Assembly (NCBI GenBank): GCA_022606425.2 | Contig: JAHDVF020000053.1 | Coordinates: 930,001 to 994,000 of the forward strand | Reading direction: 5' to 3' | DNA: 64,000 nt | DNA from: Lepidostoma basale | Taxonomy: Eukaryota; Arthropoda; Insecta; Trichoptera; Lepidostomatidae | In this document: positions 1 through 64,000 of the stretch, piece by piece | Position numbering within the stretch: the first letter of the stretch is position 1 | Layout: each line of letters starts with the position of its first letter | Translations under genes and position numbers: made by a program | The notes under the pieces: generated by a model | What the model was told of the DNA's origin: nothing | Seen by the model: the letters and a program-made list of their open reading frames with translations, nothing else | Database searches by the model: none

Positions 1-324
1 ATGTGCTTCCAGCTTACGAACGCTTTATTATAAGAGCCTCCATATTTTATGCGTGCGTCGGAAAAGTGACGTTTATATGCCGTTTTAATTGGAATCCAAT
101 GACTGCGGATGTACGAGGCGAGTATAGGCAATATTTCAACATAATTAATTGGAATTGCTTTCAAGTTAAACTGTGTTCCGATCAATTAGTGTGAAACGTC
201 TTTTTTCCATATACGAGAGTTCTGATGGCAGATGGAAAAACAACATTGTTTCGACCTTTAATGAGAATTCTTTATAAAATATAATTTACAGAGTGAATTG
301 TTATTGATTTATAACTAAATAAAT

Positions 325-795
325 GAACATTACCAAGGTACACGTATTCATCCACCACGTCTTCATTTTTATTGTGGATTTTAATGTCTTAAATTCTGTG
401 TTTGTTATTATTTTGTCTTTGTCATATTCATTTTAAGGCCCATTGTTTTAGAATATTCATTTAAAACGTCCGGTATTTTTCGGAGTTGTTCGGGAAACTC
501 CGGCAACAGAATTATGTAATCAGCGAATCTCAAGTGAGACAGATATTCTCCATTTATTTTCGATCCATGGTTCGTCCAGTACAGTGTCTTAAACATGCCT
601 TCCAAAACATTGGTAAATAGTTTTGGAGATAAAGTGTCTCCCTCTCTGATTCCTTTTTGGATCTGTACACGGTCTGTCAAATCATGCATGGTAACATGTA
701 AACTTGCATTTCAATAAATTTCTTTAGTGCACATATCACCGCCCAATTTTCCACACTGTCGAATGCCTTCTCATAATCTACAAGACCATGCAAAG
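325..795 (-). pseudogene. RTE/BovB-like LINE reverse transcriptase fragment
   Basis: This is a decayed piece of a non-LTR retrotransposon reverse transcriptase. Reading on the minus strand, I see a VDYEKAFDSV block (RT motif A) near 790-750, then a QIQKGIREGDTLSPKLF block and an RFADYIILL block. The catalytic motif should read FADD but here is FADY, so the polymerase is dead. A frameshift near 375 moves the reading to a DEYVYLGN block typical of the region after RT in this clade. Both the endonuclease and the 3' end are missing. The block order matches RTE/BovB elements as I know them; the clade assignment is by motif memory only. Confidence 0.75.
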
Positions 796-870
796 TGGGA
801 AATTGTATTCTTGGTATTTTTGCATTATTGTGCCGGCAAGGTGATTGAAGACGAGCCAGGGGGTTACTGA

Positions 871-969
871 ATGGAGGCCAAGGTTGGGCGACAGCCTACC
901 AGGTGGAAGGAAGATGTTGTACAGACAGCGGGGAGGGCCTGGAGAACATTGGCGAGAGGGATGGCGTAG
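871..969 (+). pseudogene. C-terminal end of a RTE-like LINE ORF
   Basis: A short frame reads GRQPTRWKEDVVQTAGRAW and ends at a TAG at 967. The layout 'GRPPTRW-DDIV--AG--W' is the usual C-terminus of RTE/BovB-type LINE proteins. It abuts the minus-strand RT fragment in opposite orientation, so the two are separate insertions or a rearrangement. Nothing upstream supports an intact element. Confidence 0.6.
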
Positions 970-1011
970 GGGTGGAGAGGTTCCATAATATAATATTAAA
1001 ATAATGTTAAT

Positions 1012-1180
1012 GATTACATAATTAAAACGTCTGTTTTCTAGAAGTTTAATTATATTTTGTGTGAATGACATGTTTCGCCTGTCTAAGTTTGAAAATGCCT
1101 AAGACAGGCGAAACATGTCTTTCACATAAAATATAATAAAGCTCTTAGAAAACAAAGGTTTTCATTTGTATTAATTATTC
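1012..1180. repeat. HF-A foldback element with hammerhead-like arms
   Basis: Two inverted arms meet near 1088. Each arm holds the AGGCGAAACATGTC block in opposite orientation, followed outward by ATAAAATATAATAAA and then AAAACGT. The same arms occur in at least seven other places in the window, so this is a dispersed family. The plus-strand arm (about 1088-1119) folds as a GCCT/AGGC stem followed by GAAAC, AT and GTC. Its left box reads TTGAAAA rather than CTGANGA, so it is a degraded hammerhead-like motif. Confidence 0.7.
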
Positions 1181-1353
1181 AATATGAAATCCATAATATC
1201 TTAAGAAACAATAAAATACTTAATTCAATTAATCTATTCTTTTGGCCGAAATACGTACTATGATATTTCCACATTATCAAATATTTAAATTAAAGAGAGT
1301 ATTTTTATTTGTATCACAATTTAATGTTATAAAAAATATTACACATTAAAAGT

Positions 1354-2472
1354 ATTGACACCTTCAACTTGTTTATTGACTTCAAAGCGGCCTATGACAG
1401 CATAAATAGAAAAGAACTGTATAAAGCAATGTCCGAATTGAATATACCAAATAAGCTGATACGACTTGTAAGAGCAACAATGAGCCCAACCATAACCAAA
1501 GTAAGAATCGACAAAGACCTCTCAAAACCATTCCAGACATATAATGGCCTTCGACAGGGAGATGCCTTGGCATGTCTCCTATTTAACGTGGCTCTAGAAA
1601 AAGTTATAAGGGACTCAAAAATAGATACCAGAGGCACTATATTCTACAAGTCAGTTCAACTACTCGCTTATGCAGATGACATAGATATTGTGGGACGGTC
1701 ACTTGAAGCTACCCGTGAAGCGTTTGTAGCATTGGAGGAAAAAGCAAAAATAATGGGACTTGTCATAAATGAAGATAAAACAAAATTGATGATTGCTTCT
1801 AATACCACATATCCATACCCCCAGGTTTTCTCAGCTGCAAATTACAACTTTGAAATAATTAATTCATTTACATACTTAGGCTCAACAGTTACCAGTGATA
1901 ATAACACCCGAGAAGAAATTGACAGAAGGATAATGGCAGCAAACCGATGTTACTACGCTCTCCAAAAACAGTTAAGATCCAAATTACTGCGAAGAACCAC
2001 AAAAACACTATTGTACAAGACCCTGATCAAACCAGTCCTCACATATGCCTCTGAAACCTGGGTGATGACAAAACACACTGAAAGGTCCATCGCAGCATTT
2101 GAAAGAAGGGTTCTTAGGACAATATATGGCCCAGTGAGAGACCACAATGGTTGGCGTCGTCGATATAACCGAGAGCTATATGATATCTATAAAGAGCCCG
2201 ATGTGATCAGATCCGTCAAAGTAGGGCGCCTGAGATGGGCTGGTCACATAATCAGAATGGACGACGACAACCCTACAAAACGCCTCACGCTCTCAGTACC
2301 ACAGGGACGTAGAAGACCAGGAAGGCCCAAAATGCGATGGATGGACAGTGTCAACACGGATGCATCGGTGTTGCAAATAAGAAATTGGAGAATGGGGGCA
2401 TCAAACAGACAAGAATGGAGGAAGCTCCTGGATTCAGCCAAGGCCCACCCAGGGCTCTCGAGCTTAGGATGA
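1354..2472 (+). pseudogene. 5'-truncated LINE ORF2: reverse transcriptase to C-terminus
   Basis: An open frame of about 370 codons starts inside the reverse transcriptase, with no methionine of its own. RT motif A (FIDFKAAYDS) is at its very start, NGLRQGDALACLLFN is at about residues 59-73 and the catalytic YADD is at 101-104. After that come the YLGSTVTSD block, a TYASETW block and the C-terminal GRRRPGRPKMRW segment. The stop codon lies in a run of GAT repeats (2470-2480), which is probably the element's 3' tail. The intact frame and YADD suggest a fairly recent 5'-truncated insertion. Endonuclease and most of the fingers domain are absent. The protein is RTE-related or from a similar clade. 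Confidence 0.85.
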
Positions 2473-2480
2473 TGATGATG

Positions 2481-4985
2481 AAAAGTATAACATTTAAAAT
2501 GTAATTTTTACCAAAAACAATCTACGAGTGTGTAATGGAAATATCGATAAATAACGACGTAAGTATTTAGTAAAAATATCAATTTAATTAATTATCATTT
2601 TAAATGAACTTCCATCAAGAGAAGACAGTAAAATCATTTGAATATTTGTGTTTTGCAATAATCATTTTATGAATGTTTCTTTTTTTCAACAACATTGTAG
2701 ATTCTGGCCTATAGAACATGTTCAGAGATTAATGCTTCTACTAGGAATATTCAGTCCTCGCATCTGGGTACCAGACGAGCATTCACTTGGAAATGTAATT
2801 AGTTGAAGTTAGCTGGAGGTGAAACGTGAACGCGACCGTAGTGCAGTGATATTGACAATTAAGCTCCACCCCTGCATCATTCAAGGGGTTGCGAACATCT
2901 AAATATAGAGATTGAACTGCAAGACACGTATTTATATCTTATTCCGTTTCCTAAGTAATACAATACGATGCTCAAAGGCTTCTTCTTGACACAGAGTCGG
3001 CAAATACATATTTTTTATACAAGTAATTTATATGGTAAAAACCGTGTTACTACCCTAAAGATGAAGACTGCAACGTTCTCCGAAACGTCGGTCCAGAAAG
3101 ACGAGTTATACGGATTTTTCCAAGATCACAAAAACATATTGTTACCAACCGTGAAAATCTATGCAATTAAGTAATTCATAATAGTAATCAAATTTGAATA
3201 AAATAAGCAAGTACTTTCGAATGTTTCGATCATACCTTTTTTATTGTAACACATCCATAATACATAGATATATTCGCTAAAGAACTGATTGATAGAAAAA
3301 CATTTCTGTGAATGCATAAAAAATAACCTGATTTATACTTTTCAAAACAGAATTGTAAAAAATTTCCACTCAGGGTTTTATTAATTCTCAAAAAATTATT
3401 CGGAATTAAATATTTATCAAATTCAACGAAGGTTTCCAAGATAAATTACAAATTATTGTAACTATTGATAATGTTTACTAAATATTGTTATGTTTTTCTC
3501 GAATTTTAGCCTTAGTTTAGAGGAAATACATTTTATTTTTTTTTTCAATATGAGGATGAATTCATGTATCACAAAAATGAAATATATTTAACGTTTATAT
3601 AAAAGCCATTTTTGTCATTGTTTTATTATACATAGTAAATGGATTTGAGATGTTTTACTTTGCTAGGACATTATTAAATGTGACAGGCTACTCGTGACAT
3701 GTAATTGTAATGCTCTAGCAAGACACGTTACATCTTAATAATACATTTAAAGTTATAAAAGACTTTTTAAATATTGCTTTTCCTTCGTTAATATTTTAAT
3801 CCTTAATATATTTAATTTTACATTATTGATCCCGATACATTTACATCATTAATTGAATTAAAATTAACCTTAAATATAATAAAACCATACCGTGGTTAAA
3901 TTTGGCTTGTTTTGTTATTTCATATCTATAAAATGTCTACCACAAAGTGAGTACTACATATGAAAATTGAATTTAAATTATGTTATCTAACTATGAGGTA
4001 GTAACTTTGTAATGAACGCCTTGTTTGAAATCCCACTGAAAGCAAATGTCCGCGTGGTAAAGCGATTTTAATTTGTAGAGGGTTCCCCAGTTCGGTCCTA
4101 TTAGTTGTGTGCTTCATCTCCGACTAATTAGACACGTCTCCAGTCCGAGTATCGACTGCGTTGATCCAGCATTCACGTACTAAGCGCACCAACTTGAAGC
4201 CTAGCATGTGCCGGCACTGAGGTCAAACATACGATTATTTGCCGAGGCGTTTGACTTGATCATTCAACTTTGATTCCTCCTCATTCGATCGATTAAGCTT
4301 GGATGCACAAACCCTTACAGCCAGGGCCTTTTCGGTCTGTAAGTTGATAAGTGCTAGTCGAACACAATACTCGTAAAATTAAAAAAATGTTTTTCTTTTG
4401 AAAATTCTTTAAACGTTTTAAGGAAAATATTTTAGTATCAATGTATTACCGTATAGTTTAATCACTTCAGGGAGATAATTTGCAACAGCGTAAGTAACTA
4501 GTTATAGAACGCTATCTGATTGGTTCCTGGGTTTTAGTAGGCGGAGTGTGCGGCATAAGCTTCTAAAATACTCGATTATTAGAAAATTACTACTGTCTCG
4601 AAATTAGGAAAATAAATCAATTTTAATGGCGGAAGAACATGTTTGTGTTTGTGGTTTTGTTTTTGAATTCCAATAACAACACAAATTTGCCACAAAAATA
4701 GAAATTTCTAAACACCATTAGCCGGGACACCAGATATTTGAAATAATTAAAAAATACTTATTCCTTTTAATTTTAACATTGTACAGTATAATTATGTATA
4801 TTAGTCACGTATTTAATAGTTTTTCCACGAAAAGTCAATAAAGAACAAAATAATTCAACGCTATTTATTTTTGATTATTATTATACAATTGAAGCTGATA
4901 GAATTTATATTAAAAAACTAACATCTTTGTTTATTTCAATGTTTGAAAATAAAATATATCTGAAATATTAAAAAAATGTATGTAT
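2481..4985. other. AT-rich intergenic stretch without a gene
   Basis: No open frame here looks like protein. Positions 2590-2642 share a block (AACTTCCATCAAGAGA, then CAGTAAAATCATTTGA) with 39047-39095, so part of it belongs to a dispersed repeat. Around 3056-3095 is a divergent hammerhead-like string (GATGA, a short stem, CCGAAAC, GTCG, GTC). Positions 3893-3965 resemble the right flank of the foldback at 5340-5425. Positions 4080-4330 are somewhat richer in GC but show no frame or RNA structure I recognise. Confidence 0.5.
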
Positions 4986-5022
4986 GTAAAACAAAAAACA
5001 GCGTTATAGTTATTATAATTGA

Positions 5023-5062
5023 TGCCAACTAGTTTCGCTTGGACCCAAGCTTTATCAGAGCA
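5023..5062 (-). ncRNA. Hammerhead-like ribozyme motif, HF-C left arm
   Basis: On the minus strand the order is TGCT, CTGATAA, one extra A, a GCTTGG/CCAAGC stem of 6 bp with a GT loop, GAAAC, TA, GTT and GGCA. TGCT pairs with GGCA (one G-U) as stem I. The canonical box is CTGANGA, so the G at position 8 is replaced by A, and a lone A separates the box from stem II. The architecture is that of a minimal type I hammerhead. The changed core makes activity doubtful. Confidence 0.55.
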
Positions 5063-5098
5063 GTACAACACCTTTTTTTTTTTCTAAAAAAAGACTAA

Positions 5099-5262
5099 TA
5101 CCAAGGATTTTAATCAATGATATTAGAATTTATTTTACAATCTTCATTTTGAGCAGAAAATGGCTCATTATTATGAAGAAGGAATCTGGTCGTGTCCAGG
5201 CTTGAACCCATGTCCCCTGGATCAGGAGCCAAGCGTTCTATCCCCTAGACCACCACCCGATT
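5099..5262 (-). repeat. tRNA-derived SINE (family S1), copy 1
   Basis: Reading on the minus strand from 5262, box A (TGGTCTAGGGGATAGAACG) and box B (GGGTTCAAGCC) of an RNA polymerase III promoter are spaced as in a tRNA. A unique body follows (ATTCCTTCTTCATAATAATG), with an A-rich tail at 5072-5098. The same sequence recurs at 10056-10220 and, more diverged, at 27548-27725. It is inserted in the loop of foldback HF-C. Confidence 0.8.
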
Positions 5263-5283
5263 GCAGTTTAACAGTTGTTATAC

Positions 5284-5323
5284 TGCCTTGATGAAGCTTT
5301 GGTCCAAGCGAAACTAGTTGGCA
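5284..5323 (+). ncRNA. Hammerhead-like ribozyme motif, HF-C right arm
   Basis: The order is TGCC, TTGATGA, an extra A, GCTT-TGGTCC-AAGC, GAAAC, TA, GTT, GGCA. Stem I (TGCC/GGCA) pairs perfectly and stem II has 4 bp. The first base of the box is T instead of C, unless the T before GATGA is read as an insertion. The two arms differ in just the positions that would keep or restore pairing, which suggests the RNA fold was once under selection. Confidence 0.55.
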
Positions 5324-5569
5324 TTAATTATAATAACCGTACCGTGGTGAAATACAAAGTTTTTTTTTTATATTTATTTTATATTTTTAAAACATCTTAC
5401 CACAAAGTGAGGGCTTCATATGAAAATGTAAATATTTTTTGCTTTTTGTCTTTATAAAAATAAAATAAAAACAGCTTCTAGTTGTTTTTATAAACGCACT
5501 GTTCTCACACAATTGGAAACAATCTCCCTTGAATGATTGGACTCTAGTATACTGTTAATGGTCAATTAT

Positions 5570-5760
5570 TTTTTTATATTAATGTTTCTCGAACAAAATT
5601 GTAAAACTTCACAATGAAAACGTCTATTTTCTAAAAGTTTTATTTTATTTTATGGGAATGACATGTTTTGCCATTCCATGGCATTATCAAATATTTACAA
5701 AGTACGCGTTCAACATTTGATAATAATAATTTTATTATGTTTTAACTTGATTATAATTTG
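5570..5760. repeat. HF-A foldback element, partial
   Basis: The left arm is intact: AAAACGTCTATTTTCTA, then TTTTATTTTATGGGAATGACATG. On the minus strand it reads TTTGATAA, T, a TGCCAT/ATGGCA stem, CAAAAC, ATGTC, so GAAAC is changed to AAAAC. The right half is mostly replaced by AT-rich sequence, though a second TTTGATAATAATAA string occurs near 5717. Confidence 0.6.
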
Positions 5761-6245
5761 ACAAAAATATATATACTCGTAAATTTTATTTGAAGTTATC
5801 GCCATATTTGTGTGAACCCTGTTCCATAAGTGGGGCTTTGGGGTGACCATTATAAATTCTTACAGGTTCATCTGATATCATTCAAATTAAATAAAAAAAT
5901 ATTTTATTAATTAATCTAGTGCCTGATTAAAGAATTTTAAATTCTTTTTTATAAACAATTTACATATCAGAGGCCGACATTTTGTTTAAAAAAAATGTTT
6001 CGTTCAGGTACTTGATTAACTATTAAAATATTTTTGCAATATTTTAACAATAATATAACTATTACTTTATTTATAATTTATATTTTTTTTTCCAAATTTC
6101 GGTCAAATTAAGTTAAAATATAATATAATAACTTAATATTGTTGGTTTTATAAAATAAATTTAATTACCGCCAATTTTTATTATTAAAAATATTTCTTTT
6201 TTCATACCTCTGACGGCCCCTTACCCCATAAGAAACATCATCTGC
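5761..6245. other. AT-rich stretch, nothing recognised
   Basis: No frame, RNA or repeat structure stands out here. Confidence 0.4.
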
Positions 6246-6252
6246 TGTTAAG

Positions 6253-6692
6253 TTGAACACAAATCTAATATTAATATGCATACAGCTACATTTCTTCAGA
6301 CTTATCAGGGGATTCTTTGAGAATTCCGTCATCTTGGAGGCTATCCATCTTTATGTTCCGGATGGTTATCTTCGACAGCGTCGTCACAGACTGTTTTATC
6401 TCCCAACATGCAGAACCAACCTGCCTCTGGTGGTGCCGGTGGGGAGAGCTATCAAACTGCTGAACATGATCGCTTCGGAGATCGATGTCTTTCATATTCG
6501 TGAAAGTACATTCAGAAGACTCTTGACTTTGGAGAGTGTCTTGTATTCCTAATGTCGAACCATCTCTCATGCGTTCATGGTATTATATTTTTATTATGTT
6601 TTACCTGTTCTGAACAGATGCCTTAAACTATAATATAAAAAATGTTTGTAATGTCTTTTGAGAAAATAAACTGATTTGATTTGATTTGATTT
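6253..6692 (+). pseudogene. 3' end of a Jockey/CR1-like LINE with GATTT tail
   Basis: The frame 6253-6552 reads FFRLIRGFFENSVILEAI, then LYVPDGYLRQRRHRLFYLP, then FHIRESTFRR. It matches the minus-strand copy at 40372-41090 nearly word for word, which proves a dispersed family. The copy ends in a run of GATTT units (6668-6692) that must be the element's 3' tail. Only the last hundred or so codons of ORF2 and the 3' UTR remain. The upstream portion of the same protein, seen in the other copy, resembles Jockey/CR1-type reverse transcriptase C-termini. Confidence 0.75.
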
Positions 6693-7214
6693 GATAAAAT
6701 ATAATTTATGATTTTTTTTATTGAATCTCATGGACACTTTAAGGATATCTAAAATGATCAATTTATATTTGTTACATCCGAATATTGAACGTTTGTGAAC
6801 TGATGTAAAGTTTTATTCCATCATAGCAGAAAGTTATTCAAGAATTTGGAAAGTTAGTTTGAAAAGTTATTTCGTTATGCATGAAATAGTGAATAATATT
6901 TTGAACTCGCAATGGGAGTCAAATGTTCATTGTTTCAAAACACCGACTAAGGTACGTATTATATATTTGAAATACAACGAAAACAATAAATAATCCTGCA
7001 TGTAAAAATATATGTAGCTGAAAAATATTCGCAGCATTCGGTCATGCTTCCACGAAGGTATTGTTTTAAATAATCCAATAATTTGGCGGAAAACATTATA
7101 AAACTTGAATACTTTTAACTGTTCAATTTGAAACACCCTTTTTTACAGGTATCTTTTTATTAGCAGCGAATGGGTGAATATTTTTTTACATATGTAATAA
7201 TATACAAAATAACG
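6693..7214. other. AT-rich stretch, nothing recognised
   Basis: Short frames on both strands show no family motif. Confidence 0.4.
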
Positions 7215-7537
7215 CGCAGTTATGCAATGAAGCGAAGCAGGGAACTGGCAAAAGAAGGATGAAAGCAGAATAAATGCAGTAGAAATTTGAAACCTCTTAG
7301 ACAAATGTGTGTTATATACTCTGTGTGTGATAGAGTGTCAAATGAAAATATAGGAAGTGAATGCGGTGCAAATGATGGTATTATGAACAAAATAATGAAA
7401 GGATCAATAAAATGGTTAAGACACATGGAAATAATGAATGAAAAAAGAATGATAAAAAAACATGTTATCGATGTAAATGGAACTAGAAATAGAGGAATAC
7501 CGAGGAAACCATAGCACGATCAAATAAATCAAAGATT

Positions 7538-7720
7538 TATGATAAACTTGAGGTGAATTCCATAATGACGAATTTTTATGAATTAAATCACTGTTTTTTC
7601 CACATATAAACTGAGAGTTTATATCGTTCTCCTGATGATGAAGGTGTAAGCCTTCGAACATGTCGAGCAAAATAAACTCATAAGTGGAAAAAACAGTGTT
7701 TTAATTCATAAAAATTCGTC
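7538..7720. mobile_element. HF-D foldback element with 12-bp target duplication
   Basis: The element lies between two copies of AAATCAAAGATT (7526-7537 and 7721-7732). Uninterrupted relatives of the host LINE have only one copy of this string, so the repeat is a target-site duplication. Inside, inverted arms (GACGAATTTTTATGAATTAA and its complement, plus a CACTGTTTTTTCCAC block) flank a central hammerhead-like motif. No frame is present, so the element is non-autonomous. A 12-bp duplication fits target-primed reverse transcription better than DNA transposition. Confidence 0.75.
7627..7669 (+). ncRNA. Hammerhead-like ribozyme motif, HF-D
   Basis: The order is TTCTC, CTGATGA, an extra T, GAAGG-TGTAAG-CCTTC, GAAC, AT, GTC, GAGCAA. 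The CTGATGA box is canonical and stem II has 5 perfect pairs. Stem I pairs CTC with GAG. The GAAA box has lost one A (GAAC), which should abolish or weaken cleavage in this copy. Confidence 0.65.
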
Positions 7721-8083
7721 AAATCAAAGATTGAATGTCGGCCACGTGAGGAGTCAGAGAAATCGATGCGCGTGCATGATACGATGTATGAATGTTAAGG
7801 AAGCGAGAGAAATATTTTAGGAAAGAAAAGTGTGGCAGTCCATTTTTTCTGTCTACCTCTTCGGAGAGACGGCGTAATATGTTTTAATTAAATGATTTAA
7901 GTTAACGTTCAGAGATTTATCTGCCAGTAATAATATCGTCAATTTAATTATCTCTAAAATTGATTTCGACAATAATACTACAATGATCTGGTGCATTACG
8001 TTCCTGAAACTATTGAATAAAAAAGGTTGTGGAATGCGGATATTTTTAAAGTAGCAAATTGTTGTTTTAAACATAAACTTTAA

Positions 8084-8364
8084 TACAACATTTTGAATGT
8101 ATACAAATACTTGTAGACGAATACTGGATTTTATTTACCCATTGCGGGTTATCAATTCAAGGATTATAAAATTCATAAAGCGTGCGCTTAACCCAACCAA
8201 TGACAGGTCATAAGTCCTGTAAACACCTCGATCACCATATTCAGTTACCAGTTTGCATCTTCGTCTCTATTGAGAAAAAATTAATCCTTGAATTGATAAC
8301 CCGCAATGGGTAAATAAAATCCAGTATTCGTCTACAAGTATTTGTATACATTCAAAATGTTGTA
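8084..8364. repeat. Long hairpin with 83-bp arms
   Basis: Positions 8084-8166 and 8282-8364 are reverse complements over 83 bases by eye, starting TACAACATTTTG and ending AATTCAAGGATTA. The 115-base loop holds a sequence (ATAAAGCGTGCGCTTAACCC and on) that recurs at 8624-8735. No frame is present. It could be a foldback DNA element or a recent inverted duplication. Confidence 0.85.
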
Positions 8365-8623
8365 TAAAACAAAAACTGGTCCAAGTTAGCATATAAATTA
8401 GAGTGACATTTCCAGGCGTTATCTAGCAGTGCGTTAGTGGCGGTAGCCTTTCACATTGTAGTATAAAGATCCTCTGCTTAATGCTTAAATCTAATCTTCA
8501 TAGATGGCGCATTGAAACTGACATGTGAATTGTGGTGTTGGATATTAACATATATACAACTTCCAAAAATTTGTCAGACATGGTGGTCATAAGAAAGGTA
8601 GAATGGGGAATGTTGTAATTACA

Positions 8624-8735
8624 TAAAGCGTGCGCTTAACCCAACCAATGACAGGTCATAAGTCCTGTAAACACCTCGATCACCATATTCAGTTTCCAGT
8701 TTGCATCTTCGTCTCTTTTGAGATAAAATTAATCC
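8624..8735 (+). repeat. Second copy of the hairpin loop sequence
   Basis: This block repeats the loop of the hairpin at 8084-8364 (loop copy about 8174-8287) in the same orientation with a few substitutions, for example CAGTTACC versus CAGTTTCC. It is followed by CATAAACTTTAATA, the string that also precedes the left hairpin arm (8072-8085). The two copies and the hairpin therefore belong to one rearranged unit. Confidence 0.75.
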
Positions 8736-9237
8736 ATAAACTTTAATATTTTTTATTGAATAGTTTTTTTTTGTACATATATTTAGTACATAAATAAAAA
8801 AATTGCCATTTTAAAAAAAAAATTAGTTATGTATTATTAACACACTCTTTCCACATTTTATATTTTTGAGTAATTTTTACGTTTATCTATATTTATTGCT
8901 TGTACCATATAATTGAATACAAGTCAAACGTTATTTTCGCTGGTGGATATGATGTTTACATTATGCAGGGAAGAGAACTTAACTATCTGCTTCGTTTATT
9001 AACTACAAACTCAACCTCGTCTAGTGGTAAACAAGCGTGAAATCATCTTCGTGAAGCGTGGATCTCATTATATTACATTACAAATTGTTGCATTTAGAAT
9101 CAATTTTAACCCTGGGAAGACGATGCAAACACAATAAAGTTAATACAACGATTAAATTGTTTACTATTTCTTGAACACGAAAGTAAAATTTCATTAGCAT
9201 ATTAAAAAATAATAAATACGTTATTTTAATAGAAGTT
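8736..9237. other. AT-rich stretch, nothing recognised
   Basis: Poly-T and poly-A runs but no frame or structured repeat that I can assign. Confidence 0.4.
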
Positions 9238-9780
9238 TTAACAAAAACATCAAGTCATCACGCCTTTCCCCAAAAGCGTTGGCAGAGAGAATACGCTAAC
9301 ACATTTCTCTATACCGATACACTTCTCTAGCTTAGTCCACATTCATAGAGCATAACGATTCTTTCGATTTCTAACATGGCCGATCTTGTTTAAATTTGAT
9401 TGATTCGGTTATGCCATGTTTTCCTCGGTCTCCCTCGACTCCGTAATCTATTCACATCGCTGACGTATCCTTTTTTAACAATTCTTTTATTATCCATACG
9501 TTCCATATGACCAAACCAACGCAGTGATCCTTTAATAATTTTGTTCATAACACTTTCTTCCGCTCTACATTCCTTCCAAATATCAGCATTTGTATCTCTA
9601 TTGTACATCGTTTTACCACACATTAGTCTAATGGATCTCATCTCTACCGCATTTATTTTGCTCTTATCGTTCTTCTGCCAGTTCCATGTTTCGCTTCCAT
9701 ACATAAAGGTTGGTATTAGAACTCCACTGTGAACGCCCATTTTTGCTTTCATTGATAGAAGTTTTATAATATTTTCTTTT
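9238..9780 (-). pseudogene. LINE family T 3' end
   Basis: On the minus strand the frame 9752-9390 carries GVLIPTFMYGSETWNWQK, INAVEMRSIRLMCGKTMYNR, then SLRWFGHMERMDNKRIVKK and GRPRKTWH. Other copies share these blocks. The family tail (ending in the CGAAAGAATC region and beyond) runs to about 9238. The RT domain is absent, so this is 5'-truncated. Confidence 0.8.
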
Positions 9781-9794
9781 TCACTTTTGGTAGA

Positions 9795-10050
9795 CTCAGG
9801 AGTCTGTTATATCAGGCGAGTCCTCTTGAGACACTGAACTCCAGCTTTCTCTCCACGCACCGTTTCGGGGGTCTTCCTGGTCGGCGTTGTCCGTTTGACG
9901 TTCCATGGAGAGCTATGTATGGTATCTTATTTGAGCTCAGTCTTTCTACATGTTGATGCCAGTATCGTCGTCTTTGACGTCCCCATCTGACCACATCTTT
10001 GACCTGCAGATTTCTCGGATTGCTGTATTCCTAACTCGATCACATAATAT
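9795..10050 (-). pseudogene. C-terminal fragment of another RTE-like LINE
   Basis: The minus-strand frame reads VVRWGRQRRRYWHQHVERL, then GQRRPGRPPKRC. The WGRQRRR-W--HV-RM followed by GRP-KRW layout is the usual C-terminal end of RTE-like proteins. Stop codons and the lack of upstream domains mark it as dead. Confidence 0.65.
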
Positions 10051-10055
10051 TTTAT

Positions 10056-10220
10056 AATCGGGTGGTGGTCTAGGGGGTAGAACGCTTGGCTCCTGATTCA
10101 GGGAACTTGGGTTCGAGCCTGGACACGACCAGATTCCTTCTTCATAATAATGAGCTATTTTCTGCTCACATTGAAGATTGTAAAATAAATTCTAATATCA
10201 TTGATTTAAATCTTTGGTTA
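10056..10220 (+). repeat. tRNA-derived SINE (family S1), copy 2
   Basis: Box A (GGTCTAGGGGGTAGAACG) and box B (GGGTTCGAGCC) are followed by the same body as copy 1. The Gypsy element has inserted about 30 bp past its 3' end. The sequence is close to copy 1, so the family is probably not very old. Confidence 0.8.
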
Positions 10221-10249
10221 CAAAAATTACAATACGAGTATCTTGTTAT

Positions 10250-10253
10250 GGCT
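10250..10253. repeat. Target-site duplication of the Gypsy element (left)
   Basis: GGCT immediately before the left LTR is repeated at 23098-23101 immediately after the right LTR. Four base pairs is the usual size for Ty3/gypsy integration. Confidence 0.9.
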
Positions 10254-11967
10254 TGTGATGGAATCGTCCTGTCCACAATCTCCGTGATGTCTACTCCTGG
10301 TCACGGCACCAAATGTGGTGGATTGATCTACACACGTGAGGAATTAATCCATCCTGGTCACGGCACCAAATGTGGTGGTACGTCCTAGTCCGTGGGGAAT
10401 TAATCCGTCCTAACCTTCCTCCGCGAATGGTGGAGCTTCCTCCAGTCATTCCCTCTTCATCCACCTGTACGGAGCTTACAGGTGTTTTACCTTACGCGAG
10501 TTGGCCTTCGTGATCGTCTAGAAATAATACCGTATGACCCTTAGTTATGACCGATGTAATCCAAGCCCTTTTATTTGGCGAATACTGATAATTTCATTCT
10601 AAAGCTAATCGTTCCTAACCCTTCCGAATATTCTAAGCAATCCTGACAAACCCACGTGTAATCAAACTATATGTCACTCAATATTTCCTAGGAACATCTA
10701 AACCAAACAACCTAAAATATCTCTAAGTTTACAAAATATAAATTCAAAATATTATCTCTAGAAAATGTGGCAGCCCTGGAAGAAACATTCACAAACAATA
10801 TACAACAAATACAATGTACAGTAATTTAAATCAGAGCGTAATGTAATAACGATGCAATAAAGAACAGCTTTCTGAAAGGTACAATTATATAGCAATTCAG
10901 TGTCAAAATATAATATATTAAGTATATAAGGAGTTGTGGGGGATAACTGGGATATAATAGTGTTAGTATCGCGTTGAACCAGTCCTTTCGTCAGACTGAT
11001 GATTTTTCTCCACTGCTCCACAGCAGAATCGTCTGGAGACCAGACGTTCTACCTCCCAACCCTTAATCAGTGGACCTGGGGATTCAAACCCATGAACCTG
11101 GCCATCACCCTATCGGGGGTTTTCGAAGTTAGCCCACCCACGACAGAATTCCCGCAGACGCGATAGTAGGGTCTTCCACCTACTTATCTATAGGAGTCTG
11201 TATTTGGCGCGGGCTCTTGAAGTGAGCTTCCCAACCTCTCTAACTGTCTTCATTCATCAGCAGTCAACCATATTTATGTAGCATAATTTGCATGGGTCGA
11301 AGTTTATATGTTTATTTATATAGAAGATGGCAAATTTTGTTAGAACGCTACATGTCCATAACTAAGATTTCAGTATTCGATGAGTTAGTGAATACCTGTT
11401 TGGGCGCGATGCGTTGGCCCGAGTGTTAGTGAACTATATTACGTGCAGTATAGGAAAGGTATCAATATATCATATACATATATATATCTAGGTACATGTA
11501 TGTAATACATAAACGTAAGCATAGTATAATCATGGAGTAAGCCGAACGCATACGTTCCAATTTCCTGAAATATAAATTCTTAATTCTAGACTTAGCTTTT
11601 CAGTCGTAACAGCTCAGGAAAACTGATTCTATAGTATTTTTAAATCTGCAAATGCCGCACCCCTCGTACCACTATACTTGTATACAAAATAAAATGAAGT
11701 TCTTGATAATCAGAACAACAAACACCCACTGAATTTAATACCAAAGCGACCGCTTCCCGTCAGGTCAAAAGTCAACTGCCCCGAACTACCTCTCCCCTGC
11801 ATCCCTCTCGGCTCAACCCCCCTCTCTCCCCTCCCCGCGTCTCCCCTGCTCCCCGCCTAGACCTACCCCCACATGGTTAGGTGTTATATTTCCTAGTCAT
11901 TTGAATTTATTTTCGTATTACGTCTGAATTCACGCATCTCTCTCTACGATGGTTCAATACCATCACA
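10254..11967 (-). repeat. 3' LTR of the Gypsy element
   Basis: The 1714-bp LTR lies at the 3' side of the element on the coding strand. It matches 21384-23097 at a constant offset of 11,130 with no difference noticed. Near its U5 end (plus-strand left end) are two internal copies of the tRNA-His primer-site string, at 10295-10311 and 10352-10368. A small 87-codon frame at 10758-11021 is present in both LTRs and is probably chance. Confidence 0.95.
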
Positions 11968-11981
11968 GTTCCCCCCTAGAG
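11968..11981 (-). other. Polypurine tract of the Gypsy element
   Basis: On the coding strand CTAGGGGGGAAC lies directly against the 3' LTR start (TGTGATGG). This is the expected place and composition for the plus-strand primer. A similar string (CTAGGGGGGAGG) lies at about 12317-12328. Confidence 0.85.
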
Positions 11982-13562
11982 GAAACCAGGAAAACTCGGC
12001 AGAAAGTTTTCCGTTGCTTCCTCAATTCCTGGTGATTCGCTCTACGCTTGTCAATTTTCTTAGTAAGTTATCTTATTATGTTATTTAACCTATGATAATT
12101 GTCCTTTGACAGTACATTATTCTGCTGTCTTAACCACTAGCGTACCTACGCCTTGATATGCCAACATCTTCAATTCGTACTAATAATTTTGCCGCCACTT
12201 CTATTCCCTAGATTCTAGCAAGAATCTGACGAGTAAAATATTTTCCTTCGTTTCGCTCCTTTTATTATCCTAAGTCACTGCAAAATATATAAAGCGACAA
12301 CGCTTTTATCAGTAAACCTCCCCCCTAGAATCCGAAGACTTTATCAACCTCGTATTGGTGAAATCACAACTATTACACATTTACTTCATTTCATTTTTAT
12401 TGTTTCCAATTGGAATCTAATCTGGTAAATTTTGAACACAATATTATAACTAAAATTATATCGCCATGTCCCTACAAAAGAAATTCTTTCGCTCCACAAA
12501 ATCAAATCAAATACAACTTTCCTCATCCCCCCCCTAAAACTCCAGCCCCTCAAATCCAAAGCACATATTTCGTTACATATTTTTACTCTCACGTGCACAT
12601 GTACTCACACACCGTTATTTATTTATATATTTATTTATTTTTTTTTATTTTATTTTTTTTTTCAAAATCAATTTACTACCTAGATTAAGGTAGGCCCCCG
12701 CCCGCCTATCCCAGTAGCCCACAACTCTTGATGACCTGGGCTTCCTTCACAATTCTGATAATAGTTCGCGACTACATATAACAAATATTTAACACATTGG
12801 TATGTGAGTACATGTAATCGCTATTTCCATTCAGCCTATGTTGTAATACACATTTTTTTTATTTTTTATTTTTTTTTATTTTATTTAATAACTCACATAC
12901 TTATACACTTAGCTACATTAATGAATAAACATTATATCACCCACATTCTTAGTTAGATGTGGTTTTGCCTATATTATACAATTCGTCTAACATAAATTTT
13001 AACTTTGTCTTTGTCACACACTAACTAGAGTTAAGTAATTTTCTATTTATTTGATCAAACTTGTGGCACAATTCCGCTTATCCGAGTAATAATAATCCCG
13101 AATCTAAACGTCACAACCCTAATAACGCATTATTTTACAACACTATTAATAATAATAATAATAATAATAATATGATAACTTATAAAGCGCCGTTTTTGTG
13201 ATGTAATCACCTCAAGGGCGCATTAAGACGTGTTTTAAATATAAAATCTAAATGTGAGCGCTTAAAAAACGATTGGTTATTACAACCAATTTCCTTAAAC
13301 TAGTACAATTTAACATCACTAAATCCTTAACTAATCTTATTACAATAATACACTCCCCTTCTTTCTTCCGTTGTATCAACCTCGCCTAGTTATCCTCAGC
13401 CCAGGCTGAAACAAGACGTCAGTGTTACACGGTGAACAATCCAGTCATATCTAGTTATCTCACATTTCCAAACATGCCTCTTTAATAATGTGATTTACTC
13501 TGGTCGCCTCTTCTTCATGTGACTATGTACGATTTCTTACTATATCTATTATATTCTTATTT
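11982..13562 (-). other. 3' noncoding region of the Gypsy element
   Basis: About 1.6 kb between the pol stop and the polypurine tract has no frame on the coding strand. It contains T-rich runs (12630-12662, 12850-12880), a TAA microsatellite (13145-13172) and a second polypurine-like string at 12317-12328. An env gene could once have sat here, but I see no remnant. Confidence 0.6.
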
Positions 13563-16500
13563 TTATTGATAATACCTAGCCAAATGAATAGCCCCGAAAA
13601 TCCCTCTAATTTTTGTAGTGTTGGGGTGAAACAATGTGTACGAATTGGAATATGGAGCCGACCCTATCACATACGGGCCTTCGAACAGCAACTCAAACTT
13701 GCTCGTGCGTTTTTTCGTTGCGTTAGATTGAGCAAAGCGTCTGACTTTTACCAAATCGCCAAGCTGGTATTCAACAAGCCGCTTTATTTTCTTAAAGTTC
13801 CTTCTCCTATGAGACGCGCTCTCAATTAAATTTTTCCTTACATTTTCTCTGATTGCATTTATGTCCAGTCTTTGGCTAGGCGTCCTCTTGATGTACTTAT
13901 CCAAGGAGAACGTCCGACTGTTTCCCAAAAATATTTCGTTCGGTGTATAACCCGTACTGCAGTGTACTGTATCATTGTAAACCTTTTCTATATTACTTAC
14001 AATGCTTACCCAAGACGGGTGATTTTCATTACAATACGTTCTAAAATAACGCCCTAATTCCTTATTTACCCTTTCGGTGATATTAGGCCCGGGGTTACGA
14101 ACTGACGTATGCATTATCTTTATCCCCATATGGCGTAACTCGCTTTCCCATTCACGTGACGTAAAGGGAGTACCATTATCGGTAAGTATAGTTTGTATTT
14201 TGATAAGTTTTGTAAAATTTCTCAAACATCTCAAAACCCCGCATGTATTCGCATCTCTTAACACGTACAGCTTCACAAATTTACTAAAGGAATCTTGCAT
14301 TACGAATATGTGTCGCATCCCTCTTACGCCTTTCGGTAATGGTCCATACAAATCAGCCATTATGATTTCTCCCACGTCCCTCGTAATGATCGCCTTCAGG
14401 GGTCCTACTGCAGGCTTATCCGTCTGTTTTGCTAATTGGCAAATTCGACATCGCTTAACTATTTGAGTTATCTCTGACCGCATTTTGGGCCAAAAAAATC
14501 GTCCCCATACTGCCTCTATAGTCTTAAATTTCCCAACATGTCCGATCTCGGCGTGTATATACCGACTTATTTCCCCCGCAAAATCCTTTGGAATAGCCAC
14601 TAACTCATTTTGCCTATGGTTTACATAGTATAAGATTTCCCCCCTCAAGACATAATTTGGTCCGTACTTGTGTACCGATTTCTCGTAAGGTCCATGTTTC
14701 TCATTTTTTTTATAGTTATAAATTTCATTAAGAAAACGATCTTCTCTCTGCCTAATACCAATTTTTGCGATATTTTCCCCAACCTCCATTTCGTTAGCCA
14801 CGGCAAAGGAGGCTACTAAAGGACAATTAATTTTATCTTCCTGTACGTGTACTGCATCATGCGAGTATCTAGAAATTATATCTGGCCCTACATTATCCTT
14901 CCCTTTTATATATTTTACTTGGTAGTCGAACTGATTTAAATAAAGAATCCATCTTGTAACCCTTCCGCTATAAAGTTTCCACCCTTTTAGGAACGTCAAT
15001 GCCTGATGATCTGTTACGATGATTAACTTAACACCACGCAAATAGGTCTCAAACTTGCTGAGTCCGTAAATGATCGCCCAGAGTTCCTGCTCCGATACAG
15101 TCCACTTTAATTCAGCGCCCGACAATCTTTTACTAAAGAATCCTATTACATGGTGGTCCCCGTCGTCGTCAAGCTGGTACAGTTCTCCTCCGATGGCAAG
15201 GCCCGAACTATCGGTTTGCAGATAATACGTTTTATTTGGATCGTGGTGGTAGAGCATCACAGAATCCAGAAACAATGATTTGACATTTTCGAAGCTTTCC
15301 TGTTCAACTTGTGTCCATCTCCAAGACTGATTCTTCTTTAATAAATTGCATAGAGGTACCGTCGATTCTCCGTAGCGGATTACAAACCTCCTATAATAAT
15401 TACACAACCCTAAAAAGGCTCTAACCTGTTTTACCCGCTTGGGCGTAGGGAAATTTTTTATCGTATCAACCTTTGTAGGGTCCATCTGGATACCGTTAGT
15501 AGTTATATAATGCCCTAACATCTGCACTTTTTCATGTAGAAATTGACATTTGGTCAGCCGACACGTCACACCTGCGTATATTAACCTCTGTAAAACCAAT
15601 CCGATATGTTCAATATGTCCCTTCATATCGCTGTCGGTAAAGATTAATAGATCGTCCAGATAATTTACACAGAATTCTCTGACTTCCGGCCCCAATATCA
15701 CGTCCATGGCTCGACTAAAACTTCCTACGGATGTTTTTAACCCTTGCGGTAGGACTTGGTACACATATGACTTTCCGTTGAATACAAACCCCGTATATTT
15801 CCGGCTATTTCTTTCCAATGGTATTTGAAAATACGCATTGTTAAGATCTAATGTTGACATGAACTTGACTCCATGGAATCTCTGTAGGAGTTCTGACGTT
15901 AATGGCGGCTTTTCTACCTCCCCTTGCATTCGGGAATTTAGTTCTCGCGCGTCCAACAGGATTCTAACTGTATTGTCTTTCTTCATCGTATACGTCAACG
16001 GGCTAGCAAACGGGGTGCTTTCCCTTTTTATAACCCCCAAGGTCTCTAATTCATTTATTTGCTCTTCAACCTTCCCACGATAAGCAAACGGAACGGGATA
16101 AGATCTTCTGACAAACGGTGTTTCATCGTTCATTACTATTTTATGCTCATATAAATGGGTCTTACCTGGATATGTCGAAAATCCAGTCTTATTCTTTACC
16201 AACACTCCCGTGAGCCATTTCACAGACTCATTATCTAGTTGCAAATTACTCGTAAATTCCACTATGGCTTCGTTATCCTCACACCGTCCCGATACCCCCA
16301 GCATAGAGATCTCAGCATTGGCACTCACACCTAAATGCCTCTCATTCCTCCATATCCCGGACTTAACAAGAGGTATGCTTACGGTCTGGTCATTTATTTT
16401 TATTATTAATTTCTTCGATTTCGCACAATCAATCACTGCCCGGCGCTCTTCTAGCCAATTGAACCCCAATATTATAGGTCTAACTAGTTTTGGTACAATC

Positions 16501-17942
16501 AAGCACGGCGTGTTGCAAATTATCCCCTCAGTTAGTTTCAGAGGTAGCATCACTAATCTTGAAACCTTCTGGCTCTTTCGTCCTAGAGCTCCTTTTATCT
16601 GCACAGTACTCACCGGAAATATGGGGAAGTCCTTCGCGTTCCGAAATTTATCCTCCCACATCTCTTGCGCTACGCATGTTATTTGGCTACCGGTATCAAT
16701 GAGGCAGAATACAGATATCTCATTTATAAATACATGAATTTCTGGCAGACAAATCACTCCTTCCTCCTCCCCTTCTTGTTCGTATTCTGTATCCTCGAAC
16801 ATAGTATGAAAACCTGCAGCCGTTCTCTGCTCCCCAGCATTATTTCCACGATAGCCAATAGACCGACCTTTCCTCTGTAATACGTTAATGATGCCTTTTA
16901 TTGGAGGTAATTTATTTTTTTGATACCCCAAGCCGTGCATACCATCGTTGCCTCTCTGTCTAACAGGTACCCTGATCCCTTGATTATCCTTACCTAACCC
17001 CTGTCCCGGCGACCAAGAGCTCCTCAACATTATTTTTAACGCTACATTACCTACTAATTTAAAATTACCTTGGTCATCAAAGCGTTGGGCCACGCAAACA
17101 ACCCCATTACCACCATCCTCGGAGCTCATTTGTTCATCGATTCCCTCCAATGACTTGTCATTTTCTACCAGTTCCATTGCGTTCACTTCCTCTCCCCTCT
17201 TCCATCCTCGCTTAGCTGGAGATGGTGCAAACACCTTGGGCCGCTTAGTCGTCACCACGCTATCCTGACGTAACAAAAACTCAGTGGCTTCTCTGGCCGT
17301 CTCCAGACCCAGAGCCACCCAAATCGACTGGACGTTCGTAGGGAAATGTCGCATAATTGTCCCTACATACAGTTTTTCCATTGGAGCTTCGTCAATAGAC
17401 TGCGCTATATCCCAATAGTACGTAAAATGCTCCCTCATACTCCGTCCGCTATCCGCCTCCCAAACCGCGTTATAAAGTAGGTCGCGATACCTATCCCTCA
17501 CGATCCTTCCCCAATAACACTCCTTGAATGCCGTTTCGAACTCCTCGAAACTGTCCCAGCTCGTAGAGTATACCCTCGCCCACTTCTCGGCGTCTCCGGT
17601 TAAGCAATTCTCAACTAACTCCTTCCAGTTCCCCTCCCCTTCTCTCCTCACGACCGTTTTCAGCTCCTTCAGAAAAGCCAGAGGGTTCCCTTTTCCGGAG
17701 AACTTAGGATTCTCCACAGCCTTGTAGACCCGCAGTGTTCTCACGTTATCACTCACTCTCGAATGAGATGTGGACGCCAGTGGTTCGGTCTCCTCCACAC
17801 CTCTCTTCTTCATCTCCTGTAGCATTGGCACCGCCAACTCCAAAAAGTTCCCCATCATCTCCTCAATCCTCTTGTAGGACTTGGGACCGTACGTTTTCTT
17901 CCTGATCGCCTTCTTCGCGCAGCGCCCCTTTGTCCCAGACAT
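13563..17942 (-). CDS. Gag-Pol polyprotein of Ty3/gypsy retrotransposon
   Basis: A single uninterrupted frame of 1459 codons encodes all enzymes for reverse transcription and integration in virus-like particles. Domains in order: a Ty3-type Gag/capsid segment (about 80-225, with LTGDAEKWA and FKECYWG); a G-patch-like segment (about 304-342, glycines in SPGQGLGK, QGIRVPV and HGLGY); protease (DTGS at 416-419); reverse transcriptase (LDLNNAYF around D699, YLDD at 761-764); RNase H (D911, E953, D978); integrase with an H1130-H1135-C1165-C1168 zinc finger and the D1197, D1255, E1290 triad; and a GPY/F-type C-terminus (FEGPYVI, about 1420-1426). No CCHC zinc knuckle is visible in Gag. No frameshift separates gag and pol. 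Every catalytic residue I looked for is present, so the element may be active. The start is the first ATG of the frame. Confidence 0.95.
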   Translation of the reverse strand: MSGTKGRCAKKAIRKKTYGPKSYKRIEEMMGNFLELAVPMLQEMKKRGVEETEPLASTSHSRVSDNVRTLRVYKAVENPKFSGKGNPLAFLKELKTVVRREGEGNWKELVENCLTGDAEKWARVYSTSWDSFEEFETAFKECYWGRIVRDRYRDLLYNAVWEADSGRSMREHFTYYWDIAQSIDEAPMEKLYVGTIMRHFPTNVQSIWVALGLETAREATEFLLRQDSVVTTKRPKVFAPSPAKRGWKRGEEVNAMELVENDKSLEGIDEQMSSEDGGNGVVCVAQRFDDQGNFKLVGNVALKIMLRSSWSPGQGLGKDNQGIRVPVRQRGNDGMHGLGYQKNKLPPIKGIINVLQRKGRSIGYRGNNAGEQRTAAGFHTMFEDTEYEQEGEEEGVICLPEIHVFINEISVFCLIDTGSQITCVAQEMWEDKFRNAKDFPIFPVSTVQIKGALGRKSQKVSRLVMLPLKLTEGIICNTPCLIVPKLVRPIILGFNWLEERRAVIDCAKSKKLIIKINDQTVSIPLVKSGIWRNERHLGVSANAEISMLGVSGRCEDNEAIVEFTSNLQLDNESVKWLTGVLVKNKTGFSTYPGKTHLYEHKIVMNDETPFVRRSYPVPFAYRGKVEEQINELETLGVIKRESTPFASPLTYTMKKDNTVRILLDARELNSRMQGEVEKPPLTSELLQRFHGVKFMSTLDLNNAYFQIPLERNSRKYTGFVFNGKSYVYQVLPQGLKTSVGSFSRAMDVILGPEVREFCVNYLDDLLIFTDSDMKGHIEHIGLVLQRLIYAGVTCRLTKCQFLHEKVQMLGHYITTNGIQMDPTKVDTIKNFPTPKRVKQVRAFLGLCNYYRRFVIRYGESTVPLCNLLKKNQSWRWTQVEQESFENVKSLFLDSVMLYHHDPNKTYYLQTDSSGLAIGGELYQLDDDGDHHVIGFFSKRLSGAELKWTVSEQELWAIIYGLSKFETYLRGVKLIIVTDHQALTFLKGWKLYSGRVTRWILYLNQFDYQVKYIKGKDNVGPDIISRYSHDAVHVQEDKINCPLVASFAVANEMEVGENIAKIGIRQREDRFLNEIYNYKKNEKHGPYEKSVHKYGPNYVLRGEILYYVNHRQNELVAIPKDFAGEISRYIHAEIGHVGKFKTIEAVWGRFFWPKMRSEITQIVKRCRICQLAKQTDKPAVGPLKAIITRDVGEIIMADLYGPLPKGVRGMRHIFVMQDSFSKFVKLYVLRDANTCGVLRCLRNFTKLIKIQTILTDNGTPFTSREWESELRHMGIKIMHTSVRNPGPNITERVNKELGRYFRTYCNENHPSWVSIVSNIEKVYNDTVHCSTGYTPNEIFLGNSRTFSLDKYIKRTPSQRLDINAIRENVRKNLIESASHRRRNFKKIKRLVEYQLGDLVKVRRFAQSNATKKRTSKFELLFEGPYVIGSAPYSNSYTLFHPNTTKIRGIFGAIHLARYYQ
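16908..17042 (-). other. G-patch-like domain between Gag and protease
   Basis: Residues 301-345 of the polyprotein carry the glycine spacing of a G-patch (SWSPGQGLGK, then NQGIRVPV, then HGLGYQK). G-patches bind RNA or RNA helicases and occur downstream of the protease in betaretroviruses. Here the domain lies upstream of DTGS and seems to take the place of the missing CCHC knuckle. The functional replacement is inference. Confidence 0.75.
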
Positions 17943-20900
17943 TATTTTCGATATAGTTTTCCCTCGTGTCGAACCGGTGTCTGTAAAATATCGTAGCGGA
18001 CCTTGTTTTCTCCCCCCTTTTGTTTCCTAACCTGTAAAGTTAAATTCAACTATAAGGCTTCCTCCTTATGACTTAACACCTATTTCGATTGCAAACTCGC
18101 CCTTAAGCGAACTTAGATTCGATATAAACTACGCTCATTATAACGTCAACGTACCCCCCTAAGAATTTTCTCATCACTACGATTGATAATTAGTTCTGCT
18201 GCTTTAGACATTATTTACAATTTGATAATACGTCTCGATCGATTGAACGTTCCCTAAAAGAATAACATCAAGCTCCTAAGAATAAATACAATAAATAACG
18301 TAGATTATTTTTGAAAAGATATATACGCACGGTGTTAATTAAAGAAGTCGAGAAAGTCGGAAGAAAGCGTGACGCGATCAAATCAATAAAACCAAAAGGA
18401 GTTCCATTAGAAGTCGGAGCCATCGACGAGCGTCCGCTCCACGAAATACGAATGTAGAATCTCCGCAAAACATAACTGTAGAATGTTGCGGCTATCTGTT
18501 GTTAAGTAACCTAATAATTCACTGGATTTCAGAAGAAATCTATTATATATATATCGATGATATATGGCCCTTATTTTTGACGACTGCGAAAGTATTTATT
18601 AATTTTATAAATTCCGATTTTTTTTTTTTTTTTTGGCACACCTAATTATGTTGGGATATATGTAAGTGACCTATAACCGGCTGCAATTGAAACCTGAAAT
18701 ACCTATACCTAACCATCATAGCTTATTATCGATATTTTTATTTATATTAAACCTTATAATTATCTTACTCATATATTTTTAATTTCCTATTGTATGTTTA
18801 TGTATTATAATACCTACTCATCCGGATTTTCACACCTAGTCTTAGACTTATGTTAAAACTACGATTAAGTTACAATACTTTATGAAAATATACAGTTAAG
18901 CGATAAATTCAGATTTAAACGAAATCATCTTTAAATGCTAACATATTATACTACTTCGGTTGATCTCCGTAATTGTTTATTCGACAATTTATATAATTAT
19001 TATAATTTTATAAGCATTATCCTATATTCCTTTTGAAATAAAACGTATTTGTATTTATGCATTCCACAATAATTGAGAATCATACTGAACTAACCTATGG
19101 GTATGCCGCTCCATTTTGTTAAATATTATTCTAAAGTATCAAAAAGTATCTTAATTTTTTTTCGTACAATTTTAGTATCGTCCTCGAACCTGTAATAATT
19201 TCACAAATGCATGTCACATCGCCGTTCATTTCCTAGTATTTGTTATCGTGAACCCAACCCATGGCGACCTAAAACAACACCAGCTTGGCGAGATACTTGA
19301 TCCATAGGGAGAATTCCATGAAATGCCAGCCTACAGAATACCAACTTGACACTATTGAAAAATTATCACCTATTAACAAACCGTTCAGAATTTCATCCTC
19401 CGCTTCATTATTTTAACAAGTCCCAACATCCGCCATAAATAACTCTATCTCCTTAAGATTTAAGCCCGACACATAGCCTAGAAACTTAAGAACTTTTTTT
19501 TTTCCATCCGAAATTATTTAACGGCTAAAATTGTCGACACTTTAAAATTCACAAAATTTAACGATATCTTTAAGTGGTCTCCTCGGTATCTCTAGGGTAT
19601 CTCAGACCGCAACGTCCTAATATCCGACTGCAATTCGATTCATTTAAAATATAATATTTTATTTTCCGCTTCGTAGATATTCACCTAAATTCTAACTTGC
19701 TGCAATTAATAATGATCAACTAACTAACTAACCATCACGCCGTCTCCCTGAAAGGGCAGGCATAAAGGGTGGACCGTCACACTCTAACCGATGCGGCACT
19801 CAATCCTTCTCTTTTCGCTCCGCGGGAGACGCGGAATGATGGGTTGCGAACCTCATCGCCACCAATAGGCATCTCCCAAATCAATAATATTTATTTCGCA
19901 TAATTGACACATCTGTATTTTAATTTACGATGGAAGTAACCTAAACTCTTATTATTACTGATTTAATCATTACTCGCAATTCTGTTTTATATAATTAGCA
20001 CGTCTGTATTTCAACTTCGCAATGTACATAACTTAAAATTATTATCGATGACCTATTGCTCATACGTAGAACATAAAGACATTAAATATAAATTTTGTAA
20101 ACTAGCCATTATAAAATATATATCCTATCCTATTCCGTATTCATAAACTATTATAATTATATATTTAACTAAAATTACCGAGCTATGTCCTTCCTTTACT
20201 GGGACAGTCGAAATCCAAGTACATATTATTATACATGGCCAATAAATGATTAAATATTTTAGAAACGACCCATTTATTTATCACTTTCGTTATAGATAAT
20301 ATTATTTACATCCCCCTAACAAGCAAAATTGCTACAGCGACCTAACCGACCGCGATCCCTAGAAATATCCTGATGTAAACACTTGACTCGAACTAATTTA
20401 TGGTTATTTTGGTGTGAAAGAAATTAATGTGTACCTATCCAGGATTATGGAAAAATACAGACCAAGAAGAGCGTTATTGACTCAAGACACATGTTTGCCA
20501 TTTAAGATCTCTCGCTGCAGTTTTTAGAAGAATGAGAAAAAACGTAGGTGGTACCAAACCTTTTTACACACTACATTTACGAAATAACCATATCTCTCGA
20601 TATTACTAATTCCCAATATTTTAAGTATGAATTCAATCTCGTCACGATCATACCTCTTAACTAACTTAAATACTATATTCTACTCTAAGCATACTAATAA
20701 TAGCGGGGCCCTTAAAAGTTTATTTTACAAATATGCTAATTCGGAACATAATCACAATATTTATTTATTTATTTAGCGTACTCTCAAATGTTTGATTAGA
20801 ATATACATGAGTCTATAACACAATGAATATTTTAATGGTGACCTTAGTCGATCTAAAATATACGATTAACCTGTCAATAATTTAATATAATTTAAAGATT

Positions 20901-21363
20901 ACTCTAATTGTTCTCAAATATAATTTCAAACTGACAATAATTTAATAGGATAGCGTTACTAATGAATGTAAATATTTTCATTCACTCTTTTCTAAGCCCT
21001 CGAAATATTCTTCTACAGTAACTAAATTATGATAATAATATATTTATTCCTATTAAACCTACCGAAGTGAACTAAAGTTGTGTTTCAATACTAAACTTTC
21101 TATAATATGTTCGGAGTTCTCTTTAAATATTCAAGTCATAAACTAAATACCACGCCGATAATTATTTTCGAAACGATACGCGACCCCTGCATAGAGCATC
21201 CTAGAATACCTTCCTAGAAAACCCGCCTGCTGCACGTACGAATCCTAGCTAGGGTTGGCATAAATATCTAGCGATGAATAATTTTTTAAAACAATTAAAA
21301 TTTTAAACTAATTAAATAAATAGGCATAATAATGAAATTATCAAGTAATGCTTTAAACCAAAT
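17943..21363 (-). other. Long 5' leader of the Gypsy element
   Basis: About 3.4 kb separates the primer site from the gag start on the coding strand, with no long frame. It contains a poly-A run on the coding strand (18621-18634), suggesting a nested retroposed piece, and a LINE-T-tail-like segment at 19718-19865. A polypurine-like string (TTAGGGGGGTAC) is at about 18151-18162. Confidence 0.65.
19718..19865 (-). repeat. LINE-T 3' tail segment inside the Gypsy leader
   Basis: The plus strand reads AACTAACTAACTAACCATCACGCC and continues into a segment (ACCGATGCGGCACTC, CTTTTCGCTCC) also found as the reverse complement at 47976-48080. The same AACTAAC plus CATCACGCC block ends the LINE-T copies at 53876 and 48140. 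The leader has therefore captured, or shares ancestry with, a LINE tail. Confidence 0.65.
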
Positions 21364-21381
21364 ATCCTGGTCACGGCACCA
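21364..21381 (-). other. Primer-binding site, complementary to tRNA-His
   Basis: On the coding strand, two bases after the 5' LTR, the sequence TGGTGCCGTGACCAGGAT begins. Its complement is ATCCTGGTCACGGCACCA, which matches the 3' end of eukaryotic tRNA-His as I know it (acceptor strand TCACGGC, discriminator A, CCA). All 18 positions fit. Confidence 0.88.
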
Positions 21382-21383
21382 AA

Positions 21384-23097
21384 TGTGATGGAATCGTCCT
21401 GTCCACAATCTCCGTGATGTCTACTCCTGGTCACGGCACCAAATGTGGTGGATTGATCTACACACGTGAGGAATTAATCCATCCTGGTCACGGCACCAAA
21501 TGTGGTGGTACGTCCTAGTCCGTGGGGAATTAATCCGTCCTAACCTTCCTCCGCGAATGGTGGAGCTTCCTCCAGTCATTCCCTCTTCATCCACCTGTAC
21601 GGAGCTTACAGGTGTTTTACCTTACGCGAGTTGGCCTTCGTGATCGTCTAGAAATAATACCGTATGACCCTTAGTTATGACCGATGTAATCCAAGCCCTT
21701 TTATTTGGCGAATACTGATAATTTCATTCTAAAGCTAATCGTTCCTAACCCTTCCGAATATTCTAAGCAATCCTGACAAACCCACGTGTAATCAAACTAT
21801 ATGTCACTCAATATTTCCTAGGAACATCTAAACCAAACAACCTAAAATATCTCTAAGTTTACAAAATATAAATTCAAAATATTATCTCTAGAAAATGTGG
21901 CAGCCCTGGAAGAAACATTCACAAACAATATACAACAAATACAATGTACAGTAATTTAAATCAGAGCGTAATGTAATAACGATGCAATAAAGAACAGCTT
22001 TCTGAAAGGTACAATTATATAGCAATTCAGTGTCAAAATATAATATATTAAGTATATAAGGAGTTGTGGGGGATAACTGGGATATAATAGTGTTAGTATC
22101 GCGTTGAACCAGTCCTTTCGTCAGACTGATGATTTTTCTCCACTGCTCCACAGCAGAATCGTCTGGAGACCAGACGTTCTACCTCCCAACCCTTAATCAG
22201 TGGACCTGGGGATTCAAACCCATGAACCTGGCCATCACCCTATCGGGGGTTTTCGAAGTTAGCCCACCCACGACAGAATTCCCGCAGACGCGATAGTAGG
22301 GTCTTCCACCTACTTATCTATAGGAGTCTGTATTTGGCGCGGGCTCTTGAAGTGAGCTTCCCAACCTCTCTAACTGTCTTCATTCATCAGCAGTCAACCA
22401 TATTTATGTAGCATAATTTGCATGGGTCGAAGTTTATATGTTTATTTATATAGAAGATGGCAAATTTTGTTAGAACGCTACATGTCCATAACTAAGATTT
22501 CAGTATTCGATGAGTTAGTGAATACCTGTTTGGGCGCGATGCGTTGGCCCGAGTGTTAGTGAACTATATTACGTGCAGTATAGGAAAGGTATCAATATAT
22601 CATATACATATATATATCTAGGTACATGTATGTAATACATAAACGTAAGCATAGTATAATCATGGAGTAAGCCGAACGCATACGTTCCAATTTCCTGAAA
22701 TATAAATTCTTAATTCTAGACTTAGCTTTTCAGTCGTAACAGCTCAGGAAAACTGATTCTATAGTATTTTTAAATCTGCAAATGCCGCACCCCTCGTACC
22801 ACTATACTTGTATACAAAATAAAATGAAGTTCTTGATAATCAGAACAACAAACACCCACTGAATTTAATACCAAAGCGACCGCTTCCCGTCAGGTCAAAA
22901 GTCAACTGCCCCGAACTACCTCTCCCCTGCATCCCTCTCGGCTCAACCCCCCTCTCTCCCCTCCCCGCGTCTCCCCTGCTCCCCGCCTAGACCTACCCCC
23001 ACATGGTTAGGTGTTATATTTCCTAGTCATTTGAATTTATTTTCGTATTACGTCTGAATTCACGCATCTCTCTCTACGATGGTTCAATACCATCACA
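21384..23097 (-). repeat. 5' LTR of the Gypsy element
   Basis: This is the transcription-initiating LTR on the coding strand. Its U5 end carries two internal copies of the primer-site string at 21425-21441 and 21482-21498, followed each time by AAATGTGGTGG. This mirrors the true junction at 21364-21391 (AAATGTGATGG). Confidence 0.95.
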
Positions 23098-23101
23098 GGC
23101 T
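23098..23101. repeat. Target-site duplication of the Gypsy element (right)
   Basis: GGCT follows the right LTR and matches 10250-10253. The flanking TTTGATAATGCCCTAGCAT at 23119-23137 is a diverged HF-A arm core, so the element landed near an old foldback piece. Confidence 0.9.
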
Positions 23102-23410
23102 TTTTGAGTTTCATCACATTTGATAATGCCCTAGCATGACGAATTATAGGCATTGACATAAAAGACGAGTATATTTAAACTTCATAAATACTGAATATTG
23201 GAATTCATTGTTAACAATTTTAAATAATTTACTATTTTAGTAAATGCCGCAGTTAAATATATTTTTTGTAATCGATAACGTACACTTTTATATTATTTTA
23301 ATGTGTTTTTAATGTTATCTAAGGTGAAGTATACACTAGAACGAATACATCGCGAAGTGCCTTTCACTTTGTAAGCATTCGAGTCGTCTTTTGGAAGTTT
23401 TCCTAAAGGG

Positions 23411-23857
23411 GTGTTTACACAGTGCGAACTAACGTGCGAATTGGCATAGGCAGTAACTGTCCTGCAGCTACTGTCATTGCGTAAACGAATCATGCGAGTT
23501 ACTGTCAAGACAAGTAGGACAGTAACTGGAGTGCGAGTTACTATACAATATTTTGTTTTCACTGTCCACTCGCCTTCCCCCTCCACACCACACGACCCAC
23601 ACGACAGTAGCTTGCACGCAACTGTCATTGTGTGAACTACACTTCGGACTTGTTCAGTTCCAACGTGAGTGTATTTTTTGTTTTTTTTTAAAGTATTTTT
23701 GATAAAGTGTTTTTCGTTTATTAAGATTAAATTTATTGATATTAAATTTAGCCAGGAACTGTCATTTTCAGTCGAGTTACAGGCAACAACTGTCAGGGCA
23801 GTTGGCATGACAGTTGCTGCCTACTCGCCAGGCAAGCTACTCGCACTGTGTAAACAC
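23411..23857. mobile_element. Non-autonomous element with 17-bp terminal inverted repeats
   Basis: GTGTTTACACAGTGCGA at 23411-23427 is repeated as its complement at 23841-23857. The interior has many GTTACTGTC and GCGAGT strings in both orientations but no frame with motifs. I could not find a clear target duplication, so the superfamily is open. Confidence 0.6.
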
Positions 23858-24344
23858 ATCTTAACTTGCGCTACTTGTCGCAAACTGCGCTTCTGTGAGG
23901 AAGGCTTGTTTTGTTTACTTCGATTTATTTTTCATTTACAAATTATTTGAACATATGTGAGATTTAATAATAAAACAAAAATTTCCAGAAATGAAAAATG
24001 TTTAATTTGATTAACGGAATGACATAAGGGGTTAACCGCTATACTTCGCATAAGTACTGTATTTGCTTGATGCAAGCGCCCTGCATTCTGCTCGTCACGG
24101 ATCCGTCCGGTTATTAATATTCGTATGTGAACGGCTAACTGCCAGAAAATTGATGATATTGTGAAATTGTCTGCAATCAGTAGCTTTACACTTGCAAAGA
24201 GCGTGTATTTTATACGAGAATTGCGAAAAGTATATTAAAATCCTGAAATTATAAACACTTAAATTTATAGAGTTTATGTTATTATTTATGATTTTATCGA
24301 AAAACAAAACGTATAACCTTTTCCAAAACACCCAAAACATGTTA

Positions 24345-24990
24345 CCTGGTTATAGAAAATCAACCCATAGAACAGGTCAGGACCTTCAAGTATCTAGGCA
24401 TAGACTTGGTGGGGGAAACTGATCTGCGGGAAGAAATACAAGCCCATGTAAACAAGGCAACTGCAATCTCTGGCGTTTAAAGACATGGCCATTAGGAGTA
24501 AGATGAAAATATATAAAGCATGCGTAACACCAATAATAACATATGGCGTCGAAGCAAGGGCAGACATAGTAAGGACCAAACAAGTTACCAAGACGATAGC
24601 AGGCAAGACGCTGAGAGATCGTGTGAGGTACACCAGAATAAGAGAGATATGTGAGGTTAAGGATATTACAAGATGCAGCAGACAGAGAAAAATGGACTTG
24701 TACCTACGGGCATGTTCAAAGAATGGACACCACCAGACTCGCCTATATTGCACTACATAATCAACCTCATGGGACACGTCGTTGTGGAAGACCTCCTAAA
24801 ATATGGAAGGACAGCTAGGAGTCTACCTCACAGGAGGAGCAACACTCCGGACTCCGGAACAGACTACATAGATCTACAACAAGGAAGAAGAAGAAGAAGA
24901 AGAAGAAGAATAATAAGAATAGGAAAAAAAAGAGGAAGAAGAAGAAAAAGAAGAAGAAAACGAAGAACAAGACATATAAACAAGTGTCCG
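24345..24990 (+). pseudogene. 3' end of LINE family G (GAA-tailed), copy 1
   Basis: Blocks in order are ENQPIEQVRTFKYLGIDL, REEIQAHVNKATAISG, then KMKIYKACVTPIITYGVEAR, REICEVKDITRCSRQRK and a GHVVVEDLL segment. They are broken by frameshifts. The copy ends in a long GAAGAAGAA-rich tail (24883-24967). Related copies are at 41120-41360 and 50826-51480. Confidence 0.75.
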
Positions 24991-25012
24991 TAACAATGTA
25001 AATATATTCTTT

Positions 25013-25200
25013 CATTTTTTTTCCAAGCTTTGTCCCATTTACTTGGGGTCGGCTCTCCTCGTATGGTGTCCCAAGAATATCTGTCCTAGGTGGGATCTGT
25101 TGGGATCGGATCTCTTTTGAGACTTCTTTAATATATGTGAGATTTATGTGAGATATAATGTGTTCCATCCACGTTCATTTGGATCTATCAATATTCATCA
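25013..25200 (-). repeat. Possible LINE 3' fragment
   Basis: The minus strand carries a short frame with no family motif. The string CCCATTTACTTGGGGTCGGC looks like a repeat-derived segment, but no second copy occurs in the window. Confidence 0.3.
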
Positions 25201-27545
25201 GCAATTCGATGCCATTCAGAAGCGATCCGCCGAAACCGGTTCGATAAAAAAAATACTGAAATTAATACATTGGTATAACGAATATTAAAATTATTTAATA
25301 TTTCTGAACTATAACTTCATTTTAATAAGAAAAGACAACTGATTTTGTTTAAAATTACAAAAAATAAAAAGGGTTTTTTATTGGTAAAAATTCTGATATC
25401 TTATGTAGAGAAAATTACTTATTTAACTCAGCTCATAATTTTTTTTAATATCATTTCATCATCAACTTAAAAAAATATATAATTTTTTAACTTCTCAATT
25501 TTAAATTAAATAAATTGCTTCTTATGTTTTGACTCTTTTGGTTATTTCTTCTTCTGGGGAAGCTATAAATCATTTGGAGCCGTGTTCTGAACCAAATTAT
25601 TATTTTTTTAACTTTCAGATCATAAATTCTAAATATGTATATCTAACATTTAAGACGAGAGATAAACAAGCTGGAAATATTGAATTTATTAAATTTATGT
25701 ATTACGTTGAGTCATAAACATAAATTTAGATTTTTTTCGTAGTTTGAGCTTTTTTAAATCATCATTTTGAAAAGGATTAATAGTAATAATTTATTTAAAA
25801 TAAAAAAGGCTAAAGATGATAAATTTACGAAAGATGCATCGTAATACGTGTTTTTTATACAGTAGGTTTATTGTGCAAAACTGTTTACTAAATATACTAT
25901 GTTTTTGTACAAAAAAGAATTTTTAATGAAACCTGTGTTCTGTTATAATTATTTGACGTAACCTTTTAATTGTATTGTTTTATGAGAAAATCCTCTTCGT
26001 TTATATGGTAGACAAATAAAATAATATTTTATATAATACAAAGTGCTGTAAATCCCATTTTACTCCTACTCACGATTACATGCAATAATTTTATTCTGTA
26101 AGCATAACTGCTCGTGTCTTTGGATTATTTTTCTTCCTGTACATATTTTTTGTTACTATAGATATTTTTTTATATACCATTTTATAATTCCGAAAACAAT
26201 TCTATAAAATAAATCCCCATTCAAAACTTTTTGTGCTTATCGATTAAGAGTCTTTCTTATTATTCATTTTGTTTTCCTGCAAAGTTCTCTTATGAAGCTT
26301 TCGTTATAAAGTAAGTGTATCTTTATGGGCTTCCGTTATGTTAGTAGGTTGGCAGCTCCGCGGAGAGGGATGAACAAGTGCACTTATCGGGGGCTGTTAA
26401 TGAGGTCAGACTGGGCTAAGAGAATAGACTCAATCATCGTAAATATAACGTCATTTTTATTGATGGGTTACAGAAAACTTGGCGGAATTTGTTGTCAAAG
26501 AACAAAGCTAGGTAAAGTCGATAAATTAGGTCATGACTTTTTTGTTTCATCTGTCGTTATGAAGAGATATTTTCTAAATCAATCTTCGTTATAATAATTT
26601 ATACATTTTATTTCTAGCAAATACGTTCAAACTGATTTAAGTTCTTATCTCCAGATTACAGTATTAACGAATGTTTTATCATTTTTACATATTTTTTGAA
26701 AGGTAATTTTATGGGATTGATATGTTTTGCCTTGCTAAGAAATGTAGCAATAATCATGTTCATTTTATTTGAACCCAATTACTGTATACAACTTTTTAGA
26801 CATGTGATAGGTATTTTGGAACCTCGCGGTGATTTTATATTAAATTCTCATACATGATGTAAGCAATGTTTTCTTATTCACTGAAGTTTACTTAAAGGTA
26901 AACATAAACACAATATTTTTATATTCTTTGTTATGTCATATGTTACAAATAGAACTGGCCACAACGAAAGACACTCTTTCAGGAAAATAAGGCTATTTCG
27001 TGAGTAATTTAATAACAAATCATGTTATTATTTTCATTTCGTTTCTGCTCCAGATCTAATATAACCTGTCACGTCTTCGTGCGGTTTCTCGGAGTCTGGA
27101 TAGGTTTCTGGTTTCTCATAACTCGGGCGAGATGAATTTATAGCATCGCTTGGAGACGGGTATCGGTGTTAACTGGAAATGAAATTTTCTCATTTGAGAA
27201 CGATGAATGGTACAAAAAAAAGTCCTTGCGTTTCACGATTCGCACAACGTGCATTCGTGTAAACGTTGCAATGAAGAAGGAATTTATGACGGCAAAAACA
27301 TGTACAGAAGGTATTATGCGCATGAGATACTGCTACACTGTGATTGTATTTTAAACTTACAAAGGCTTCTTCAGTGCGGCATTCTACTAAGCGGTTTTAC
27401 TCTAACACAATAATTCTTAACTTTCTAACCTCAAGCAATTGAAAATCGTTGTTTTACGCAAACACATGAATTAGTACCAAAATATAATATTTATAATAAA
27501 TTTAAGCAATTGAATTGAATTAATTGTACATTATAATAAATTCAT
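25201..27545. other. AT-rich intergenic stretch
   Basis: No convincing gene. A CGAAACCGGTTCG string at 25229-25243 resembles the GAAAC part of the foldback families, but the left box is not recognisable. At 26690-26760 is a weak HF-A relative (ATTTTATGGGATTGATATG). Small frames at 26325-26594 and 27207-27413 have no motifs. Confidence 0.45.
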
Positions 27546-27547
27546 AA

Positions 27548-27725
27548 CGTAGATGTGGTCTAGGGGGCAGAACATTTGATTCCTTATCCACGGGACTCGG
27601 GTTTCTGTAAACAATCCGATTCCTTCTTCATATTAATGAGTTATTTTTTTATCACAGTGCATATTTTTGTGCACAATATATTTTTGTAACATTAATTTAT
27701 ATCCTGGGTATTAGTCATTTTTTAA
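27548..27725 (+). repeat. tRNA-derived SINE (family S1), copy 3, diverged
   Basis: TGTGGTCTAGGGGGCAGAAC preserves box A, and CTCGGGTTTCTG is a damaged box B. CGATTCCTTCTTCATATTAATG matches the body of the other copies, and the end matches the ATCC-TGG-TATTAGT tail of copy 1. Confidence 0.7.
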
Positions 27726-29480
27726 CAAAAAAACATTTGGTTTATGGTAATGATCGAATATTTATTTTTCAATCATCATGAACTTTAATTTAAAAAAATA
27801 TTGATTTATTGAATTTAAAAAATAATTTTATAAATTCGTAAGTGCTAATGAGTGATGTTTTAAAATGTCAATAATATAAATAAAACTTCATAGATTAAAA
27901 TGTGATACTTTGAAATACACTTTATAATTTTTGTTGTAAAAACATTAATTTTTTAATATTGATTCTTTACATGTAGAGTTATACATAGATTTTTAAGCAA
28001 AAATAAATACAAATTCATATTGTAAAATAAAATTTTATTAATTGTATAGATACAAACACAAGATGCCTGCTCTTTCTTTATAGATCTTTGGTTTCATTGT
28101 ACACGGAATTTTTAAAGAACTTCTTTGCGTGTTACAGAAAGGTTAGCTGTACATAGATTACCTAGATTGTACAGGCAAAAGTGGAATGCAGATAAATGTC
28201 ATAAATAATGTTCAATCCCTAGTTAATTAAAGTCATTAAATATGTTTTGTGATAGAGAGAAACGTGTTAGAATGTATATGATTTCTATCTGTGTTTTTAT
28301 TGAAGTTTAGTTAATGTGTATTGTAAATTAAACTTAAGTGATTTTATGGTTTTGAAAGGGATAATAGAATTTTTATCAGATGCAAACACATGTTCACTTC
28401 AGGATTTAAATCATAATGACTCTTAAGTATAATAAAACGTTTATCAATTGAACATATTAATTGTTTATGTTTTGTTTGGAACAGGTTCCAGCGTACAAAC
28501 GAGGAATTAGCCGTTTTTTCTAATTGCGTGGGTTTGCCGCCGCTTAAAATTATGTACATAATAGAAATTAATTTATTGTCCGGCGATAACGATTCCGCCT
28601 GAAAAGTTTATAATCATATACCGCTCTTATTTATTCTCTGTCATAATGTACACCATAACCCACAATAGACAATTGTTTTTGAAGGCCAGTATTTATATTC
28701 ATAACAATTAAAAACGGTTTTATTAAATAAATAATGTTGCCCTGTTTCTGTTATTAAGATTTGATCTGTTCTTTACTAGAGTATTGCCCACCGCAGTGTA
28801 ATTACTCTGTTTACTGTTAGCTTGTCTGGTATTCTTTCCCCTGATTAAACCATTACATTGTAAATCAAACGTATAATCAATGTGTTGAGGAGGCGTTGAG
28901 ATAAACGATACGCCATTAATTACATACTGAGATACAATTGGCTTCCGGCAATCGTTGTTCGCAATAATTATTTTGCATGCTAAATTCAATAGATGATACT
29001 TATTACACAGGTGTAATTTAACAGCTTATAAAGATGCTGTAATTTTGCACGTGTGAATTTCCGAAGTAAATTACTCTGTGTAAATAAGCACATCCCAGAA
29101 TGTCTTGCTTTAGCATTCTGTCTATTTAGTTTTGGCGACAAATTAAATTATTTATGTTGACTGGTGGATAAGATCCCAGGGGACATAAGATGTTGAATTT
29201 AATTACTGACGTAGGACACGTGGATCCTTTAATAGGTTCTTCGAGAAGTGACTGAAATGATTGAATGTTCGTTCAAAGTATATATACGGGTATGCTACAT
29301 ATTCAAATTGAGATATAAATAGTCCTGCTTGTTTTGGTAATGGACAAGATTTTCTCTAATAAAAACTTTTTGATTGCCCAAGAGCTAGACAAATAAGTCT
29401 TTGAAGAAGTTTTAGCAAACGTCGGGGAAACCTGATTAGTCAGACGAAGAATAAGAAGGAGTAGTGTTAATACTAAATAA
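27726..29480. other. AT-rich intergenic stretch, nothing recognised
   Basis: Short frames on both strands have no family motifs, and no repeat structure was noticed. Confidence 0.4.
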
Positions 29481-29620
29481 TAAGTACGAATGAAAACTTC
29501 AGTTTTCTATAAGTTTTGTTATATTTTATGGGAATGATATGTTTCGTCTTGCTAAGGCATTATTTTTTTTTATTGTATACAACAGGTATTTAGAACCTAA
29601 TTACTGTATACATTTTATAT
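29481..29620. repeat. HF-A half element joined to a dispersed A-tailed repeat
   Basis: The left HF-A arm (ATGAAAACTTCAGTTTTCTA to GATATGTTTCGTCTTGC) stops at 29560. A T-run plus GTATACAACAGGTATTTAGAAC follows. That second part recurs at 34384-34470, 26766-26800 and 58857-58900 and looks like the A-tailed 3' end of a retroposed repeat on the minus strand. Confidence 0.6.
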
Positions 29621-30325
29621 CTGAGACATTTTCATATTAACTATCAAAACCAAGTTAATAAAAGTCAGTTTTGATAGTTAAAATATAGAGTTTTAGTACT
29701 TGCGTTACCCAGTAACGGAAGCAGCAAAACTCTTGTTATAAACTTTACAAAAGCAACACATACATAAATGTTAAAATAAAACACATACATCAGCAAATAA
29801 TGTGATATGTACCTATAGACCTACCGTCATTTGGAGAATGTTTACATCGACTCATCTTATCAAATGTTTAGCGATTATTTTTGCCCATATAAGGGACACC
29901 CTAATATACATGTATTCATTTTATTGATATTAAATCTTAGAATCATTTGTTTTCGAGATTTTTTTCTTGATTAATGATAGAAATATGTGGTGCATACGTG
30001 ACATAAGTGATAAGTTAGTACAAATCAGTTTCACACATTACAAAGATTAAAAATGTTACACTCGTATTAACCATAAAATTCCTCGTCTTCTCGAGTCACA
30101 CAAATCCAGTCGCCGGAGAGCGGGGAAAGAGATGAAAATAAAATAAGTCTTCCGGTTTAAAGTTTAGGATTACAGCGGGAAAAATATTTCCCGCTCTCGC
30201 GAGCTTTTCGTTTGAAGAATTTCCCAACCATTTTTCGTTTTCGTTGTAAAATGTATTACAAGCTTATGTATAATTCAATTAGGTCCTGAAATAAGTAATT
30301 CATTTTATTCAAACATTTATTGTTT
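29621..30325. other. AT-rich stretch, nothing recognised
   Basis: One short inverted repeat (TTTTGATAGTTAA, 29635-29680) but no frame or known element. Confidence 0.35.
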
Positions 30326-30329
30326 AATG

Positions 30330-30490
30330 TCGGTCAAGTAAGGTGTCGGGGAAATCAACGTGCGTGGATGACACATGTATGAATGTTGAGGAAGCAAGAG
30401 AAGTATGTCAGGAAAGAACGCTGTGGAAGTCCATTCTTTCTGCCTTCCCCTTCAAAGATACGGCGTGATGGTTAGTTAGTTAGTTAGTTT
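30330..30490 (+). pseudogene. LINE family T tail
   Basis: The block AATGTCGGTCAAGTAAGG to GGCGTGATGG plus TTAGTTAGTTAGTTAG is the 3' end shared by all family T copies, encoding the last residues (VWKSILS-like) and the TTAG tail. Confidence 0.7.
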
Positions 30491-30661
30491 ACTTTACTTG
30501 ATCAGTGAAGTCTACTGCTAGATCCCTAGACCTCCCCCTTACTTCTCCAAATATTCCTGTCTTGTACCCTTTGCATCCAGTCACCAGCAATTTATCGAAT
30601 GTCATCAGACCATCGTGTGGAATCTTCCTCTTGTATTTCTATATTTCTTTAAATTACTTTT

Positions 30662-31150
30662 TTATAATACATCTTCTTCTTCTTCTTCGCCAGCCTTCAT
30701 CGGTCCACTGCTGAACATAGGCCTCTTTCCTTCCTTTCCACTCGTCTTTATTTTCTGTCAGCTGCAGCCACATCCCCCCCCCCCTCCACGGGTTCAATGT
30801 CGTCGGCCCACATTTTTTGCGGTCAGCCGACGCTTCTCCTATTTTCCCATTGTCTCCACCTTATTATTTTCTGGGTCCATCTATCCTCACTTTGTCTCGC
30901 CACATGACCCGCCTATTGCCACTTCAGTCTCGCTAGTGGTTTCATGATATCCGTTATTTTTGTTCGGCGTCTAATCTCCTCATTTCTGATTTTATCTCGG
31001 AGACTGACGCCGAGCCTATGTCTTTCCATGGAACGCTGCGTGACTCTTAATCTCTATACATTTCTCTTGGTGAGGGTCATAGTCTACATCCCATAAGTCA
31101 TCACCGGCAGTGTGCATGAATCATAGACTTTTCTCTTTAGACATATTGGA
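30662..31150 (-). pseudogene. LINE family R 3' end, copy 1
   Basis: The minus strand carries a remnant of the frame better seen at 61944-62420 (SMERLGVSLRDKIRNEEIR-like, ARLK-QWPGHVARQ-like). It ends in CTTCTTCTTCTTCG on the plus strand, a GAAG-type 3' tail. Strong nucleotide similarity between the two copies shows one family. Confidence 0.7.
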
Positions 31151-31499
31151 GTTTCTTTGTTTTCAAAGACGTGTTTTGGTTGGCCGAAATACATAGTAAA
31201 CAATAATAAACACATACTAATAAAAGAGGTTATTAAATTCACAAAAGTTGATAATATCTTTTCAATTGGAGGGAGGATAGGTTTTTCTTTGAATGAAATC
31301 TACAGTTCTGACGTCAACGTTTTTTGAAAGGTAATAAACATTTATAGATGTGTAGAAGGCTGGAAAATTATTCAAAGTAAAAACGTAATCCTGCTTATCG
31401 GCTTTAAGGTCTTTGTGAACCATATTGAGGAATACCGTAACCAGCCGGAACGGGTCCATTGAACATGTTATTTTCTAACGTATGAATTTATCTTATGTG

Positions 31500-31652
31500 T
31501 TCGCCATACTTTGTATTGTAGATGTCTTATTTGTCTTTTTCATTTTTATATACTTTGTATATACAACACTAATTAAAAAAAAAAATTAAATATCAGATAT
31601 GTTTCGGACAACCAGGTCCTTCCTCAGCTAAATTCTAAAGATATTTAAAATA
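31500..31652. repeat. HF-B foldback half, left of the mariner insertion
   Basis: It starts with TTCGCCATACTTTGTATTG and runs through CTTTGTATATACAACAC and the ribozyme-like region to ATTTAAAATA, where mariner begins. After the mariner (32926 onward) the HF-B sequence resumes with TTATAAAATG and GACAGATGTTATGAAG, as in the intact copy at 41417-42018. Confidence 0.75.
31591..31632 (-). ncRNA. Hammerhead-like ribozyme motif, HF-B copy
   Basis: On the minus strand the order is CTGAGGA (canonical), an extra A, GGAC-CTGGTT-GTCC, GAAAC, AT, ATC, TGATA. The core boxes are intact. The stem I left strand is degraded (TTTAG where TATCA would pair with TGATA). Confidence 0.65.
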
Positions 31653-32925
31653 TTAGGTCCTTACATATGAAAGTGGCGTTTTGCCGTACTGCCAATTTTG
31701 ATTTCAAATATATTCTCTTTGGTTAGGAATTCCAAATTCAAATTTATACAGCTATTTACTCAAGTATTTGTGTTTCGAAAATTATAATTAATTTGTTTTT
31801 TCCTCAATTGTTTTTTTTCTTTGCGTCACTCAGTTTACAAAATGGGAAACTTGAAATATCGCGCTATTTACGAGTACGAGTTCCACCGTGGCACCAGTGC
31901 TGCAGAAACGGCTCGAAGGATTAATTATGTGTATGGCGACGGTGCCGCAAAAGAAAACACAGTGCGTTTTTGGTTCTAACGTTTTTGTTCTGGAAATTTC
32001 GACCTGCAGAACAAGCCCCGTGGACGTTGATAATGAAGAATTGAAGGCTATTGTGGAAGCGGATCCATCGCAAATCACGTCCGAGTTAGCTGCAGGCTGC
32101 GGTGTTAGTGATAAAACTGTTTTAATCCACTTAAAGTAAATTGGGAAGGTGAAAAAGCTTGAAAGGTGGGTACCTCACGAATTGAGTGAAGCAAATCAAC
32201 AAACGCGCGTTGACTGCTGCGTTGCATTACTCAACCGGCACAATAATGAAGGGATTTTGAATCGAATCATTACCTGTGATGAAAAGTGGATCCTGTTTGA
32301 TAATCGGAAGCGCTCATCGCAATGGCTGAACCCTGCCGAACCAGCCAAACCATGCCCCAAGCGAAAATTGACTCCAAAAAAGTTACTTGTGAGCGTTTGG
32401 TGGACTAGTGCTGGTGTCGTTCACTACAGCTTTCTTAAATCTGGCCAGACGATTACGGCAGATGTCTATTGTCAGCAACTGCAAACCATGATGGAAAAGC
32501 TAGCTGCTAAACAACCGAGGCTGGTTAATTGCTCTAGGCCACTGCTGCTTCATGATAACGCTAGACCACACACTGCACAACAGACGGCTACCAAATTACA
32601 AGAGCTTCAATTGGAATGTCAAAGACATTCACCGTACTCCCCGGACCTTGCCCCAACATATTACTATTTTTCTCGAAATTTGGATAACTTCTTGCAAGGG
32701 AAAAAATTCATCTCCGATGGGGCAGTCCAAACCGACTTCAAAGATTTAATTGATTCCCGTCCGAATGTTTTTTTTAGTAAAGGGATCGATGAACTACCTA
32801 TGAGATGGCAAAAGTGCATATATAGCAATGGTTTATACTTTGATTAAATAAATACATTATATTTAAAAAAAATCAACTTTATGTTCCTCCCATACAAAAC
32901 GCCAATTTCATATGTAAGGACCTAA
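31653..32925 (+). mobile_element. Mariner transposon copy 1, full length but dead
   Basis: Terminal inverted repeats of about 31 bp (starting TTAGGTCCTTACATATGAAA) differ at one position, and TA flanks both ends. The 1273-bp length is normal for mariner. It is inserted in an HF-B element. The transposase is broken (see the pseudogene entry). Confidence 0.92.
31842..32847 (+). pseudogene. Mariner transposase, frameshifted, catalytic Asp lost
   Basis: Translation begins at ATG 31842 and enters another frame near 31976. A stop interrupts at 32137 (LK-stop-IGK), and the frame 32149-32847 then runs to the end. The first catalytic aspartate is in TCDEKW and the second in LLHDNARPH. The third should be in SPDLAPTD but reads SPDLAPTY, exactly 35 residues after the second, so the D,D34D triad is destroyed. 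This is a typical mariner transposase of about 340 residues otherwise. Confidence 0.92.
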
Positions 32926-32976
32926 TATTATAAAATGTTTTGACAGATGTTATGAAGTTTCTCTTTTTTTTATTCA

Positions 32977-32977
32977 C

Positions 32978-33064
<87 letters not shown>

Positions 33065-33072
33065 CATCTATC
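32977..33072. repeat. TATC microsatellite
   Basis: More than twenty TATC/ATCT units run uninterrupted, with two TCCA variants at the right end. It directly abuts the left end of the Helitron-like element. Confidence 0.95.
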
Positions 33073-33815
33073 CATATAAATAAAGGCAATCTTAGCTGTG
33101 TGTGTACTATTTCTGCGGTTATTCCTGAGCAGATTCTATTCCAATTTATACACTTTATTAAATGGAATACCCCGGTGGTCATAGGCAAATTTTTGTTATT
33201 AATCGAGCTCTAATTAACTTTTTAAATTTATAAATAAATTAAAAATTTTCGTAGTGAAAGCGAATATAGACCTGAATGTTCGTATCACCTAAGTATCAAT
33301 CTTTAGAGTCTATATTCGCTTGGCATGATCAGATAGCAAACAAGTCGCTATTTTGACTCTTAGCGTGGTCACATAGGAAATTAGTCGCTTTTTTGAACGG
33401 AATAATATACGCACGTAATATTTGTCAGGCCGTCTCGAATCTATGGAAATTATTTAATACGCCATCGTTCAAATTGATCGCAGTTCAAATTATTTGTAAA
33501 CTATTCATTTTTATTATTCATAATCTATATCTTCAGGCTTAATATTTTTTAATTGCGGAATCACTTCGTTCCGTAAAATAAGTCAAATTATATTTCGGTA
33601 TTAATTGCTTTCGTTATTAAGTTCTCTGATCTGTCAAATCGTGCGTCGTAGAATACGTAAGTATAATATTTATATTTCTATTTCATATATATTTTCAGGT
33701 TATTCGATTTCGCCGTTGAAATGAATACAGATTATATTTCCGCATTACATATTTCAACTTAATTATATCGAATAGAGAAGAAATTATATATCGTTTTACT
33801 TACGTATTATTTTAG

Positions 33816-34294
33816 GTTATGACGACCCGGCCATTCTGGCAGGACGAAGATGGATATCATTTTAACATCAAATTAATAAATCCAGCAAACGGTAAATAAT
33901 AATTGTATTGTTTTAATGAAAATTATATTTATTCTTTAATGAACATGTTTGAACCTTTTTGAATTCTAATACTTATTTATTTATTTAATTTTAGGTGAAG
34001 AAACAAACAAAAAAGTCAGACTATTCATGCAGGTTGATAATTCGCGAAGGTGAGGAAAATCACATTTTAAAATGTCGTCAATTGTTTCATCAATATGTTT
34101 TTGACATGTATGCAAAGATTGAAACGGAACGTTTGTTATTTATTCGCATGAATAAAAAAAAACTGCGTTCTGAACAATACATAAATTTGTGCGATGCGAT
34201 AAATATCGATGGCAATGTAAACAATATTGGGAGAATGACAATATTACCAGCAACACATACAAGCAGTCCACGACACATGCATCTTTTAATGTAA
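33816..34294 (+). pseudogene. Helitron replicase N-terminal domain fragment
   Basis: Exon-like segments 33816-33891 (TTRPFWQDEDGYHFNIKL) and 33995-34294 (ILKCRQLFHQYVFDMYAKIE, NNIGRMTILPATH, SPRHMH) match the N-terminal Helitron domain that precedes the Rep nuclease. A GTAAAT donor at 33892 and a TTTTAG acceptor at 33989-33994 join NPANG to EETNKK in phase. A frameshift follows within about ten codons. The Rep and helicase domains are missing, so this cannot move by itself. Confidence 0.75.
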
Positions 34295-34383
34295 AATTGT
34301 TCTGGCAGGGCGAAAACCTATATCTTTTGGATTAGACGATTTACTTCAGCTGTTTTAGTTTTTCTCTAAAAAAAAATGCTGTG

Positions 34384-34470
34384 ATAGGTAAACATTTTTT
34401 TTTTTTTTTGAATACAACAGGTTTTTATGACCCTATTACTGTATACAATTTACATAAATTTTGCATGCAT
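34384..34470 (-). repeat. A-tailed dispersed repeat
   Basis: A T-run (34396-34411) followed by GAATACAACAGG and CTGTATACAATTTA matches 29562-29615. On the minus strand it ends in poly-A, so it is probably the 3' end of a LINE or SINE. Confidence 0.5.
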
Positions 34471-34649
34471 TTTACATACATTTTAAAATAAAACAATTAA
34501 AATAAAATAAAACATATCCTTACATGCAGCATTAGCTGCCTCAGTTAGAAAAATCCAGTAATATAACATTTCCAAATGGTCTGATGTTCCCACGCCAATC
34601 TTACAATGATCGATCAAGAGCCTCGAGTGTTTTTTTTTAATATACTGCC

Positions 34650-35240
34650 CATTTTAATATAATTATTTGATTTTTGCAGAGATGCGGATAGCAGGAAAGA
34701 CTCTTTGAGATAGGGTGAGGAACACAGCTATCCATGATATCTGCAAGGTGGAAGATGTCGTGAGATGGGGTACAATGTACAGGTAGGATTAATTGGTTTA
34801 ATTTGTTACATATGAATATAGACAATTTATATGAAAGAGGCCTCTTCGATGTCCGCCTTATGGCAATTTAATATTTTTCCTTTTATTTCTAGGAAACATG
34901 AAACGGTGAAATCTGCAAGGTGAAAGATGTCATGAGATGAGGCAGACAACCTAGAAGATAATGGAATGCGCATGTGCAGAGGATGGATCCCACACCTCGA
35001 TATATGCGTATCACAAGACATGTTGTTATATTTATGAACTAATTACATCATCGGAAGAGTGGCAGCGCTAAAATGGCATGCCGCTCGCAGCCCTGATGAT
35101 AGATGAACTGCAACCCGAAACCCAGGACGTCCTCAACTTCGATGGAGGGACGACATTGGACGCGTGTTGCCCAGGATCGACAGACATTGAAGCAGATGGA
35201 GGAGGCCTACGCCCAGGAGTGAACGGATATGAATTGTATA
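34650..35240 (+). pseudogene. RTE-like LINE C-terminal debris
   Basis: Three pieces can be read: RIAGKTL and ICKVEDVVRWG (34680-34775); ICKVKDVMR, NAHVQRMDP (34906-35010); and NPGRPQLRWRDDIGRVLPRIDRH with EEAYAQE after a frameshift (35110-35220). These are successive blocks of RTE-like protein ends, so one or two insertions have decayed here. Confidence 0.65.
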
Positions 35241-35794
35241 TGTATGAATGTTTTATGCAAATGTGATATAGTATATTTATTTGTTTTTTTAATTTCACTT
35301 AAAATATTAAGGAAAAAAATTAAGACTGGACGTTACAAAAATGGTTTAAACATAAAGCTGAAAAAGATAAATATTAACTTTTTTTTGGGTGGCATCTTTA
35401 GGGTAACGTTTGAACTACACTACATTATTTAACGCGCTTTTGCACAGCTATGTTTAAAACCAATTGGCATCAAAAACTCATTTCAGACTTTTTGTAAACT
35501 TGCCACCTTGGTAATGTCCAGCCTTCAATTGTTCAATTCACATTACTATTATTCAAGTTCACAGCAAGTATGCTTGGATTAAAAAAATGTTTTCAAGATA
35601 TGAACTGAATTAGGATACACACATTCTTGCACCTATACACATGTCATTTTATCCAATAAAATAATTGATATTGAACTTTAATTGTATTTCTTTAATATAT
35701 ATTGGGTGTATTTATATACTCCAATATAGCAATAGCGAAGCGTTGCCGGGTCAGCTTGTTGTTTATAAGTAAGTGTTAAACTTTTTAGTAAGTA

Positions 35795-36075
35795 TTGTAT
35801 AAACAAAGTGTATAAAAAAAGAAAAAGAGAAATAAAGCAATTAAAACGCAAAGTATGGCGAATATAGAAGAGATGTATGAATATTTATTATCTTTATAAC
35901 ATCTGTCGAAACTGATCATATTTGTAACCAATTTTATATTATAATATTTTAAATATCTATATAATATCACTGGGGAAGGACCTGGTTATCCGAAGCATCT
36001 CTGATATTTAATTTAAAAAATATATATTAATGTGGTATATACAAAGTATATAAAAAAAGAAAAAGACAAATATGT
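35795..36075. repeat. HF-B element, rearranged copy
   Basis: Positions 35795-35868 are the reversed head of HF-B (AAAAAGAGAAATAAAGC, AAAGTATGGCG). From 35893 the body follows in the direct sense (TATAACATCTGTCGAAACTGA to GGACCTGG) and ends with AAGTATATAAAAAAAGAAAA. Confidence 0.7.
35963..36008 (+). ncRNA. Hammerhead-like ribozyme motif, HF-B copy with 7-bp stem I
   Basis: The order is AATATCA, CTGGGGA, an extra A, GGAC-CTGGTT-ATCC, GAAGC, AT, CTC, TGATATT. Stem I (AATATCA/TGATATT) pairs over 7 bp. The boxes have A6 changed to G and GAAAC changed to GAAGC, so this copy is probably inactive, but the fold is clear. Confidence 0.6.
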
Positions 36076-36159
36076 ATTTATCTTTTGCCTTGGGAACACT
36101 CTTACGGGTATCCATTTATTGTTTCTCAAACAAAGATGAAAAACTCCATATTTGATAAT

Positions 36160-36295
36160 TTATTCGAATGAAAACGACTATTTTCTAGGAGTTTCATTAA
36201 ATTTTTTGGAAATGTCATTCCCATAAAATATAATATTATATACTCATAACTTCTAGATAGAGAGACGTTTTCATTCTCATGTAAATAGTACATTC
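36160..36295. repeat. HF-A foldback element, internal deletion
   Basis: Arms AATGAAAACGACTATTTTCTA and AGAGACGTTTTCATTCTC are both present, but the ribozyme-like centre (CATGTTTCGCC) is lost. Only ATGTCATTCCCATAAAATAT remains. Confidence 0.6.
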
Positions 36296-36559
36296 ATTTA
36301 CTATCTAGTATGTGGATAGAATTTTTTTTCAATAATTGGGTACTTCGTTACATTTCTTCTTATTCTTCTCCCTAGCCAGGAGGTAGGCCTCTTCTAGCAG
36401 TCTACAATTTCATTTATCCTATGTCACTCTCATCCATCTTCTGTATCCTTATACCAATGTTCCATAGTCAAGTATTTTTTAAAACTTTCCCGATGGTTTG
36501 ATGAATTAAATAATAATTTAAAATACTTCTGTAATTTATTTTACATCATTTTATTTTGT

Positions 36560-36790
36560 TTTATCAAAACCAACCGGTTTCGCTCTCACCAGAGATTTGT
36601 CAGAGTTACTTAAACAGAATATAAATGTTAATGTATAATAAAAAAATTAAATGTTATTGTAACCATGGCAAAGCTCCCACCAGAGCGAAATAGGTTGGTT
36701 CGCTAAAACAAAATAAACCGGTGTAAAAACAAAGTATACACGTATTTTAAATTATTTGTATAACGCCACACCACAAATCAAGTTCTTTAG
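36560..36790. repeat. HF-F foldback element
   Basis: The left arm has CCAACCGGTTTCGCTCTCACC and the right arm has AGAGCGAAATAGGTTGG, about 120 bases apart. The right flank (CCACACCACAAATCAAG, TTTAGATGAAATTG) resembles the right flank of HF-C. A partial relative is at 53790-53875. Confidence 0.65.
36568..36607 (-). ncRNA. Hammerhead-like ribozyme motif, HF-F left arm
   Basis: On the minus strand the order is AACT, CTGACAA, A, TCTCT-GGTG-AGAGC, GAAAC, CG, GTT, GGTT. Stem II has 4 pairs plus a G-to-T change at its base; the other arm keeps GCTC/GAGC. Stem I pairs AACT with GGTT through one G-U. G8 is A, as in HF-C. Confidence 0.55.
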
Positions 36791-36799
36791 ATGAAATTG

Positions 36800-38460
36800 T
36801 AAGCTATAATTTGTTAATTAGCAATTCCATTACTAGAATATAAAAACTTTAAAATATAAATGATTGGGTTTTTGTAGAAATTTTCGCAGTTCCATGACGA
36901 CAGATCCTTTGAAATCCCTTGCATGTTTTGATCACAATTAAATTAAATTTAAATGTTGTGTGTTTGGTTGACTCTAACATTAATATTTTGGAGTTCAACT
37001 GTATTCGTGACCCGGGAGTGTGAGATTGTAATGTAATAAACTTATATTAAATGGACAATATCAAAATCGTTTAAACACATTCATGTGGGTATACATTATA
37101 CATCTTGATTCTCTGGAGTATCGAGTAGTTTATACATATTAATTAGTTTATAATAGAGTTAAAACTAGTCAAAGCTCAGCGTAATAAAATATTCATACTA
37201 ATTATCCCTTAAAATAGACTGTTAGAACCGTTAATTCAAAATGACAGAATCCAATTACGAACTCTGAAATAGATGACATGCCGCATATATACGTAAATAT
37301 AATACATTGTATACACATGTTTACTACGAATATACCTACAATGTAATATACATGTTATACAATGTAACAAAAAAGTAATACATTGTATATTTGTATACTT
37401 TAAATGCTCAAAAACTGTTTCTGATTGGTATAGTTAATAAATGCCCAAAAATAGACAGATTACGTGATTTGGGCACTGAATATTAAAATCTTAGCTTACA
37501 AAACGGATAAGAGAAATTGAGGAAAAAGGCATTGCAATCTGGCATGATCTCAATCAGAATAGATAGGTGGGTGACTGTAGAAGTCACACATTTAACATCG
37601 CAATATTTGTAAATTTTATTATTTAAATTTTTTTTACGTAGTACATAATCATCAGATTCAAATTATTTAACCTATATTTTCCTGACAAAATGAATCATGT
37701 TTGTTTTAGTAAAATATTATATCAAACTACGATTCTCCGAAGTGGCAGGCAGAAAAGAATGACCGCCGCATTGTTTTTTCCATTAAATATACCATTAGCC
37801 TCTTCATCATTCATTTTTCACTACATTACTTTAATAAAACACAAATATGAACTATTTAATCAAATTTCTAAACATTTCTTTTTAAATTTTCCAAAAATGA
37901 TATGAAATAAATGACTATCTTAAGCAGCTCTGCGATACCTCTTCTAACATCTTGTGTATTTTGGATGTATAAAATGAACTTTTTAACATTCTATACTGTC
38001 GTTCCTTTTGCTTTGGGATAGGTGGTATTTTATCTAGTAAAAATGAGTTACCTGCAAGGCAACGTTGTAACAGAATGCAGAATATTCACAGTATAAAAAG
38101 GTTCAGGGTTTTAGTATAGCATTTCCGAAATAATTGCCAAATACAGTCGAGAAAAACAAATAGTTTTGTGGCCTTTGAGATAAGTGACTTACTTAGTTAA
38201 TGCGTACATTCTAGTGTTGGCACGTTGTACGAGTTTCTCCGAAATATGTCTATGACATGCATAGTACTTAAGTGTGCACAGGGATCATAGTATTATTTGA
38301 ATGTAATAAGATTGATATCACTTAAATTAAAGCGACGTCAACTACCCTATTCAGCATTCGACCTATATTCATTGTGAGATTATAACATCGCACACGTATT
38401 CATATAAGGGGTAAGTCAAACACAGCCATTGCTTAAATAACTCCCCCACAAACGCCCAAA
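36800..38460. other. AT-rich intergenic stretch, nothing recognised
   Basis: Several TATACAATGTA-type short repeats at 37300-37390 but no frame with motifs. Confidence 0.4.
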
Positions 38461-38467
38461 TCCTATC

Positions 38468-38765
38468 CTTTTATTTTTAATTTTATTTTTTATATACTTT
38501 GTATAAACAACACTAACTTGAAAAAAAATTAAGTATCAGATGTGTTTCGGACAACAGGACCTTCCTCAGTGATATTATAAAGATACATATTTAAAACATT
38601 TTTTTTTTTAACAAATATGATCAGTTTTGACAGATGTTATAAAGATTTATTTTGGAACATTTATGCTTTGTTATAACGAATATTATGAATCAATTTAAAA
38701 TTTAAAATAATAATGTAAAGTTCTTATTGGGGTTCAGGTTATAACGGGTACTTACAACAAAGGAT
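38468..38765 (-). repeat. HF-B element, half copy
   Basis: It matches one arm of 41417-42018: TTTATATACTTTGTATAAAC, the ribozyme-like region, GACAGATGTTATAAAG, TATTTTGGAACATTTATGC and the centre GTTCTTATTGGGGTTCAGG. The second arm is absent, so this is a single-arm form. Confidence 0.75.
38534..38574 (-). ncRNA. Best-preserved hammerhead-like ribozyme, HF-B
   Basis: On the minus strand: TATCA, CTGAGGA, an extra A, GGTCC-TGTT-GTCC, GAAAC, AC, ATC, TGATA. The CTGANGA and GAAA boxes are both canonical. Stem I (TATCA/TGATA) has 5 perfect pairs, stem II about 4. ATC satisfies the NUH cleavage rule, with cleavage expected after its C; stem III is reduced to one pair. The extra A between the box and stem II is the only consistent departure and is shared by all families here. 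Confidence 0.7.
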
Positions 38766-38909
38766 ATATATCAAAGATTCGACTTGACGTTATATTTATT
38801 TGATTATTTATAATATTTTCTTTATTTTTATTTGCTTTTTTAATTTTTAAAATTTCGAGATTGCTAAAATATTTCTATTATTAACATGCCAAATTTAAAG
38901 TTTAAAAAA

Positions 38910-39040
38910 TTTAATAAAACGATGTTCGACAGCGACCGGTTTCGCCAGGCTCGCTGGTATGGCAGAACTGGCGAAACCGGTCGCTGTCGAAATAAAAACA
39001 AAAGTGGAAGTAGTTAAAAAAAACATCGTTTTATTTAATT
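38910..39040. repeat. HF-G foldback element
   Basis: Perfect 24-bp inner arms at 38925-38948 and 38968-38991 (centre CGACCGGTTTCGCCAG) lie inside weaker outer arms (AATAAAACGATGT and its complement at 39024-39036). GAAAC-CG-GTC-GC is present on both strands. The left ribozyme box is not recognisable as CTGANGA. Confidence 0.7.
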
Positions 39041-39639
39041 ATTATTTAAAATGAACTTCCATCAAGAGATTTCAGTAAAATCATTTGATTATTAAAAAAA
39101 ATATTTATAAACATGTTTTACTTTAGATTATTTTTTATACATTTCTTAAAGATTAATTAAATTATCACAAACACCACTGGAAATCGATTATACAATTAGA
39201 TATTTGTACACATAACTACCTGTTTTTATATGTTCAAAGTAACGGCATTTTTTATATGAACAGATTTATAAAAAATGATTTATTTGCCTTGAAAACATGA
39301 CAATTAGCATTCATTATTTTGCGGAGAGGTTTTATTAGATTCAGTCAGGCAAGGTTCATTAGTCTGGCACACACACAAATGCTAATCACCGGTGGAAGAG
39401 AGTGAACTTCTTAATTATCAATTGAATAAACCCATAAATCATTAATACGTAGAAAGATTTATTGCATTATACAAATCAACAGGTAATAATTCGTTCTAAT
39501 TAACCAGCCACGACAAGATATTTTATGATTAAGAGCGTCAGATGACACGTTTCTTCCGCGATAGGCGAATAAGAATTGAATACAAAACGTTTTTTGATAA
39601 AACTTAAGTTTATATTGAAAATTAAGTTTATATTGAATG

Positions 39640-39740
39640 CAGTTTAAATTGAAACCTGTAGATGGAAGCCTCTGTAGCTTCCGAAACTAGTCGTGTAAAA
39701 TATAATACTCAAGTGGTGAAAAACAAGTGTTTTATTTACA
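39640..39740 (+). repeat. HF-H element with a hammerhead-like motif
   Basis: A single arm reads through the motif at 39652-39696 and on to TGTAAAATATAATAC, CAAGTGGTGAAAAACAAGTG. This tail layout (AT-rich, GTGGTGAAA) is like the outer part of HF-C. Confidence 0.6.
39652..39696 (+). ncRNA. Hammerhead-like ribozyme motif, HF-H
   Basis: The order is AAAC, CTGTAGA, an extra T, GGAAGC-CTCTGTA-GCTTCC, GAAAC, TA, GTC, GTGT. Stem II has 6 perfect pairs and GAAAC plus GTC are canonical. The left box has two changes in the middle (CTGTAGA). Confidence 0.55.
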
Positions 39741-39864
39741 ATTTAGACATAAGTTTAACTGAAATAGTCCATTGTTTTGGCCGAAACACTATGATACTTT
39801 AACATTATAAACTGTTAAATTAAATTACTTTGTTTTATGTGTCACAAATTAATTTTTATTTTAC

Positions 39865-39908
39865 GCGCCAGCTGTTTCGTCAACCTATATTGACATCATC
39901 AAGTGTTA
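39865..39908 (-). ncRNA. Hammerhead-like ribozyme motif, HF-E left arm
   Basis: On the minus strand: TTGATGA, an extra T, GTCAA-TATAG-GTTGAC, GAAAC, AGCT, GGC. The cleavage triplet is changed from GTC to GGC, so this copy should not cleave there. Confidence 0.5.
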
Positions 39909-39949
39909 CAATAATAAATAAATAAATAAATATTTTTTTGATATATTAT

Positions 39950-39997
39950 TGTAACACCTAATGATGTCAACATAGGTTGACGAAACAGCTGTCACGT
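39950..39997 (+). ncRNA. Hammerhead-like ribozyme motif, HF-E right arm
   Basis: The order is CTAATGA, an extra T, GTCAAC-ATAG-GTTGAC, GAAAC, AGCT, GTC. Stem II has 6 perfect pairs. G5 is changed to A in the left box. Stem I pairing is weak. Confidence 0.55.
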
Positions 39998-40371
39998 AAA
40001 ATAAAAATACAATTGTGATACACAAAACAAAGTTTTTTTATTTAAACAGTTTAACTGAAATAAAATATATCATTATCAAATCTTGTATTTAAAAACTTAT
40101 TATGAAATATATACATGAGAATGACTACAAAGAGAAGACTAAGTTTAACCGTTTTTACTATATAAATACCTATTAAATGACAACTTGTCAATAAGTAAAC
40201 ATATTATTTTTGGCAGCTTTCAAAATGTCCACTTTTTTATAATCAATTAGAAAGCTGATTAATATATTATTTAGATTGTAGCTCTGACGAGGTTTCGACG
40301 GGAGAAAAACCGGCTTCCGAGATGAAGACACTAAGGAAGATAGCAAGCAAAACAATATATCGAATGAGGAA

Positions 40372-41095
40372 CAAATCAAATCAAATCAAATCAGTTTATT
40401 TTCTCAAAAGACATTACAAACATTTTTTATAGTTTAAGGCATCTATTGAGAACAGGTAAAACATAAGGAATATATAATACCAGGAACGCATGAGAGATGG
40501 TTCGACATTAGGAATACAAAATACTCTCCAAAGTCAAGAGTATTTGTCTTCTGAATGTACTTTCACGAATATGAAAGACATCGATCTCCGAAGCGATCAT
40601 GTTCAGCAGTTTGATTGCTCTCCCCACCGGCATCACCAGAGGCAGGTTGGTTCTGCATGCTGGGAGATAAAACAGTCTGTGCTGACGCTGTCGAAGATAG
40701 CCATCCGGAACATAAAGATGGATAGCCTCCAAGATGACGGAGTTCTCAAAGAATCCCCTGATAAGTCTGAAGAAATGGGTAAGTGTGCACCCATTCCTTC
40801 TTATCTGTAACTATTGGTCCCCAGCATGCCCAAGAGGAATGCAGTGGGATAAAGCCACGGATAGCTACCAAACTCCCTCATGTAGAGATATCTCAGAAAT
40901 CTTTTCTGAACCCTCTCTAACATGAGCGAGTATCTCGCCTCGTGGGGACTCCATATCACCGAGCCACACTCGAGCCGGCTCCGGACCAATGAGTTATACA
41001 AAATTCGCAAAACATAGGGATTCTTGAAAACTCTACCAGTTCGGAGAATAAATCCCAACATTTTCAGTGCAACTCCACATATTCTCTCGATGTGA
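40372..41095 (-). pseudogene. Jockey/CR1-like LINE 3' end with GATTT tail, copy 2
   Basis: The minus strand reads MLGFILRTGRVFKN, VLRILYNSLVRSRLECG, ARYSLMLERVQKRFLRYLY, then after a break FFRLIRGFFENSVILEAI and FHIRESTFRR. It ends in the AATCAAATCAAATC run (40372-40396), the complement of the GATTT tail at 6668-6692. The upstream RT palm is missing. Confidence 0.8.
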
Positions 41096-41119
41096 GCACT
41101 AAACTAAAATAAAAGGTAT

Positions 41120-41365
41120 ATGTTAGGCTGTAAGTATTGTTATATGGAGTAGAGAGCGTACAAGGAACTGGCACGGTAATATCAGAGAATGGACACCACC
41201 AGACTCCTTTATATTGCACTACATAATCAGTCTCACGACAAACTCGTCCTCGTGAAAGACCTCATGAAAGACGGAAGAACAACTGCGACTCGACCTCACA
41301 GGAAGAGCAACCCTCTAGAGAACAGACCACATAGGTCTATCGCAAGGAAGCAGAAGAAGAATACT
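41120..41365 (+). pseudogene. LINE family G 3' end, copy 3
   Basis: It shares ATGGACACCACCAGACTCC, TATTGCACTACATAATCA and the CGGAAGAACAACTGCGACT region with 24720-24850. It ends in AAGAAGAAGAA-like DNA at 41346-41362. Confidence 0.7.
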
Positions 41366-41416
41366 TATAATGTAAAATATAGTATATAAATACATTAAAT
41401 AGACAATAAATTTATT

Positions 41417-42018
41417 TATTCCATATACGCCATACTTTGTGTTGTTATGATGGTATCTTTTTCTTTTTCTTTTTTATATACTTTGTATATACAATACTTA
41501 TTATATATAAAAAAATTACATTGACATGTTTCGGACAAACGGTCCTTCTTTAGTAAAAGACACATTTTTAAAAATATTATAAAATTGTTTACATGATCTG
41601 ACAGATGTTATAAAGATTTATTTTGGAACGTTTATGCTTTTGTTGTAACAAATATTATGATTCAATTAAAATTTTCAAATAATAATTTGAAGTTCTAATT
41701 GGGGTTCAGGTAATTACTTACAACAACGGAAATAAATCAATGTTCATTTCCTTTAATGTAAGTAATTACCTGAACCCCAATTAGAACTTTAAATTATTAT
41801 TTAAAATTTTAAATAAACGTTCAACAAAAGCATGAACGTTCCAAAATAAATCTTTATAACATCTGTCAGATCATGTAAACGATTTTATAATATTTTTAAA
41901 AATGTATCTTTACAGGAGAAGGACCGTTTGTCCGAAACATGTCTATGTAATTTTATTTTTTTAATATAAGTGTTGTATATACAAAGTACCTATATAAAAA
42001 AGAAAAAGAGAAATAAAC
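41417..42018. mobile_element. HF-B foldback element, both arms, 9-bp target duplication
   Basis: AAATTTATT flanks both sides (41408-41416 and 42019-42027). Two arms of about 260 bp are reverse complements and meet near 41735-41760. Arm landmarks are TTTGTATATACAA, GACATGTTTCGGACAAACGG, GATCTGACAGATG and CTAATTGGGGTTCAGG. The left end has about 30 extra bases (CGCCATACTTTG) that also begin the other HF-B copies. Each arm has CTAAAGA or CAGGAGA in place of the CTGANGA box, so both ribozyme-like motifs look damaged. Confidence 0.75.
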
Positions 42019-42584
42019 AAATTTATTGAGCATTAAAACAAGCTATTTGTATTTCCGCGATTCCACAAAGGATAAAACAATGATTAATAATGTAGAAACA
42101 TTGTTAAACTAACACAACAAATCATATTGAAGTACTGTGTCACTTAGTAAGACGAATAATTTCCGTGAGACCGGCATTCTGTATAAGGATAGCATCGTTA
42201 ATCAGTCTGAAAAAGGGCATAGAATGTATGCAAAGTTAAAGAATACGATGGCTGCCATACAAGGAACTGCAGACGTGCGCCTAGGAACTATTTCTCCTTT
42301 GCTTACGCCGGTCCCACACCGACGATTTCACCCGAAACACATTATTCGCAATAGGAAGGTTGCGAAAAAATGTGTATCAATATTTGATACCTACAAAATG
42401 TGTGTATCTTGGAGCTTGGAGCTGGCAAAAGAAGAAAAAAAAAAGAGGAACCAAAGGTAAAAAATACCGTACGTTGATAAAGAGTAGAATTATAGGGCAG
42501 AAAAATAATGAAAACAATGTGCATAAATTAAAAATGATAACAATCTATGATAACAATCTATAAAAAAAATAAAACATTCGTTAA

Positions 42585-42745
42585 TAGAAAACTTTTCAAT
42601 TCTGTATTAGTGAAATGATGCGCCTTGCAAGGACATTATCAAATGTTTTGATGATGCATTAGCAAAAATACTGTTATGCTCTTGCAAGGCTTAACTTATG
42701 TCTCCCATAAAATATAATATAGCTTTTAAACTAACAACATTTTTT
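42585..42745. repeat. HF-A foldback element
   Basis: Arms read AATAGAAAACTTTTCAATTC and CATAAAATATAATATAGC. The minus strand centre reads TTTGATAA, T, a CCTTG/CAAGG palindrome, then a changed GCATC in place of GAAAC. Confidence 0.6.
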
Positions 42746-42769
42746 TTCATCAATACTTAAATTTATATG

Positions 42770-42915
42770 GAATGTTATGTCATTAATAAATAAACAAAGG
42801 CCTCACTTGGGATGATGTTAGGCATCAGGCATGCGATAGAGTCGGGTGGAGAAGGTACCTTGAGGCCCTATGCGCCACGGAGGTGTGACAGGACAAAAAG
42901 AGGAAGAAGAATAAA
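42770..42915 (+). pseudogene. LINE C-terminal remnant
   Basis: A frame reads GLTWDDVRHQACDRVGWRRY then LEALCATEV-stop, which fits the W--D/A-DR--WR---EALC ends of RTE-like proteins. A GAGGAAGAAGAA tail follows. Confidence 0.6.
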
Positions 42916-42929
42916 TAAACAATAAGTAC

Positions 42930-43690
42930 CTTTTGTTTTAATTTTTTAAAAATAAGCAAACAAATTTAAACATCACGAATATAGTTTTTTTTATTGTGAT
43001 TTTACTGACATCGCAATTTTATCCCCAAAAGAATGACCGTCAAGTATCGAACAATATAGCCTTTCGGACGTGTGTAATTTATATTATTATATAATTAAAT
43101 TTTAAGCTTGAAATGTTCGAAAAAAATATAGCAATGTTCAATGGTGTCGCGTTTTAAAGGTACATTTCAATTTCCTGTGTTATTAACGTTATCAAACGAA
43201 GTACTACGAGCGAGGCTCGTGTTGTTTACGTTTGATCCGATTATCGTAGCGGAGTCTAACGTTCCAATGAGCGCCCGGCCTAAATTCATAAATAATAGAC
43301 ATGAGGCAGGATTAAGACCAGAACCCTGTCGCCAGATCTATGACGAACTGAATGATAATTATTTGTAAATTGTTGTAAGTACGAGTATGTGTAATGTTAG
43401 GTTAATACTCAATTACACTGTATTATTCTGTTTTGTATTCAAGAGAGCGATAAAAATAATTCTTTTAACAATAGTATACTTAAGTATTTTTCTGAGATCA
43501 ATTCTACGTAAAGTTATTGATTGTAACATACAAAACATAATTATGTTCCGGGTGAATGTTAGCTTTCTTGCTGAGGTTAATATGACGAGTATTGAAGCTG
43601 CTATTTTCAGCGACAACTACGCTGTGCTGGTCATGTCATAAGAATGCTTAAGTTTAGACTCCCAAAGAATATACTGTTCCTTTAGCTGAC
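42930..43690. other. Intergenic stretch, nothing recognised
   Basis: Frames at 43141-43368 and 43387-43641 have no family motif. No repeat was noticed. Confidence 0.4.
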
Positions 43691-43694
43691 CCAA

Positions 43695-43921
43695 TAAAAG
43701 CGTTCACATGGAGATAACTTCCGGGTTCGATTTCCGGCGAGGGCAGTGTGATTGTCACACTGTCTTTGGCTGGTGTAGAATTCACGTGACAATAAAATGG
43801 CGATAGATTAGCTACCTATCTCATGTCACGAGAATCACTATGATAGCTATAATACCCTTTACATCGATTTGGCTCATGCTGTCATGGATGTAAGGAGCGA
43901 TTCAACAAAATAATAATAATA
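43695..43921 (+). repeat. tRNA-related SINE (family S2), copy 1
   Basis: CCGGGTTCGATTTCCGGCG is a tRNA-like box B region. Then come GTGTGATTGTCACAC, GGTGTAG-ATTCACGTGACAATA and a CACGAGAATCACTATG segment, ending in GATTCAACAAAATAATAATAAT. Copies b and c share these blocks. Confidence 0.7.
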
Positions 43922-43929
43922 TAAGGAGA

Positions 43930-44855
43930 AAACGCTTCAAAGAGTCTCAGATAGCAAACCCCCTAAAATCTAACATTAATAGTAAACCCTGGGAAAAGAC
44001 TGCAGTAGATGACGCTAAAAGAATAACAATACTTATCTAAAGGCACAAAAGATTTTAAAGCATAGCAAATAAACAACGCCGCAGGAAGGATGAGACACAA
44101 GGAGACTACCGAGAGACGTTAGCGGTTTCATTATCAACGTTTTCCTCAGCTCTAGATGTAACAGAGTATATGAGTCCAGGTTTGGACTCACATGAGGCCC
44201 CATATCATTGAAAGATACTATTTCCTTGGAAACGAGGGGCAGTCGATGTATGTTTAATTATTTAATTATATGTAGAGTCAATCTTGGTTATTACTAGGAA
44301 GATTGGACCGACTGAATTTGCTCGTTATAAGCATTACTCGTTATATCAAAAAAATAAAATTTTAAATGCTCACAAGCATACCCATCACACGATGACATGA
44401 TGTGTCAAAAGTACCCAATTATTGAGAAATAGATCGTTATATAAGTGAATAAATGTAAGTATGGAAAAAATATTTAACTGAAATGTCAACGAATATATCC
44501 TCGTTACATCCGAGATATCGCTATTTCCGTGATCGTAATAACCGAGTCCGAGTGTATTTAGTTTTATTCTTTACTAGTTTTTTTTCTCGGTTCACATCGG
44601 GAACTACATCTTTATAAACTTTCGTATGTAGCTCTAAATTTGTTTTGTGACATTATTTAATAAAAAATAATACACGTTTAGTATTTGTATCAAAACCACT
44701 TTATTTATACACAAAAAATTGGTTTTGATACAAAAACTTAAATTGTGTTATTATTTTATTTACATCTTTATCGTTTTTAACTAGGAATTTAATTTAACAT
44801 ATTGATTATTTCGTGAACGATGATGTGAATACGGAAATTTTAATATTTTTTATAA
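43930..44855. other. Intergenic stretch, nothing recognised
   Basis: A short inverted repeat (TTGTATCAAAACCA and complement, 44685-44745) may be a foldback remnant. No frame. Confidence 0.35.
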
Positions 44856-44865
44856 GAGTTCAAAT

Positions 44866-44936
44866 ACTTGAAACAATGCCCTAGCAAAGCGAAACATGTT
44901 ATTCCAATAACTAGAATAAAAACTTTTGAAAATGGA
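44866..44936 (+). repeat. HF-A single arm, truncated at a mariner
   Basis: TGCCCTAGCAAAGCGAAACATG then TTATTCCAATAACTAG and AAAACTTTTGAAAATGG is the HF-A arm. GCGAAAC-AT-GTT is intact, but the left box reads TTGAAAC. It ends where the broken mariner begins. Confidence 0.55.
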
Positions 44937-45824
44937 CGAACATAAAGTTGATTTTTTAAAAATAAAATATATTTATTTAATCAGAGTATGTACCATTGCT
45001 ATCTATGGTAGTTCCATCTCAAAAGGTAGTTCATCGATCTCTTTACTAAAAAAACCATTCGGACGGGAATCAAAAAAATCTTTGAAGTCGGTTTGGACTG
45101 CCCCATCGGAGTTGAATTTTTTCCCTTGCAAGAAGTTATCCAAATTTCGAAAAAAATAGTAATCTGTTGGGGCAAGGTCCGGAGAGTACGGTGGATGTCT
45201 AATAAATTCCAATTGAAGCTCTTCAAATTTGGTAGCCGTCTTTTGTGCAGTGTGTGGTCTAGCGTTATCATGAAGCAGCAGTGGCCTAGAGCGATTAACC
45301 AGCCTCGGTTTGCAGTTGCTGACAATAGACATCTGCCGTAATCGTCTGGCCAGATTTAAAAAAACTGTAGTGAACGACACCAGCACTAGTCCACCAAACG
45401 CTCACAAGTTACTTTTTTGGAGTCAATTTTCGCTTGGGGCATAGTTTGACTGGTTCGGCAGGGTTCAGCCATTGCGATGAGCGCTTCCGATTATCATACA
45501 GGATCCGCTTTTCATCACAGGTAATGATTCGATTCAAAATCCCTTCATTATTGTGCCGGTTGAGTAATGCAACGCAGCAGTCAACTCACGGTGGAACTCG
45601 TACTCGTAAATAACGCGATATTTCAAGTTTTCCATTTTGTAAACTGAGTGACGCAAAGAAAAAAAACAATTGAGGAAAAAACAAATGAATTATAATTTTC
45701 GAAACACAAATACTTGAGTAAATAGCTGTATAAATTTGAATTTGGAATTCCTAACCAAAGAGAAGATATTTGAGATCAAAGTTGCCAGTACGGCAAAACG
45801 CCAATTTCATATGTTAGGACCTAA
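44937..45824 (-). mobile_element. Mariner copy 2, internally deleted, one end lost
   Basis: The right end keeps the TIR (complement of TTAGGTCCTAACATATG) with TA at 45825-45826. The left end begins at GAACATAAAGTTG and lacks its TIR. It is the same family as 31653-32925. About 300 bp of the 5' coding region is deleted (junction near 45590). Confidence 0.85.
45003..45649 (-). pseudogene. Mariner transposase remnant, copy 2
   Basis: On the minus strand the start (KYRVIYEYEFH) is fused directly to the VDCCVALLNRHNNEG region by a deletion. Then TCDEKRIL has lost the usual W. LLHDNARPHTAQ and SPDLAPTDYYF are present, so this copy keeps the third aspartate that copy 1 lost. Stops and a further small deletion break the frame. 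Confidence 0.85.
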
Positions 45825-45829
45825 TAAAA

Positions 45830-46070
45830 AAAATGTTTTTAATTATTTTTGTTCTTATGTGTTCAGAAACTATTTATTTTTAGTACTGAACCACGTTGTA
45901 TCAATGATGAAATTTCAATGTTAATATAATATATTAAAAATATGTAAATATTATTTTTCAATATTTTGATAAAATAAATGACGAACATATAAATACTGAA
46001 AAAACATATTTTCGCTTTAACATATATACAATACACAGAAAGAAATTTCAAAAAGGTACACGAGTAGTGT
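45830..46070. other. AT-rich stretch, nothing recognised
   Basis: No frame with motifs. Confidence 0.35.
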
Positions 46071-46074
46071 GAAT

Positions 46075-46285
46075 AGAATAATAAATCGTGGAAACTTAAG
46101 GAAAACACAACATGATCAAATTAATCAATTACTCAAAGGCGGCCATGTTCGAAGACGGAACAATCGACGAGCGTGTGTAGACATAGAAGGATAGTAAAAT
46201 AATATGTCACGATAGATCAGTGTGGTGGTCCATCCTCTCTGCCTACCCCTTCGAAGAAACAACATGATAGTTAGTTAGTTATTTA
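46075..46285 (+). pseudogene. LINE family T tail
   Basis: AACACAACATGATCAAATTAATC, GGCGGCCATGTTCGAAGACGG and CTGCCTACCCCTTCG with TTAGTTAGTTATTTAG are the family T end, encoding the last 60 or so residues with substitutions. Confidence 0.7.
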
Positions 46286-46289
46286 GCCA

Positions 46290-46845
46290 TAATTGCTTTC
46301 CTTAAAAATTTTACATTTTGCTTTTCAAAAGCACATTAATTTATAAGAGTAACCATATATATCATACGTGTGTGTGTATGTGTGTACGGATAATTTATGT
46401 TTATACATACGAGTACATCTATTGTTGTATGGTCCCGTTTCGGAACGCCTGTTCATTGACGGATATTACATGTCTAAGTTGATATTATTGTTCCGCATTT
46501 AACTTCCTCCTCTATCGTTCCTTCAAAAGTTAATTTCCTTAAAATGTAAGCTGCACGTTACATTTAAGATAGTAGCTAACATTCTACGGTATGTTTAGAT
46601 ATATAGAGATGAAACTTTTCAACAACAGCGACAACTGCATGTAGCTCTTGGTTTTATTTGAGAGCACGCTGCCAAGATTTAAATCCTACTGAATAATACG
46701 TTTAACCAGGAACGAAGCACTAGGTCAACTTTATCTTAGTAAAAATGTACCATACGTAACTAATTACTGTTTTCAACGTACCGTAATATGGATAATGAAT
46801 AAAATAAGAACAAAATTCTACAGCAAAGCTAATAATTAGCTAGAG
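46290..46845. other. AT-rich stretch, nothing recognised
   Basis: A short GTGTGTGTATG repeat at 46369-46387; otherwise blank. Confidence 0.35.
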
Positions 46846-46851
46846 GCTTTT

Positions 46852-47215
46852 GAGATGTGGTCCTATAGAAGACTATTAGGAATTTCCTGGAGAGACCATA
46901 TTACAAATGAGGAGGTTCTCCAAAGAATCGAAGGAGGAAGGCACCTGCTCAGGACCTTGTCCGAAAGGCGTGCAAGATGGATCGGCCATGTAATACGACA
47001 AGAAGACCTCTTGCATGCCATAATGGAGGGTATGACCGAGGGGACAAACTCTAGGGGACGCCCACGCCGAGAGTACCTGGAAGACCTATTGGTGGACGTG
47101 CGCTGCTCATCATATGCAGATTTCAAAAGAGCCGCACCAGACAGGGAAGAATGAAAGAGAAGAATAGAGGAAATTGCTGCAAACCAATCCCAGGATTGAA
47201 ACCAGAGAGAGAGAG
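46852..47215 (+). pseudogene. LINE C-terminal fragment (EMWSYRRLL type)
   Basis: The frame reads EMWSYRRLLGISWRDHITNE, RRARWIGHVIRQED and GRPRREYLEDLL. This is the post-RT segment of an RTE-like LINE, different in detail from families T, G and R. The fragment at 51600-51935 is a related, more broken copy. Confidence 0.7.
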
Positions 47216-47374
47216 AATTGTTATCTATTCATTGTTCTGTATACAATTACTTTATACTTATCAAGTTACTAATATTATTAACTACTTTATTCAAAGAAAA
47301 AAAAACTTGTTGAATTACTTCACATTTTATAATTAATAATGATGAAAGTGTTACTCACTGACACTAAAAATGTC

Positions 47375-47995
47375 CGAGACGATTAGAATTGTTCTAAAGG
47401 CAGGTTTATTCTGCGTGACAGAGAAAAGACCAATTGATATCCGTGCTGTCGCGAGTAGTTATCAGGAACCAAAAGACCTATTAGCTCCAGAACACAGGGG
47501 TTCTCAATAGAGCCCCAAATCAGCTTGAAGAAATGCGTTGCTATAGATCTTTCCCTCCTCAGTTCAAGGGAGTTATACCCTGGCATACCCAAGAGAAATG
47601 CCGTTGGTTAGAGCCAGGATATACCCCGTACTCTCTCATGTAGAGAGTTCTCAAGAATTTCTTTTGAACCCTCTCCAACATGAGAGAATACTGACCCTCA
47701 CGAGGGTTCCAAATCACGGCATCTCCCTCGAGCATGCTTCTCACTAAGGATTTATATAGAATCCTTAGGACCCGGGTGTCTCCAAAATTCCTAACACTTC
47801 GAAGAACAAAACCTAGCATCTTCAATGAAACGTCACATACCTTCTCGATCTGAGCACGAAATGTCAATCGAAATTCGTAAATAATCCCAAGATCTCTGAC
47901 AGTAGATACACGTTTAAGAATTTCATTACTCATGGAATATCGATGATATGTAATGTGGGGTGCAATCGCGCCTCCAGCGGGAGCGAAGAGAGGAG
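47375..47995 (-). pseudogene. Jockey/CR1-like LINE fragment, second subfamily
   Basis: The minus strand reads ILKRVSTVRDLGIIYEFRL, VSLKMLGFVLRSVRNF, VLRILYKSLVRSMLEGDAV, YSLMLERVQKKFLRTLYM, then after a frameshift GYNSLELRRERSIA and FKLIWGSIENPCVLELI. It is homologous to 40372-41095 but clearly a different subfamily. It extends further upstream into the segment before the RT thumb. Confidence 0.8.
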
Positions 47996-47999
47996 AATG

Positions 48000-48085
48000 G
48001 AGTGTCGCATCGGTTAAAGTGTGGCAGTCCATTCTTTATGCCTACCTCTTCGGAGAGCCGGCTTGATGGTTAGTAGTTAGTTAGT
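48000..48085 (+). repeat. LINE family T tail, plus strand
   Basis: GTGTGGCAGTCCATTC, CTACCTCTTCGGAGAG and GATGGTTAGTAG-TTAGTTAG form the 3' end of family T, here without coding sequence. It stands back to back with another copy of the tail on the minus strand at 48140. The sequence before it (47976-48025) recurs in the Gypsy leader. Confidence 0.65.
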
Positions 48086-48134
48086 TATTAATTATAATTA
48101 TTATTATTACTGCGTTAATTATTATTAACATTGT

Positions 48135-48600
48135 AATAAACTAACTAACTAACCATCATGCCTTTTCTCCGAAGGGTTAGGCAGAGAGGATGGATCGCCA
48201 CACTGTTTTATCCTGACATAATTCTCGCGCATCTTCCACATTCACCCATCGTGACATGCAAGCTCGTCGATTTTTCCTACTTCGAATATGGCCGCCTTTC
48301 GGTATTTGATTTATTTGGTCATGCACTAGAACTTCATTGTGCACTGCCATCTTTGCTTCAGTCGATATATTTCTATTTGCAGTAATGACTTTGAGATCAC
48401 CATTTATTTTGTTTCCAGCTCCAACGCTTCTTCCGATATCTTTCTCCATTTTTTCATCTCTTGTAAACATGCTTCCCAGATAAATAATTTCGGTAAACTT
48501 CTCTAATTTCTCACCGTTCGCAGTTATGTCACAATCCGTCATACATTCTTCCTTTTCATATACCTTTACTTTAGACTTTGACAAGTTCTTCACAAGGTCA
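48135..48600 (-). pseudogene. LINE family T 3' end
   Basis: On the minus strand: EKLEKFTEIIYLGSMFTRD, KDIGRSVGAGNKINGDLKV, STEAKMAVHNEVLV, then a deletion to the HDQINQIPKGGHIRSRKNRR segment and CQDKTVWRSILSA. The middle WQKKDESKINAVE region present in other copies is deleted. Confidence 0.8.
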
Positions 48601-48711
48601 TACTTATTAGTTTATTTACTTATAAGCATTACATTTGAAAAATTTTAATTAAAATTTGGCGGGTTGCCTGGTACAAAAATAAAGATATAAGAACATTTAA
48701 TGTTTTTCTTG

Positions 48712-48965
48712 AACAAGTGGTAAATGCTATACTGGCACACCCAAGGTCCCGGGTTCGATTCCCGGCGATGGCAGTGTGATTTTCACACTGCTTTTGGTCT
48801 GGTGTAGCATTCACGTGACAATACAATGGGGATAGATTGGCTATCTATCACTATTGTCACGTGAATACTTATCAACTGAAATAGCTACACGACACGTAAA
48901 TGTACAATACCTATTATATTGATTGTAATGATGTAAATAGCGGTTCAACAAAATAATTAAATAAA
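48712..48965 (+). repeat. tRNA-related SINE (family S2), copy 2
   Basis: CCCGGGTTCGATTCCCGGCG is a near-perfect T-arm and box B. GTGTGATTTTCACACTGC, GGTGTAGCATTCACGTGAC and CTATTGTCACGTGAATAC follow, and the copy ends AGCGGTTCAACAAAATAATT. The GTCACGTGAATG and ATTCACGTGAC pair can form a hairpin in the body. Confidence 0.75.
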
Positions 48966-49168
48966 TTGAAAATATTAATATATAATACGGAATATTAAAT
49001 AATCTTCAAAGCTTCTATATTATTGTTAATGTATTCAGAAAGTCATAAGATATTTTAGGGTGTCAAATAATATTTCTAAGATATACAGAACCCACATCTA
49101 TGTATAATACACTAAAGCTAACTAATAAACATAATAATATATGTTATGTACTCGTATATACCTGTATA

Positions 49169-49859
49169 CGAGGTCTGTTCAAAAAGTATCGCGAATTTTG
49201 AATTTCCGCTGGCTACGTATATTTGATTTTTGATTTTTTTGTAGCGTTATGTTGGTACTCATGTCCCTTACTTATGCTGACCAAAAAAAGCGCGCCAAGT
49301 TCGGTCGAACGTGAAGGTTTTGCTCACAGTTTTCTTCAATTGCAGGGGCGTGGTGCATCATGAGTTCTTGCCACAGGGTAGTATGGTCAATAAGGAATAT
49401 TACCTGCAAGTTATGCGCAATTTGCGCGAAGCAATCCGCCAGAAACGCCCGGATTTGTGGAAGAACAAAAACTGGCTTTTGCACCATGATAACGCCCCTG
49501 CTCACACATCGTTGCTTGTGCGCGAATATTTGGCCAAAAACAACACAGTAATGGTGCCGCAGCCACCGTATTCCCCATACCTGGCCCCCTGTGACTTTTT
49601 CCTGTTTCCAAAACTGAAGAGGCCCATGAAAGGACGACGCTACGCCACGATTGAGGAGATAAAGACGGCATCGAAGGAGGAGCTGAACAAGATCACAAAA
49701 AATGATTTTTTTAAGTGCTTTGAGGATTGGAAAAAACGTTGGCATAAATGTATTATATCCGAGGGGAATCACTTTGAAGGGGACAAAATAGATATTCATG
49801 AATAAATAAATACTTTTTGAAAAAATATAAAATTCGCGATACTTTTTGAACAGACCTCG
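49169..49859 (+). mobile_element. Mariner-like element of a second family, 691 bp, deleted
   Basis: CGAGGTCTGTTCAAAAAGTA at 49169 and its complement ending at 49859 form TIRs of at least 30 bp with no difference noticed, and TA lies on both sides. About half of the usual 1.3 kb is missing, including the N-terminal DNA-binding region and the first catalytic residue. Confidence 0.92.
49311..49805 (+). pseudogene. C-terminal half of a mariner transposase
   Basis: An open frame holds GVVHHEFLPQGSMVNKEYY, LLHHDNAPAHTSLLVREYLA, PYSPYLAPCDFFLFPKLK and CFEDWKKRWHKCI to the natural end. The second (HHDNAPAH) and third (APCD) catalytic aspartates are present; the first is in the deleted part. The conserved SPDL reads SPYL. 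Confidence 0.88.
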
Positions 49860-49864
49860 TATAT

Positions 49865-50600
49865 ATGTTATACCTACATGTTATATATGTTAATATACTC
49901 GTATATAATTATAATGATGTTTATTAAATATCAAAATATGGTGTTCTTTCATGTCATCAGATGAAGAGCTAAATAAAAGCAAGGGCTGTTAAGATTAATA
50001 TTATATTACAGATATTTATCTTAAGATTCTTTGCTAGTTCCAATAAACAATACTACTTCTTTCTTTTCTTGTATACTTCTTCCAAGTTTGTAACTTGATA
50101 ACGCAATATTCAATTTAGACTTTCCCTGCTTGCGGCAGTCAACAACCAATTCTGAGAATGATCTCTGTCCAACAAAAGCTTATAAAGTAAACAATATACA
50201 ATATCTCAAGTTACCGCAATTGATTAACTTTAGTTCTCTTAGTGTTAAAAATTGGTATTCAATTTATTTTAAAAAAATAAAAAGGAAAGAAAAATGTGTT
50301 GAGATCGTTATGAACTAAAACTAACAATTCAGTTCAGATAAAAAATAAACATTTATATTACAGACAATAAATGCATGAATACACTAAAAAATATGTAAAA
50401 AGAAACAATAAATTACATAAAGAAAAAAGAAATGACAACTAAACATTTTAAAAACAATTAAAAGAACAGTTGGAAAAAGAAAAAATGGTATACAATGAGT
50501 TAAACAAGACAAGCAAATACCAATTTAATTTATAATATGACAGACAAATGCTTTCTGTCGTTACAGCTTATATTATATATAATATAATTTATACGAATGT
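49865..50600. other. AT-rich stretch, nothing recognised
   Basis: No frame with motifs and no repeat noticed. Confidence 0.35.
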
Positions 50601-50614
50601 AAACGTTAATCTAA

Positions 50615-50790
50615 ATTGTTTTCTATAAGTTTTATTACAATTTATGTGAATGACATGTTTCGCCTGCCGAAGGCATTCTCCTTAGACAGGTGTAACATAT
50701 CATTTTCATAAAATATAATAAAACTTCTAGAAAAAAAAACGTTTTCATTTATAAAAATAATTTATTATGAAGTTTTACATTATTGTTCGA
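50615..50790. repeat. HF-A foldback element
   Basis: Arms are TTTTCTATAAGTTTTATTAC and AAAATATAATAAAACTTCTAG. The minus-strand left arm reads GCCT-TCGGC-AGGC, GAAAC, AT, GTC. The left box is degraded (GGAGAAT). The right end extends into GAAGTTTTACATTATTGTTCGAG, the outer flank also seen at 57660-57690 and 61480. Confidence 0.65.
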
Positions 50791-50825
50791 GATAAAAATT
50801 ACCTGTAATATTTGCTTTTAAAATT

Positions 50826-51480
50826 TTTATTTCTTCTTCTTCTTTTTCTTCTTTGTTGTAGACATATCTGGTCTGTTCTCCAGAGTGTTGCTCCTCCTGT
50901 GAGGTAGACTCCCAACTGTCCTTCCATCATTTAGGAGGTCTTCCACGAGGACGAGTCCCATGAGACTGATTATGCAATGCAATAAAGGGGAGTCTGGTGG
51001 TGTCCATTCTTTGAACATGACCGTACAAGTCTTCTTTCGCTGTCTGCTCCATCTTATAATATCCTCAACCTCACATATCTCTCTTAGTTTTGTGTTCCTC
51101 ACGCGATATCTCAGTGTTTTGCCTGATATCGTCCTCAGTGTCAACTCGGAAGTCCTCAAAACTTGTTTGGCCCTCATTTGTCTGCCCTTACTTCTACGCC
51201 ATAAGTTATTATTGGTCTTACGCATGCTTTATAGATTCTCATCTTACTCTTAATGGCAATTTCTTTGTTTTACTATTTTGTGGATTTTAAAGCTCCAGAG
51301 ATTGCAGCTGCCTTGTTTACTTGGGCTTGTATTTCTTCCCGCAGATCAGCTCCTCCCATCAGGTCCATGCCTAGATACTTGAAGGTCCTGACGTGTTCTA
51401 TGGGTTGATTTTCTTTAACCAGGTTACTATGTTTTGGGTGTTTTGGAAAAAGTCATACATTTTGTTTTTTCAATAGAGAT
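50826..51480 (-). pseudogene. 3' end of LINE family G, copy 2
   Basis: The minus strand reads ENQPIEHVRTFKYLGMDLMG, REEIQAQVNKAAAISGAL, KSKMRIYKACVRPIITYGV, LREICEVEDIIRWSRQRK, FKEWTPPDSPLLHCIISLMG. The GAAGAAGAAG tail is at 50832-50850 (plus CTTCTTCTTC). Stops and shifts show decay. Confidence 0.78.
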
Positions 51481-51599
51481 AGAGATGGTTTGCTATTTGC
51501 AAATAAAAATGAACAAAGAAAAAACAAGTGTATTAATATGATGTTGAATTAATCAAAATTAGAAAGACATTTCAACATTCAATAAAGCGAAAAAGGGCT

Positions 51600-51935
51600 A
51601 CTACGACAATTATCTTAATTTAAGGTTCCGGAAAAGAATGGTTAAATGTTATGTTTGGTCAGTGCTTTTGTACAGAGTGGAGTCATGGACCCTCAAAACC
51701 AGCACAATCAACAAGCTAGAGGCATTCGAGATGTCCATACATCGTTATGCTACGCTTAACATGGACCGATGTAGTTAGCAATATTGTTGTGCTGCAAAGA
51801 GCAAGAATAGACAGACAATTGCTGACTGATATCAAGGAAAAAAGTAAGGCTGCTGCACTCGATCATGCTCGAATTAGAGGAATGTTGAGGTGTGGAGAGA
51901 AGACGGACCTCTTAGCTCCGAAACATTCCTGACTG
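51600..51935 (+). pseudogene. LINE fragment (VWSVLLY / KLEAFEM type)
   Basis: A frame reads VKCYVWSVLLYRVESWTLKT, KLEAFEMSIHRYATLN. A shifted frame continues VSNIVVLQRARIDRQLLTDI and ALDHARIRGMLRCGE. It is the post-RT region of an RTE-like protein, related to 46852-47215. Confidence 0.65.
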
Positions 51936-52375
51936 GATCGAAATTGGAATAGTCGAAGCACTTTTTAGAATTTCGCAAAACAAGAATATGCATTCTCAAG
52001 TAATAGTCGACGTCGTGAGAACCCGACATGATACACGAAAATAATAATAACCATGATAATTCAAATTCTCTATTAATGTTCCACAACATGCAAATATCGT
52101 TATTTTAAATACTATTTTTTCACAAATATTTTTTAACTACGAAATTCAGTACCTACCATATGTTAATTACATCAAATTTTTACAACATGCATTTTTTACG
52201 TTCGAAAATTGTGTGTGAGAGCAAACTCATACGAAAACCAAAAGAACTTATTTTCACAGTTAACAAAGCTGGGTGGTTTGAATCTTTACTAAGAAAATAG
52301 ATGGCTACATTTATTCTGATCTGCGAGCTTTTTTGTTTAATTCATAGATGGTATTAGATTAAATTTTTTCAAGAC
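51936..52375. other. AT-rich stretch, nothing recognised
   Basis: No frame or structured repeat. Confidence 0.35.
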
Positions 52376-52570
52376 CGAGGAAAACATGACATGACTAAAT
52401 TAATCATTTTTTTAGGTTAGTCATGTTAGAAGTCTGAAGAATCGACGTGCGTGTATGACTCGTTGTATGAATGTGGAGGAAACTAGAGAGTTGTGTTAGG
52501 ATAGAGTAGTGTGGCGGTTCATTCTCTCTACCAACCCCTGCGGAGAAACGGCGTGATGGTTTGTTGTTGT
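52376..52570 (+). repeat. LINE family T tail
   Basis: GACCGAGGAAAACATGACATG to ACGGCGTGATGGTTTGTTG matches the 3' end of family T. Confidence 0.7.
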
Positions 52571-52654
52571 TTTTATCTACGAGTATATAATGTATATACG
52601 AGTACTTATTGCCGAGGAGTTTTTATACCGATATATAAATTTATATGTACATTT

Positions 52655-53300
52655 AAGTGTATTTAGGTAGTTTGTTTACAAGAGATTGGCGAGTGGAGAG
52701 AGATATTAAAAGAAGGGTTGGGGGAAGCAACAAAGTAAATGGTGCACATAAAGTTGTCATCGCAAACAAAAACCTATTAAAAAAAGCTAGAATGGCAGTG
52801 CACAATGGTGTTCTTCTACCGACCCTTATGTATGGAAGTGAAGCATGGAACTGGCAAAAGAAGGATGAAAGTAGAATAAATGCAGTAGAAATGAGATCTC
52901 TTAGACGAATGTGTGTATACTATATGTTTGATAGAGTGTCGAATGAAAATATAATAAGTGAATGCGGTGCAAATGATGGTGTTATGAACAAAATAATGAA
53001 AGGATCATTAAGATGGTTTGGACATATGGAAAGAATGAATGAATAAAGAATGGTAAAAAAATATATATTTTAACGATGCAAATGAAACCAGAAATAGAGG
53101 AAGACCGAGAAAAAACGTGGCATGATCAAATAAATCAAATATTTAATGTCGGCCATGTGAGGAGTCAGAGAAATCGACGCGCGTGCATGACACATTGTAT
53201 GAATGTTGAGGAATCCAGAGAAATATTTCAGGAAAGAAAAGTGTGGCAGTCTACCCCTTCGGAGAGACGGCGTGATGGTTAGTTAGTCAGTTAGTTAGTT
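52655..53300 (+). pseudogene. LINE family T 3' end, best copy
   Basis: A frame of 129 codons reads YLGSLFTRDWRVERDIKRRV, ARMAVHNGVLLPTLMYGSEA, WNWQKKDESRINAVEMRSLR and RWFGHMERMNE. A stop follows, then RNRRACMTHCMNVEESREIF and VWQSTPSERRRDG to the TTAGTTAG tail. It preserves the DNA around the HF-D insertion site uninterrupted (near 53127-53140), which proves the target duplication at 7526-7732. Confidence 0.82.
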
Positions 53301-53790
53301 TATAAATTTATTACATAAACGTTAGGTAGTTTATATAGCTAACCTGGCAAATTTTATTTTGACAGATCCAAAATATGTTAATTTGAATGATAAAAAGGTG
53401 AGTTGTATTTCAGAATGTTTTCTAATATTTTCTCTGTTTAATGATATTTTCTCTTGATTTTCATATAAACCTACAAAAATCAAAAAATACCCCTGCTTAC
53501 TACGAATACTTAAACATGTAGGTAACATAAAATAACTTAAATTCAATAGAAATTCGCAAAATTGGAATAAATAACCTTTTCTACTATTATGAATACTTAT
53601 GATTCTTTGGTCAATAAAAAATCTTTGAACATTTAACAAGAATTTTGGAATAATGTGTTTTCCGCATTATAAAATGTTTCTCTTTCAAGTATATATATTA
53701 AATACGTATTTAAATATTTGAGGAATCGTTTATATGCAAAAAAGGCTAAGGAATTATTTCAAAATGTTTATTATTTTACACCGTTTGTTT
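53301..53790. other. AT-rich stretch, nothing recognised
   Basis: No frame with motifs. Confidence 0.35.
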
Positions 53791-53875
53791 TCAAACCAAT
53801 TTATTTACTTTTTTTACTACCAACCGGTTTCGCACTAGCTGGATCATCGTCAGGGTAACAAAACATAAATTGCGG
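53790..53875 (-). repeat. HF-F half element, cut by a LINE-T insertion
   Basis: ACCAACCGGTTTCGCACTAGC and CATCGTCAGGGTAACAAAAC match one HF-F arm. It stops at AACTAACTAACTAACC, the family T tail in minus orientation. Confidence 0.65.
53818..53857 (-). ncRNA. Hammerhead-like ribozyme motif, HF-F copy
   Basis: The minus strand reads TACC, CTGACGA (canonical), T, a degraded stem II region, GAAAC, CG, GTT, GGTA. Stem I (TACC/GGTA) pairs perfectly. Stem II shows no clean pairing. Confidence 0.5.
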
Positions 53876-54610
53876 GTTTAACTAACTAACTAACCATCAC
53901 GCCATTTCCCCGGAGGGGTAGGCAGAGAGTATGGATCGCCACAATGGCCTGTCCTGGCATACCTCTCGGTCTTCATCTACATTCATACATCGTACCATGC
54001 ACGCACGTCGATTATTCCGACTTCGAATGTGGCCGCCTTAATTGATTAATTAATTATTGATTAATAGTAATTTACATGCCATGTTTTCCTCGGTCGTCCT
54101 CGGCTTCTTTTCCCACTCACGCTGCTTGGGTACAACTTTTTAATCATTCTTCTCTCATCCATACGTTCCATATGTCCAAACCATCTCAGGGATCCTTTTT
54201 TAATTTTATTCATGATGCAGTCATCTAACTTACATTTCTTTCTTTCATCGTACGGTATTCTATCATACAACGTTTTCCCGCACATTATTCTTAGTGATCT
54301 CATTTCTACGGCGTTTATCTTGCTTTCATCCTTCTTTTGCCAGCTCCAAGTTTCACTTCCATACGTGAGGGTTGGCACTAGAACTCCATTGTGTACTGCC
54401 ATCTTTGCTTCTGTGGATAAATTTATATTTTCAGTAATGACTTTGAGTGCGCCATTTATTTTATTCCCAGCACCAACCCTTCTTTCGATGTCTCCATTTT
54501 TCCGTCTCTTGTAAACGTGCTTTCCAAATACGTAAATTCAGTAACTTGCTCCAATTTCTCGCCCATCGCACTTATATCACAAATCGTCATACATTCTTGC
54601 TGGTTTAAAA
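53876..54610 (-). pseudogene. LINE family T 3' end
   Basis: Minus-strand blocks are EKLEQVTEFTYLESTFTRD, then MAVHNGVLVPTLTYGSETWS, KINAVEMRSLRIMCGKTLYD, LRWFGHMERMDERRMIKK and GRPRKTWH. The tail has the TTAGTTAGTTAG motif at its end (53876-53893). It is a near-complete 3' part with a few frameshifts. Confidence 0.82.
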
Positions 54611-54744
54611 TTTGGTTATTATGGTTTTGTTTGACAAAACTTATAATAAAAGGAGTAAACTTAGTGACCATTGTCCAAGGCCCTTGTTATTATGTATTCT
54701 GTGAACACTATGGGATTAGTTTCAGTAGAGCGTCCCTCCATGAA

Positions 54745-55115
54745 TTATCTTAAATAAAGGGGGTCGACTTTGGGAAATATCAATTTATGTACTAAAATAG
54801 ATTCGAATAGCTTGGCTGGAGCCGACAGTATTGCTAATCTGTAATTTTCGACCGACTCTTTAGCGCCCGTCTTGAAAATGGTACTGATCCTGTAAACATT
54901 CCAGAGATCAGGAATTCTACTTAACGTTAGGTTAAATAGAAAATACAGCGGAGATATTCGGAGCTCAGCGCAGCTTTTTGAGAAGTAAATCAGGACCAAC
55001 CGAGTGAGAATTCTTCATAGCTTTGATGGAGGATTTAATATCATTCATTTCTAGGTGCGATATGACAAAGTTATGACCACAACAACTGGCCCTTAAATGA
55101 CTCGCTGAATTGAAA
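54745..55115 (-). pseudogene. LINE reverse transcriptase fingers fragment
   Basis: Minus-strand frames read SHSVGPDLLLKKL-like and then SRIPDLWNVYRISTIFKTGA, KESVENYRLAILSAPAKLFE. This is the G-D-IP---LK and NYRPISLLS region of Jockey/CR1-type reverse transcriptases. The catalytic part is missing. Confidence 0.75.
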
Positions 55116-55119
55116 TTAA

Positions 55120-55825
55120 GCCAAGGGGAAGATTGACAGATTAAAAGTGCTTAGCGAATGTATTCGCTTTATCTTTACCCTCAACCTTTCTATCCCCATG
55201 CATTATTGTATTTAATTGAAAAGTATGTTCGAGATATATTAAAATAAGAATAATATCATAAGATAACTTTTTTTAGTAAATGAAACCTTACGAATTGGAT
55301 AATTTTCAAAGAGACGTCATGGAAAGCTTTTAATAATTATTAATTTTAATTAATTTGATACGCTTACGTAAATATATCGTCATAATTACTAACCAACGTC
55401 GTTAAGTACCGAATTTTCAATAAACTTTGTCGACGCGTACGCCCTCTATTAAGTAATTTAATCTAACGGGTTCGACAAATATGTTTGCGTAAATTAAACG
55501 ATATCGGAAATGTGGAAGACCCAAAATTTTAATAAACTGAGGGTGTTATCTGCTCAATAAATCATTAACACATTAAAAATAATATTAAGTTTCGTCATCA
55601 TGTCCGAAATCACATTAACATTTTAATTTCTGGAGCAGAGATTTGAAGTGATGATATATACAGAAATAAAAATTATAATTGAAAAGATAATGATTAATGA
55701 TCAATCTTTAACATATGTATGTAAATTAATTCAATACAATATTTTATTTATTGATATCTGACCTTCATGGCAGAGTTTAATAGTCTATTAGTTACCCAAA
55801 TACAGAATTTCAACTTCCTACGTTA
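55120..55825. other. AT-rich stretch, nothing recognised
   Basis: Blank apart from TAATTA-type short repeats. Confidence 0.35.
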
Positions 55826-55831
55826 ATTCTA

Positions 55832-57547
55832 ACCCGTGCCGACTTGCCTCCAAAGTTTTAGAAAATAGCTGCTTTAAGTGTCTCTTAAATGTAGTTGTAG
55901 ATGATCACTTAAAACCATTATGTTCTATACATATTGATGAAAACAAATATTCATATATGCTTTTCTTGTTATTATCAAAAAAAGATCCAAATTTATATTT
56001 GATTACTTGAATATTTCCTCTTCAAAGTCTCTTTTTTTACAGTCTGGGTAAATTTTTCTATGTTCTTGCACACAACATAATATGAACTGCTTATGTGCTT
56101 CATCTGCGGTAGTTAAGCCATGAAAGTCTGTCATTATATTAACAGCTGTTTCAACTGTGTCATTAACTGCTTTTGAGCTAGTTACCTTATTTTTAGCTTC
56201 CACAAACGCCGCGCTGTCATTCTATGAAGATACAATTTCTTGAAAAAAACTACTATCAAGTTTCAGTCGTGAAAATAAATCTTTACTCTTGACAGAAACA
56301 AAATCACTCAAAGATTTCCATAAAACAAGATAATAAATACTTGTAGTACCAATAAATGAAACAAATAAGTTCTAAATTTAATACCAGATTAAACACTACT
56401 TACGTACCATGTAGAGAGTCAGACATCTGTTCCTTCTATGGAACATATCTCTTTCCCGAATCACCAAAAGTTTCTTTTTGTAAGTTTTCTACAATGTTTC
56501 CTTTGGTCTGCTCATCAACGTTGTCATCAAAAATTAAAAGGACGGCTATTTTCTCTGACAAGTACCACAAATGTTGACTGAACTTGTTTAAAGCCGCTTT
56601 GGAAATTGTCAACTTCTTCGTAATCTTTTAAGGTCTTTAAAAAAACAAAAATCTTGATTTGGAGCTTTTATTCAAGCCAGGGCTTCACATAAACTGCCAC
56701 AATAAATAAACAAACTCTCGTAAAGCTTGTTTGTCCTTAGCGCATATTTTAAACTGGGACTGCATCAAACGTATGTTTAAGAAGTAAATAGCTCTTGCCA
56801 TCCATCGTGCTTGGCATTAGGCCAACAGGTCTGATTTTTATTTTATTTTCATTGCCTCTACCCAGAAAAACAATAGCAAGCTCAATGAGTTTGTTATAAT
56901 CATCTCGTACAATCCGTTTTGCAATTCAAACGTCATGAGTTCGTAAATATGATGGCGGCAAGCAAAGAGTAACAAATCTCTTTCTAGTTTTTGCACACAG
57001 GCTCCGTTCAAGCATTCTGTATAAGATGATGTCGTATCATAGCACATTCTAGAGCATCGGCGTGTGCGATATCGAATAAATTATCTAATTCAAGTTGAAA
57101 GTTCCCTTCGCGGCGCCAATGTTAGTCCTGAATCTTCTTGCTATTTTTTGCAGTTCTCGTCAGACCTGATAAAGATCCACTAACTTCTTAACATAATTAA
57201 AAACAGCTCTGGTAGGTATTCTAGCTTTTTTTCAGAATATATTGCACTTCAGAATGATAAGTATTTGGGCTTTCATTAACAGTCAAATTAACTTCACGTA
57301 TTTTGAAAAATATAACTGCGAGAACTTGACGATTAGATGGTGGTTTACACTTGTAATTTGGTGATTTACTTCACCAACCAAGAAAATACTTTTTTAATTG
57401 CTTCTTAGTTTTACTAACATCTTCGAAATATAAAACAATCTGTACTTACTTCCCGCAAGCCGAGACAAAATGATAATAACAACGACAACCCGCCGCTTCT
57501 GTGAGGCAATTTGTATGGGACATCTTTGCGCGCAAGTCGGCACGGGT
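55832..57547 (-). mobile_element. Decayed DNA transposon of unassigned superfamily
   Basis: ACCCGTGCCGACTTGC at 55832 and its complement ending at 57547 are perfect terminal inverted repeats of 16 bp, with TA on both sides. The minus strand encodes scattered conserved-looking segments: EVNLTVNES, GTNIGAAK, FDIAHADALE, CYDTTSSYTECLNGACVQKL, FACRHHIYEL, ADEAHKQFILCCVQEHRKIY. Stops break them. The DTTSS-GAC and ACRHHIYEL blocks look like part of a transposase-like protein seen widely in insects, but I cannot name the superfamily. Confidence 0.75.
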
Positions 57548-57619
57548 TACACTGTTCCGAATAAGGAAAAAATTTGCTTTCGGATGTTTTAGGCCCAAAT
57601 GAATAAAACAATGGCCTAT

Positions 57620-57705
57620 AAAACTCCTAGAAGACAGACGTTTCCACTCATATTAATTATTTAATATGGAGATTTACATCATTGTTCAAGAAACAATAAA
57701 TAAAA
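57620..57705. repeat. HF-A outer arm fragment
   Basis: AACTCCTAGAAGACAGACGTTTCC, TATTAATTATTTAATATGGAG and TTCAAGAAACAATAAAT match the outer right flank of HF-A. The ribozyme-like part is missing. Confidence 0.5.
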
Positions 57706-58855
57706 TAAAATGATAATAAACTATTCTAAACACTATTATATTACTATCATTGATTTTGTGAGTTTTTCTGTAATAATTATTTTATATACATGTTCAGTTT
57801 ATATATCGTTGTGTATAAAAATAAATAATTTTAAAATTTTGTTTAATTAAGTCCTTTTCCATAATATTTTTCGAAATAAAAAAAAAACAACGTAATTTTA
57901 TGAAATTATACTTCTTTTGGCGCGTTAAGTAGACGGTAAAATTGAGAGCTGCGCTATCCTTGTTACGAAAGTGCGACTTGATGAAGTTAGACATCAATGA
58001 AAAATAACGGCCGGACATTTCGCGTTTATGATTTACGGAAACATTTGCTTAAACGAGAAATGAATGAAGAAGAATAATGGTTCCAACGAATGTAAAAACA
58101 ACATAAATGTCAACGTAAAAACCTTTGAATAAGGGGATAAAATATGTACCAAATATAACAATATTTCGATTATAAGTGATACAAATCACCATTTTTGAAG
58201 ATACATGATGAAGTCAGCCATCTATGATAAATAATTATTTTATATTACCCGCAAAATTTAGTGAAAAAAATATCAATGCAAAAGCTTGTGTTTAAAAGCA
58301 TTTAAAAATATATATTTATTTTTCTACGAAAAAAAGCATTACTTATTTTTCTTACGTCTGTACACAATTGAACATTCTTTTTTTTTAAATAAATTTCAAC
58401 CCCGAAATAAATAATTATGTGTGCACCGAGTTTATCGTTTTCAGAAGGATTATTTAATGTATACATACTTCTTCAATTGTATTTATGAAGCCGTTACAAT
58501 TGTTTTTCTGTTAAAGAGTCGGTAAAATATTAAGCTTGAAAAAATATGGTCTACACAGCATGTTATTATGAGAACAAATAAACATTTTAAATGTTTAATG
58601 ATTGTGAAAATATATTTTTTCTACGAAACAATTTATTTTGGATCTACCTTAGGTCACGAAATACTTGCGTTAATTCCGTATATATAATATTAAAAAAAAA
58701 TTATTTCTCCAGTCCAACAATAATCGTTAACAATATACTTTTTGAGAGATATTTTTCAGTACTAGGGATTCTTTTTTTTGAGATGCCACTTGAACCATTT
58801 TCTGTTTTTTGAGATGCCACTTGAACCTTTAATATGGTATTTTACCGTTGCTTTC
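57706..58855. other. AT-rich stretch, nothing recognised
   Basis: A short direct repeat (TTTTTTGAGATGCCACTTGAACC twice, 58772-58829) is the only structure seen. Confidence 0.4.
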
Positions 58856-58914
58856 CACAGGTTATTTGAACCCAATAACTGTATACATTTGTTTAGTTAT
58901 TGATTCTCATAACA

Positions 58915-59050
58915 TGTGTTAGATAGCTAATCTATCGGCATTTTTACTGTCACGTGAATTCTACCAGACCAAAGCATCATCGCCGGGAATCGAACACGGG
59001 ATTTACGATATGGCATCTTTCGCTTTTGCCACTCTGCTACGAAGTAGTGC
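58915..59050 (-). repeat. tRNA-related SINE (family S2), copy 3
   Basis: The plus strand shows the reverse of box B (GCCGGGAATCGAACACGGG), the GTCACGTGAATTCTACCAGAC block and TAGATAGCTAATCTATCGGC. It is one of at least three clear S2 copies. Confidence 0.7.
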
Positions 59051-59129
59051 CTCATTCTGATCCACATACTTGGGTACTCGTAAATAGCTATACGATTGAT
59101 TTTTGCTATATTTGATAATGCTTTTGCAT

Positions 59130-60495
59130 GACAATTTAAATATAATCACAGTCAATTTAATATAATAATACTTTAAAAACAAATGTTTGATTTCACACGA
59201 ATTGTTCAATATCGAATTTAATATCATTGTAAAAAAAAATATATATATATTTCATAAAGTGCTAGAAAATTTTTGTTAACAAATGTTGTAAAAAAAATTA
59301 TTGTGGCTAAATTGGTGCTATTATTAATTGTTGAGTCTTTTCATTACAAGTTCAAATAACTCCGGTTTTATTTGATGGACTCTTGATATTTGATATTGGC
59401 CCAGCAAGAGCTCTTATAATAGCTCTTACTCTAAATGGTTAGACTATAGATACTTAAGATAAGGGCTCGTGTAGACGTCTGTAAGTGTACGCAAACCAAA
59501 CTTGAAATACTGGAATAGAGTGCCTTCAAGTACTCGATAAAAATGAAGCATTCGGCTAAAAATGTGTGTGCCACATTAAAACAACGAAAAAAAAACTCAT
59601 GTCTTCTATACTCGCCTTCAATTTGTATTATGGATTCATATTTGAATAAGTATAACTCGATACTTATTTGGCAAAAGCTCCCAGATGCGTTTTTTTTAAA
59701 TTGAGTTAAATATACCATCAGTATTATTTTTGCAGACTTTATGTTTTGACAAAACGTTAGAGCTGTACTTTTTCATATTTTTTTTTTATGTACAATTGCA
59801 TTCAACCCCTTTTTTTTTTTTAAATATATACATATTTAAAAAATATTTACTGATATATCTTGTAGATAACGTTATGCTACGTAAATTGACATTTGAAATA
59901 AACAATTTGGAACAAAATAACATTTTTATAAATAATCAAAATAATGTAAAAATCTTATTTTTGCTCTCCTGTATAATTCATAAAATAGCAGTTTGGGCCT
60001 TGTGCCAAATAGGTACCGAACTGCACTTATTATTTTTACAACACGTTAAAATTTACATTGAATAAGTTTATATTTTAACCGATCCATGTCTGTGAAAAGT
60101 GTTGTAAAATACTAAAACAGATATGTTTCTTTTGAGTATGAAGTATTAATATTTTCATTAAGGAACACTTCTGTACCCTACCTAATTATGTAATCATCAT
60201 ATTATCAAATATCTCTCGGATGGTGATATTTAAGAAGTTTTTATTTATAGGTATCGGCGAACTAATATTTTTTAAAATTTGGTTAAAGTTTGTTGGTGAT
60301 ATTGAAGCATTTAACGGTGATTGTTGAAAAAATTATAATATATCAAGATTGAAAACTAATTTTTACATTTATTTCAATTATTTTATAGAATATTTTGGTC
60401 TTCCGAGAAGAGTCTCTCAGTGATATACGTCATACATGTGCTAACAAAACTTTAATTAATAAATTGAACTGTAATTGATAAATTGCTTTGCTTTT
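59130..60495. other. AT-rich stretch, nothing recognised
   Basis: TTTGATAATGCTTTTGCATG just before (59109-59128) may be an HF-A core remnant. Beyond it are only poly-T/A runs and motif-free frames. Confidence 0.35.
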
Positions 60496-60504
60496 ACCAT
60501 AATA

Positions 60505-61005
60505 CCATAAAGGAGTTCAAGTGCCAATTATTATGTATGGAAGTAAAGCTTGGAGTATGAGTATGAGTATGAGTCTGAGTATGAGTATGAGTCCTTTTGA
60601 GTATGAGTCTGTGAAAAGTGTTGTAAAATACAAATGAAATCACCAAGAATAATGTGCATGAAAACGATACATGATAGAATCCCGGACAATAAAACAATGC
60701 AGATAATTGTATCCTAAACAAAATTTAAAAAAAGATCACTTAGATAATTTGCACTTATGGAAAAAATGGATAATAGAAGAAGAGTAAAAATTGTATGCAA
60801 GCAGCGTGAATGGGAAAAGAAGCTGAGGTCGACTGAAAAAAACAAGGCAAAGCTAAATTAATTTATAACTAAAAGGCGGCATAATTCAAAGTAGAAAAAA
60901 TCGACGACCGTGCGTATTACGATGTATGAATTTGAGAAGGCTCGAGTGGTTTGTCAGGATAGATCAGTGTGGCGATCTATCTTCTCTGCCTACCCCTCGT
61001 TTTGT
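60505..61005 (+). pseudogene. LINE family T 3' end with a hexanucleotide expansion
   Basis: GVQVPIIMYGSKAWS is interrupted at 60556-60612 by GAGTATGAGTATGAGT-type repeats. The family then resumes (PRIMCMKTIHDRIPDN, and CQDRSVWRSIFSAYP at the end). The expansion begins inside the codons that normally encode the W-W/SWQK region. Confidence 0.7.
60556..60612 (+). repeat. GAGTAT hexanucleotide microsatellite
   Basis: About nine units of GAGTAT or GAGTCT lie inside a LINE fragment, so the repeat arose or was inserted after the LINE. Confidence 0.85.
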
Positions 61006-61009
61006 TTAT

Positions 61010-61450
61010 ACAATATATTCAATAGATTTGACATGACGTATTATATAAATCATAGTATAGTTAGAATGTATCACAAAAAAATTCGGGTTTATTAAAATAT
61101 TAATATTTTTTAATCATGATAGGTAATTTCAATCAAAATTATATCGAAAAAATTTAATTGAGAAATATAAGTAAATAAGTATTCTTTATTTTTTAAAACA
61201 TCAGTAAGCTTTTAGAGTGCGAAACCTTATACCAAAGTATCTGTAACATTAAACAGGTTTTGGTATTATATTTCCTGGATAAATAAACAAAAAGATGAAA
61301 GCTTTGTACAATATAATATACATTTTATAAAGAATTCCACTTTTAAAATTCACAAATATACTTAAAAAAACACCTTTATTAATTTGAACTTTTCAACATT
61401 ACATTGTTTTACTAAATAATTAAATTTTGTGTATATTTTCGTTTAACAGT
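61010..61450. other. AT-rich stretch, nothing recognised
   Basis: No frame or repeat assigned. Confidence 0.35.
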
Positions 61451-61690
61451 ATTATTTATTGTTTCTTGAACAATGATATAAAACTCCGTATTAAATATTA
61501 AATAAGAATGAAAACGTCTATTTTCTAGATGTTTTATTATAGTGTATTTTATGAGAATGACATGTTTCGCCTTACTAACGTTTTATCAAATGTTTGATGA
61601 TGGGTTATGCCGAAACGCGTCATTCTTATAAAACATAATAAAACATCCAGAAAACAAACGTTTTCATTCGTATTAATTAAAAGTACTACG
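61450..61690. repeat. HF-A foldback element, longest copy
   Basis: The left side starts with the outer flank TATTTATTGTTTCTTGAACAATG, then AAAACTCCGTATTAAATATT and AATGAAAACGTCTATTTTCT. The arms meet near 61595 and both hold GAAAC blocks (complement at 61564-61568; plus 61612-61616, where GTC is changed to CGTC). It is the best template for the HF-A consensus in this window. Confidence 0.75.
61556..61590 (-). ncRNA. Hammerhead-like motif, HF-A
   Basis: The minus strand reads TTGATAA, A, a partial stem (CGTTAGTAAGGC), GAAAC, AT, GTC. In other HF-A copies stem II is GCCTT-AGC-AAGGC. The left box has T at position 3 and A at position 8, which could pair with each other as the canonical C3-G8 do. 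Confidence 0.45.
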
Positions 61691-61943
61691 TTTATCTTTG
61701 GGAGAATTTTTTAAAATGTTTATTCGTCTTTTAATAAAGTCTTCGTGAGCTAATGGTGTGCTTAATGACATTAACGATACTATTCAAATCCGTGAGTAAA
61801 ATATGATAGCGGATTTTATGATCATTATATACATATATATGCATACTACAGTTCTTGACTTTGAATAATCTCTTCCTACAGAAAATATGATTAATTGCCA
61901 TTTATTGGGTTTTAATATCTTATACAGCATCAAAATATGTAGT

Positions 61944-62425
61944 AAATTTTTCTTCTTCTTCTTCTTCGTCAGCCTTCATCGGTCCACTGCTGGACATAAG
62001 CCTCCTCCCTTCCTTTCCACTCGTTTCTATTTTCTGCCAGCTTCAGCCACATTCCCCCCCCCCCCCACGGCAGCAATGTCATCGGTCCACCTTTTTTGCA
62101 GCCTGCCGACGCTTCTCCTATTTTCCCATGGTCTCCACCTTATTATTTTTTAGATCCATCTATCCTCACCTTGTCTCGCCACATGGCCCGGCCATTGCAC
62201 CTTCAGTCTCGCAAGTCGTTCCATGATGTCCGTTATTTTTGTTCGGGGTCTAATCTCCTCGTTTCTGATTTTGTCTCGGAGACTGACACCGAGCCTTTCC
62301 ATGGAACGCTGCGTGTCTCTTAATCTCTCTACATTTCTCCTGGTGAGGGTCATAGTCTCCATCTCATTAGTCATCACCGGCAGTATGCATGAATCATAGA
62401 CTTTTCTTTTTAGACGTATTGGAGT
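61944..62425 (-). pseudogene. LINE family R 3' end, copy 2
   Basis: The minus-strand frame reads TLTRRNVERLRDTQRSMERL, GVSLRDKIRNEEIRPRTK, ITDIMERLARLKVQWPGHVA, RQGEDRW. The tail is GAAG repeats (plus CTTCTTCTTCTTCG, 61951-61966). It matches 30662-31150 in sequence and layout. Confidence 0.78.
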
Positions 62426-62429
62426 TTCT

Positions 62430-62740
62430 TGTGTGTTTACTTAAGTGTTTGCTTCTCTATAAATCGTTTGAATAATGGTTCAGAGTTAACACAGGGAGAC
62501 TGTTATCTTGATTTCGAGTCTTTAGAGATGTAAATACTTAATTAATGTTGCTACTATCATAAAACAACACAAATCTAAATATTCAAATGTTTCAGTTGTT
62601 TGTAAGCTGATAATGATTTACACGCTATTTAATTTGTTATTAGGTGAGTCAAAGTATTTAAATTTTCACTTATATAACAAACATGTGTTCCTTTATCATA
62701 AGAGAAGGATAAAAAAAACTACGGGAGAATGTACTGTTTA
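62430..62740. other. AT-rich stretch, nothing recognised
   Basis: Blank. Confidence 0.35.
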
Positions 62741-62744
62741 TTGA

Positions 62745-62850
62745 ACAATGCCGCCTAACCCCATATTCGAAAACCCGAGTTCGATTCCCAGAGATGACAG
62801 TGTGACAATAAGCTTCCTATCACATATAATGTATCATGAAAATCAATAGT
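62745..62850 (+). repeat. tRNA-related SINE (family S2), decayed copy
   Basis: GAGTTCGATTCCCAGAGATG and CAGTGTGACAATAAG preserve box B and the following block. The rest is deleted. Confidence 0.5.
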
Positions 62851-63057
62851 TAAAAAGTTGAATACGGTTAGTGGGTTTAAATAAACTGATGTACACAAGC
62901 GTGTGGAAAGCAACGGGAAACTACATTAAAAAGACCCAATTGGTATCCCAAGAACCACCAAAGTTGTTAAAAAAAATCTTTGCTGTAAAAAATCCAAGGA
63001 TTGAGACTAGGGAAGAATCCGTATTAAATAATGAATATGTTTGTTTATACTCGTAAT

Positions 63058-63140
63058 AAATATAACAGTAATACTATTAATAATAATAATAATAATATTA
63101 ATAATCATAATAATAACAATTATTATTATTATTCCCTGTT
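63058..63140. repeat. AAT trinucleotide repeat
   Basis: Imperfect TAATAATAAT and ATTATTATT runs flank the LINE fragment on its right-hand copy at 63405-63510 as well. Confidence 0.8.
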
Positions 63141-63400
63141 CTCCGGCACTACAACCCTTGGTGGGTCTTAGCCTCCTTCAAGAAACGTTTCCATCCCGTC
63201 TTGCCTCTGGCCGCCACCTCCCAGTGTTGTTGCTCCAGGACCCAACAGTCTGCCACGTCACCATTCAAACATCGCAGTCTCGGTCTGCTGATGCTTCTTC
63301 GCACTACTGGATTGTCATACAACACTCTTTTGGGGAGCTCCAGATCCCCCATACAGTGCAAAAAGTGCCCTAGCCAACGCAGTCAGCTGTTAATCTTTAG
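63140..63400 (-). pseudogene. LINE C-terminal fragment (KEAKTHQGL type)
   Basis: The minus-strand frame reads HCMGDLELPKRVLYDNPVVR, RSISRPRLRCLNGDVADC, WVLEQQHWEVAARGKTGWKR, FLKEAKTHQGL. The GRPRLRW-D-V--D and W---A-DR--W----EA--H-GL layout is the C-terminus of an RTE-like LINE related to 1354-2472. It is followed by AAT repeats that may be its 3' tail. Confidence 0.72.
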
Positions 63401-63404
63401 AAAC

Positions 63405-63510
63405 TTGATTATTATTATTATTATTATTAGTATTATTGTTTTTACTAAAATAATAATAATAATAATAACAATAATAATATATTTTTATTTTTACTATTAT
63501 TATTATTACG
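63405..63510. repeat. ATT/AAT trinucleotide repeat
   Basis: Runs of ATTATT and AATAAT with interruptions lie at the left side of the preceding LINE fragment as read on its coding strand. Confidence 0.8.
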
Positions 63511-63514
63511 AGTT

Positions 63515-64000
63515 TTATTATTACAGTCATGTAAATAAACATATTATTTTTCGAAAAATAATATTCACGAACGGTTTCACCAAAGAATAAGTATATTTTT
63601 CTCTTTCATTTTATCATTTACATTCAATTTGTTCACCCTTAAATGTCTCCTTAAATTGTCAGATAAATTGACACTTAGTTATAAAAAATGTGATATTTAA
63701 ACAATACATGTAAACTGATGGTTAACACTTCAGATCTCTGACACAGTCCCAGTTATAATTTATCGAAATAGCTTTTTCTTCCGTCACGGAAAATCTATCA
63801 TCGTTTGCAAAACTAGGATCCAACGACGAACAAGATTTGGTCATAAATCTTTCACGGGTTTCTGTTGACTATCATTTTGTAATGATAATTGATAACACGA
63901 AATAACTTTGCCTTTGCCAAAATTGTTTAGTACTTCACAAATATTTTTTTATTTAAAAATATATGAAAGGCAAAAAAATATATAAAAGTTCTGAAGTATA
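63515..64000. other. AT-rich stretch, nothing recognised
   Basis: No frame or repeat assigned. Confidence 0.35.

Follow-up and report, generated by a model that had tools for sequence, protein, structure and literature searches.

Foldback repeats of Lepidostoma basale with a hammerhead-like fold are probably short Penelope-like elements

The foldback repeats described here, from the trichopteran insect Lepidostoma basale, are very probably short non-autonomous Penelope-like elements (PLEs), in which two PLE termini lie head-to-head without an intervening gene and each terminus carries a hammerhead-like fold. They were studied in a window, by which we mean the whole stretch of 64,000 nucleotides analysed (assembly GCA_022606425.2, contig JAHDVF020000053.1, positions 930,001 to 994,000 of the forward strand), and in further loci of the same genome.

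Across otherwise unrelated repeats the same order recurs: a CTGANGA-like box is followed by a single extra base and then by stem II; GAAA comes next, and after it a self-complementary core and T-H. A scan of the window finds the full order at 5058 (−), 5288 (+), 31627 (−), 39656 (+), 39902 (−), 39958 (+) and 41553 (−); damaged motifs lie at 7632 (+), where GAAC is short by one A, at 36603 (−), where the first stem pair is lost, and at 38569 (−), which has a T–T mismatch within the stem. An initial annotation of the window had described the recurrence of box, extra base, stem II and GAAAC, and this order is confirmed, with 12 model matches at E < 1e-3 (see below). Its account of spacers and families needs correction: the box of family A is degraded, the two to four bases after GAAAC are self-complementary and not free, and the copy at 39902 (−) has G where U is expected in stem III.

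The register of the motif is narrow. The count covers 56 instances whose stem II has at least 4 bp, drawn from the window and from 40 loci, every one of them picked up through a fixed spacing of 13 bases; many are copies of family F1. One extra base separates box and stem II in 52 instances, two in four and none in zero; a few 3-bp stems in the register listing are compatible with no extra base. With looser stems (n = 86), one extra base is found in 65 and none in one; one instance is tied between none and one and another between one and two, three have two or three extra bases, and 15 have no 3-bp stem. The canonical hammerhead without an extra base was rejected on these counts (0/56; 1/86 plus one tie). 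In 18 representative copies the extra base is T in nine and A in nine. Genome-wide, the pattern CTGANGA-N13-GAAAC has 1184 matches (609 + 575), the reversed pattern 145 (79 + 66); 51 of the 60 loci around the first listed matches contain a model match at E ≤ 0.01, and nine contain none.

Whether the pattern reflects a structure was assessed with these 18 copies, picked by hand to represent about 13 families, a set that leaves out family A, the family at 3049, L033 and others. The scans behind it demanded the box, stem II and GAAAC, with thresholds relaxed for some; pairing of stems I and III was no criterion, although visual inspection of a few copies had already revealed stem I pairing when the representatives were chosen, and the F12 row, one A short, was kept misaligned. 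In this set the three-stem structure is paired in 90.2% of cells versus 58.6% after shuffling, and the covariation score over stems I–III is 0.757 versus 0.179 ± 0.031, with 0 of 500 shuffles as high; slid-structure controls score 0.08–0.15. Cruder measures are less decisive, as double-change pairs are matched by 259 of 500 shuffles and further pair types by 33 of 500. Stem I is paired in 87.5% of cells and shows double changes at all four pairs. In stem III, C–G is present in 18/18 and A15.1–U16.1 in 17/18, while the middle pair is complementary in 18/18 (AU 11, CG 4, UA 3) and in 93 of 100 of a larger set of model matches. The stem III cores read ACATGT, ACTAGT, ACCGGT or ACAGCTGT, the last U being replaced by C once; because such a palindrome of 6–8 nt has no loop, stem III could presumably form only between two copies.

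A covariance model, R1, built from the 18 representatives finds 12 matches at E < 1e-3 in the window, nine of them absent from the building set; the 60 loci yield 110 (E ≤ 0.01). In 102 distinct R1 rows, whose alignment is fitted to the model, the covariation score is 0.606 versus 0.169 ± 0.014 after shuffling. The hammerhead-like core with covarying stems, claimed in the initial annotation from differing stem II sequences, is thus supported across families, both by the two shuffled comparisons and by the complementary middle pair of stem III.

In the window, the strongest R1 match belongs to the F10 foldback (5009–5337), whose spacer repeat recurs at 10056–10172 and which carries motifs at 5021–5064 (−; 34.7 bits, E 1.6e-8) and 5282–5325 (+; in model A1, 41.3 bits, E 1e-10). 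The F12 foldback (7566–7721; arms 40/42 identical) has a single motif at 7626–7670 (+; in model A1, 37.5 bits, E 2e-9), and an F11 motif lies at 39650–39698 (+; in model A1, 37.4 bits, E 2.1e-9). The two arms of the F4 foldback contain motifs at 39861–39908 (minus arm, −; 29.9 bits, E 6e-7) and 39952–39999 (plus arm, +; 24.7 bits, E 3.1e-5). Family F5, with stem II GGAC/GTCC, is represented at 31590–31633 (−; 20.7 bits, E 6.6e-4), at 38533–38575 with a damaged stem II (−; 26.4 bits, E 8.9e-6) and by a foldback at 41458–42013 (arms 245/263 identical) with motifs at 41517–41559 (−; 22.2 bits, E 2.1e-4) and 41907–41949 (+; 26.4 bits, E 8.7e-6); a degraded F5-like motif is found at 35964–36007 (+; 15.7 bits, E 0.03). 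Two motifs have an ACCGGT core, one of family F3 at 36566–36609 (−; 29.1 bits, E 1.1e-6) and one whose family is not settled at 53816–53859 (−; 26.7 bits, E 6.8e-6). Family A comprises foldbacks at 1008–1177 (weak motif 1089–1125, +; E 0.0073), 50619–50734 (partial motif 50652–50676, −; E 0.016) and 61501–61674 (weak motif 61588–61627, +; E 1.2) and a weak motif at 5654–5696 (−; E 0.011); its matches are weak, with E from 0.007 to 1.2, because the box is degraded. A possible further family with an ACGT stem III core, at 3049–3095 (+; E 0.48), is not significant alone. The window also holds a Ty3/gypsy-like open reading frame, whose best named relatives among the matches listed are from Parnassius, Heliothis and Helicoverpa (Lepidoptera).

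The comparison with hammerhead ribozymes is close and yet inexact. As in type I hammerheads, there is a CUGANGA...GAAA core with stems I and II, with exceptions in F8, F9, F11, F10b and F12 (GAAC); unlike in type I hammerheads, stem II does not follow A9 directly, one extra base intervening, and a palindromic core takes the place of an intramolecular looped stem III. In the available text of PMC3088659, none of the insertions discussed lies between A9 and stem II. The Rfam models, which the initial annotation had proposed for a search, do not recognize the fold: they give no hammerhead in the window at E ≤ 1, nor in 20 loci at E ≤ 10. Other Rfam matches in the window, mostly to microRNA models, are below gathering scores, fit the palindromes and were set aside.

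These departures bear on the most serious alternative, namely that the structure is a non-cleaving site for PLE protein binding or for the start of reverse transcription and resembles a hammerhead in looks only, an explanation that is itself compatible with a PLE origin and that we regard as quite possible, though less probable than not. It draws on the extra base, present before stem II in 18/18 representatives, on core changes (A6 to U in F9 and F11, U4 to A in F8, G5 to U in F10b) and on what the available part of PMC11167929 reports for a PLE of Anolis, where cleavage was seen only with the PLE protein and ribozyme mutants still insert in vitro. Against it stand constraints typical of a hammerhead: in the 110 R1 matches, among which F1 copies dominate, N7 is variable (A 75, T 23, C 8, G 4) while its neighbours are constant in 106, and the position preceding the expected cut holds T in 62, C in 42, G in only three and A in two, with one gap; the A15.1–U16.1 pair, as noted, is nearly universal. 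The Anolis element probably carries the same extra U, judging from the text on the spacing of its start codon and cut: there, the gene starts at stem II and the cut lies 26 nt on (PMC11167929, available part), and in the T-type families here CTGANG-ATG likewise puts an ATG at stem II, with the predicted cut 24–31 nt after its A. The ATG frames of the motif in F1 and F9 stop (by eye) after 9 and 11 codons, so in these copies the motif ATG is apparently not where the PLE gene begins.

A complete foldback probably hides the hammerhead-like fold in its long hairpin, since in predicted folding an intact F1 foldback forms a single hairpin of −182 kcal/mol (z −31.65). Selection on the core after insertion was not seen in F1: divergence between partner arms is 20/260 in the invariant core, 27/520 in the rest of the motif and 103/1560 in the arm (26 rows, none dropped). 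The core thus diverges as fast as the arms, which suggests that nothing protects it once inserted.

The arrangement of the motifs points to PLEs. The 60 loci contain 53 cases of neighbouring R1 matches less than 300 nt apart; 37 of these face each other head-to-head, 12 are arranged tail-to-tail and four share a strand. Measured from where the box starts, F1 arms extend for about 96–104 nt, or for 139–143 nt when tailed, and the tail is homologous between F1 and F2, which links the two families. Five of seven F1 pairs have the tail on one arm only (shortened in L060) and target-site duplications (TSDs) of 13, 12, 9, 14 and 11 bp; of the other two, one is tailless without a TSD and one has an end that could not be placed. 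TSDs of 9–14 bp thus accompany five of six measurable F1 pairs, whereas 30 mismatched pairs of F1 flanks, used as a control, match over at most 8 bp. In the window, the F4 foldback (39753–40061, the insertion itself being 39766–40048), with a tail on the minus arm only, is flanked twice by the 13-bp sequence GTTTAACTGAAAT (39753–39765 and 40049–40061; chance expectation 0.01), a TSD spotted by eye before a search confirmed it. When eight window foldbacks were scanned automatically for TSDs, this one was missed and two others gave candidates of only 7–8 bp, the reason being that arms merge into tails and AT-rich flanks. Family F9 shows head-to-head termini with the tail on the 3′ side. For Penelope, the consulted part of PMC3846280 describes pLTRs that are inverted and head-to-head, one of which may bear a 31-bp tail, together with TSDs of 8–10 bp and junction palindromes.

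This anatomy leaves little room for retrozymes, that is, non-coding repeats in tandem that carry type I hammerheads and spread through circular RNA. The repeats resemble animal retrozymes, as presented in the available text of PMC7229834, in being non-coding, high-copy and type I-like in fold; their neighbours are nevertheless mostly head-to-head (37/53) and rarely on the same strand (4/53), and F1 has a PLE-type tail and TSDs at its arm ends, which makes this explanation very unlikely. The initial annotation had taken the repeats for non-autonomous retroelements that carry, or carried, ribozymes on both strands; its Penelope link, the copies on both strands and the non-autonomous form hold, while its comparison with retrozymes does not survive the strand counts.

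Coding partners support the reading as short non-autonomous PLEs. A genome search for GIY-YIG (PF01541) gave at least 62 matches, a lower bound from scoring 150 of 542 candidates, and the best 30 were fetched. In 23 of these 30 loci a co-oriented R1 motif lies 358–592 nt downstream of the GIY-YIG match, a range chosen after seeing the data and with some of the domain matches partial; by our own arithmetic, the sampled background density of motifs predicts about 2% per GIY-YIG locus. Seventeen of the associations are with F9 and six with F2-like motifs (L093 being weak, 22.1 bits), and they are not independent because the F9 loci partly overlap. Of the other seven loci, L089 is a bacterial uvrC, L091 has a frame length resembling it, L090 is without a motif, and in L098, L099, L103 and L107 the motifs are weak or otherwise placed. 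At L120 a 758-codon frame with RVT_1 and GIY-YIG domains lies between a minus motif (554–598) and a plus motif (3563–3607); the inverted arms that enclose it measure, by eye, roughly 450 bp, and the tail is on the 3′ side. The same domains are found in its relatives, many of which have about 800 aa; Phthorimaea supplies the best named relative of the PLE protein, at 42% identity. An N-terminal block that related PLE proteins possess is, by eye, missing from L119 and L120, which may therefore fall short of full autonomy.

In the window, an F9 foldback with a tail and a partly lost box (38912–39093, extent by eye) matches these loci directly: its plus arm and tail are 93% identical to the reverse transcriptase (RT) and GIY-YIG locus L120 (142 columns) and 96% identical to the GIY-YIG locus L094 (125 columns), and its minus side matches over 47–48 nt at 90%. 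An older F9 arm and tail remnant at 2548–2645 (+) has 80–81% identity to L094 and L120. Penelope RT/GIY-YIG elements with the same ends, anticipated in the initial annotation, therefore exist in this genome: for F9, an RT and GIY-YIG gene lies between the same termini (L120) and most of the 23 associations are of this family, and for the F2-like group the case rests on GIY-YIG plus the downstream motif. Among the best 30 of the at least 62 GIY-YIG loci, the 3′ motif beside the gene is of F9 or F2-like type only, and no coding partner was found for F3, F4, F5, F10–F12 or A; the open reading frame listing of the sampled motif loci contains nothing recognizable as a PLE gene.

The same observations weigh on foldback or MITE-type DNA transposons whose terminal inverted repeats would be hammerhead-like by chance or descent. 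Long terminal inverted repeats in short, non-coding, AT-rich elements would suit such transposons, but the TSDs have no fixed length (9–14 bp in five F1 pairs), the tail is on a single arm, RT/GIY-YIG genes are flanked by F9 and F2-like termini, and stem I and the palindromic stem III covary; a DNA transposon origin is accordingly highly improbable.

To sample the genome, 20 contigs were taken from the pattern-search listing and 2 kb were read from position 500,001 of each, a position chosen without regard to the motif; in these 40 kb R1 gave six matches at E < 0.002. The effective sample is 38 kb because one stretch (L077 on C102) looks bacterial. The density is about one per 5–7 kb, the window having 12 matches at E < 1e-3 in 64 kb. 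Scaled to the assembly of 768.8 Mb, six per 38 kb corresponds to about 121,000 copies (Poisson range about 45,000 to 264,000), and these six sampled matches suggest about 1e5 motif copies per genome. A chance motif in AT-rich palindromes, which pair by construction and in which this motif was picked out by a reader, can be dismissed, given that 0 of 500 shuffles reach the covariation, the slid controls fail, genome matches stand at 1184 versus 145 and matches also occur in stretches chosen without regard to the motif.

For the PLE reading, the following mechanism may be proposed. Each terminus would form stem I, stem II after one extra base and a loopless palindromic stem III of 6–8 nt that pairs only in a dimer, and the putative ribozyme fold would cleave the RNA. 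An RT/GIY-YIG protein encoded by PLEs would recognize the terminus and mobilize the foldbacks in trans. Copying from internal start sites could yield ends with and without the tail, turning back or self-priming could yield the head-to-head palindrome, and insertion would take place at AT-rich sites with variable duplications. In active lineages the fold may be kept as a processing or protein-recognition module, and inserted copies would decay neutrally. A bolder proposal, which we hold tentatively and consider rather unlikely, is a distinct hammerhead subclass with a conserved extra base and a dimer-forcing helix III, dependent on Penelope protein, carried by about 1e5 self-masking foldbacks and invisible to current RNA models. 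If the picture is right, Rfam-based annotation overlooks a ribozyme-like RNA in a repeat that is very common in this genome, and about a dozen natural families with differing stems offer a covariation-based definition of the PLE ribozyme. Protein-assisted dimer action of PLE ribozymes would become directly testable, and a route from gene-less head-to-head PLE termini to short foldback repeats would be suggested.

Terminons are not known to carry GIY-YIG. These PLE relatives have a 3′-end hammerhead, comparable to the hammerhead-like fold of the present repeats, and differ in being giant and telomere-attached, according to the available text of PMC6431247. Closer likenesses are found in Penelope/Poseidon PLEs, with their RT and GIY-YIG gene, inverted termini, optional tail and variable TSD (PMC3846280, PMC11167929 and PMC6155905, each in the part available) and with pLTR hammerheads that are minimal forms lacking a proper helix III (PMC6155905, same part). 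Unlike in the PLEs described, gene-less head-to-head pairs are common here and the extra base was measured in all families compared. Heliconiine butterflies have Penelope elements that are likewise short and non-autonomous, and the available text on them makes no mention of hammerheads (PMC6685494). Animal retrozymes and the newt satellite likewise have type I hammerheads in non-coding repeats, but theirs are tandem direct repeats and those described here head-to-head foldbacks (PMC7229834 and PMC6155905, in the available text); the newt hammerheads act as dimers via an elongated helix III (PMC6155905, available part). In the literature covered, which did not include the 2014 PLE-hammerhead paper that may print the extra base, we found neither gene-less head-to-head hammerhead PLE termini as a high-copy class nor that base. 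Hammerheads and inverted pLTRs are both known from PLEs, and butterflies are known to have short non-autonomous Penelope elements; the ingredients are thus familiar, and it is their combination and the fold variant that appear to be new.

An inverted repeat with 88-nt arms (8079–8166 and 8282–8369), which are 99% complementary and separated by 115 nt, looks very young; by eye, its inner portion occurs a second time at approximately 8626–8730 of the window. A dispersed repeat (5150–5270 and 10056–10172) contains a tRNA-like stretch and, on inspection, looks SINE-like; the former copy sits in the spacer of the F10 foldback (5009–5337).

Contig C102 (1.64 Mb) of the assembly under study (G000) is bacterial in appearance. 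Its locus L089, retrieved in the GIY-YIG search, contains uvrC (TIGR00194 match, 523 bits), and two other loci, L065 and L077, have frames that look bacterial by eye. The contig would appear to derive from a symbiont or a contaminant.

Two plus-strand window ORFs (32140–32847 and 49281–49805) are candidate mariner-type transposases, judging by their motifs. On the minus strand, a Ty3/gypsy-type ORF (13563–18026) is open over 1487 aa and, among the matches listed, has relatives in moths and butterflies.
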